A stretch of 52,443 nucleotides of DNA, taken from assembly GCA_013115145.1 (NCBI GenBank), contig JAAPAO010000209.1, forward strand, positions 1 through 52,443, in the 5' to 3' direction. This document shows positions 1-52,443 of the stretch, piece after piece. Source of the DNA: Perkinsus chesapeaki (lineage: Eukaryota; Perkinsozoa; Perkinsida; Perkinsidae). The notes beneath the pieces are model-generated. The model saw only the letters and a list, made by a program, of their open reading frames with translations, ran no database searches and had not been told where the DNA came from. The position numbers were made by a program, and so were the translations under genes. The first letter of the stretch is position 1, and every line of letters starts with the position of its first letter.

Positions 1-1965
1 AGCGGTTCCCCGGGATCATAGGAGTGTGAGGCTGGAAGCCTATTGTGTAACGTGGCAAAGATGCACCTGAAAATCAGAAGCTAAAATCCATACTAAAAGT
101 GACAGTATTACTGAACGAGGAGTGCCATGGAGAGCTCTGAATGACAGGAAGTCGTGCTCCATTGTAAAGGGGCCGAGGAAGAGCTTGATGAGACGTCGGG
201 TGCGCCGCGAAGGAAACGTGGTTCTGAAAGATGAGGGGAACTCGGCTTTACCCTATAAGTTAACGTGGCACGGAGGAGTTGCTATTTGAGAACAATTGGG
301 GAATCTACCCGGCAGTACCGGTTATGCCCCATCACATAACCCCTATGAATATCTCACCCGCACGTTAGTCTGCTCGCTCTGGTCAGTCCCTATCAGGTGC
401 CCTTGCTCCTCGGCACTTCCTCGATGGGCCGATTGAGGGCCCTGATTAGTGAGAAGAATCAATCAACAACGAGGCGGACAGGCTCAATGAGATGTTCCTA
501 TGTATACTGACCTTGGTTGTCTCTCGCTTTGTGAGAGATGCTCTAGCCGCTGATGCTTCTGTTGCGTCGAGAAGAGAACTTCGCTTCCGTCGTGCTTGGT
601 CAGCAGACTTGACCTGATCAGCACGTTCCACCGACAAAGAAGCTGTGTACGTCGAGTAAAGCCAGTACATCTGGGCACCACATTCCAGCAGCTTCCAGAC
701 AGTCCATAGTCAAGTTCACTTGGGACACAGTGAGCTCCTCGGAGCTTGCCAAACACGTTGCCAACGCCATATATCGGTGGAACATCTGTAAGTGAATGTG
801 ATCATTGGATCTACTCACGGCACCCTTGTGCGTTGAAATGATTCCCGCAAAAGATTGGATAGAAACACCACAGCCTTACTTCTCCTTTAGTAAAACCGCT
901 GAGTGTGGGAGATTGGAGGAAGTTCGAGGGTCCCGTGCTGGTACCAGCGGCCAGCTAGCGGATCGTAGTCATGAGACATGAAACGCGCTGACGGGAGCCC
1001 GAAGACCCAGCAGGTCCGCAGCTGCAAGGTGAGAAGCTAAGATGATGTATTGAGACATCAACTAGGCCTCACGGCTACAACTGCTGAGCTGCCAGGCCCA
1101 ACCACACTCTTGGCGAAAAAAAAAGAAAAGGGGGGAAGCAGGGATACCGCTGCGTGATGCAGACGGTGCGTAACCTGAGTTCCGACCCTGCCACCGCGGC
1201 ACTAGTGGCAGTGCTTCAAAAGTCGCCAGCCGTCTAGCTCAAGACGGTAGTTCAAGCGCGCTGCGCACACTTCGTCCCGGTCCCATTCCACCGCCGAAAC
1301 CGTCGGGCGACGCTCCGGTTTCGGGGGAATCTCCATAGTGCGCAGGCTGCACAGCGCAACCGCGCGTCAGCATTCACCAGGTCGCTCCCACTGCTGTTTT
1401 ACGCGCGTCGAATCCTACGGATTTAACCTGGAATTAGATTAAGTTTGCAGGTAAGAGGCAAGAGACGTTTCCGCAAGCGTACGGCATGCTGGGCGAAGCC
1501 TCGCTTCATCTGAAGTGATTGCGGCTCCTGCTAACTCCCACTATTGAAGCGCAGCTACTTCTCCTTCCCTTTTAGCATTACCGCTCACTCGGAGTTTCTT
1601 CACTTCTGCACGAATCCGCTTCTCTGCCAAAACGCTTTTCCCGCTCGAGGTTCCCTGGGATTGGCTTCTCAGAGGCAGCCATCTGTGATTAGCCAAAGTG
1701 CCTACTTTTCCTAAGCTCGTTGTCTGTCTCTGCTTTATGGCATCGGCCGTCGGCAACTCCTAAAACTAAAGTGTACTGGACTCCCTAGCGCCATCGGAGT
1801 CTCACTGGCTTTAACCCGCTCGAGGCTGCGCTCTCGTCTCTCCTTACGCTGCTGCGAGCGCTCGAACGACCCGACCCGTTCCTTCTCCTCGAGATCGTCG
1901 GCTTCTATGGCTGTCCGCACCCATAGTGCCTATCATAGCAATCCGAGCCGCTACGATGTTCAGTC
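1..1965. other. Repeat-like region without a confident gene
   Basis: No open frame here makes a convincing spliced gene. The minus-strand frames at 1541-1756 and 1735-1920 are rich in Arg, Glu and Lys and look like a charged coiled coil. They could be a remnant of the retroelement whose Gag lies just to the right, but no reverse transcriptase, RNase H or integrase motif is visible. A short cysteine-containing frame at 618-818 (minus) could be an isolated exon. I see no terminal repeat. Confidence 0.4.
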
Positions 1966-3546
1966 TTACGTGAGCCTCGCTACTCCGTTTAAGAGCCTCG
2001 CGGACCGTTCGCTGTTTAACGAGCTCCGCGGATGATCCGCGGTGCCGCGGCGGATCCGTGCCATTCTGCGGGATATATATAGAAGTCCGCGGGCACCCGA
2101 ATCAATTAGAACTTGAACACGAGCCCCGGGCCCTGACTGCCTTAGAATCGCATCAATCGAGGGATCTCCTGAGTTGATCTCATTTAATCTCCTGATTTCG
2201 TCATCAGCGTCTCGAAGAGTGGCTATCTTCCCAAACTTCCGGTTACTAGTAGCCTGAGAGTTGGAACCATTGGGAGTAGATGAAGTACACGAACCATTAC
2301 CTGCATTAGATGTCGTTGATGAGGGCGCGCATGACTGACCATTAGCAGTTGAGTCGTTCTTCTGGCCGTTCTCTTCTGGTGATATCAAACCTTTACGTAC
2401 CAGCCATTGAAAACGTGCTGGACAGTCTCGCTTGATATGACCAAACTTGTGGCAAAAGTAACATTGCCTAGAATCTCTACTCGAGGTAGCCGAAGACTGA
2501 CCATTTCCATTCGCCAATATAGATAAAAGCTGCTCAACTCCTGAACTATCAATAACCTTGACCTTATCATTAGATTTCTCCAATGGGTCGGGCCTAATAC
2601 CATAATTGCGATCTTCCCAATAGCTTAGGTCTTTAGCCAGAGTCTCTAAAGATCGATGGTGAGCGTGAGTTGGATTAACTACCTTCTTATAGTCACTGCG
2701 TAGACCGTCAATAAAACGTTTAAGAATCTCGGACTCGCTGAGGTTAATATCGATACATCTACCAGCGCTCACCATCTTCTTTACACGTTTATGATAACTT
2801 GTTATCCTTCCAGCAGAACCTTGCTTCAGACCATCAAAGCAGTCTCGCCAGCGCACTGGATCCTCAGTGGCTTGATACTTTTCAATCATAAACCTCTCAG
2901 TCATGCTCAGCTTAGTGACGATATCAACTTCCAGAGCCATAGATCTTTTCAAAAAGTCGAAAATGTCAGATAGAACTCCAGCATCTACGGCTCGGATAAG
3001 AAATGACCAACATGTTTCAGCGTCCAGACGATAGATACGCACCACTTGTGAGAATGAACGTACCCATGCCGACACAGGTCTTGAATCATCTTCTCCAGCA
3101 TATTGCACAGCATCAGGTATAGGCAACTGAGCAGTAGCGGTAATTCTCTTAGTATCAGCACCATGACTATCAAGAGCAACAGCACCACGTAGATAGTCAG
3201 AAATATATGAGCGACCTTCCGAGTGACCATCAGATACAGGTACCGCTACTTGTTGTGGTATAGCCGCCAGTGGCGTAGATGTCAAACGAATCTGGTCAAC
3301 CAATTCTCGTTGAGTTAAGCGATCAGCCAAACCTAATGACCTTTCAGCTTGTTCCAAGCCTCCACTCCGAAGATATCGTATACTGGCCCCTGGAACACCT
3401 GATGAACCTGATAGATGTTGTAGTGCACCTCGATCTCCAACTTGTTGGCCATCACCGCCAACATTACCAAGATTTACCATAGAAGGACTCGTAATACCAT
3501 TGATTGGAGTCGTCGGAACCGGAGTATTCACTGCATCGGGTACCAT
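1966..3546 (-). CDS. Gag-like polyprotein fragment of an LTR retroelement
   Basis: A 526-codon open frame. The first 130 residues are Ser/Gly/Pro-rich. The middle is a helical region of Gag type, with a stretch around residues 140-320 that resembles retrotransposon capsid proteins. A zinc knuckle CYFCHKFGHIKRDC (C-x2-C-x4-H-x4-C) lies at about 2422-2464, followed by a Ser/Asn-rich linker. The frame then reaches a VLIDSGA motif near 2090-2105, the usual start of an aspartic protease. After this motif the protein loses any resemblance to a retropepsin and ends within about 40 residues, so the pol part is missing or replaced. The order Gag, knuckle, protease is that of Ty3/Gypsy-type elements. 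No LTRs were found, so this is probably a truncated, dead copy. Family assignment beyond LTR retroelement is uncertain. Confidence 0.8.
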   Translation of the reverse strand: MVPDAVNTPVPTTPINGITSPSMVNLGNVGGDGQQVGDRGALQHLSGSSGVPGASIRYLRSGGLEQAERSLGLADRLTQRELVDQIRLTSTPLAAIPQQVAVPVSDGHSEGRSYISDYLRGAVALDSHGADTKRITATAQLPIPDAVQYAGEDDSRPVSAWVRSFSQVVRIYRLDAETCWSFLIRAVDAGVLSDIFDFLKRSMALEVDIVTKLSMTERFMIEKYQATEDPVRWRDCFDGLKQGSAGRITSYHKRVKKMVSAGRCIDINLSESEILKRFIDGLRSDYKKVVNPTHAHHRSLETLAKDLSYWEDRNYGIRPDPLEKSNDKVKVIDSSGVEQLLSILANGNGQSSATSSRDSRQCYFCHKFGHIKRDCPARFQWLVRKGLISPEENGQKNDSTANGQSCAPSSTTSNAGNGSCTSSTPNGSNSQATSNRKFGKIATLRDADDEIRRLNEINSGDPSIDAILRQSGPGARVQVLIDSGARGLLYISRRMARIRRGTADHPRSSLNSERSARLLNGVARLT

Positions 3547-4125
3547 TGTAGTGAATTATCCGAACCCAATGAAATACAATCTTGAGAGAAGAACTTGACT
3601 TTTTACGTTCATAAAATTGCATTACAAGGCACTAGCGTCACGTTATGCACAACACAGAAAATGGGACAATTATTGTGGAATGAGGTATCATATCTGGGAC
3701 AATCTCTACACGGCCAGCATGGCGAACAGGCGCCCCTACGAGCGATGAGGATAACCTCCCGCCAACTCCGACCGATACGGCTGTCTGTACACGACAGTAC
3801 ACGCAGATCCCGGCGGGGTCACCCCGCAAGAGAAGTTGCCTGCTGATGAGCTTCTAGTCTAGAAGCTCATCAGCTAGAAGTTCTAGAGCATCCGGTGTAT
3901 GCTCCGAAGGCATTCGCAATGCAAGACGATCTCGTTGATCCTCGGCCGGTCCACGATCTTCCCCCTAAGCCGAAGCCTAACGTTTACTCTAGTCCATTCG
4001 GGCCTGCCGCCGCTATGGAGGGCCAGTAGCTGTGATATAGTAGGATGATGAGGTGTAGCTCATCGTCTATTCTCAAAGCACCATTCTATTTTGTACTCTT
4101 CGGATAGATCTCTATTATATATAGT

Positions 4126-4220
4126 TTACATTACCAAGTTCTGTTGTGCACCGAGTGCTGCTGCACCACTAAACCTGAAGACTTATTGGTAGGACATATA
4201 GAGCTAACTTGGTAATGTTA
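4126..4220. mobile_element. MITE-like hairpin element, left copy
   Basis: A 95-bp unit bounded by 15-bp inverted ends (TTACATTACCAAGTT and AACTTGGTAATGTTA), with TATA-rich sequence on both sides that could be a target duplication. It encodes nothing. The same unit lies in the other arm at 8961-9055, so it was present before the arms separated. A simple structural hairpin is the alternative. Confidence 0.45.
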
Positions 4221-4275
4221 TATAAGTGTATAAGGGTGGTCATTCCCTTATATTAACTGTGAAGCTCTACACACC

Positions 4276-4484
4276 GTGTTTACTCTAGAGTGGAGGATCT
4301 GGATTGGTTTCTCAAGAAGTCGGTGGAACGCGCCTCGGAGCGCGGATCCGGGTATATTGGTCCTATTTATGTGCAATTGGTTGAGCAGCTTACAGCCCTG
4401 GGCTGTGAAACATGGTATGCTTGGGGATATCATGGACGTATCGCAGAGTTATCATGGAGACCTTCAAAACTTAATGACGAGTGA
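4276..4484 (+). CDS. Hypothetical protein exon in the inverted repeat, left copy
   Basis: This frame, best read from the Met at 4290, encodes a mixed globular sequence starting MEDLDWFLKKSVER. It is conserved at the protein level in the right arm (minus strand, 8655-8905) despite nucleotide changes. A downstream frame ending near 4951, including the motif SPLQKLFLIP, is conserved in the same way and may be another exon of the same gene. It converges on the GH18-like gene at 5060-6134. I do not recognise the family. Conservation between the arms could also be simple inheritance without selection. Confidence 0.4.
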
Positions 4485-5059
4485 AGGAGTGGGTGTTGCC
4501 GAAAGCAACTGATCTCTGATGAGGGGTTCAAGTGAACTTAATGGTGTGTTGGATTGCTCAACTCCCTTCGCCAGAGCAACGTGCTCATTACATGGCTCAT
4601 GCAGCGTACCGTTTTCTGAAGGGTAACTTTTACTAAAAGTCTTTTTGAACTTGGTACGGGATGACTTAAAGGTCCTTTGGCTCCACTAGAGTCAAATCCC
4701 ACAAGAACGAGAAATAGGAACTGTCGACCATGACAAACGCAAAGCTGTGATCTGGTCTGAAAAGCCCTCACGAAAGGCATAGAACAATTGGTGGATCGCT
4801 CTGCGTGTGACGAAGCCCTGGGCGGAACCTACGTAGCACGGGATCAGGCACAAGATGAATCGAACATAGAGCGTATGAATATTGAGAGATTATCTCCACT
4901 TCAGAAGCTCTTCTTGATTCCAAGGTGGTATTTGCGCCTATTTGTTCAATGACCATGATTGTAAGGTGAAATCATCTTGGTAGGATTGACACGACCGACA
5001 AAGAAAGTTGTACTCGATCTGCACCAACTGAAGGAAAGGTGAGATGTTGAGATAATGAT

Positions 5060-6134
5060 TTACTCCTGCATCAGCGACGATATCATAGCCCACAGCAAGC
5101 TTTTGTTGGATGAGGGTAAATCCCCGCGGATATCGGCAAGACCCATGCCAAGAAGATTCCTCTCGTTTACGAGGCTAGTTTTTCTTCGAATGGTTTTTGG
5201 GGTGTTGAAATAATATCCTTCGAAGAAGCCACTTCCCTCAGGATCTCCACCAGATTTCACGATATCTCTGTAGGACCGAACCGTCGTAGAACCTTTTTTC
5301 CTGTTGAAGCAGCTGACCTGAAAGATTGGTGATGCTCACCGAATGAGGGTTTTCCGTACCACTAAAGACAACTGGCATATACGCTGCGATTCCCCAGCGT
5401 AAGCGTCAGAAATGAGGTTAACCCATGGAAAGCCTATCTCGACCTCAGGGTCCACATCAAAGGAGAAGAGTTTGGCATAAGCGTAGTCAGCGTACAGCCA
5501 AGGCTTATACGTTTCAAAATCATCCCATATCGTCAAGTTGTTATCGACTGTGAACCTGAAAAGACAGTGAACGCGAGCAACGGAGCTTTCCACTCTTTTG
5601 TTACATGAACGGCGCGATCACAGCATCCGGTCCAGAACCCCTCAGTGATCTGGTGGCGATAAGCATATCTCTAAGCGTTTCCCACTCCTTCCCACGCAGG
5701 TCGCGCCCCTCTTCCGAAACCACAAAAAGAAACCCATGTACTTTATAGGCATCAATGATATCTTGGGCATAGAGTACAAATTTCGCAACATCTGATGTGC
5801 TGTCCACGAAGTCAAAGATACTGAGTGCCAGAAGAACCGTAGATACGCCTTCAAAACGCCGAACAACATTCCGAATATACGAAGCGTTGAAGGAGGGGTT
5901 AATGCGGATAGAGCCATCACGTAACACACTACCGCCGAGGTATACAAATTCTGTCACTGGGAGACGCTGGGAAATTCTGCTGAGGGAATTAACGTCAGAG
6001 CCAGAGTCGAGGACATCCGCAGCAGTGAGGAGCAGAGCAGCTTCCCGACGATAAGCAGCGCGTTTCGGGCAGTAGCGAAAAGCGATGATGCTACCAATAA
6101 GGAGGGCCAGCGATGCTCTGTAGAAGTGGGACAT
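5060..6134 (-). CDS. GH18-like (chitinase-fold) protein, intact copy, catalytic motif degenerate
   Basis: Three exons join cleanly: 6134-5605, 5555-5360 and 5317-5060, giving 327 residues. The introns are 49 and 42 nt with GT/AG ends. The N-terminus (MSHFYRASLALLIGSIIA) is a signal peptide or membrane anchor. I read the rest as a divergent glycoside hydrolase family 18 barrel. A strand like VTEFVYLGG is followed by a loop with DGSI. A strand VLLALSIFDF sits where GH18 proteins have the SIGG motif, and HGFLFVVSEE sits where active chitinases have DGxDxDxE. The end, with YFNTPKTI, ERNLLGMGLADI and SLLWAM, resembles the last GH18 strands. The acidic catalytic motif is not intact, so a lectin-like or inactive role is more likely than hydrolysis. 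The fold call is by eye and not certain. The copy at 7206-8288 is broken. Confidence 0.6.
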
Positions 6135-6415
6135 GGAAGTAAACCTACTGAAGAATATGAACTAGACATCACCCTGGCTCGACAAAGAACTGACGGCTTG
6201 CAGGCCTCCTGTCCAAAATCCTGACCAAAAATCTGTGAATCTGGTGGATCCACCCCGATCGAATGAGTTGGCACTATAGCCTGAAGCACGTATCAGCTGT
6301 GTGGCGGGTAGCTACGCCCGTTCGCGTGCCCCGCGTGTCAGCTGGCGAGATGTTGCACAGGGTTCCTGAGCTTCTGGGCATATCTCCCAGCAGCGGGCCT
6401 CTCTATGCGCAGTCA

Positions 6416-6924
6416 CCCGGGTTTCGACAACCCGAACTTAGCTGTAGCCGGATACGTGAACTCAAATCGATAATTCTGATAATTAGGGATTGACCAAAGG
6501 GGCGTTAGCCTCGAGCACTAGAGAACGTAACAATCAGACTAAGTGTAAAAAATGCTACTCCATGCGAAGGGTGAACCAATCCCCCATTGTGACCAATACA
6601 GCTTGGGATCCCAATCATTCCTCTTGCCAGCCCTGGCACGCATGGGATCGGAAAGAGCAGCGCGACATACGAGATAATCTGGGGCCTACGTGCTCCCTGA
6701 AACCATGTTAAGAGATAGATATCATGGTAAAGAGGCTCGTCGAAATGAATAGGATGAACGACCATGGCTCATTATCAATATGAGGAATAGTAACACATCA
6801 GCCACAGTGGCCCTGGCGACCCAGCGGCGTCGAAAGAAACGCGTATGGCCAATGGCTAAACTATGAGGGAGGGAGCCAATGAAAGAGCGTAAATAGGCGG
6901 GGTGTGGAAAGCCGGGTGAGGGCC
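6416..6924. other. Unique spacer between the inverted repeat arms
   Basis: About 510 bp that is not clearly mirrored. The first 40 bases on each side keep a weak resemblance (a CCCGG, TTTC, ACCCCG pattern) beyond the end of the strong match, so the true arm ends may lie further in. No gene is seen. Confidence 0.6.
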
Positions 6925-7205
6925 TGACTGCGCATAGAGAGGCCCGCTGCTGGGAGATATGCCCAGAAGCTCAGGAACCCTGTGCAACATCTCGCCAGCT
7001 GACACGCGGGGCACGCGAACGGGCGTAGCTACCCGCCACACAGCTGATACGTGCTTCAGGCTATAGTGCCAACTCATTCGATCGGGGTGGATCCACCAGA
7101 TTCAGAGATTTTTGGTCAGGATTTTGGACAGGAGGCCTGCAAGCCGTCAGTTCTTTGTCGAGCCAGGGTGATGTCTAGTTCATATTCTTCAGTAGGTTTA
7201 CTTAC

Positions 7206-8288
7206 ATGTACTTCTTCTACAGAGCATCGCTGGCCCTCCTTATCGGTAGCATCATCGCTCTTTGCTACTGTCCGAAACGCGCCCCTTATCGTCGAGAAGC
7301 TGCTCTGCTCCTCACTGCTGTGGATGTCTTCGACTCTGACTATGACTCTAATTCCCTCAGCAACATCCAGTGACAGAGTATGTATACCTCGGCGGTAGTG
7401 TTTTACGTGATGGCTCTATCCGCATTAACCCCTCCTTCAACGCTTCGTATATTCGGAATGTTGTTCGGCAGGTGGAAGGCAAATCTACGGTTCTTCTGGC
7501 ACTCAGTATCTTTGACTTCGTGGACAGCACATCAGATGTTGCGAAATTTGTACTCTATGCCCAAGATATCATTGATGCCTATAAAGTACATGGGTTTCTT
7601 TTTGTGGTTTCGGAAGAGGGGCGCGACCTGCGTGGGAAGGAGTGGGAAACTCTTAGAGACATGCTTATCGCCACCAGATCACTGAGGGGTTCTGGACCGG
7701 ATGCTGTGATCGCGCCGTTCATGTAACAAAAGACTGGAAAGCTCCGTTGCTTGCGTTCACTGTCTTTTCAGGTTCACAGTCGATGACATCTCGACCTCCA
7801 CGCTATGGGATGATTTTGAAACGTATAAGCCTTGGCTGTACGCTGACTATGCGTATGCCAAACTCTTCTCCTTTGATGTGGACCCTGAGATCGAGATAGG
7901 CTTTCCATGGGAAAACCTCATTTCTAACACTTACGCTGGGTTTTCGCAGCGTGTATGCCAGTTGTCTTTAGTGGTACGTAAAACCTTCATTCGGTGCGCA
8001 TCACCAATCTTTCAGGTCAGCTGCTTCAACAGGAAACAAGGTTCAACGACGGTTCGGTCCTACAAAGATATCGTGAAATCTGGTGGGGACCCTCAGGAGA
8101 CTGGCTTCTCGCATGACTACTTCGAAGGATATTATTTCAACACCCCAAAAGCTATTCAAAGAAGAGCTAGTTTTATTAAGGAGAGGAATCTTCTTGGCAT
8201 GGGTCTTGCCGATATCCGCGGGGATGTACCCTCCCCTACCAACACAAGCTTGCTGTGGGCTATGATATCGTCGCTGATGCAGGAGTAA
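7206..8288 (+). pseudogene. GH18-like pseudogene, right-arm copy
   Basis: It aligns to the intact minus-strand copy at 5060-6134 with the same exon borders. The first 55 codons are open (from MYFFYRASLA). A deletion of about 13 bases relative to the left copy, just before 7371, then shifts the frame and brings in a TGA at 7371-7373. The remainder (the part with YVYLGG, SIFDF and HGFLFVV, then the exon with NLISNTYAGFSQR and the exon ending SLLWAMISSLMQE) is still open in the matching frames. The break may therefore be recent. Confidence 0.65.
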
Positions 8289-8654
8289 AAGAATTATCTC
8301 AGCATCTCACCTTTCCTTCAGTTGGTGCAGATCGAGTACAACTTTCTTTGTCGGTCGTGTCAATACCTTACAATCATGGTCTTTGAACAAATAGACGCGA
8401 ATACCACTTTGGAATCAAGAAGAGCTTCTGAAGTGGAGATGATCTTTCAATATTCATAGGCTCTATGTTCGATTTCTCTTGTGCTTGGTTCCGTGCTACG
8501 TAGGTTTTGCCCGTTTTTGTATGTAGGGCTTCGTCGCACGCAGAGCGGCCAACCAATTGTTCTATGCCTTTCGTGAGGGCTTTTCAGACCAGATCACAGT
8601 TTTGCGTTTGTCATGCTCGACAGTTCCTATTTGTCGTTCTTGTGGGATTTGACG

Positions 8655-8905
8655 CTAGTGGAGCCAAAGGACGTTTAAGTCATCCCGTACCAAGTTCAAA
8701 AAGACTCTTAGTAGAAGGTACCCTTCAGAAAACTCGGCGATACGTTCGTGATATCCCCAAGCATACCATGTTTCACAGCCCAGGGCTGTAAGCTGCTCAA
8801 CCAATTGCACATAAATAGGACCAATATACCCGGATCCGCGCTCCGAGACGCGTTCCACCGACTTCTTGAGAAACCAATCCAGATCCTCCACTCTAGAGTA
8901 AACAC
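8655..8905 (-). CDS. Hypothetical protein exon in the inverted repeat, right copy
   Basis: Mirror copy of the frame at 4276-4484. It begins at the corresponding Met (8891) and keeps almost the same residues through YAWGYH, then continues further because the roughly 150-bp segment specific to the left arm is absent. A downstream frame (8556-8374) ends in KLFLIPKWYSRLFVQ. The family is not recognised and splicing is unresolved. Confidence 0.35.
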
Positions 8906-8960
8906 GGTGTGTAGAGCTTCACAGTTAATATAAGGGAATGACCACCCTTATACACTTATA

Positions 8961-9055
8961 TAACATTACCAAGTTAGCTCTATATGTCCTACCAATAAGT
9001 CTTCAGGTTTAGTGGTGCAGTAGCACTCGGTGCACAACAGAACTTGGTAATGTAA
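8961..9055. mobile_element. MITE-like hairpin element, right copy
   Basis: Same 15-bp inverted ends and internal sequence as 4126-4220, in mirrored orientation within the right arm. Confidence 0.45.
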
Positions 9056-9968
9056 ACTATATATAATAGAGATCTATCCGAAGAGTACAAAATAGAATGG
9101 TGCTTTGAGAATAGACGATGAGCTACACCTCATCATCCTACTATATCACAGCTACTGGCCCTCCATAGCGGCGGCAGGCCCGAATGGACTAGAGTAAACG
9201 TTAGGCTTCGGCTTAGGGGGAAGATCGTGGACCGGCCGAGGATCAACGAGATCGTCTTGCATTGCGAATGCCTTCGGAGCATACACCGGATGCTCTAGGA
9301 GCTCATCAGCAGGCAACTTCTTTTGCGGGGTCTGCGTGTACTGTCGTGTACAGACAGCCGTATCGGTCGGAGGTGGCGGGAGGTTCTCCTCATCGCTCGT
9401 AGGAGCGCCTGCCCGCCATGCAGGCCGCTCACCAGGCAGCTCACCTGCGCAAAACCATCTAGTCGTTAGGGAATAGTACTATGCACACTACCTAAGGCGC
9501 AGGTTTGTATGGCGCGATTTGCCTGGCGATCTTCTTCCGTCTCGCCTCCACGTAGTTCCCAGGTTTTGCTGCTATCGTCAAAATAATACCGATTCTCCAC
9601 ACCAACCTGAGCACAGAATCATACAGCCCCGAGGATACACATGCGTCCCAAGTGAATCGATTTAATAGTAAATATGAACATAGCACTGAAATAGAACAGA
9701 AAGCTCCATAGGAGATTCACGCCAGAGGAAGATGTGTCACTTATTTCAAGGGTTGGAGCTGCTCAGCGAGCCGCTCAACCTCACAGATCTATTGTGAATA
9801 AGGAGCTGATATGACAGCGAAAGCTACTATAAAGTTAGTCGTATTACTAACCATATATATATAGATAAGATAGAGTAGGGATGAACCCACTTATCAGAGC
9901 AAATACGAAACCCATACAATCGACCTAATAACCTCCTCCGACTCATGAGATACTATTATATAACGTAA

Positions 9969-10469
9969 TCAAGTATTGCTTTCCATAATGACGACGAACG
10001 TGGAATATGCATGTGGTCGTCTAAGGACTTTGGCGAGCCGGCATCGATTTTTGTATGTCCTGGCATTTATTAATGCCTTTTCTACGCTGAGTCGAAATTT
10101 GGATGGATTCCTACCGAGAAAGACTATCAGATATTTCGAAATTGCAAGCAACATTGTTAACCCCAATACTTCTCCCTTTTGTATGACCTCTCGACTTTCA
10201 ACGCACATTCCTCCCAGCCATCCGGTGAATGTATTCCAGAAGCCATGGACGTGCATGCAGGACTTCCCTTCATCCGCCTCGTTTCGAGGGGAGGACGTCA
10301 TTATAGAGGTGAATGTAAAGCTGAGATTATGGTTCAGAATCCCTACGGCGTAGGCCCCACGCTTCCAGTAATATGGATCAAAAAGAGCTGGTAAAGATAT
10401 GCACGGTCCACCAAGCTGCTTAGCTCTGACCGAAAGTGTTAGTAACTGCCAGTGAGGGGGGCATTCCAC
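9969..10469 (-). CDS. Hypothetical protein, 166 codons
   Basis: The longest open frame of the sparse region. It contains a moderately hydrophobic middle (for example LGLTMLLAISKYLIVFLG) and a basic C-terminal part. There is no recognisable motif, no second copy in the window and no clear intron structure. The opposite strand is also open for 125 codons, so strand and reality are both uncertain. Confidence 0.25.
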   Translation of the reverse strand: MECPPHWQLLTLSVRAKQLGGPCISLPALFDPYYWKRGAYAVGILNHNLSFTFTSIMTSSPRNEADEGKSCMHVHGFWNTFTGWLGGMCVESREVIQKGEVLGLTMLLAISKYLIVFLGRNPSKFRLSVEKALINARTYKNRCRLAKVLRRPHAYSTFVVIMESNT

Positions 10470-11047
10470 AGAAGTTTCAAAGCGTTAGAGAGGATGACGG
10501 GCACAAGACCGGATTTAGTTCATTGAAAATAAGGCACCTAATACAGGTCGAATATCATGGCCTTTGTGGCCATTCCCCAACAGAGGACCGATTCCAAGCC
10601 TCCAAAGTGGACAACTATTCTCTCTTGGATAATCATTAGTGTATCGCCTGAGCTGTCGCACCTAGCACTCCTTGGTTGGCGACTAGTGAAAACTCCGGAC
10701 GAAAAAGTTGGTAAATGAATTTTGAAATCAATGGGTTGATTTCGGTTATAAAATAAGAGTTTTGTATGGAACCATCTGAAGATAAAAAGCTGTACTAAAG
10801 CTTTTACATCACTAAAAAAGATAACATGCGCGCTACAACCTATGATACGTCCGAATTTTGCTCCTGCACTAAAGGTGCGTTAGGAAATACTTAGACAACG
10901 TAAGTGCGCAAGATGATTCGGGCATGTTCCGCGATTCCGGCGGAAACGGATCTTCACCCTTTGGCAGAAGCAGTTCCTTGAGTTTAATTTTCAGCAAAAT
11001 ATGTCACAGCGGGAGCCGCATCGTCGTGTAGATGACAGGGAAGGTAT

Positions 11048-11350
11048 TTGGGAAGGGGAAAAATGCTCAGCGGCGATGTCGCGAAAAATCTTACTCACCT
11101 CGCGCTCGTGCGTTTAGGAAGAACACCGATGAAGAGGCTTGCTAGCAGCAGTAGTTATAACAAATACAAACGCGTTATGGTGGGTTTCGAGTGGGGAGTG
11201 TCTTTTGAGCGCTCTGGTCAGGATGCATCCTTGCTGGACGAATTTGGTCTGTCGACGAACTTGGTAGGCAAATTGGGGCCATTGTGTGGTGAGCTGGTGA
11301 CGATCAGGAAAGGGGATCTCAAGTGCATTCTCCGAGCTATATGTGGATGA
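11048..11350 (+). CDS. Hypothetical protein, 100 codons
   Basis: Open frame starting MGRGKMLSGDVAK with ordinary amino-acid composition. A purine-rich stretch precedes it. It could be the first exon of the possible gene at 11.0-12.6 kb, but no downstream exon could be linked in phase. No family is recognised. Confidence 0.22.
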   Translation: MGRGKMLSGDVAKNLTHLALVRLGRTPMKRLASSSSYNKYKRVMVGFEWGVSFERSGQDASLLDEFGLSTNLVGKLGPLCGELVTIRKGDLKCILRAICG

Positions 11351-13039
11351 TACAGCAGCGCCGCCTAGATGAGGCCAATGAAGGTCACTTGCCTACAAGG
11401 GTTCAATTAAGCAAATTACTGTGTCAGTCTATCCCTCAGCGCACCGGGAAGAATCAGGATACTCCCTGGAGTGGGTGGGCGGGGTAGGCAAGCAGCGAGG
11501 CGGGATTCGGTTAGTAGTTAGCAGAGCCCACGAATCCCCGGTCTGGAGCGAACTGCCAGCGGAACGGCACGGGTGTCGCTGCCGTTTATGCAGCGGAACA
11601 ACTCTTACAGTTCGGGAGAGCATTCTATACCGTATTTCGCTCGGGACGGCAGAGTAGGTTGCATTAGTGGGCGGCTAGCGAGAGATACCTTAGGTAGGAG
11701 CGCTGGGCAGGGTTGGTGATCGGCAAACAAGGGGAAGGAACAGCCTTGGCAGCTTCTCCTCGTCGAGCATGGTGTCCCCCAGTTTGGCGATGACAAAATC
11801 TTACGCTTCGCCGTCGGTATGATTCTGAGCATCTCGGTTGCGGTGAAGCTCGGTTTTGCATGGGCAGGAGAGCAGCTCGACGATTTTGTCCTCAACTAGC
11901 GGGATGAACGGGGGTGGAGCTAAGCAGCTTTTGGCAGCTTACGGAGTGCCTCATCATCGCCAGGCAAGAGGAGACGAGTTTAGCTTCGACGTGAGGGGGT
12001 ATCAGTGAAATTATTGCAACTGAGGGGCATTCAGGATCGAAGCTTGGCAGCCAAGAAAACGAGAAGTACTGAGCTGGCGATTCCCGAGATTAGTAGGACG
12101 GGTTGAGGCCTACTGGTGAGTAGCTAATCTTGCCCAGATTTCAACAAGGAGAGCTCCGTTGACCAGAGCAAGAGTAAAAAAAGGAGGGACAGCATCAAAA
12201 TAGAGGATGAAGAGGCGGTTGCTGGTGAAGGGCTCCTGGGGAGATTGCCGTTTTAGGAGCCATTCAGATGCGTGCGGCTGTCACCTTTGTGGGACCTTTA
12301 TGCAGTACCGGCTGCGGGGCAGGAAGAACGAGGACAACAGCGAGGAACTAGTGGCTGATATTTGGTGTAGATCTGCTCAGATTGGTCATGCTGAGTGGTT
12401 GGTGGCTTAGGCACTGGGGACGGGGGAAGCAGCGGTGGCAATGAGATACAGGCGGGAAAGGGCGCTCATTATGGCCAAGAACCGATGGGATCGGCGATAC
12501 AATTGACGAAGGGCTTGCAATCCCTCATTGAGATATTGGAGTCCGATACCGGAGGCGGCTCCAAAGCTGGCCTCAGCCAGTCGACTATTGATTCTATTGT
12601 ATGCCATAGGTGAGACTTCCGAATAAGAAAATGGCGATGTGTGTCTCGGTACCTTTATTGCTGAGTGTTGGAGTATCTTTTAGGCTTCTGCGGTTGGGGT
12701 AGATTCTCTTTGGATCTCTTTGGAACTTTTATGCCTTCATGGGCATGTATTCCAACCTCGCAGAAATGTGTTTTTCGAAGACCGAAAATTTTCATGTTTT
12801 TGGAAATTTTGAAGGAGAGATTTCGAAAGACAACCTGACGACGGCTGTTCTCCTCCCAACGACTCTCTATGACTCCCTGTGTGTTGGGTATCAAATTGAA
12901 AGCTCCATCCTGTCCCCGCGAAGAATTGCCTTGCGGCAATGGTGATAACTGAATTAATTAATTAGCATACTGACAGTTATATTCATCATTTATAATAGAT
13001 TATCTGATACTTATGTATTTCTATATGTAATAATATAAT

Positions 13040-13389
13040 ATGAAGAAATCTAATACCTTCATAACCCGCCACAGCAATACTCCTACACTGGCCATAGTCA
13101 GCCTGGTCGAAGGGGGCAGGTTGCTGCACAAGAAAAAGTGATATATACATTGTAATTGCTCTCCTAGGTACGACAGTGATATTAGCGGTGTAAAGTGTTC
13201 GGTATGCATGGATGAGCTCCGAAACGGAGATGTTGTCAAATGCCTTCCGTGCCTCCACAACTTCCACGCCAAATGGTGAGCCGAAACTTAAGCTGCTCTC
13301 ACTTGCACTTCAGTATTGACCACTGGCTTCGAGTGAACCGTCGATGCCCAGTTTGCAAGTACAACCTGGCTAGCTGTTTAAGAGTATAA
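13040..13389 (+). CDS. Small RING-H2 finger protein (probable E3 ubiquitin ligase)
   Basis: Three exons: 13040-13119, 13168-13275 and 13314-13389, with GT-AG introns of 48 and 38 nt. The spliced protein contains a RING-H2 finger. CSVC supplies the first pair, CLPCLHNFH the central C-x-H-x2-H, then C-IDHWLRVNR, then CPVC. The last intron splits the Cys codon after NFHAK, and splicing restores it exactly, which supports the model. The DHWLR helix before CPVC is typical of E3 ligases that recruit E2 enzymes. The N-terminus is short and the start at 13040 is a guess. Upstream exons may exist, for example near 12739-12945, and no transmembrane segment was identified. The protein ends seven residues after the final zinc pair region (ASCLRV). 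Confidence 0.75.
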
Positions 13390-14715
13390 TTCTGATGGAA
13401 ATCAGTGCTGCTTTAACTTGTTATCATTTCCTTTATTTCCCCTCGGCCAGTCTCAATCGTTTACTATTGTTATTCTATCACATTGTGGAAGTCCGCATTT
13501 CGTTGCCTATCTAAAGTGTCAGCCGGCCAATCCGATATTTCGGATACCCCTAATGGCAAGGGCGTTCACCCTATTTCTAGCGTAGTCCCTATTACTTTTA
13601 TAATTTCGTGGCGCGTGAAGATACTCCGACATGACGATGACAGAAGTTTCATGTATTAGGCTTGGGCAGTTGCGTCTGTTAATTAGCCTTAACCTTGGAG
13701 GTTTAAACGGAAGGCCAGCTAATCACGGTGGCAAATAACGTGCTAGCTGAATCTCTCAAGTTTCTGCTGTATAAGTTCTGCCTCGGTGCTGCTCTTCAGG
13801 ATCGGTCGCAATCTGTCTCTAGGACCGTGGTGTTGGTAGCACGGTTATAGAATTGTTAATAACAATTTAAAGAGTGAAGTGTCCGTGAAACTAAGTTGTC
13901 TCTTGCAGCTCATTTTCCCTTGAGCTTTCCCTCCCCTTAACAACGCTCATCGGGCAGTGATAGCGTGCCATGCCGGAAGGTTCACGGTAGGCTACGGATT
14001 GCTGCGTAAAAGTGCCATTTTCTAGCGTGTCTCAGGTATTACGATCCTGGCCGGCAACTGCTGCTGAGCCTCTTCAGTAGTGGTGACACGGTAAGTGATG
14101 GTCCTACCTTGAGATCTTCAGTAGCGGGCCTCAGACACCCGGGCATCACCACCAAGGCTCACTTGCGACGCTGGGAGAACAGCACCATCATTCCTATCAC
14201 CAAGATGACAGTGGGCTCGACTGGTTGAGAACTTTGACGTAGGCATGCATACTGTGGCGTTGCCAGTGGTCGTTATTACTATTAGTTCCTACAATTCCAT
14301 TTTACTATTTTTGACACTTGTTATATAAGTATTATATGATTCACTTTGATCTCATCCTTATAAGTGTGTTAGTGATGTAACTTGCGATTTACTGGAGCCA
14401 AATATCACTACCATACAAACTACTCTAGAGTTTTTATTAAAGACGTTGCCTTGTCTCTGTGAAAGCGAGTACTTCGGATACTATACCTTTCAGAAATCCA
14501 CTCCGCGCTTAAGGCCACCAATGATGTCCGTATTCGCGAAGATGATTTTGTATTCGCGAAATTAGTAGCCTTAAGCGTGAAATAGATTTCTGAATGGTAT
14601 AGTATCACTTTGGAATAAGCAATTAATGCCCAATTATAAATCAATGTCTTCTATATCAGAATGGCTATGAGGACCTTGTAATGAGATAACGTGCTATCTG
14701 GGCAGATACGTGGCA
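13390..14715. other. Intergenic region with one hairpin repeat
   Basis: About 1.3 kb without a supported gene. It contains the inverted repeat at 14479-14603. Otherwise only short frames and mixed-composition sequence are seen. Confidence 0.5.
14479..14603. repeat. Hairpin repeat with an internal duplicated palindrome
   Basis: Two arms of about 37 nt (14479-14515 and 14567-14603) are near-perfect reverse complements. They share ACTATACC, TTCAGAAATC and CGCTTAAGGC blocks. The loop holds two copies of TATTCGCGAA, itself containing the palindrome TTCGCGAA. It could be a MITE, a protein-binding site or a structured transcript. It lies about 110 bp upstream of the SWEET gene. Confidence 0.6.
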
Positions 14716-15521
14716 ATGGCCTTATCAGTGTTGTCGGTGCTGTCTCCATTGCCTGACTTCATGGAGATGCTCAGAGCTAAACGTGCCAAGGGCTCGGCAC
14801 TGCCCTACTCTACGCTGTTCACACAGGTAGGTTGCTGCACTTCACAGGCTAGTTCGACTTGGCCGTTGTCCTCCCTCAGGCCTACCTTTGGGTTTGGTAC
14901 GGGTATCTGACAGCTCATTGGGACATCGTTCGCATCAATCTCCTCACGGTGCTCATATCCGCCTTTTATGTGGGGGTCTTCGCGTCATATGACATCCGCG
15001 TTATCAGCAAGGCTGCTACGTTGCTGTCGGTGATGGCAGTGGTCGTCGGTGCTTTGATATGCAATACTAGCCTCACCGATATGAAGCTGAAGGTCGAGGT
15101 GTTCGCCTACTGTGCTACAGCTTTAAGCATTGTATTGTGCATCGCACCAACTCCCCAGATCGTCACTGTTGTGCGCTCTAGGTCGCTGGATGGCTATCCT
15201 ACTGCTTTGACGGTAGCCAGCTTCATCTCGTCGTGTCTTTGGGCTCAGTGCAGCATTCTCATGCACTCTCTTCCGTACTTGATCCCGAACTTGGTCGGAG
15301 TGATACTTAACGGTGGCCAGCTCGTGGTGGTCATCTGGGTGTATACCAACCCCGATCCGGATCCATTGGTCATCTCTCCGACGACGATGTCACCTGAGGA
15401 ACATGCGGCAGAAATCGTACCGCGTTTGATTAGTCAGGCGAAGAGCCGGAGGAAAAGCGAGATCTTTGGAGAGGGCGACAACTTCACGGTCTATGGAAGT
15501 GTCTTTACAGCATATGACTGA
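14716..15521 (+). CDS. SWEET (MtN3/saliva) family sugar transporter
   Basis: Two exons, 14716-14826 and 14880-15521, with a 53-nt intron; 250 residues. The first exon encodes TM1 and the SPLPDF/ALPYSTL segment typical of the first MtN3 triple-helix bundle. The second begins with YLWVWYGYL (TM2) and continues through TM3-TM4 (NLLTVLISAFYVGVFASY). The second MtN3 repeat has APTPQIVTVVRSRSLDGYP and SSCLWAQ, with the Pro tetrad positions recognisable in both repeats. It ends in a NLVGVILNGGQL helix. Seven membrane segments are expected. SWEET proteins carry sugars down their gradient across plasma or vacuole membranes. The C-terminal tail of about 60 residues is hydrophilic and probably cytosolic. 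The substrate cannot be predicted. The start was chosen as the first ATG in frame, since the GTG before it is not a plausible eukaryotic start. Confidence 0.88.
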
Positions 15522-15686
15522 TGAAGCTCTGACTTATCGAGGCGACTTTACCATTACGACATTTGTTTGTTGTGATCCTTTAATTTACGTTGTGACCAGC
15601 ACTCAGTATTGCGCCGTCAATTCGACTTCGGGCAGCGGGTCGATTAGGTCTTTTTTTCTGCTTAAAAGCCTCTCACTATCATCATA

Positions 15687-17266
15687 ATGCTATCGGCTAT
15701 CATTCTGTCCGCGATGTTCAGCTGCCAGTTGGCTTTGGTAGCACTCTTCTCCACTCCGCTTTTCCACATTCTCACGCAGGCTCGACTACTCTTGGATCCC
15801 CCCAATCTCGCCACGGAAGCTCTGTTCGCCAGAGTCGGCATGGCTAGCGACAAGTGGCTCGTGGAGGCGGCGTGCCGAGGGCCTAGAAGCCGCTTTGTGC
15901 GGTTACTGAAGCGCGACACGAACGATCTGACAGCCGCGGAGCGCCTCACTTTATTCTGCAGCTTCGTGAAGACAGCGCCAGCGCCTGAGGACAGCATGGT
16001 CAGAACTGTGTGCAATATTGGCGGCAAAAAACAGACGACGAAACAATCGGTCACCTTCTTCTTCTCCGACCACCGAGCAGCGATGACGTTCGCTAATGTG
16101 TGGGGCAACTACCGTAACTTCCGCACGCCGAAGGCGCTGTCTGCGGACGTGCCCACCGACATTGCTCAGAGGCAGGAGCTGGAGACCTGGGAGGAACTTT
16201 TGGAAAAGGCCAGAATTAAGGCGATGGATGCTGATGATGAAGTAAGTGATTTGTTGGAACGAATCGGTTTGAGAAAATCCGCTCTCATATGTGCGTCCTG
16301 ACGATCAAGGGACCTGCTCCGCCTTGGCGAAGATGTTCGGCTGCCAAAAATTTCCGCCCAAATTCGGCGGTCACTTACCGCGATCGATGCCTTGCTGCTC
16401 GCGTCTGCCGCCTTTCCCTTCTTCATTACTGATTGTTGCCTGTACTGTAGGTAAATCTGGGCACACCGGTGAAGTTCGTGACAATTGGCGACTCTGAAGA
16501 CAAGTTCGTGCTGACCAGAGCTTATCGTTTAGAGGATGCGAGGATAGCTCGAGTTGTGGAGCATCGGCCTTGGCTGTGGGACATAAAGGAGGACTATGCC
16601 TGTGGTGACGTGGTCGAGGAGGGCGGCACAGTAACGGCGATGTGCATCCCAAAGGGGGGGACAGATGAGAACACAGTGAAGCTCACGTTCCATTTTAACG
16701 ATTTGCAAGATGCTTCGAAGTTCAAGCGGAGATGGGGAGCCCCGCTCCGAAGTGAGCTAAAAGAGGGAGAGTCCGCTGCACCCGTGGACGGGCATCCGCT
16801 CTTTGTTCTGCCTGGGCTGCGTGCTGACGACTTGGAGGCGGTAAGCGTTGAATCTGGTGTCAGTTTTGCTTACTGCAGTTTGACTAGGATGGGGATGACC
16901 GTGGTGAAAGTACTCTTGAAGACGGGCGGGAGGGTAGTGCAGTAGTGCCGTCCTCTCCACACGTGCCCGCGGCGGAGCATCAGGCAAGACCTGATCAAAT
17001 GTGTCGACGAGAGATGGTTTGGACAGGTTGACGCGGTCCCTGAAGACACCATTGAGAATCAGCCAGTGGCGGACTACCCCACGCCAGACGGAGTATATGA
17101 AGCCTAGCCGCCCCTTTCCTGTGACATATCCTACTTTCAGGAGACACAGCTAGATGATGAGCTACCGAGCTGGTTGTTCCAAGAGGGCCTTTCACTACCA
17201 TCGCCTCGCCGGCCAACAGACCAAGATCGGCTGTATGAAGATCGCTGGTTCCCTTCAATCCGTTAG
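15687..17266 (+). CDS. Secreted protein with two WG modules and an acidic tail (array gene 1)
   Basis: Six exons splice in frame: 15687-15737, 15780-16241, 16451-16840, 16888-16983, 17027-17092 and 17141-17266; 396 residues. Exon 1 encodes a signal peptide (MLSAIILSAMFSCQLAL). The mature protein starts with LDPPNLATEALFARV. Module 1 contains LFCSF, VCNIG and ends AAMTFANVWGNY. Module 2 starts VKFVTIG and contains YACGD, AMCIP and ends DASKFKRRWGAPL. A short Asp/Glu-rich tail follows. Array gene 2 opens with the same arrangement, so the two are paralogues. The fourth intron starts GCAAGA, a GC-AG intron. The second intron is unusually long (209 nt) against 42 nt at the equivalent place in gene 2. 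No known family is recognised. Secretion to the extracellular space or a secretory organelle is inferred from the signal peptide. Confidence 0.75.
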
Positions 17267-17649
17267 CGTCCTCAGTCAATATTTGACTAAGACAGTTCGA
17301 GCCAGTGGAATGCAACATCATCCTCCTTCTGTAATCGTGCACTCGTACGGGACTTCCTGTCCCAGTAGGTCAGTTATCACTTAACCCAGCAACGCTCTCG
17401 ATTATGTCATGCCCCTATTGTTGTTGTAGTCACAGTTGTGTGCTGTGGAAGTTGTTCGCTAAAGTGCACGAATGCTAGGTTGTGTTGGTCAATGTGAAGT
17501 TGGCAGGCAGGCCCTCCGGCGTCTCTAAGGCTCGGCATCCCACGAGCTGTCGCTCGTAGCCATACTGCACCTGGTGCACACTGTCTCCCGGAACCCATAC
17601 GTGATCGTCTGTTTGTAGTTGTTTTGTCTGGTTCTGTCATTACATTAAG
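17267..17649. other. Intergenic spacer between array genes 1 and 2
   Basis: About 380 bp with no supported exon. It must contain the 3' end signals of gene 1 and the promoter of gene 2. No TATA-like or other element stood out. Confidence 0.5.
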
Positions 17650-20600
17650 ATGTTGATGTCACCGGGCCTTCGGGCCCTCCTACTTATCGCCGCATCGCTG
17701 GCGAGAGGGGTGAGAGATACGTCACAAAAGCGGAACGGGGATGCTTTCTTTAGATACAGGCGAAATTAGATCCGCCGAATTTAGCGGCGAAGGCGCTCTA
17801 CGCGCACATCGGGGACGATCCGGAGAAGTGGGAAGTCCTGACGGCCTTCAAGCGTGGAGGAAGTCGGGCAATGAGAGTGAAGACCAGAACCAACTTCACT
17901 GATAAGACGTTCCAGCCTTACTATTGTAGCGTGGCTCAGAGGGCACCGGCGGAGGGCTCCAATGTGGCCACGACGCTCTGCAACAAGCCTGGTGGGAAAC
18001 CGGGAGATAGACGACCGGTTCACTTCCACTTTCCGACGCACGAGGATGCTGTGGAGTTCGCGAAGGTTTGGGGCAACCTGAATCGATATAAGACACCGGT
18101 GGAGCTGTCCAAAGAGATACCTGATGAGGAGCAGATTCATGAGGATTGGGATGAAGTTCTTAATCGAACTCGAGCAAACATTGTTGAGACGGACGGCATG
18201 GTAAGCTCTTTCGAAAGCCTTTGACTGATCAGTCTTGCTTAGGTGAATTACGCTTGGCCACTGAAGTTCGTGAGAATCGGCTCCGATGCCGATAAGTTCG
18301 TAGCGACCCACGCATATCGGCACGAGGGAGCCCGTGTGAGGCTGGTGAAGCTGGCTGAGCAGAAGCCGTACCTGTGGGACATACAGGAGACCTTCTACTG
18401 TGACGAGCTGCCGCCGGACCCCTGGGGGAAATTCGTTGAGACCAAATGCGCACGACCGAACAACCTGGAAAAGAAATATCTGTTTGTGTTCAACTTTGAC
18501 ACGCAGGAGGATGCTGCCTATTTCGCCAAGCACTGGGGAGCACCTTTCCTTGACACTAAGAAGGAAGAAGATTCTGAGGTCAACGTGGCCGACGGAGCGA
18601 AGCAGGCACCTGCGCGTGAGCTGGAATCCGGTTACAAGGCGAATTACGGTGGTCTTGCTGGAGATGGGGGACATGCCGACGGTGAAGAATCTGCAAGGAG
18701 CTCTACTGTTTATGACATGAAGAGCAATGTTGGTGAAGCGGGCGAGTGGGCTGGCAGTGAAGTGAAGCCACCGGTGTTCGGGGAGATGGGAGGGGCTGTG
18801 GCCAGCGGCGAGAGCCAAGCTGATGGAGAGAAGTCTGGCTCGACCCCTGAGGACACCGAACTGGGCAAGGTAGTTGTAGAAATTTTGACGAGGTTTACTT
18901 GCTAGTTTTTCAGGAGGAATCAGGACACACAGTGCCGGAGGAGTGGGAAGCTGACCAGGTAAGATAGCTGCCGACAAGGGAGAAAGGCACGAGAGCCCTA
19001 TTAAATGTTGCTCGAGATGAGGCGCGCGAATTAATCTCTGAGCAATTCAGTTTGCTCCCGGCTGAACACAGATTGCGAAGGTACCACCGCCTACTATCGA
19101 CGAGCATGATGATGCTGCTGCTGGCAACGAGGAGGGCAGTATCGATAATGAAAAGGAACTTGTGGTGAGCATAGAAGACTTCTGCCATTGCTCGTCGCAC
19201 CAGCATCAACATTGATAACCGTGTGCTTTGGACTAGTCAAACATTCGAACATCGTTTTTTCGGGAATGTCATGGTCCAGGACTCTGTCGTGTTTTAGGTG
19301 GAGCCCTCCGATTCGGATCAGCCAGTAGAGAGATGGAAGAAAAGCCAGGTAGGCTACTCGTACGGTACTAGATACGTGAAGGACACTAGTAGAGCCTGTA
19401 AAATAGTTTGCTTTAAGCCTACGGCATTTATCTGTGACGTAGAGACGAATCCTTATCAGTGCAGCGTTGGAAGGGACCTAGGGAGGATTCCATATCGAAC
19501 TGCTCAGGTCGATGCTCCTCATCGACCGGCTGATCTCGACGACTCGGAGATTCTGGAGGAGCAACAGTCGAAGGAGGCGGACGGTGCATTGCCGCCACAC
19601 GAGTCGCCTACGGAGAGCGGTGTGGATGATACGGAAGAGGAAGGCGTCGGAGTTGATGGCGGCGTTGAGGTAGGCTCATCTAGAGCCCTTTGTGGTTGAA
19701 CTCCGCGATCAGGAGAACGTTGAGTCTCCTTCCACGGCTGATCATTGGGAAGCCAGCAAAGTGAGCATGGAGTCTACGGGCCGCCGTTGTCGGTAATCAT
19801 TTCGTTTCAGGTATCCGACCCTTTGATTCCTAAGAGTGACGCGTCGGAGCAAGGAGATGAGGACGACGAGGGTCTGCCCCCACCAGTCCTACCGTTCGCC
19901 TCGGACGAGGCTGATGGTTCCACGGAGAGTGCAAGTAGCGACGCTGAGCAGGTACGGCAGAGCTGTAGCGACCAAGCGTGCTTTATCCTTGTCCATCAGT
20001 CTCCCGAGTCTTCCACCACTGGGTCGTCATCGGCACCCGCTTGGTCGGCGGGGAGTGTAGATAGTCCGACGATCCCAGATGTAAGTGAGAGGGGGGGTTA
20101 AGAAGAAAATGCCCGCCTGGAATCAGGCCGTAGATCCACAGTATGCAGAGTACAGCACTCCTGAGCCTGCTGGATACGGAGACATGGAGGACACCACGGT
20201 AGGACGTGACTGCAGAAGAGGCTCTTCTATGGCCTTTATTCCTAGGATCTCAACCACGACAAATTCCCGACCTTTGATGAGCAAAGCGACGGCGCTAGCC
20301 AATTTGGCAAGGAGCATACAGCCGCGCAGTCGGGTTATGAAGACGCAACTGCGAAGGATTCAGCGGTGAGCTCAGACTTGTATGGTTCAGTTCTAAACTG
20401 GTAGAGATGTACCATCGCAATCTCCGCATCTCAAATTGGTGTTGAATGCCTTCGGTGAAATTTGGTATGATTAATTATGACAAAGCCCGTTCGCTCCTCA
20501 GGACCCATTCGACGAGATGGAACCGATTTCTACGGAGCAGGAATCTTCAAAACATTACTCCAAGTCGACATCATCATCACCCAGCACCGCCACCTACGGC

Positions 20601-23600
20601 AATCCAGCTGCCGTCCCCGACGTGAGTTCCTCAACGGGTGTCTGACTGTTAAATCCCGGCCTTCCAGGTTCCACTGCCACCAACCTTTGCTTCGACCGAG
20701 ATGGAACAGGACCCTTCTCAGTTAGAGACGGACGAGGAGGAGGGCATGACGCAAGATGCCGATGACGAGGAGGAGGAGGAGGGCATGACGCAAGATGCTG
20801 ATGACGAGGAGGAGGAGGGCATGACGCAAGATGCTGATGACGGGGAGGAGGAGGGCATGACGCAAGATGCTGATGACGAGGAGGAGGGTGCTGTTGACGC
20901 TTTCAAAGACAAGGTAGCTTTAAATCCTCTTTACTTTTTATTATCTCCATCTTGTTCGGTTTCGGCTCCAAAGCCAGATGATACGTAGAGCGCTGAGCGT
21001 GATTATGGAGGACTAGAAATTCGCTCCCGTTGTGAAATTTCCGGCCGGTCATTGTTCACCAATTTAGCTGATGGGTTAGTAACGTCGCAGTTCTGCATCG
21101 CTTAGGAGCCTGAATCAATCATTCCGGTGGCGGAGCCTACAGTGGAAAGGAGGCTACAAGGCACCGAAATGGAGGACGTTGCTGAGGAGCCTACTGCTAA
21201 CGAAGAGACGTCGGAGAGCCAAGACGGTGCAGCCGAGAAAGAGGAGGAGGAGAACGATGTCCCTGAGGGTCTGCCAGAATTCGGAACTAGCAGCGATGTC
21301 GCCGATGACCAAGTAGCCGGGACTCGGTGGTCGTGGTTCCGCGGTGATAAAGATGCTGTTTCAGAGCGATCAGATCACAAGGCTTTCTTCCGGCGTTGAC
21401 GAGGACTTTTCGCCTGGGGACGAGGTGGGGGCCTTCTGCGATGCAGACTTGTGGAATTTGACAATCATTAGGAGCAGGCTGTCGAGGACGGACCGGAGCT
21501 GAAGCAGTTCTCTGACGATAACACTGACAACAGCGCCGCGGAAGTAAGGAAGTTGACAGCACCTCACAGTGGCATTCCCCGCCAACCCCACTAACAGGAC
21601 TTTAGCGCCGGGCTCGATTAGGGGGAAACATCGTTGGCTCTATACCAGGTTTTTTTCAGAGCATCCTTGACACTGAAGCTAACAGTAAAGATCAACTTGA
21701 AGCGGACTCGGATGCAGTTGATTGGGATAACGAAAAGGACGCAGAGGAGATTCTGGACACTGGTGGAGCCTCCGATGATCAGGAGGTAGCAGCGCCACTT
21801 CGCCATCTCTGCTGCACTGTCCCAATCCTAGGGTGGCCAGCTGCAACGACTTGCAACTTCGGTTGAAGCTGATACGTCATTCGTGCCAACACAGCAGGTG
21901 AGGAGGAGGCGAGTTCGTGTCGAACAGAGAACTTGGTCGTTGGCTGGTTAGGCTGGGTTCGGCACTTGTCGAGAATTCCGCCCGAAGCACAGCTACAGGC
22001 ACGGCAAGATCACCGCTTTCGATACACAAGGAAGGAGATTCAAAGTACCTCGCGGTCTCCTGCGCAGCCTCCAGAGTGGGGACTGTGTTACCATTTTAGG
22101 TTCGTCGGCGTTACAATGGAGAACCAGAGACTGCGTCCTGCGAGGCGGTGGCCGTTCGACCGAAATACCGCGAGGATCTGAACGACTGGCTCATCCCGGT
22201 CCAATGCCGCTTCATTGGCATTAGTGGTGTCGAGACTGTCGAGGGGAAAATAAGATGCGACTCAGAGTACGAGGCGAGGACTCTGGCTAAGGAATGGGGA
22301 GGCTTTGACGTAAGTCCGGAAGGTCCGGGGTTCGAATCCCACGGCCTGCAACTCAGGATCCTTCTTGGGTGCCCGGCCCGCCTCAGATGCGCGATTTGAG
22401 CAGCATGAGGCTGCCGGATGGATCCGACAGTGGCAGTGGCTACTGGTATTCATACGCCGGCGGTTCATGGGGAAACCATGATGAGGTGAGGATGTAAAGT
22501 GAACGACGGCTGATGTTGTGACGTTCAGGCACAGAACCTCGCGACACCTCTAAGCCTAGGAATAGCGGAGGTAGGCCGGGAAGGTTTTGATGATACGAGC
22601 TGGTTGATGAAGGTTTTGAGGGATTGTATATTTCGATAGAACTATGTNNNNNNNNNNNNNNNNNNNNNNNNNNNNNNNNNNNNNNNNNNNNNNNNNNNNN
22701 NNNNNNNNNNNNNNNNNNNNNNNNNNNNNNNNNNNNNNNNGATATGTGTTGATAGAAATGATATGTGTTGATAGAAATGATATGTGTTGATAGAAATGAT
22801 ATGTGTTGATAGAAATGATATGTGTTGATAGAAATGATATGTGTTGATAGAAATGATATGTGTTGATAGAAATGATATGTGTTGATAGAAATGCGTCATC
22901 ACTGCCAGTGATTCACTGGTGAATAATGCCATCATTCAGTCGTGTAATAAGCTCGTTGCCGACTTCTCCAAAGGCCAAGCGGATGACATCGTAGACTTTG
23001 ACATGAAGACCAGAAAGCTTACGGTAAGGCTCGTCAGTGCGAGGATCGAGCAGCTAGATGGTTGTAGATCATCCCAACTAATATGATGCTTCCATTGAAG
23101 CTCCAGTGCAAACCAGTAGATGTCCCTCCAGAAGGGAAGGGGGCGACTTGGCTGGTCCGCGTAGATTGCAAAGATGCAGGAGGTAAGCCCCAGATTTCAT
23201 CGGTCTACCGAATTAAAGCCTTTGTATTCAGGTCACGGACGGTCTGGAGGAGGAGTTGTTATCTGTGGTAATCGCGCTGATGCTGAGCAACTGTCGAGCG
23301 TTTGGGGTGGCTTCCACGTAGGAGACATCTTCGCAGGGCTCTTCCAGGAACTGCGTGTCAGGGCGGTGGCGAGAGTCGGTCAGAAGGTGGCGTGCGAGGG
23401 GGGAGCTCCTCGCATTCGTCGGGGTGGTTCCAGCATGTGGTGATGTATCGAAAGGAGGAAGTGAGAACGACGACGACAACTCCGACTACCACGACCACAA
23501 CGACCACTACGCAGCCTCCGAGCAGATCGTGGTGGTACCAGTTCAAGCACTTTGAATGGGCTGGCTTCCAGACGGTAGCGGCTCCCGAATGCCACTGGCT

Positions 23601-26600
23601 GCTGCTGAACCTCTGCATCTTAGGCTGTGACGACTACTACTACAACCACAACCACGACGACCACTGCTCCGACGACAACGACAACTACCGAGAGAGTGAG
23701 TTGGTGTGTTACTCATTACCACTATCGGTTTCCTACAGTCCTTCTTTGGGAGCTGCCAAGAGGTGATGCCGATGTCGAACTCGAAGCTGATGCCACAGCA
23801 AATCGCTCACTTCGCATTCGAGAACCGTGGCCTTTCGGTGAGTCCGTCGCTGTTGTCTAGCACAATTGCCCGTCTCGCTTCCAATTGGCGCAGGAGAGCT
23901 CTTAAGTTTGAAGCACTTTTCACGTACACACGCCCTTATATTACAACATTGATGTCTTTCAGGTCTTACCGTGGGGAACTAAGGAAGGCCGAGGTCACAT
24001 GATGAGCTGTGATCCGGTCCGTGCGCCTCCTACAAAGCAGAAGGATGGTCGCTACAGAGTGTCAGCCAGCTGCTACTCAGCGGCATCGGCCTCTTCAAGA
24101 GCTCATGCTGAGAGCGAAGAGGAGGGCATCGTTTGTGGCTCGTATTGGGATGCACAACTCCTTGCTGTTATGTGGGGGGGTTATGAAGCTGTAAGTGATG
24201 GGAAATGTTGCTCAGAGCTATCAGTCCACTGCATAGCAGCTCATCGGCTTTTAATCTTGAGAATTCTGCGATGGATGCCGCGTTCTGAAATATAGTGTCG
24301 AGGAAACCACGCGCTCCTACACGTGGCTCTGTAAGGCAGCGTCGAGTCTTCTTCCTCTTAGCAAGCGCCTCCAACAGAACCGCCGCCAACTACGACAACT
24401 ACAACGACCAAGGCTCCTCGAGTCCACAAGCAGCAGTCTGCCTGGTGGATGGTGCACACTTCTGGCGGGTACACGTGGAACCACCCGCCCACGGTGAGGC
24501 TCTGATAAGTCAGAGGGCTGGTCAGCGGCATACTGCATCCTTTCAGCCGAAACCGACCACAACAACTACCACTACCACCACAACGACTACTACTCGCAAG
24601 CCCAGGGTGAGCGAAACCGAGCTGTCTGTCAGCGTTTGGACGGTGTGCATCAGACGAGGTACCGCACTTGCGAAGCCATGCGTCCGGATTGGGCCAAAGG
24701 TGACCAGCTTGACGAACTTGTTGACATCGTACCGCAAGGGCGGCAACTCCAGGTGGGATATCCTGCCTTGTAAGATAGCTGATGCCCGTTCGACAGGTGC
24801 GCCCGTACCTCGCTAAAGGGCTGCTCTCACTTACATGCGACCAAGTGACGGAGTTACCCACTGAAGATGAAGACGATCAATGGTCGGTGCCGGTGAAGTG
24901 TGGAGACTTGGAAGGTGCAGCGCGCAGATGGCTGCTGCCCCCTGAAAGTTTCCGTATCGATGTCGATAGGTCAAGGATTCATCAGCCAGGGTAGAATACG
25001 GTGTGCCTCCTATTACGACGCTCAGCTTCTGGTTATGCAGTGGGGTGGATACACACCGGTGAGCCTCACTACGTAGCCTCTGCGACGTGATAGTCTTTCG
25101 CCAGCCTACTACGACCACAACGACGACGACGACCACTACCACGACGACCACCACAACTACTACAACGGCAGCCAGAGTTCACCAGCGCTCTTGGGGCTAC
25201 TACTTCTCAGGATACGGCTCTCACTCTCAGGCAGTTGTAGGGCTCTTAATGTTGGTGTTATAATGCTACTCGACTGTGTTAGGCGCCACAGACCACTACG
25301 ACCACCACAACAACGACGACTACAACCACGGCAAGAGCTCAGCAGCAGCAGCAGTCGTGGTATAAATACTTCTCATCAGGATACTGGTCCCACTCTCAGC
25401 AATCTGTAGGCCAACTCTAGGGCGTGCATCGGTGTTATCCTTATGGTAGGCTCCTCAAACCACGACCACCACTACTACAACGACAACCACAACGACCACT
25501 GCTGCTCCGACAAAGGTATCTGCTAAACAAAGGTTCACTGAGTTGACGGGTTTGCTTCAGGGCCGCTTCGGTAGCTGTGTAACGCTGCAGCAGGGGCGAG
25601 AAGTGGCGATGAGTAGATCGTACGAATCTTTAGTGGATGCGCTACCATCAGCTCGAGAGCTTATGGTAAATCCTGATAGGAGTGGTACGCAGCTTATATC
25701 TCTACGCCAGGTTATGCCGAGAGGCGCTCATTATGCCCGCTCGATGTTCTGTGATAGAGTACGGCGCAAACCGACGTCATGGCAAGGACAATGGTACGTT
25801 CCCGTGAACTGCCAAGATGAGAAGCGTAACGCCTCAGCTGATTGGACCTACACCATTTTGTTGTGCGCAGATCCTGAGAACTCGGGCGACAGCAACGTCG
25901 TGTGTGGTTCGTACTGGGAGGCTGAAATGTTTGCCATTCTGTGGGGTGGCTACAAGCCGGTGAGATGAAGAGCAATTTCCGGCCAAAAACGATGGTCTTG
26001 TAGGGTCGTTCAAAATTCACTTGACAAGATAAATTCCTCGCCGCGTTTCGTACTCTTGCTTCTTCGAGGGGATGAATAACCCTCTGGCGACCGCGTCAGA
26101 AATTTCAGAGGCTTCGCTCGAGATTTCCATGATCCTTTCTATGCTAAGTTGTGCGCACATGAGGGGGAAATTTTCCAAAACGCATGTAGTTGCTTTGCCT
26201 CAGGAATTGCCACCAACGACAACAACTACCACAACCACGACCACCGCTCCTACTACCACAACAACCCAGGCTCCGACCAATAACGTGGGATGGTGGGGAG
26301 GATTCAGGCAATACCTCTGGAAGGTAGGCGAGCAATGGCTCCTTCCGTGTGATGCAAGTGATTCATTTCAGGCCTCAAGCTGGTCCGAGTCCACTTCAAA
26401 TGAGAAGGAAGCTCCGAAACCATTGCCGACTGCTCCGTCGGTCACTGCTAGACAGCAGGTGAGCGGCCAGTATCAGGCGCCGGGGGGCGATCTACTCTGG
26501 CAGACCCGTTTTCCGAGCTGCACAGCTGCCCGGAGAGAATTCGCGCCGCAGGGTGAAATGGACGAGGTCGTTGAGCTCTCGAGCGACGAAAGGAAGACTG

Positions 26601-28515
26601 TTACTGTAAGCAGGTTCTTCAGAGGATCTGAGTTGCTATCATTTTTTCATCAGCTGACACCCTATGGCTTCCCGGGCTCTGTTCAATTGTCTTGTGATGG
26701 CGTCGATGCCGGACCGAGCGAGTGGGAGAAGAGCGGCAAATGGCAGGTTAAGACGAACTGCCAAGATGAGAAGGGTGCGGGGCTTCCATGGAGCTCAAGG
26801 GGATCAGTAGCCATCGTAGGTTTGGATACCCCCACTGCCTACCGAATAGTCTGCGGCACCTACTGGGATGCACAATTCCTCTCAATCTTATGGGGAGGGT
26901 ATCAACCGGTGAGCACAGCGATCTGCTCACGGCAGCTGGGAAAGACTTTTGCGTTCACGTGCAGGCTGAAATGCCAGCAATGCCTCCCACGCCGCCAGTC
27001 GCTGACACACCGTCGGCCCAGCAGGGGTCTTCTTCCAGCCATGGCGGAATGTTCCACTTCAGTTGGAGTGGCTTCTCTTCGGTAAACAGAGGTTGACGAC
27101 CTCCTATCATATCGATGCTCGCTCAGGAATCTCAGACCACTACAACAACGACGACCACACCGCCCCCGCCAGCTCCAACAGCCGCGCCTGTGCCGAGTAG
27201 CTCCAGCGGTGGTTGGTTCCATTTCGCTCAATGGGGTGCCTCGGTAGGCGTCTGCCTAGTATAGCAGTACCGTGGTGATTTAATTTGCTTCTCTCAGTCC
27301 TCAAGCTCAAGCAGCGGTGGAGATCATCACATTATGACTGCACCGCCGGACGAGGCTATGGTAAGATACAATAACCAGCCGGCGTTCCTATGGGCATGTC
27401 CTCCATAGGTCCCCTTCGGCAGCTGTTCACAGCTGCAGCGGGAGACCAGCCCCGGTGTGCCTGACCAGCTCCTCGACGTTAAGACTGCTGGAAGGCTGCT
27501 TACAGTACGATCGAGGATGCTACGCGGCGTCAATAACTTTCTTTCAGATTCGAGCCGCCCATGAACAGTCGCAGCTCCTAAGGCGGTTGACGTGCGACGC
27601 TGTGAACTCGAGTCCGGTACAGAACAGAGGAGGAGATGGCACATGGAGAGTCCGTGTTGGCTGCCACGAGAACTTCGGTGAGAGCTGCGTGTATGCGTTG
27701 ATCGGGATGTACGTTCGATTTCAAGGTGCATCAAATGTTATCAAAGGAAGCATCGTTTGCAGCAGCTTCTGGGACGCCCAAATGCTGTCCGTCTTGTGGG
27801 GTGGTTTCAGCCCCAGACCAGTAAGGCATCCGCAACCGAGCGCTCTCTCCCATCGCTATGGCTTCAGGTACTCCCTCCAGCCAATCTCCCAGTGCAAGGT
27901 GAGTAGCTCTTATCTGCGATATTAATGTACTTCTCTGACCAGGTGCTTCTGGTCTCCTCCCTCACTACCTCAATATCCGAATCACCAGGCTGGGCTCGGC
28001 GGTGGTGAATCGTATCGGCGTCGTAGAGCCTAGCGAAGAAGAGCGTGTGAACTGGCATGAGATGCATCTTCTCTATGACAGTCTGAGGTGAGGAGGTTGT
28101 CCGGCTTCTGCCACCCAAGAGAAAGATTAGGGCGCTCCTTATGCTTGCTGGACAGGTCGGGAGAGAAGAACATCTGGGGAGAGACGCTTGATGGCAAGAA
28201 AATTAACATCATGTTCGACGAGCCGGGGATGGCAGAGCTTCTTATGAGGCAGCTCTCTGGACGAGTCCGCGAGGTAAGATGGCTTGAAGAGAGCCGCGGC
28301 ACCTACGAGAGCGTTTCAGGTTACCACCGATATCACCCGCTTCGCCAAGTCACTTGGTACAAGGGCTGCCTCCAATGGCCGACGGTCACCGGTGCCCACT
28401 CAGAGCCACGGAGAAAGGCGGAATGGTAAGGAAGACCGCTCATTTTTCCTACGGCTTACGCTGTACTGTGTCAGGCTGGAGCGTGAAAAGGGTCACGAAG
28501 ATAAGTAGAAAGTGA
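17650..28515 (+). CDS. Giant modular secreted protein with acidic, cysteine-module and mucin-like parts (array gene 2)
   Basis: Starts with a signal-peptide exon (17650-17709, MLMSPGLRALLLIAASLARG). Next come exons 17760-18200 and 18243-18869, paralogous to gene 1: LDPPNLAAKALYAHI, a module ending DAVEFAKVWGN, then a module ending DAAYFAKHWGAPF. From 18.9 to 21.9 kb about fifteen small exons, nearly all phase 0, encode an Asp/Glu-rich region. From 22.1 to 27.8 kb seven cysteine modules follow. The clearest read GSYWDAQLLAVMWGGY, GSYWEAEMFAILWGGY and GTYWDAQFLSILWGGY at their ends. They are separated by Thr-rich exons. The C-terminus (27.9-28.5 kb) has a last module-like part (KKINIMFDEPGMAELL) and a basic tail ending SVKRVTKISRK. 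One gap (22648-22740) lies in an intron. No stop or new signal peptide was found inside, so I treat it as one gene, but a boundary near the gap cannot be excluded. No known family was recognised. Confidence 0.65.
20743..20886 (+). repeat. Acidic in-frame tandem repeat, four copies
   Basis: Four consecutive units encode GMTQDADD followed by 3-5 acidic residues, so units are 33-39 bp long and stay in frame. The length change is confined to the GAG run. The unit differs from the rest of the acidic region and probably expanded by slippage or unequal exchange. Confidence 0.9.
22310..22356 (+). other. Gene 2 intron with a tRNA B-box-like motif
   Basis: A 47-nt GT-AG intron after the exon ending KEWGGFD. 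Removing it joins open frames (next exon PSWVPGPPQMRDL). It contains GGTTCGAATCC at 22329-22339, a perfect match to the pol III B-box consensus GGTTCGANTCC. The flanks do not fold into a complete tRNA. Confidence 0.6.
22648..22740. other. Assembly gap (93 N)
   Basis: Run of N inside an intron of array gene 2, directly followed by a 19-nt minisatellite. The gap probably reflects collapse of that repeat. Hidden exons cannot be excluded. Confidence 0.98.
22741..22892. repeat. 19-nt minisatellite, eight identical copies
   Basis: Unit GATATGTGTTGATAGAAAT repeated eight times without change, adjoining the assembly gap, so the true copy number is unknown. It is intronic in gene 2. The perfect identity implies recent expansion. 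There are no unique spacers, so it is not a CRISPR. Confidence 0.95.
23460..27240 (+). other. Mucin-like region of gene 2: Thr-rich tracts, aromatic motifs and cysteine modules in alternation
   Basis: Thr runs of about 5-18 residues lie at 23467-23520, 23627-23695, 24384-24410, 24546-24600, 25105-25172, 25284-25335, 25449-25513, 26213-26280 and 27129-27155. Thr codons are mixed (ACA, ACC, ACG, ACT), which suggests selection for Thr and not simple triplet slippage. Many tracts end in a short aromatic motif: SWWYQFKHFEWAGF, SWGYYFSGYGSHSQ, SWYKYFSSGYWSHSQ, GWWGGFRQYLW, MFHFSWSGF, GWFHFAQWG. Between tracts are the cysteine modules, each preceded by an exon of the FGSCxxLQ type. Thr-rich tracts in secreted proteins are typical sites of O-glycosylation. 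Confidence 0.8.
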
Positions 28516-28988
28516 TTGCTGTCAAAATCGTCCAGTATATTGCAATGCCAGCGGTTGCAAGTAGCCTGGCCAGTTGTCAGTTGTTCGGATGTATTCCTGG
28601 TGTCCCATGTTGTACGGTCATATCTAGATGTGCTTACATACACTGGCATTGGGTTGGTTAAGGGAACCGAAGTATACAGCGGTTTCTATGCTCTCGTTCG
28701 GGCAGCGCATTCTGGCAAAAACACTGTACTTTATCTCTATCTCCACGAGGTCCGAATTCCCGTCGGGAAATGTCCAAGTCGAGTTCGCAATATACCCGCA
28801 CCGGGTTCATTGCGATGACCGACTTTAAGCCGATACGAGAACCCGGAAAACTCAATAAGCCCGAAAACGGAGATATATATTACCACTCAGACGAAGGTTA
28901 ATCGTTGAGGCTCCAGGGATGATTTTTCTTCGTACAGGCTTACGCTATATGATGACCTCGTTATTAAGCTTTGTTTGTTGTCTATATA
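28516..28988. other. Intergenic spacer between array genes 2 and 3
   Basis: About 470 bp. A short plus-strand frame (28516-28818) crosses it but lacks consistent splicing and is probably not coding. No regulatory motif was identified. Confidence 0.45.
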
Positions 28989-31900
28989 ATGCACTGTTGG
29001 CTATTAGCCATCGCCCTTCCCATAGTAGGAGGTAGCGATGATGTTTACGAGGCGGTGAGCTAACAATCCTCAATGCCAAAATCGCTGTTATTTTTCGGTT
29101 CAGAAACCAATGGAGGAGAAGCTTTCCAATGCTATGTGGGGCGCTCTGCTGGGGCCGGACGGGCATCTCAATGTAGGAATATTCATGCTGCTAGGTTATC
29201 GTCATTGCCAGGCTCTTGAACCTACCAATCTCGACAACGGAGAAGCGTCCGCTCCGACCAGCAGCCCTCTGAGCCCGGAGGAGATCGCTGAGGAGCTAGC
29301 ACTTCCTGCAGACCAGACTGATGAGGCCATGCAGCAGACGACTACAAGCACACCGCAGCCTGCTGTACCAGAGACGACATCAACGACTGCGGCCCCTACT
29401 AGTGGAGATAAGACCGTGCCTCAGGTGAGCGGTGCCCCAGCTATGAGATTCAATGATTGTCCTCATGGCAGGACCTTGAAGCCTTCGTGACATCTCTCGG
29501 CCCTGCGGAGCTCCGCGTGAAAGTTGTCCTCTTTACCGCTAGGGTGGGCAGCACAGAATTTGTAGAATTCTTTCTCACTGGGATTCTCAGGACTGCAAGT
29601 CGTGCGAGGCTCTCCAGGATATTCGAGATGAGGCTGACAGGTTGTTTTCAGACGAGTAAGGATCGATCATGCCTCGTAGGCAACTTCTGGACTCTTCTAG
29701 GTCGGCGGACTTTATGCCAGTTTCATGGGAGTCACTGTACTGCGAAGATCACTCTCTCAACCAGCCAGGTGGGCAAGCCCATTCCAACTTCTCCGGTATA
29801 TTCCTCTGCTAACGCGAAGTCGTCACGTCTTCTTGGTTTCCCCATCCTTTACCTATTCGGAAGGGTGCCGGAGTCCAGGATGAAATCATCAAACACGCGG
29901 CTTCAGGTCCCGACAAAGCATTTTGCGATGCCGCCAACGTAACCACCTTACCGGAGCTCCGCCTCTTCGTCGTTGATGAGGAAAACCAACACGTTACGCT
30001 GGCTGCGAAGTAGCTAATGAAGCGGCCATCAGCCGCCACTGTTTCGGATCAGGTTCGACACTACCAAGCCAACTGCAGCGCAGCTCCGAGACTTTGTACG
30101 TCAACGAGCGGTGAGCCCGGGGATCAGCTTGACACTGAGGAGGAGCGACTCCTTGGCTAGGCGATTCCCGATAAGATCGAAACGTGCAAGAAGATAGTTC
30201 ACCCTGTGGATGGCAAGCAGGAGCTGGTGATGACGCAAGCACAGCAGGGATGGATTTGGGTAGGACCTGCCGAGGTGATGCGATGTGGCTAGTGCTGTAC
30301 TCAGTACCGTGGTGAAGGGAGCGAAGAGAAAGATCTGATAGCCGAGAAATGCAACGGAGGCGGCGCGGTAGAGCTAGATGGAGACCCGCCCAGTTTGCTG
30401 GTCACATGCAAGGCCGGGGAGGTCACCGTGACCTGTGATAGCAAGGAAGATGCGGACAGAATGCAGCAGCTACTCAACGATGCGGTAGGTTTATGAGGCT
30501 GTGAATCCGGGCAGTTGTCATTTATAGGCACCAATGAGCACGTCGGCGGCTTCAACAACGGAGTCTATGCTACCGACCAGCACCACTGGCGCGCCTGTTG
30601 TTGAAGAGAGCCCGGATGCTCAAGCCGACGATACCACGGAGCGGGAGGGAGAGCCGGCTGCTGATGATGAGGATGAGATGGCCGAAACGCCGGATAGCAG
30701 CTCAGAGGCGGAGGCGTCGACGAACGGACAGAAGGAAGAGGGTTCGGTAGAGAAGGAGGCTTCGGAAGGAGATAGCAGCGAGGCTACCAGTGACGAGCAT
30801 GCTGATCCGCCCGAGGAGACAGAGGATTCGGCTACAGCACAGGATGAATCGACGGCAACTCCGGAGAGTGAGACAGAGAGCCTCGGGAGCGTCGATGATA
30901 GCACGGGAGAAGATATGTCCGTGCTGGAAGGACCAATCACGACGGAGAGCGCAGAGGGTGCCGATGGGGAGATTCCTGAGGAGGGACGGACAGAGAGCCG
31001 GGGAGAGTTTCCCACTGTGGGCGAGGATGGTGTTGATGATGAGATATCCGAGCCGTCGAATAATACAGACGAAGATATCCAAGAGAAAAACGATCAGACT
31101 ACACCCGACGCTCAGGAGACTGAAGTGAGCGGAAGCGAAGAGAAAACCGATGATAGCAATCTCGAAAATACATTAGGAGTGGTGTCGCCACATGAGCCAG
31201 CAGAGAGTGATGAGAAGAGTACGAATGAAGATATGACCGCGCCCGACATTGAAGAAGCTGATACACCGTCTGCGGAAGAGATGCAGTCAGCCGAGGATGC
31301 AATGACTGGCCTTAAAGAGCTTGAAAGTTCATTCTTACCACCAGATCTTCCTACGGATCTTTCACAACCCAATGAAGCCATTCAAGACGATTCTCGTGAC
31401 AATACTGCTCTCGGAGAGGCAGCTGGATCGGATGGAGAGAAGTCCGCTGTTACTGTGCTTGATGAGGGCGGCGTGCCCGTGCCACCGGCTGACGATTTCG
31501 TTTTAACGAATGCAGAAGAGCCTAGCGAAACGGTGCCAGAGCCTATTACCGATGCTGTCATACCGGGAGAGAGACCCGTCGGCTATCCAGATGCTCCGCA
31601 AAGCAGCGAAGAACCTGACGATGTTTCCGGGGGAGCTCCATCTGAGAATAATTTGGTAGAGGATGCGCCTCGTCTTCAGACTGAGGAGATAGACTGGCGG
31701 CCAGACCTCCCGGACGTGCCAGATTTTTTGGATCACCGTACTGAGCACGAAGAGTTACCGATCGTGAGATATACAGTTTGCTCTTTCATTCGTGTTAAAG
31801 TGATGCGTATCAGGTTACCGAAGACGAAGATGAAGCTGCCGATGATGATGATGATCAGCCTTTGAACCCATCGGACAATCCACTGAGCGAGCTGGGGGCC

Positions 31901-33057
31901 ACCGACGAACCAACGAGACTTCATTCCGGACTCGATCCTGTAGAGGATGTGAAGAATGCGACAACTGATGATTCCGGAGATTCTGAGGACAAAGATGATG
32001 ATGATGAAGGTGATGGTGATGGTAAGACTAGCTGATGATGTGAAGTTAGCCGATGAGTTCACAGTAGGTGGCGATGATGAGGAGATTTCAGTGGACGACT
32101 CTGATGAAGATGAAAACGACGACGAGATGCCAGTTCTTAACTTTGATAAGGAGGATGAGGAGATCTCCAAACAGAGCACTGAGGAGGATGATAAAGACGT
32201 GGCACCGGCATCTGATATTGACGAGAATGGCGACGATGATGAGATCGATGGAGGTGCCGATAATGGTGACGAGGACAGAGGCGCACATTCGTCAAACGAA
32301 GAGAATGCTAAAAGGCTCCAAGGAGCCCGGACCCTTCGAGGAGTGATACCCACCGACGATCCCACTCCACCAGGATCGCAATTTTCATCGTTCACGTTCA
32401 CGTCTCACACATGGTCATCAAACGACCCTTGGCATGGTGAGCTGAAATGCTAACAATCAAGCGGGGTAATGGATACCTGATCAGGCACACTACCACCGAT
32501 CCTACCCGGTGAAGTCGGTGGCGCGCCGAAGATGATATTCTCAAATCCTTCCTCGGATGAACGTAACCACTCCACGGAGGTAAGCCGGACATGCGAATAG
32601 CTACCCACCGCTATAGCGGTTTTTACTGCATCATTGAAATCTGCACTATAGAAGCGAACATGCTTGGTATACACCACGCTCTTCACATACAGCCTGTCTG
32701 AGCGGTATCTCTCTAGGAGCACCTGAGAGTAGTCTCTCTGTCTAGCAGACGGGTGCACTGTTCTGAGGTTCCCCGCAGAAATGCAATCTAAAACGGTCTG
32801 AGTCCCCGAGCTGCTTGCTCTCAGGTTAAGATCTTGGCCGATACCATGCGCATAGTCCTCCAGCACGTGGGGGCATCAATCGTCGGAGAGGACATCTCGG
32901 GGAACAGTGTCGTCATTTACTTCCCCACGGATGATGCCGCACATGAGGGTTTCGGCCTTCTGAGCTCTCGCATCCGCAACGTAGGTTCTCGTAAAATGAA
33001 GCTTCTACGGCACTTGGTTGTTTTCCACTTCAGACGGAATTCTATCGAGATGGATAA
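28989..33057 (+). CDS. Secreted, extremely acidic protein with cysteine modules (array gene 3)
   Basis: Exon 1 (28989-29054) encodes a signal peptide (MHCWLLAIALPIVGGSD). Exon 2 is 29104-29172. An exon with Thr/Pro stretches follows (to 29424). Module-like exons then follow: LGPAELRVKVVLFTA, FCDAANVTTLPELRLFVVD and CKAGEVTVTCDSKEDADRM. One very long exon (about 30530-31760) encodes more than 400 residues dominated by Glu, Asp, Ser and Thr, with no cysteine. The C-terminal part has a last module (NSVVIYFPTDDAAHEGF) that resembles the end of gene 2, then a 24-nt exon to the TAA at 33055-33057. A few junctions between 29.5 and 29.9 kb and 32.6 and 32.8 kb could not be fixed. The protein is likely disordered and Ca2+- or cation-binding by charge, which is inference. 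Confidence 0.6.
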
Positions 33058-33267
33058 CAAGTCTTACTATCTCAAGAAGTACACCATTGCGGAAGCCTTT
33101 TTATCTTTTATTAACTTTTACTAACTGGCTTGAGCTTCATCTTTCCATCAGTTGCTTTACCACTGTCTGCTTACATGTTGATGTCGCGCGGATGAATGTA
33201 TCCACCATAGCTGTTCAGTTCTCAATGCCTTGCACGGCGGGATTTCAGCTGTTGGTGTTGTTAAGCT

Positions 33268-36200
33268 ATGCTCCGCTCGTATACCCCATTCCTTATCTTC
33301 ATTGCTGCTATAACAAGAGGGGAGGTAAGAGTGTGGCAAGATGCTGGCTGCTCTAGGCTTCTTTCCTAGTATCTATTATAGACAGTCTCTGAGTGCCGGG
33401 TGTGAGTTTACTTATCTGCATCTGTAGGGATACTGTGATCTAATTAATACTGTATAATATATTATAAGTACGTACGTTAAGGAGGATTATAGAATGTGCC
33501 AGGCTTCATCAGGGGCTCTCATATAGCATTAAAGAAACGTGGAAACGACCACCGGCCTCCCGCAGCTTAGCAGACGGCTGAGGAGCATGCCTTTCTTTTC
33601 AGACTAGAAGTCACCCCGATGGTGATCTTGGCCCAGCTGTTGCAGACATCCCAGGCATGCCGGAGATACCTAATCTCAATTTTGGACAGGATATCAATTT
33701 GCCGGAGGCCAAGCCGATGCCTCCTGTTGAAGCCGGGCCACAGCCGTCAGGACAATCTCTCCCTACATTCACTGACGCTGCTGCGCCAGCGGTTAGCCGT
33801 CTGTCTAGCGGTGTGGAGGAAGATGAGGTATGTCCAACGAGCCAAACAAAACTCCAACCGCCGCCGCATCTGTGATCTTCACGTCATTCCCAGGCGCAAA
33901 GCACCGGTCCCTCTGCACCACGAGAAGAGTTCCCAGTGATGGATACGAACCCCACAGCTTCTACCGACCACTCGGTAAGCTCCAAGCCGCATATCACACT
34001 AATGCTTCACCTAATTATTAGGTCCCTTCTGAAGCTGAAAAGCAACAGTCGTACGACGCCATGGCACGTAATGAAGTTGACGAGTTGGCCCCAGAGCCCC
34101 CGACTGACGAGGAGGAGATGATGAGCTACTCGGTTGGAGAACCTGCACACGCATCTTCTGATGTTGCTCAAGAGCTGGTGAGCGAAGATCATCTTGAGTT
34201 CCGTTTTCGCTCGTAGCTGCCCGCGTTTCATTGCTAATGCGGCATTAGCAATGCCGTACATTGCATTGTTGCAATTGTTGCCGTAGCATTAACAATTGAT
34301 GTCATTAATAATGCCTATACTTTTAGGCTCCCGAGCAGGAATTTGAAACACCCGAGGTGGACCCTGCCCAGGTGAGTTACCGGGGCACGTCGCGATCTGT
34401 CTGATACATCTTCTAAGACTTTTAAGCGGCTTTGGCGCAGTAGGTAGCGCGTAGGTCTCATAATCCTAAGGTCGCGAGTTCGATCCTCGCAGGCCGCATT
34501 TATCCCAACGTGCTTTCTACTTCAGAAGCACGTTGCTAACCCCATTCCGTGCACGGACGAAACACCTGTCTCGGATGATGAACAAGCTGGCCAGGTTGCG
34601 GAGAGCTCTTCTAATGACGAGGAGGGCACCGTCGCTGACGAGACCGTCAACCCTGTAGTTCCCGACGACCCGGATGCAGAGGACGAATCCGATCATATGG
34701 AGAGTGAAGACTCGACCGAAGATGACGATGCACTGATGGATAGCGATGACGTTGAGGGAAAGGACAATGGGAATGAAAGCTCAGCTAGCAGTGCTAACGA
34801 TGAAAACGAGAGTTCGCCTGACGATGAAAGCGCGGCTGATAGCAATGAGGAGACAACGGCCGATAACGACGATGAGAGCGCGGCTGATAGCAATGAGGAG
34901 ACAACGGCCGATAACGACGATGAGAGCGCGGTTGCACACGACGGAGAAAGCTCTACTGAAGACGAGGAGGAAAGGCCCACTGATGAAGGCGAAGAGACTG
35001 AGGAAGACAAAACCGAAGCTGGGTCGCTGCCTAAGGTGAGTTGGGCTGGTTAACAGTGTCAATAAATCAATAATGTTAGGCTGACCAAAAGGCTGTACTC
35101 TCTGTTTGCCCATTCGTATCGATTGATCACGGTGAGCTTGAGCTCGCCAGCAAGATCGAGCCGGCTTTCAAAAGAATCGAGGTAGGCATAGCGAACATAC
35201 TACGGTTAGCATAGCGTTCCCTTCCTAGGTGGAAAACCAAACCTTGCTGTTCTGCGGGAATGCGCACGCGAACTCGGTGGCCGTGTCTGGCTACAGTGCC
35301 GTAGCGATGATGTGTTCCAAGGACGCCGAGTCGGATCAAGAACTTAAGGTTGCTGTGCTCTGCAGAGAAAAAGAGTTCGCCGAGTCACTCATTGCTGGAT
35401 GGAACTGGGACACTGATGAGGTACCGAAATCTACACCTGCATGCTGCCGATGAGGGTGTTCTGTCCCAGGTGAGCTCAGACGGTGAGAGCGACGCAGCTG
35501 ATGCATCTGAAGAAGATGACGAGGAAGCAATCGAGAAGGCTGAAGACGACTCGGCCGACGAGGATGGTGATGAGGCAACAGGAGAAGCACAACCCCAAGA
35601 TAACGATGATGAGCAGCCAACAAGCGACGGTTCAGACACCGTGCAAGAAAATAGCGCGGCAGAACCCCAGATGACAACTGTGAGTGCTACTCCAGGCGGC
35701 CGAGGTAAAGTGCAATGTTTCAGGCTGAAATCCTTGAACACTGCCCGGCAGTGTCCTTTGAGGGGCATCCCTATTCGAAGATATCCACTTTCTGGGACGG
35801 CGGCGTCATGGTGAGATTATTCTTGCTTTCAACGCGTCCAGAGAAGTTAATGCAGATCCCTCACGTCGCCAGTGAAGGAGATAAGCAAGCCTCTGACAAG
35901 ATCGAGTGCGCGGGAGCCAAGTCTCGCCACGAATCTGGCGCCCGCTACCCCGAGGTTTCGGCGCTCTGCCGGGAGCCCGGCTCGGAGGGTGCATTCGATA
36001 CCTGGGTCAGCCTCAAATGCTTCAACAAGGAGGCGGCCAACACCGTTGCGCGCAAGTGGAACACCTACTCGGTAATTCCAATTTATACTCAGTTGAAGTA
36101 ACAACCATGTTGTGTGTCAGGACGCCAGGATTGCTGCTGGTTGCAACACGGTTAACTTCGGAGATCGTAAAGAAACCATCAGCGAGCTGAACAGTGATCG

Positions 36201-37512
36201 CCGGGAGATCGAGGTGAGCCATTGTTCTGGATTCTCTGTCAACGCAGAGTAATCTTCAGTTCGTCAACGCCAGCAGCGCAGCCCTACGCTGCGACGCTGC
36301 CACTTCTCTTCCGACTGATGCCGGAGCCCTCCCCATCAAATGCGATGGAGTCAGCGTTGAGATTCTGTGCTCCTCGCGCAGTGCCGTATCCTTCCTCGCT
36401 GCCGAGTGGGACGCTCCTGTCTCCCACCCGAGGCCCTCGCCACCTCCGGACGTGCCCCAAGTAGGACATTCCAGAAGGCTGAATTAGTTACCCAGCTTTG
36501 TCGCAGGATGAGCCGGAGCTACCGCCCGCTCCTCCCTCATCGGAGCGCCGTGAGAGCGATGTCAGAGCTCATCGTGATTCACCGTTGGTGTACCGCGGTT
36601 GGCCACCACCAACTCCTAAGCCCAGCAAACAGTTCGATGCTGTCACGCCTAGGGTGGGGAATCTTCGCGATCGGATTTCTGACGGTGTTGCTTCAGGCTG
36701 AGCATGAAAGGTGCCCTCAAGCATCTGTTCTGGGCGCTGGAATTGTCGAAGTGAAGAACATCGACAAGGGAGCGATTACAGTGAGTATCTTCACGCACGT
36801 CGCTAACGGCAAACTTCGAGCGGCACCGAAATCTGGAATCACTTTACAGTCATCGCTTATCACCGGGTGCTAACTCGGATTCTTATCAGGTCGAAGTTCC
36901 CGACACCTCCTACTTCCAAAGCGTTGGTCCCCAATTGGTTACCTACGAGTGCACAGGCCTCAACTTCCCACCTCGGAGATTGGCAGCTCGCTACACTGTC
37001 CGTCAGCTCTGCCGTGACCCAGCAGTGCCTACTGCTCCCAACTACAGTCTCAGAGTATCTCTTATCTGTGATGAGAAGGGAGATGTTGAGGAGGCTGCCG
37101 ACATGTGGGGCGTCCCTGCTCCCATCAATGACGTGAGTCTCGCCTGCATTCTCCCATCGAAAGACTTTTCATCGTAAACCGCTTTCCACAGTGTTGATAG
37201 AACTAGTGAAAGTGATTTGCTTTTCAGAACTCCACGAGCATCACTCTCCCCGCTGTAGACGCTCCGGAAGGGATGTTCGTCGAGGTCGTGGACCACAACA
37301 CTGGTCATAAGCAGTACAAGCAGCTTGTCGTTAACCCTACTGAGGCGGAGAAGTCCCAGTTGCAGCAGCTCAAGCTTAATTTAAGGGCCTTGAAGCAAGG
37401 AGACAAGAGCATCATTGGCGTGGATACCGAGAACGACAAAGTCGTCATCCATACCGGAGAGAACCAAGTCGCCCAGCACATACTAGACGCTCTAAAGCGT
37501 AAGTGCCAGTAA
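33268..37512 (+). CDS. Secreted protein: Pro-rich start, acidic middle, four cysteine modules, C-terminal NPT domain (array gene 4)
   Basis: Exon 1 (33268-33324) encodes a signal peptide (MLRSYTPFLIFIAAITRG). Exon 2 is 33603-33827, Pro-rich, with IPNLNFGQDINLP, similar to exon 2 of gene 5. Acidic exons follow; one near 34.8-34.9 kb contains a duplicated 48-bp unit (DESAADSNEETTADND). Four modules lie at about 35.07-35.42, 35.72-36.07, 36.12-36.46 and 36.70-37.13 kb. Each starts with a Cys exon (VCPFVSI, HCPAVSF, GCNTVNF, RCPQASV) and ends in a strand-Cys-helix-W pattern (VAVLCREKEF, WVSLKCFNKEAANTVARKW, VEILCSSRSAVSFLAAEW, VSLICDEKGDVEEAADMWG). The last exon encodes the C-terminal domain VVNPTEAEK through KRKCQ. 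An intron at 34372-34525 hosts a tRNA-Met gene. No known family recognised. Confidence 0.7.
34426..34498 (+). tRNA. tRNA-Met(CAU), elongator, inside an intron of array gene 4
   Basis: All arms fold. Acceptor GCGGCTT pairs with AGGCCGC (one G-U). The D arm is GCGC/GCGC. The anticodon loop is CTCATAA with the U31-U39 mismatch that is also found in other eukaryotic elongator Met tRNAs. The T arm is GCGAG-TTCGATC-CTCGC, with discriminator A. Length is 73 nt, without an intron of its own. The host intron (34372-34525) starts GTGAGT and ends TTCAG, on the same strand. The T-run after the gene is only three bases, so the pol III terminator is weak. Confidence 0.95.
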
Positions 37513-37741
37513 CCTGTCCTCGAGCCTGTCAACCTTACCCTTCAGATGACGCCGGTTCACTGCATGTTAGAGCAGCAGCAGCATGAAAGCATTAGTTTAT
37601 GTACTTGTTGTGGTGTACAGCTGTCCCAGTTGTGTGTTGTTCTGTCTGGTCAAGTTGTCGCTGTAGCGGTACGCTGTTGTGTTTCGGCTGATTCTTTGAC
37701 ACCTGTTCCGTAGACCCTTCCATCCGGCCCCTTTACACATT

Positions 37742-39423
37742 ATGATAGCTAAGGCACTCTATTGCATATCTATACTGATGACAGCCATTTCCACAGTAAG
37801 GACAGCTGCGGCGCAGTTAGTATCTTACGAATCCGTTACGTTCCAAACCGCACAAAGCTCCCTTTCACGGACTAGATGATGAGAAAAAAACAGGGCAATC
37901 TTCTCCCCTGCTCTACAGTTTGAGCGACCTCTGACATGCCTTTTCGTTTCCAGGAAAGAAGCTCTGACGACGCCCATTCTGCTGGCGAGGCCACGAAGAG
38001 CTCTTTCTTGCAGAGCTTCCAGTTGCCCGATATAAATTTCGGCGCCCTCCCTGGATTTGATTCCGCTGTCCAGAGCGATGATGCTCAGCCTCACAGGCTT
38101 TCAAGCTCAACGCATGAAGATGTGAGCGTCTCGCTGTGCTGTAAATTCCTCAATTATAATATATCAGGGAGCAGACGAAGACCGATTCCCCGTTATCTCC
38201 GGAGCCGGCCAGGCAGTTGTTGACCATGCGGTGAGCGCACCCTACTGTGATGGTGCATGGAAGCGGCATGTTCTAGGTTCCTAGTCGACCTTATAATAGC
38301 GGTATCGATTACGACGCTCTGGCCGCTAGTGAGATGGACGATGATGATGCTGCCTTGCAGGAGTTGAGGGATAACCAGAAGGAGATCCAAATGGACAGCG
38401 CCGATGAGGATGAAGAAGAGGAGGACCAGGCCGCTGCCTCTCCTCCAGTGACTACAACAAGGAAGCCTGTGGCAACCACTAGTACGATGACGACAAGACA
38501 AACAACATCGACGACGACAACGACAACAACTGCCATCTCGGAGGTTAGGATAAGATATTTCAACATCTATTAGGAGGGGTTCGTTTAGGCTGAAACGACG
38601 ACAGAAGCGCCGGCTGTGGAGTTATCTGAAGAGGATGGCGAAATCACACCAGCTGCTCCTTCAGAGGTAAGAATCTAAAGTAGATCGAGTACTTTTATTT
38701 CTTCGATGTCAGCTCGAGACCGCACCGCCCTCCGCAGAGCAGGTTGGCAATGATAAGGTTACCATTAGGGTGAGGATGGACGTGACCAGACAGCGGGATC
38801 TTACTGTTAATTTTGCAGGAAGAGGAGCACGTCAAAATAACTGGTGAAGACGAGCATCCGGTTACCATTACGAAGGTCGATAGCAGCGCGTTAGGAAACA
38901 GAACTGCGAGCGATGAGCAGAAGAAGCTGGTCGATTTATCCGAGGAAGAGGGCACCGTCGCTCCTTATCAGCACAGTTCTAGAAACGTAAGAACAGTTGC
39001 GACGAAAAGTTAATATGGTTGTGATATCAGAAGACTTCGATTCGGCCTCGAGGAAAGCTATCGATTGCCTCTTCTGCGCCTACTCACCGACTTTCACGGC
39101 AGTCAAGCGAGCTCGCCGAAAAGGAGAGCGCCGTGGTGGTTGTCAAGGACCGCAGATCTGGCAGCGTCACGAACAAGCTGATGATAGTTAATCCTACTGC
39201 AGAGGAGAAAAAACATTTAAAGGAGATTGTTCTCCTCACCCACCCATTGAGCGTCACGACCAACGCTATCCACCTCAAAACGGTCGATGGCGACTCAGTG
39301 GAGATCCGGACCACACAGTCTGGACAATCAAAGCTTGTTCTTGCTGCCTTGATGAGTAAGCAGCTTTCCTCATCCCTCTCACTCGTATGCAATCGGTTGT
39401 TTTTAGGCACCGGTAAGAAGTAG
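37742..39423 (+). CDS. Secreted acidic Thr-rich protein with C-terminal NPT domain (array gene 5)
   Basis: Exon 1 (37742-37795) encodes a signal peptide (MIAKALYCISILMTAIST). Exon 2 (37954-38121) contains LPDINFGALPGF and RLSSSTHED, similar to exon 2 of gene 4. The next exons encode an Asp/Glu-rich part and a Thr-rich tract (about 38448-38537). The C-terminal domain begins near VVVVKDRRSG and contains IVNPTAEEKKHLKEI; a short last exon ends STGKK with TAG at 39421-39423. The C-terminal domain aligns with the end of gene 4 over about 80 residues. There are no cysteine modules, so this gene is a shortened relative of gene 4. One or two short exons around 38700-38820 are uncertain. Confidence 0.7.
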
Positions 39424-39548
39424 AGCTTTCTCCTTGTTACCTGTGTTGCTGCCATTTTGGCGCCATGTTCGGTGTTATGTGAACCATTTTACTTTGAGTT
39501 CGAGAGTAATTAACTCCAAAACACAAGTCCCACTCGACAAGACGTAAA

Positions 39549-39989
39549 TCAAGCATCTCGCTTTCTCTTCAGTTTCGTTGACCGTTTCGTCACCTCAGCC
39601 ATCATCGATTCCACGTACGGATTAAACCCGCCATAAGACCTACAGTCAACACTCACTAACAGCCAAGAAATGCCCTACCGCCTCCCATGCAGCACAACTT
39701 GCTTCAGCGGCTCGCCCGGCTGCCGCACTTGTACATCTGTCGGCTTGCAGTCCTTGAACCCAGGAACACTCCACTCGAGCCTCTTCCGTATCTATCAAAG
39801 CTTCCAAGTTTGCGCTCGTGGGCCCTCCTCACTTACCGCTCGTTGTTCTTGCTCCAGCTTCTGCTTTGCTGTGAGCTCGGCACCTCGGCTCATAAACCGA
39901 AGCTTACTAACAGCTGTTGACAGGCCAGCAGCATCATCGACCACCGCTGCTGCTGGTGGCTCCGGAGCCGAGGCTTTGGTTTCGGCCAT
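39549..39989 (-). CDS. MPHOSPH6: MPP6-like nuclear exosome cofactor
   Basis: Three exons: 39989-39837, 39782-39679 and 39639-39549, with introns of 54 and 39 nt; 115 residues. The conserved N-terminal block reads LSTAVSKLRFMSRG followed by KQKLEQEQR, matching the MPP6 signature (LSKNLLRMKFMQRG-type). The second block, GRRSYGGFNPYVESMM, is restored exactly by splicing and matches the GRMSFRGFNPEVEKLM-type motif. The tail is basic (KRSTKLKRKRDA). In yeast and humans MPP6 binds the nuclear RNA exosome and helps recruit the helicase MTR4, acting in 5.8S rRNA maturation and RNA surveillance. It lies 126 bp from the convergent array gene 5 and on the same strand as Y14 and NOP2. Confidence 0.85.
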
Positions 39990-40128
39990 AATGGGTTTTC
40001 TGATCGTTCTGATCCTTTCCCAATAGAGCAACTCAACAGTATACATCCAAGTGTTGTTGATACTAGTGTCCTATCGTTACTCAATCTCTTACTCTCTCAT
40101 CATAATAAGCTTCGTAAACTCCCAACAC

Positions 40129-40820
40129 TTACAGACGTCTGCTTCTCATCGAACCTGTACGAGATCTCCAAACGAAAAAAACTCTACGGCAAATCCTACC
40201 AAGTGGAGGAGGGCGTACGAAGGCCCAGTCAGCTGCAATCGGCGTATCCAAAATCATCTTGCCGTTCATCCCTACAATGAGATGCTGGTTATTAACTAAG
40301 CAAAGCTGCCCTACCCGAGATGGCAGTGGCAGCCTCCGACTTGCTCTCATACTCGATCAGACAGTAGCCCTTGACGAAACCTGACAAACGAGAGCTGCAG
40401 CAGGCATGCCAACTTTGCCAGCTGACCTGTTCGTCGATCAAGATTCAAATGTAGATTGCGAACATCTCCGAATTCTTGGGCGACCTGCCAGAGCCACTGT
40501 AAAGCGCACAGCAACGCAGATTACCTCCAGCACGTCATCCTCCTGAGTTTCCTCATGAAGACCAGTAAGGAAGATAACCCAGCCTTCGATGGCTAATAGC
40601 AAAGCATCAAACGTGTTCGAAAATCCCGCCCGTCTTACATCTGGCAGGAGCGCCTGGCTGAGCGGCAGCTGAGGACTCCGAGTCCGTGTCCATTGACGTG
40701 GCACCTTCAGCGCCAGAATCGAGGGAATCGAACACACCCGACTTCCCCGAATATCTGATAGAGCGTGCGAGCGTAAGAGCGGCGGCAATCATCGTACCTG
40801 TCCTCGCTCATGCTTGCCAT
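40129..40820 (-). CDS. RBM8A: Y14/RBM8A exon-junction-complex RNA-binding protein
   Basis: Spliced from several small exons with 42-50 nt introns. The N-terminus is MASMSEDRYSGKSG with an acidic linker. The RRM follows: SIEGWVIFLTGLHEETQEDD (helix 1 region), then FGDVRNLHLNLDRRTG, then GFVKGYCLIEYESKSEAATA (RNP1-like), then GMNGKMILDTPIAADWAFV. This is the diagnostic Y14 series, in which VEGWILFVTGVHEEA and NLHLNLDRRTG are near-invariant. The C-terminus is short (PPPLGSMRSRRL), keeping the basic SR-like end. Y14 with Mago forms the core of the exon junction complex deposited on spliced mRNA, which fits the very high intron density here. Confidence 0.92.
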
Positions 40821-41000
40821 GGCTAAAACTTTGGTGGTAGGACGGCGGCGGCAAGCGGAGAGGAAACTTACAACAAGATTTATCTGGTAAGTCACTAGAA
40901 CACTGAACCGTGAGCATGAGAGAGCAACTAGAAACAAGTACGTAGTAGATGGTGGTGATTTACGTGTAATGGACAACGTTGGTAAGGAGAGCTCAAAACA

Positions 41001-44000
41001 TTATGCAGCCGCCTTCACTGCAGCCGCGCCTTTTGGCTTTCCGCCCTTCTTCTGAAAGGACACCATAAGACAGGGATCGGGTCGCGATAATTTCACACCT
41101 GGAACTTCCGCTTCTTGAACGACTTGCCTTTCTGAGTCTTGGCCTTGGGGGCCTACCACAAAATAGGCATTTAAGCAAGCTCTCTGTTTCACCTAAAGCC
41201 TACTTCCTCTACAGCAGCAGCCTCTTCCTTATCCTGTTGCTCCTCCAGAGCTTTGGCTGCCGCCCTGCAACAGATGCTCAACTGCCAACTGATTCTCCCA
41301 TACGACTCACTCTTGCTGTTGCCTCTCGAGCTTCCGTCTCTTCTTGGATATCTTAGGTTGAGCCTTCTTCTCCTCTGGTGGTGGCAGCTTGCCCTCCTCC
41401 TGGGGGAAGTCCTCGATCACCGACTCCATGAATTCGGAGGTCCTAAGAGAGCTGCATCGAGGAAGTGGATTTATGTACCGTCACCATTTATCTTCCCCCC
41501 AGGCGTGAGTCACAGAGTCTGTCGGTCTGCGGTCTTTACGGACACCTAAGAGAGCGGTCGGCGAATGGATGCGATCGGCGTGGCCTACGTTGAGGGATCT
41601 CATTGCTGAACTTCTGAAGCTTGCAGACAAAGAAGCCATCCATGTTATGGACCTATCACCAAAAATTGGTCCAGAGCATCTCGTCCGTAAATCTGGTCCG
41701 CAATCGACCCATCCCCCGCGGAAAGACCTTCCCAAAGGTGCTGAATACTACATGAGGGAAGAATCTCCTTGAATGTTTGAGACTGGGATGGAACTGCTTG
41801 CCTCGGAAGGAGGTGAAGCCCTCAGAGCCGAAGCTGACAACGTCGTCGAAGGGAACCACACGGACATTGCGAGCCTTTAGGATCTGACAGCGGCACTTGA
41901 CAGCACTCCCTGCGAGTGAGGCTTACAGCATCGATAACCATCTCATCCTCCTCCACTGCCATAGAGCAAGTACCTAAAAAATGTCTGTCGCCGGGATCGA
42001 ACTCGCGTGCCACTTACTGTAGACTATAACTCCGCCTTCACCGGTGGTCTTCGTGTCCGCATCCACCATGTCAATAGCCGTCAGAAGCATCTCGCGCTGT
42101 AGGGCGGCATGCTCGGTGAATTCCTTAACATCTGAAGAGGAGAAATAGCCCGACCGCGTGCACAACTCCAGCCTTACTCCTCTTAACCTTGATCTTAGGA
42201 TCACGAGCGATGATACCGGAACCGCTGCAGGGGGCATCCAGCAAGACCTAGAAATGTACAATACAGAAAATTCAAAACCCAAGTACAGATTAATAAATGT
42301 TGCGTTCAAGCCAAATGGTTTAACTTTGTGTTGCATATAAAAACATAGTTTCGTTATATATGAAAACCCGAAACCCGAAACCCAAACCCGAAACTAAGTC
42401 ATATCTCTAGCAAGGACTCAACTGAATATAACAGATGCATTCCTGTAGACTACATTGTTGCGCGAGATGAGTTTAATGTCTCGTACTAGTGCATGGTTTA
42501 GCATTCCTCGAAGAAGTCGGGTAAATATAAAGTGAGGCCAAGTCCTGGACAATTCTAGTGTAAAATACTTACCCTGTCCAACTTGGGCAAGATTCCCTTC
42601 AGCTTCCGCCCATCCATGGCGGTGACGACGACATTAGACAGCCCAAGACGATGGATGTTGGCAATTAGAGCCTTGCATCTGACAGCAACACTGGAGCTAC
42701 CAGCAGCAGCGATGCCGCCTACCTGTCCTCTCTGAGATCGTTGGCGAAGAGAACGCCTTGGTTCTGCATCATCTGTCCGATATACGTTGTCTTACCACCA
42801 GGGGCTGAGACAGAGGTCGTGGGTTCGATCCCGGCACTTTGTGACTTTACCTGCGCTCATATCCAGGATAGTTTCGCCTGGTTGAGCATTGAGAGCTTGA
42901 ACTGGTACGAAGGAGGAGGCAGACTGAGAGAGGCACACAGTGCTCTCGATACATCGGAAACTGCCCCACTGTCCAAAAATTCAAACTAAGGTGCGCTGCA
43001 AGCAATACAATGCGCCCTTGCCATCAATGGTTACGCATCGTTTCCAATAGGGCTCAAGCGGTTGCGGCTCTACAGCCATAGCGCACCACGACTGCCGCCG
43101 ACTCCACATAAGTAAAGAGTGCTTCCCGTAAAGGATTAAAGCTGACATAATTTTTATCTCGTAAGCCCTTTATAGTGATACTCACTATACGGGAGCATCA
43201 ATAGTTTTGGAAACACAGAGGAGGTCGTCCAAGCCACCGTTTAATTGCTGATGTGCAGGAGGTGATCAGATGAGGGACATGAGAGCCCTCCTAGCCCGGC
43301 CGGATTTTTGAGCCTCGAACCGACTGCCCAAGAATCTCGCTCTTCTCAACGACTCGCACTGTATTGGTTTTTGTTACATAATCAAGCGGAATATATAATA
43401 TCCGTCTCAGCACAGAGTTCGAAACCCTGCAGGCAAGAATCAATTCCGTTAGAAATTCAAAGTTCGTTTAACGCCTCCTCCTCCTTCTCCAGAACCAACC
43501 TGCAACATGTAGCGTCCAGAAAGATACTCAGGCGTGGCGCCGATAGGTACTTTGGACTCCTTCACAGTCAACCCAACCTGAAAGCACCCCTCCGGATGTC
43601 CCGAACTCCCAGATGCTCTACCTTAGTCCACTCGCCAGTAGGCTCGACTTGACAACCGCGTGCGATGAGCTGCTGCGCTAGAAGTCTTCGGCGAGTCTGG
43701 ATAAAACGTCGACCCTGGCTCTTCCGCTCCGTCTCACCTACCTTGATGGTATTGGCACGAATAGTCATCGGCCTCGGGCGATCATTAGCCTCGAACAGCT
43801 GTACGGCCTCGCCAGGGGCGAACATGTCCAAAATGTACCTGGACAGACTTGACCATCCAGCGGTTTCGAGCGAACCCTACGCAGCAAGCTCCTCGTTGTA
43901 GCCGTAGTAGTTGGAGCACAACCGGGCCTGAATGGTAACAGTTGGATGCGTTTTTCTCCTCTATGGGCCATACCAGCTCCTCCCGGAGTTCCTTGCTGGT

Positions 44001-44809
44001 AGATCCCTGTTGCTTAATAGCTTGCTTGCCCGCAGCCAGCAACCGAACGACTTCCTCGAGACCTGGGAAGTGTAGCCAGTCGAGGCGACCCGTAGAGTCC
44101 AGCGGCTCCGGAACCGCCCTATACTACGTTTCTTGAGAGAAGGTATATCGACGACGGCAGATGAAGACGCAGCAGCCTCTTCAGCTTCATCGAACTCTTC
44201 CATCTGAATGGAATGCTGCGGGCATAGACAAGCTGGTCAGCCTACCGCTGCGGCCTCGTTAAGTTCCTCTTCGTCGGCCTCATCGGGGAGCTCCTCATCG
44301 TCCACGTAAGCATCCTCATCCTCACTCCCGAACCCCTCCTCCACCTCCTCCTCCTCTTCACCTTCATCCTCTTCGTCCTCGTCACGGAGTCTCTTCTTGC
44401 CAGCGCGCACCAGTAGTCCTTCATCGAGATCTTCATCGTCATCACCTACCCCAGCTACTGCCCCACAATACCACAACACATTCTACCAAGAAGGTCCTCC
44501 TGATGGTCAGCCACTTCCTCCTCCTCCTCCTCATCCTCGTCAGCAAGTGAAGCCTCCTCTTCTTCATTCGTAGCATCCTCTTCCACTTCAGTGTGTTCCT
44601 CCTCAGGAGTTTCCTCCGACACCTGACGGACGTTCCCTCTGTGTCGCACTAGTAGCAGTCCTCACCTCAACAGGTTCCTCCTCAACAAGATGCTCCTCGA
44701 TCTGTGTTTGCTCCTCCTCTTCGTCCTCGACAGGCTTCTTCTGATGAGCTGCCTTCTCCTTGTGGAGGAAGGCCTGTTGTCGTCTAGCCTTTCTAGAACG
44801 TCTTGCCAT
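41001..44809 (-). CDS. NOP2: NOP2/NSUN-type 25S/28S rRNA cytosine-C5 methyltransferase
   Basis: Starts MARRSRKARRQQ at 44809, with a long Glu-rich N-terminal region (44.2-44.8 kb). Conserved parts in order: RPRPMTIRANTIK, VPIGATPEYLSGRYMLQ, then motif I PGETILDMSAAPGGKTTYI, which binds S-adenosylmethionine and is split by an intron. Next are LFANDLRE, IANIHRLGLSNV, LLDAPCSGSGIIARDP, GGVIVYSTCSMAVEEDE and FHPSLKHSRRFFPHV, ending in HNMDGFFVCKLQKFS and a Lys-rich tail. Both catalytic Cys residues are intact: in PCSG (42227-42229) and TCS (41966-41968). NOP2 methylates large-subunit rRNA and is needed for 60S assembly in the nucleolus. At least two introns (41974-42017 and 42805-42850) carry a tRNA B-box-like sequence. 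Two are long (42248-42572, and about 580 nt near 42.93-43.51 kb). Confidence 0.9.
41974..42017 (-). other. NOP2 intron with a sense B-box-like motif
   Basis: A 44-nt intron splitting the codon before TC of the STCS motif. On the coding strand it contains GAGTTCGATCCC (complement of 41993-42004), one mismatch from the pol III B-box. No full tRNA fold. Confidence 0.7.
42363..42394. repeat. Telomere-like heptamer array in a NOP2 intron
   Basis: Four tandem heptamers of the type ACCCGAA (one unit ACCCAAA) within the 325-nt intron 42248-42572. On the other strand it reads TTTCGGG, one base from the TTTAGGG telomere repeat. Confidence 0.6.
42805..42850 (-). other. NOP2 intron with an antisense B-box-like motif
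   Basis: A 46-nt intron inside motif I (MSA / APGGKTT), so its borders are certain. The non-coding strand carries GGTTCGATCCC (42822-42832), one base different from the tRNA B-box consensus. The surrounding bases resemble a T arm on one side only. Confidence 0.75.
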
Positions 44810-45216
44810 TGAAATACAGTGGACGGGAGCTGGGATGCGGGTCTCAGGGGAAAATTCAACGCGATGATTGCCACACCTTCTGACGCATGCGGTAAACCAG
44901 CGAAAATGCGAAACGTGAGTCGCTTCGCTCCGCTGCGATATCAAATTTCACCGCGCCACGAAATTTACCGGCTTAGTCCAGTCGCAGTATCTTCACGTTT
45001 CCCGAGTGTTACAGGCAAGTCGTTCTAGGTGGCTTTCGAACTGCTTCTTGCTTGCCTCGCATACGTTTTAAATTCCGGTAATGAAATTTTCAATTCAAAG
45101 CCGCGCTGTCGAATAGCAGCCTAACTGGAGTCTGAAAGGCTAGCTCTTTGTGTGGTTGCGGAATCGGACTTGTATTTGATGCAGCCTTCTTGGTGGGACC
45201 TTTGCTGCTCTTAAGG
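44810..45216. other. Divergent promoter region between NOP2 and AP-4 mu
   Basis: About 400 bp between two divergent starts. It contains no supported exon, although part may be 5' untranslated sequence. No shared regulatory motif was recognised. Confidence 0.5.
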
Positions 45217-47791
45217 ATGGCCTCAACAGCTACATTGACGGTCCTCGATACGATATCGCAGTTTTATATATTATCTCCTAGAGGAGACACCATTATCACA
45301 AGGGATTGTAATACAGGGATCTTAGGTTGGACCGTGCATGATACGGAAGGGCTTGAGCTTGAGTAGCAGACTGGAGTGAGGCATCGTTCATTTCTCTTCA
45401 GTTCGCAGCGATATCGTTAAAGGCACTGCGGAGATTTTCTTCCGGAAAGCGAAATTTTGGAACGGTGGCGAGCCGCCCCCGATCTTCGTAATGAATTTGA
45501 GCCGAGGATCTCAAGTTGACCTATTTTTTATCTTTCCAGAATCTAGATGGGATATCTTACATCTATGTCAAGAGGTCTGGTCTCTACTTCGTCCTCACCA
45601 CCCAGTCGAATGTGAGCCCCATGTGGGCAATAGAGCTTCTCAACAACATGATAAAGGTCGCAGGTTCCATCCCAGGAGGCGGCATAGTCGTTTTTACTGC
45701 TAGGTCATTAAGGACTACTGCGGAGTGCTGAACGAGGAATCGCTGCGGAAGAATTTTGTATTGGTTTACGAAATTCTGGATGAGATGATCGATTTTGGCA
45801 TACCGCAGACGACCAACACGGAGGTACACAGAGCGCGGTTTTCAGGGGTAGATAGCCGCTTTTTAAAGGTGCTGCGAAACTGCGTTCACAACGAGGCTAT
45901 TATGGTATCGGAGAGCCCCGGAACGGCAACAGGAGGAGGGATACTGTCATCCCTTCCAACCTTCAATGGAAGCCGGACGATGCCCTCAACAGCGGTAAGA
46001 TACTTATGAGGTTGACTCGATGACCTAGGAGGAATCTGTATTCTAGGTTCACCGTCCGATCGGTCCGGTGGCCCAACACGTTCCTCAAGCGGCCCCTCAA
46101 GTGCCAGTGTCAGCCGCCAACTCTACTATTGCAGCTGCCCAGAGTGTCGCATCCTCAGTAGGCATTCGAGACGGCTGATGTGCAATCCAGATGTGTTAGG
46201 TTCTTTCCACGGCGACCTCTGCAGTGTCCAGTATGGCTGCTGGACACATGCCCGGGAAGGCTTCCGCTGGGGAACAGAAAAACGAGATTTTTGTGGATAT
46301 ACTAGAGCGCCTAACAGTAAGAGAAAGGGTGGCTATATAACATATATGATAGTCCGCACAACAAGACATATTATAATAGTCCAGTGTTTTATTTCAGGTA
46401 TTAATGAACGCTCAAGGGCAGGTCTTGAACAGCAGCATCGATGGTTCCATCCAGATGAAATCGTAATAACATCCTCCTCGGACTTCAGAAGTATATTTCT
46501 TTACATTTGTGACATTTAATAAATCCTTGCTATCAATTGTCATTTCAGGTATCTCTCTGGTAACCCTGAGCTTCGGCTTGCCCTCAATGACGACCTCGAA
46601 ATCCTTAGTCAGCCTAGGGAGACCGCACCCATGCCGAACTATGGTGGGGGACCGCAACAGGCGGTGATACCTCTGGATGATTGTAATAGGGACGGCTAGA
46701 GGTGTCAGTAAAGTTCTTCCACATAGGTACTTTCCATCCAAGAGTTGATCTCACAGACTTTGACTCTCAACGAATTCTCTCGTTCGTGCCGCCGGATGGA
46801 GAGTTCAGCGTGATGAACTATCGCATCAATTCGGGTACGTCGGCAGGTTCCTTGGTTATCTCCTCACGACACCTTCCAGAATTCCGCCCGCCTTTCCGCG
46901 TGACGCCGTTTGTTGATTCGGTGTCACAGTATAAGATAGAGCTGGTAGTGAAGCTGCGAGCGGAGGTAAGCCCAGTTCGTGGACTCCGGTGTAGTTTTTT
47001 ATGGATAGGTACCGGAGTCGAATTATGGCGGTAATATCCAGATGGTCATACCGACTCCCCCTGGAACTGCATCTATCAACTGTGACATGACCGCTGTTGG
47101 AGGTAAGCTTTCACGTAGAGTTGGTTGACAGTAGCTTACGGATTTTACGCGCCCGCAGCTTTAGTAGATCGTCTTGGTTGTAAGATCGAACTTGCTATAT
47201 CTGCATCTTTAGCAGTACTTCCCCTATCTGTATCGGTGGTGGGTCGGTATAATGTTCTCTTAGGTGTGTTCGTGGCTTCGGGCCCTCGAGGGATGCAGAA
47301 GCCTCCACCGGTGCAGCAGAGTGCGGACTTTGTGGAGTCGGAGCGAAAGCTATACTGGAATATTAAGAAGCTCCAAGGTGGCCACGAATGTAATATCCGC
47401 TTTTAACGTAGTCCGTAGAGGTAAGAGCCTTCTTCACAGGCACTCTCCGGGCGCGTTTGAATTTCGCTCAACCAGTAAGTGGCAAGCCTAGGATCGGCCC
47501 TCTTTCCCTCACGTTTGAAGTACCTATGTACGTAGTCAGCGGAATTCAGGTTAAGTAAGATCATTCTCTTCACGATAGTTCCCAAGATGTAATTCTGTCA
47601 GATACCTCCGAATAGCAGATCGTTATCAGAGTTTGCCGTACGGCACAATACAGGCACCCCAGGGCGGGCAGGGCAACCCGTAAGGACGTTAACTGTGCAT
47701 CGCTCCGCCGAAATTTGGTTGCATTTTTATCAGGTATCGGTGGGTACGGTATGTGACTCAGAGCCAGAGCTATGTGATCAGAATGGATTGA
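45217..47791 (+). CDS. AP4M1: AP-4 adaptor complex medium subunit (mu4)
   Basis: About eleven exons. It starts at 45217 (MASTATL) and reads ISQFYILSPRGDTIITRD, then FRSDIVKGTAEIFFRKAKFW, SYIYVKRSGLYFVLTT, KNFVLVYEILDEMIDFG and QTTNTEVLRN. This is the longin-like N-terminal domain that binds the large subunits. The mu homology domain follows: QKNEIFVDILERLT, DGSIQMKSYLSGNPELRL, KLYWNIKKLQGGHECTLRA, VPMYVVSGIQVKYLRI and the end NPYRWVRYVTQSQSYVIRMD. QTTNTE and the NPYRWVRYVTQ end match AP-4 mu better than AP-1 to AP-3. AP-4 sorts cargo at the trans-Golgi network without clathrin. The last intron lies inside NPY and is required to recover the conserved C-terminus. The start is not certain, since other mu chains begin at MISQF. 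Confidence 0.9.
45657..45703 (+). other. AP-4 mu intron with a B-box-like motif and an AGGTC repeat at both ends
   Basis: A 47-nt segment that must be removed to join NNMIK to VIKDYCG. It starts GTCGCA, a poor donor, and ends CTAG. AGGTC occurs at both borders. Inside is GGTTCCATCCC (45663-45673), two bases different from the tRNA B-box consensus. Confidence 0.7.
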
Positions 47792-47977
47792 TTGTCGACG
47801 GCGTTGGTTGGATGCTGACCTCCACGCACGTGTTTGATACTCCCTCGAAGAGGGCCTCCTTGTACCGTCTCCAGCTTACTACAGTTTCTACCCTTTTTGC
47901 ACGTTCTAGTTGATACCGCTCTTTTCTGTGATCGTAATTATTTCTGTTAGCTATTTATTTAACTAAATACCTGAATA

Positions 47978-50656
47978 ATGACGGAGACTCCCGAGAAAGT
48001 GACAATTCACGCTGAGGCTCCAGCGGAAATCCCGACTTCTACAGCGATCGATCCTCTGAGCACGCTCTCAGTTGAGGACGTGCTTGGCCATGAACCCGAG
48101 GAGAGCAGCAGCCCGAAGTGGTCCGACGTCAAAAGGGAGAAAATGATGCCCAGTGGAGGGATCAAGCAGTCGACTAGCACGCCTGGGCTACCGGTTGCGG
48201 AACAGTCCTTCACTGGAGCCCCATCACTGAATACGTCGGAGTCGTCGGCCAGTTGCACTACTGAAGATATCGGCGTTGGAGATGTTAGTGTATACGGTAA
48301 GAATGCTTCGCTCCGCTTGAAAAATGGTGCATGTTAGCATTTTTCAGGTCCTTCTTCCGATGCAAGCATTTGCACTTTGGGTGGTGGAAAGCCTTTAAAG
48401 AACAAGAGTTCTTGGGGAGAAGCATTATCGGCTGTAACAATCGGACCCAGAGCTGCCGGAACAATGCTCAAGGTAGTATCCTTCGACTCTTCCCTCGGAC
48501 GCTCTCGCGTGACTACTTCATACGGCGTAGAGTGGATTTCCTGTCCTTAAAAATGGAACATGTCCTCAAGGCGTGCGTATCTAAGCTCAACGGCTGCTCG
48601 CCTCGCAGTAAAGTGCTTTAGTGGAGATTCATTGGCTTCGCCTTGGCTGTGAGATTCATCTTGGACAGAGAGCTCTGCATGATCCCCCGTTCGCTCTGTG
48701 ACGATATCTCTTCAGGTTCCGCTCCGTCGTTTTATACGTCACCCTAAAAGGAAGTCGTGGAACTCCAATATGGAATCGTAAGCTGCAACCTTACCCGCCG
48801 GAAGGAACCGTTGTCTGCGGTAGGTACATCAGCGCCCTGCGTTCCGTGGGAAAGCATCTGTCGGGGATGAGCGTGAAGCGCGTGAGGAAGCTCGCCGAGA
48901 AGCCCTTGCCGAACATGATGTTGCCTAAAGGAGTGGTAGGCTCAATTGGCTTGATTTGATATTTTCTTACCATTCATCTGTTCAGTTCCGCTTCTCCCAA
49001 ACTTTGAGAATCGATGGTCACCAGGAACCCCTCCAATTGAGTAGGAATCGCTTGTGGTTTTTCTAAGTTGTCACGACAGTGTTTTTGCTCAGCCTGGATG
49101 TGGCCAAACGAAATCACTCCCAAGAGGCCCCCGGAGCTCGCCGTCCAAAAAATAGGACCCAGCATCAGTGTGTTGAAGGAGAACCCTGTTATACTGTAGG
49201 ACTTCACATTTTCTGACACCTCTAGCTATTCTCTTCAGATACGTTCCCGGAACTCCGTTCTGCGTGTGGGGTAATGGCGTTCACCGTCATATGCTCTATC
49301 TGTTGGCCAAGAGGGCGAAAGCTATAGTGTAGGAATTGCATCTGCCAACCGTGGAGCTATCTACAAATTCAGGTGCTGTATTTCTAACAACTGTTTGCCG
49401 CCGGCATGTTCATTGGAGGAAGGAGTCTCCGACGTCAAAGCGATGTAGGGCAGCCGCAATTTCTCAAATGGTTTCGGATTGGTTTGGTGCAGGTACAAGC
49501 ATTTGATTAACGATATCGGTGTGGAACCAGGCTACGTCTCTATCGCCGGTGACTCTCTGGGCGCTGGAATGGCTACTCTGGCATTAGTCTCTCTCAGAGA
49601 CGAAGGGGTAGGGTCGGTAGCTAGAGGTGTCAGAAACAAGTTCATGCTGTATTAGGTGCCATTGCCGAGCAGTGTGTGCTTGTTGTCGCCAATCACGGAC
49701 CTGGCAGACCAAGTTGACACCGACTCCGACGATATCAGTTCTTCGACCACTCCCGAAGAGGAAGGCAAAATTGTCGATGATAGCAGCGCTGAGAAGTCGG
49801 CTGAGGAAGAGGAGGCTGGCAAGAGCGACAAGGCTGACGAGGAGAAGGAGACCGGCGGCCTTGGCGAGAGCGCGGTGACCAAGCCTGTTGAGGACCAGAC
49901 GGAGACCAAGCCTCAGGAGACAGAGGAGCCTAAGGAATCCAAATCAGAGAGTTCTAAGGCAAACGGTGATGACAAGTCCAAGTCCGATAGTGAGGGTGCT
50001 GCTGAGAAGCCGGCCGAGACTGCCACCCCCGCCCCTGCCCCTGCTCCTGTCCACGAGCCCGTCGAGGAGGAGAAGAGAGAATGTGTTGATTACGTCCAGC
50101 GCGACTTGGTAAGAGACTGTCTGAGGAAACAAGACAATTTTTCTCAGATATCGAGCATTGCTCAATATTCTATCGGTAATTGCTGCCCTAACTCTCCCGA
50201 GGTTTCGCCTTACTACGCCGACCTTAGCGGGCTGCCCAACATGCTGGTAGGAGGAACCGTGCTTTCTGTTTTCTGAGTCGACTGGGGGATTTGCGGATTG
50301 TTTCAGATCCAAGCTGGCCAGGACGAGTTGTTCCTGCCGCAGATCGAGCGATTCGCTGCGAAGGTGTCTGCTATGAAGAGCCCCGATACACACTTTCAGT
50401 TCCAAGAGTATGAAGAGATGGTGAGTGTCACGCGCCACGTAATTAGTTCTAAGCCAATTGTCTGGCCAGGTCCACTGTTTCCCGTTATTCTCTTTCTGCA
50501 CGGATGAGACTGAGGCGCCTCGTCGGGCTTTGGGGACCATGGGAGCTTTCGTAGGCCATCCAATTGACAGTTATCTCGATAACAGCCCTTCTTCAGGTTC
50601 AAGAGAGCATTAAGCCCATTGGAATCAACACCGATTCGTCGAACCCTTTGGCTTAG
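47978..50656 (+). CDS. HSL-type alpha/beta hydrolase with a large acidic insertion
   Basis: The probable start at 47978 (MTETPEKVTIHAEA) gives a Ser/Glu-rich N-terminus. Exons between 48.48 and 48.72 kb are unresolved. From 48.72 kb the order is clear: GTPIWNRKLQPYPPEG, FRFSQTLRIDG, VQKIGPSISVLKENPVILYV, PGTPFCVWGNGVHRHML, then AIVCCISNNCLPP and YKHLINDIGV. The nucleophile elbow AGDSLGAG follows (about 49.55 kb), then VCLLSPITDLA. An Asp/Glu/Lys/Pro insertion of about 130 residues comes next, then SPYYADLSGLPNMLV, AGQDELFLPQ (catalytic Asp) and EMVHCFPLF (catalytic His), ending SSNPLA. The Ser-Asp-His triad is present. The HGGG oxyanion motif of the hormone-sensitive lipase family is replaced by VPGTP. 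Likely an esterase or lipase acting on lipid esters; substrate unknown. Confidence 0.8.
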
Positions 50657-51043
50657 TGCGTGGTGTGCTGTTATTGTTTATTATACCCTTCTGTGGCCTC
50701 TTGACGATATTGTCTATCTAACCTAATGCTGTATAAGCATTGTCTCCTCTCCCAGCAAACCTGTGCCTATAGTGCTCTATCGTAGGTTACTGTTATCTCT
50801 TGTCTAGGATGCTGTCGAATTTGTATAAGTCTCTCTGTTTTGTGGAATATAACTAATCTGCAGACGACGAGGACCATCACCATTATTTTGGAAGCTATCA
50901 GCAATTCCTTTATTGTTCCTTCAGAGTTAAATATGTTTCGAGCGTTCAGTTTATGTTCGTCACGGTTCCTGGTGACCCCAATTTGATGATGCGTTGCGGA
51001 GGGAGCGGTGTGTGTCTGTTGTGATAGATCTTTTATTGTCTTT
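50657..51043. other. Intergenic region downstream of the hydrolase
   Basis: About 390 bp of T-rich sequence (3' flank) with no supported exon. Confidence 0.5.
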
Positions 51044-51172
51044 ATGGGTGGGAAATTGTCCTGCTCCCCTATATGCGGCGGTAAATCTAAATCTAAGAAA
51101 GAGAAGCAGCCGAAGGTCATCAATGATCAAGTCGCATGTGATGTCTGCCATGCGGTACAAACGCTTCCGTGA
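51044..51172 (+). CDS. Tiny putative N-acylated protein, 42 residues
   Basis: Starts MGGKLSCSPICGGKSKSKK. Gly2 with Ser6 fits an N-myristoylation signal, and Cys7 and Cys11 could be palmitoylated. A Lys-rich stretch would favour membrane binding. The C-terminal half has ACDVC. A GT-AG pair (after TGCGGCG, ending GAAGCAG) could remove the Lys stretch, and another frame downstream ends GFMPFK, so the true gene may be spliced differently. No family is recognised. Confidence 0.4.
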   Translation: MGGKLSCSPICGGKSKSKKEKQPKVINDQVACDVCHAVQTLP

Positions 51173-51457
51173 GAAGGGGAAGGAGGGTTTTATGCCGTTC
51201 AAGTGAATTGGATTTCCTGTTTTCCTTGAACACGACTTGGGGTGTGGCGCACCACTTTAGGTCGTGGACTAACTCGGTGAAGTAGATGAAATGATTTATT
51301 TGTTACAGAATATTATGGCGCGCTAGAAATTTGCATCATTTATTCGCGTAGTTTTATTGAACCGACTTGCGCCCTCATTTGTAATATTTGTTCATTTCTC
51401 AGGCTTGGCGCTAACGTGTTTGTATGTTCAACGTGCCGTTCTGTAAATAGGGTCTAC

Positions 51458-52028
51458 ATGGTGTCAGGAGAGCGCAGGCTCAGCACAGTATCAGACCCAA
51501 CCGTGAGCCCAAAGACGGGAGTTCCAGTATTTATTTACCATACAGGTGATTTTGGATAATGTAACAGACGTGATGCCGGCGAGTAGTGAAGTCGCCACTA
51601 CAAGCATTTCCCCTTGCTCCGTGTGCCTCGATAACCCAGGAGATATGGTAGGCTGTAGCTTATGTCGCCACTGTTTGTGATGGTGCTTGATAGGTTATTT
51701 TACCCTGTGGCCACGCTGGGATTTGCCAGTCTTGCGCAGTCCATATTGCAAGTAACGAAGCTGTCGGGGGTAGTTGCTGCCCCAAATGCCGTACTGATAT
51801 CGAGCAACTTGTAGGGTACTTTACTCTGAAATTCTCCACAGTGTTTTTCCCAGGTGCGAATTGGTAAGCTGTATGATACGTCTATCCAGGGTTGTGAAGT
51901 TCCATTTTCGCGACGAAGGAAGTCTCCCCCTTCTGTGCCTCCGCCACTTGGGCTGGAGCAAGCCAAGGTAGGAATACAGATTCATCGGCTGCTTTCAGTC
52001 TCATTTTCAGGGAACTGCACAGTCATAG
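51458..52028 (+). CDS. RING-HC finger protein (probable E3 ubiquitin ligase)
   Basis: Five exons, all joining in phase 0: 51458-51502, 51546-51647, 51694-51810, 51854-51967 and 52011-52028; 131 residues. The introns are 43-46 nt. The spliced protein has CSVCLDNPGDM, then LPCGHAGICQSCAVH and CCPKCRTDIEQL. This is the C3HC4 pattern (C-x2-C, C-x-H-x3-C-x2-C, C-x2-C) of RING-HC ligases such as the MUL1 and IAP type. The basic Pro-rich tail (SRRRKSPPSVPPPLGLEQ) has no recognised domain. Start chosen at the first ATG after an in-frame stop. Confidence 0.82.
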
Positions 52029-52370
52029 CTTCCGTTTAATGCATTGCTACATTCTGCGAAGACAACCCTATTCAATATGAACCGAGGGCGGCCCACCATA
52101 ATTTCACTACACCGCTTATACTATCTGAATCGATGCTCACTTTTTTATGTACTTGTAGTTGCGTTAGTGAGACTTCTAGCCACGATACCAGCATGTGGTA
52201 GACTAAGGTAACGCACGAAAAAAACTACGTAGAAACCATTGAATCAATGTCACAATATCATTGTTTAACAGACAGCCTTGGATACAATAATTCAAGCTGT
52301 TGGTATCCACCGCGGCGGTGCAAGAGGAGATACTCGTCAAAGTGCTAGTCGAGCGGGGCAACGTCAAAAA
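52029..52370. other. Intergenic spacer before the tRNA
   Basis: About 340 bp with no gene. The AAAAA at 52366-52370 reads TTTTT just after the tRNA on the minus strand, a standard pol III terminator. Confidence 0.6.
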
Positions 52371-52443
52371 TGAGTGCTGTGGGGTTCGAACCCACGCGGA
52401 CCATGTCCAGTGGATCTTAAGTCCACCCCCTTAACCACTCGGG
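52371..52443 (-). tRNA. tRNA-Leu(UAA), 5' end cut by the window
   Basis: Read on the minus strand: a D-loop with TGGTTAAG, anticodon stem GTGGA/TCCAC with loop CTTAAGA (anticodon TAA), a long variable arm (GGAC-AT-GGTCC) as in class II tRNAs, and the T arm GTGGG-TTCGAAC-CCCAC. The acceptor 3' strand is AGCACTC with discriminator A. The 5' acceptor strand lies outside the window. Confidence 0.95.

What the first reader, a model, noticed from the sequence alone, without database searches (positions are those of the whole stretch)
15687..39423. Five-gene tandem array of secreted modular proteins, apparently an undescribed family
Five plus-strand genes in 24 kb, separated by only about 210-475 bp, each open with a separate signal-peptide exon. 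They share modules: genes 1 and 2 the LDPPNLA start, genes 1-4 the cysteine/WG modules, genes 4 and 5 the LPDINFG-like exon and the NPT C-terminal domain. Compositions range from mucin-like to extremely acidic. This looks like a locus that builds surface or matrix proteins by exon shuffling and tandem duplication. The link to host interaction or cell wall is inference.
Basis: partly seen in the sequence, partly recalled or inferred. Interest (0 to 1): 0.85.

Follow-up and report, generated by a model that had tools for sequence, protein, structure and literature searches.

The report
Perkinsus secreted PH-like module gene array
A parasite of bivalves carries a row of five neighbouring genes that appear to make secreted proteins from shared, exon-encoded building blocks, and the commonest block looks like a cysteine-braced version of a fold usually found inside cells.

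The parts
15687..17266 (+). Gene 1: hydrophobic first exon, LDPPNLA start, two type A modules, short acidic tail
   Evidence: models and NCBI record P0001
15807..16118 (+). module G1a (type A)
16457..16747 (+). module G1b (type A)
17650..28515 (+). Gene 2: first exon, LDPPNLA start, two type A modules, acidic stretch, seven type B modules with Thr-rich/aromatic linkers, C-terminal domain; unity across 22571-22939 unproven
17781..18086 (+). module G2a (type A)
18252..18548 (+). module G2b (type A)
21952..22309 (+). module G2c (type B, intron inside)
22940..23317 (+). module G2d (type B)
23739..24190 (+). module G2e (type B)
24654..25058 (+). module G2f (type B; middle uncertain, third cysteine absent as modelled)
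25561..25959 (+). module G2g (type B)
26504..26908 (+). module G2h (type B)
27409..27820 (+). module G2i (type B)
27943..28273 (+). C-terminal domain of gene 2 (two exons)
   Evidence: 30 bits against the G4/G5 profile, 0 of 500 shuffles
28989..33057 (+). Gene 3: first exon, thioredoxin-like stretch, one module, very acidic region, short C-terminal domain
29472..30110 (+). thioredoxin-like stretch of gene 3 (CKSC motif), a lead only
30161..30484 (+). module G3a (four cysteines, no Trp)
32825..33057 (+). C-terminal domain of gene 3, shortened
   Evidence: 7-11 bits, 0 of 500 shuffles
33268..37512 (+). Gene 4: first exon, acidic region, four type B modules, C-terminal domain
35080..35420 (+). 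module G4a (not seen in the four P. olseni/P. marinus proteins)
35724..36071 (+). module G4b
36121..36460 (+). module G4c (its P. marinus counterpart was modelled)
36697..37132 (+). module G4d
37228..37512 (+). C-terminal (NPT) domain of gene 4
37742..39423 (+). Gene 5: first exon, LPDINFG-like exon, acidic and Thr-rich region, C-terminal domain, no module
39103..39355 (+). C-terminal (NPT) domain of gene 5

Best explanation
A Perkinsus gene cluster encodes five secreted mosaic proteins. Shown by sequence: five spliced genes with signal-peptide-like first exons; 16 copies of one module bounded by phase-0 introns, and in the cysteine-rich type split by one; a shared C-terminal domain in four genes; acidic and Thr-rich spacers. 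Predicted: the module is a small PH-like barrel (six strands and a C-terminal helix that carries the Trp). Inferred: disulfides C2-C3 in both types and C1-C4 in the four-cysteine type; entry into the secretory pathway; modules as disulfide-braced binding units spaced by acidic or O-glycosylated linkers; the common end domain lets the different products assemble into one coat, wall or other extracellular complex. The cluster grew by duplication and shuffling of phase-0 exons plus tandem gene duplication, at least for gene 4 before P. chesapeaki, P. olseni and P. marinus split.
For: Models and first exons; module signature and profile tests; conserved intron in 12 of 12 type B modules and 84 of 97 phase-0 introns; shared end domain; relatives only in Perkinsus among the rows with E up to 1; PH-like model and structure rows; tree.
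Confidence: 0.45

Rival explanations
1. The proteins are counterparts of the apicomplexan CryPH/PHL-LAP complex: soluble lumenal proteins that assemble in the secretory pathway and are stored in an organelle at one life stage, rather than a coat or wall.
For: CryPH/PHL: signal peptide, PH-like domain, four conserved cysteines, neighbouring paralogues, part of a large lumenal complex with CPW-WPC proteins (passages of PMC6291999 and PMC7487766). This genome has CPW_WPC matches at two places.
Against: The PHL signature C(X)9W(X)9C occurs once in the five proteins. LCCL was not found, with a silent control. CryPH is said not to have a multi-domain architecture. No PHL sequence could be compared here.
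Confidence: 0.3
2. The PH likeness is only a common arrangement: the module is an unrelated small disulfide domain peculiar to Perkinsus.
Against: All 50 rows shown, judged by title and range, are PH-superfold domains aligned over 76-85 of 87 residues; a model of the whole P. marinus protein gave PH-type rows for the same part.
Confidence: 0.35
3. The gene boundaries are wrong, for example six genes with gene 2 split near 22600.
For: 93 N and tandem repeats lie in the putative intron 22571-22939; without splicing there the frame stops.
Against: The other four boundaries each have a stop, a gap and a new hydrophobic first exon; G1 and G4 match single database proteins.
Confidence: 0.2

Closest known systems
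CryPH / PHL (PH-like) proteins of Apicomplexa (PBANKA_0704900, 0704800, 0417200, 0902900)
   Same: Signal peptide, PH-like domain, four conserved cysteines, neighbouring paralogues (passages of PMC6291999 and PMC7487766)
   Different: One PH-like domain with signature C(X)9W(X)9C there; here up to nine modules a protein with [C/F](X)12W, phase-0 exons, acidic and Thr-rich spacers and a shared end domain
Perkinsus hypothetical proteins FOL47_003495, FOZ63_010395, FOZ62_000843 (gene 1) and FOZ63_016306, FOZ60_013176, FOZ63_031947, PMAR022379 (gene 4)
   Same: FOL47_003495 is gene 1 itself; the others are relatives with the same modules
   Different: Annotated as hypothetical without domains; the gene 4 relatives lack module G4a as far as their sequences show
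PH superfold (PH, Ran-binding, EVH1, PTB, FERM-F3 domains)
   Same: Predicted arrangement of strands closed by a C-terminal helix
   Different: Secreted type, cysteines, no Pfam PH match
Animal mosaic extracellular proteins made by exon shuffling (recalled)
   Same: Modules coincide with symmetric exons
   Different: Phase 0-0 here, mostly phase 1-1 in animals (recalled)

Membership tests
Apicomplexan CryPH/PHL proteins | N-terminal signal peptide | tested here: inconclusive
   Hydrophobic first exons in 5 of 5 genes; no signal-peptide predictor was run
Apicomplexan CryPH/PHL proteins | signature C(X)9W(X)9C | tested here: not met
   One occurrence in G2 (module g), none in G1, G3, G4, G5 or P0001-P0007
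Apicomplexan CryPH/PHL proteins | four conserved cysteines in the domain | tested here: inconclusive
   Four aligned cysteines in 11 of 16 modules (module f lacks one, four type A copies lack two); correspondence with the PHL cysteines not compared. C2-C3 spacing is 19 residues in 5 of 11, as between the two PHL signature cysteines
Apicomplexan CryPH/PHL proteins | sequence similarity to PHL proteins | not tested
PH domain (PF00169) | profile match | tested here: not met
   No PH match for the 10 sequences scanned; three PF00169 matches in the genome lie outside the array
PH domain (PF00169) | barrel of seven strands and C-terminal helix | tested here: inconclusive
PH domain (PF00169) | phosphoinositide binding | not testable with these tools
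   none
Exon-shuffled mosaic proteins | modules bounded by introns of one phase | tested here: met
   A phase-0 intron at, or at most 9 residues before, the start of 16 of 16 modules; 87 of 97 curated introns phase 0
Thioredoxin-like (gene 3) | profile match with CxxC | tested here: inconclusive
   hhalign probability 27%, 30 columns, 0 of 100 shuffles reach the score; no Pfam or PDB match
Ferredoxin-like fold (C-terminal domain) | beta-alpha-beta-beta-alpha arrangement | tested here: inconclusive

The most novel reading that the evidence does not exclude
Myzozoans had an ancestral secreted, four-cysteine PH-like domain. Apicomplexa kept it as small CryPH/PHL proteins; Perkinsus multiplied it at one locus by phase-0 exon shuffling into mosaic extracellular proteins with a common assembly domain: an invention of animal-style matrix proteins outside animals, using a fold best known from cytosolic membrane adaptors.
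Probability: 0.3. Interest if true: 0.78.

Novelty: new variant of a known kind. Interest (0 to 1): 0.6.

Why it matters
Perkinsus is a genus of mollusc parasites between dinoflagellates and apicomplexans (recalled); I found no paper describing these proteins in the open-licence searches. A family with a module signature, a strict gene structure and relatives in three species gives handles for proteomics and localisation. A secreted PH-like module would widen what that superfold is used for, and the phase-0 pattern is a clean case of exon shuffling in a protist.

Tried and rejected
Gene prediction over the whole window ran everything on a strand into one gene; replaced by per-gene segments. 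Pfam gave only sub-threshold names (LigT, CNH, Vint, CDC45, DUFs), rejected as noise; of gene 2 only modules c, g and i were scanned, and the acidic parts of genes 3-5 only in part. PDB sequence searches with the module, the C-terminal domain and the gene 3 stretch: no row, four rows at E 0.31-1, one row at E 0.85, rejected. Viral structure library: best E 0.35, rejected. The protein search with gene 3 returned no row, not even a P. chesapeaki record of gene 3, and the one with gene 4 did not list a P. chesapeaki record either, so absence there says little; only the best-sharing candidates were scored. Own-genome searches missed the gene 4 modules with gene 2 modules as query and the reverse, so they exclude close copies elsewhere, not distant ones. 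LCCL: none, control silent. No paper held two of the terms Perkinsus, PMAR022379, FOZ60, FOL47, FOZ63. In the P. marinus EST paper (PMC2868825) I saw one passage, on methods. PMC6731292 (RASP2, passages) describes a PH-like domain for lipid binding at rhoptries; rejected as a counterpart for want of the cysteine and repeat features.

Full report
Where it comes from. The window is contig C123 of a 35.4-Mb, 884-contig assembly. Gene 1 matches NCBI hypothetical protein FOL47_003495 of Perkinsus chesapeaki, whose contig has the window's length, 52443. So the organism is P. chesapeaki.

Gene models. A small gene finder was written and trained on the array itself, then curated by eye where conserved modules showed missed exons. 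The final models have 6, 54, 16, 17 and 9 exons, no internal stop and only GT-AG introns. The five first exons are 17-22 codons long, hydrophobic and end in phase 0. The NCBI model of gene 1 keeps the first intron as coding and ends earlier; two P. olseni relatives also begin with a hydrophobic stretch and reach an LEPPNLG motif. Of the four gene 4 relatives, two (FOZ60_013176 and PMAR022379) have a hydrophobic start like gene 4; the other two records begin further in.

The module. Sixteen copies can be cut out: G1 2, G2 9, G3 1, G4 4. Twelve are called type B, with cysteines C1-C4 (11 have all four; module f lacks C3 as modelled), and four type A (G1a, G1b, G2a, G2b), which lack both C1 and C4 and have Phe where C4 would be. 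From C4 or that Phe to the Trp there are 12 residues in 15 of 16 copies; G3a has no Trp. C(X)12W occurs in 11 of 12 type B modules; 2000 shuffled sets reached at most 5. A profile of G2c-i plus G4a-d scored the held-out G1a, G1b, G2a, G2b and G3a above 500, 499, 500, 500 and 500 of 500 shuffles. Smaller training sets gave weaker results: the type A profile did not separate G4c (202 shuffles at or above), G2i (95), G2e or G3a (67 each), and the G2 profile did not separate G1b (48). The joint absence of C1 and C4 in all four type A copies suggests pairs C1-C4 and C2-C3; this is inference.

Exon structure. In the run without phase preference 84 of 97 introns of the array are phase 0, against 13 of 28 in the two flanking genes that the finder predicted in seven segments tried; Fisher p 3e-5. 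The finder was trained on the array, so the comparison is not fully independent. In the curated models 87 of 97 are phase 0. Twelve of 12 type B modules carry a phase-0 intron at residues 27-34; none of the four type A modules has an intron inside. A phase-0 intron lies at, or at most 9 residues before, the start of 16 of 16 modules. Gene 3 departs most: 5 of 15 introns are not phase 0, three of them in the thioredoxin-like stretch. Thr-rich linkers of gene 2 are exons of their own, several ending in an aromatic motif.

Other domains. The NPT domain of genes 4 and 5 is also in gene 2 (30 bits, 0 of 500 shuffles) and, shortened, in gene 3 (7-11 bits, 0 of 500). Gene 3 has a CKSC ... It is a lead, not a finding.

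Relatives. Gene 1: its own record and two P. olseni proteins, 57 and 36% identity. Gene 4: three P. olseni proteins and P. marinus PMAR022379, 65-71% over modules and C-terminus. These were all rows with E up to 1. In the tree the three G4 modules group by position across the three species (supports 0.98, 0.94, 0.99), so they predate the split; G1a pairs with G2a (0.89) and G1b with G2b (0.83), which fits duplication of a two-module block; several deeper branches have low support. The four gene 4 relatives show no counterpart of G4a on reading; mis-annotation is not excluded. In the own genome 49 of 52 listed matches in six searches lie in this array and the other three have E above 0.05; these searches miss distant copies.

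Known counterparts. [quoted passage not shown] Passages of PMC7487766 describe the PHL group with signature C(X)9W(X)9C in the LAP interactome beside CPW-WPC proteins. Here that signature occurs once, between C2 and C3 of module g, so the array is not filed as PHL. Yet secretion-type starts, cysteines, fold type and neighbouring paralogues agree, and the genome has CPW_WPC matches at two places. Common descent is open and testable.

How it probably works. Secretion-type starts, cystine-type modules, acidic and Thr-rich spacers and a shared end domain suit proteins of an extracellular coat or wall, or of a stored secretory complex. This step is inference; location, partners and ligands are unknown.

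Noticed in passing
window 4200-8950: Near-identical open reading frames face each other on opposite strands (for example 4234-4509 plus and 8711-8947 minus), an inverted duplication.
   Followed up: no
window 1969-3555 (-): Open frame of 529 codons with a CCHC-type zinc knuckle, gag-like by eye.
   Followed up: no
window 34426-34498 (+): A tRNA-Met gene lies inside an intron of gene 4 (34372-34525), on the same strand.
   Followed up: no
window 22648-22893: 93 N followed by 8 copies of a 19-bp repeat inside the putative intron of gene 2.
   Followed up: partly
window 41001-44534 (-): A predicted 21-exon gene that reads like a NOP2-type rRNA methyltransferase (name recalled, not searched).
   Followed up: no
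L044 and L045 (G000 C337 and C556): Two matches to CPW_WPC (PF09717) above the family cut-off, the domain of apicomplexan crystalloid proteins.
   Followed up: no
window 49656-50108 (+): A hydrolase-like gene (named from recall) carries a long acidic low-complexity exon.
   Followed up: no
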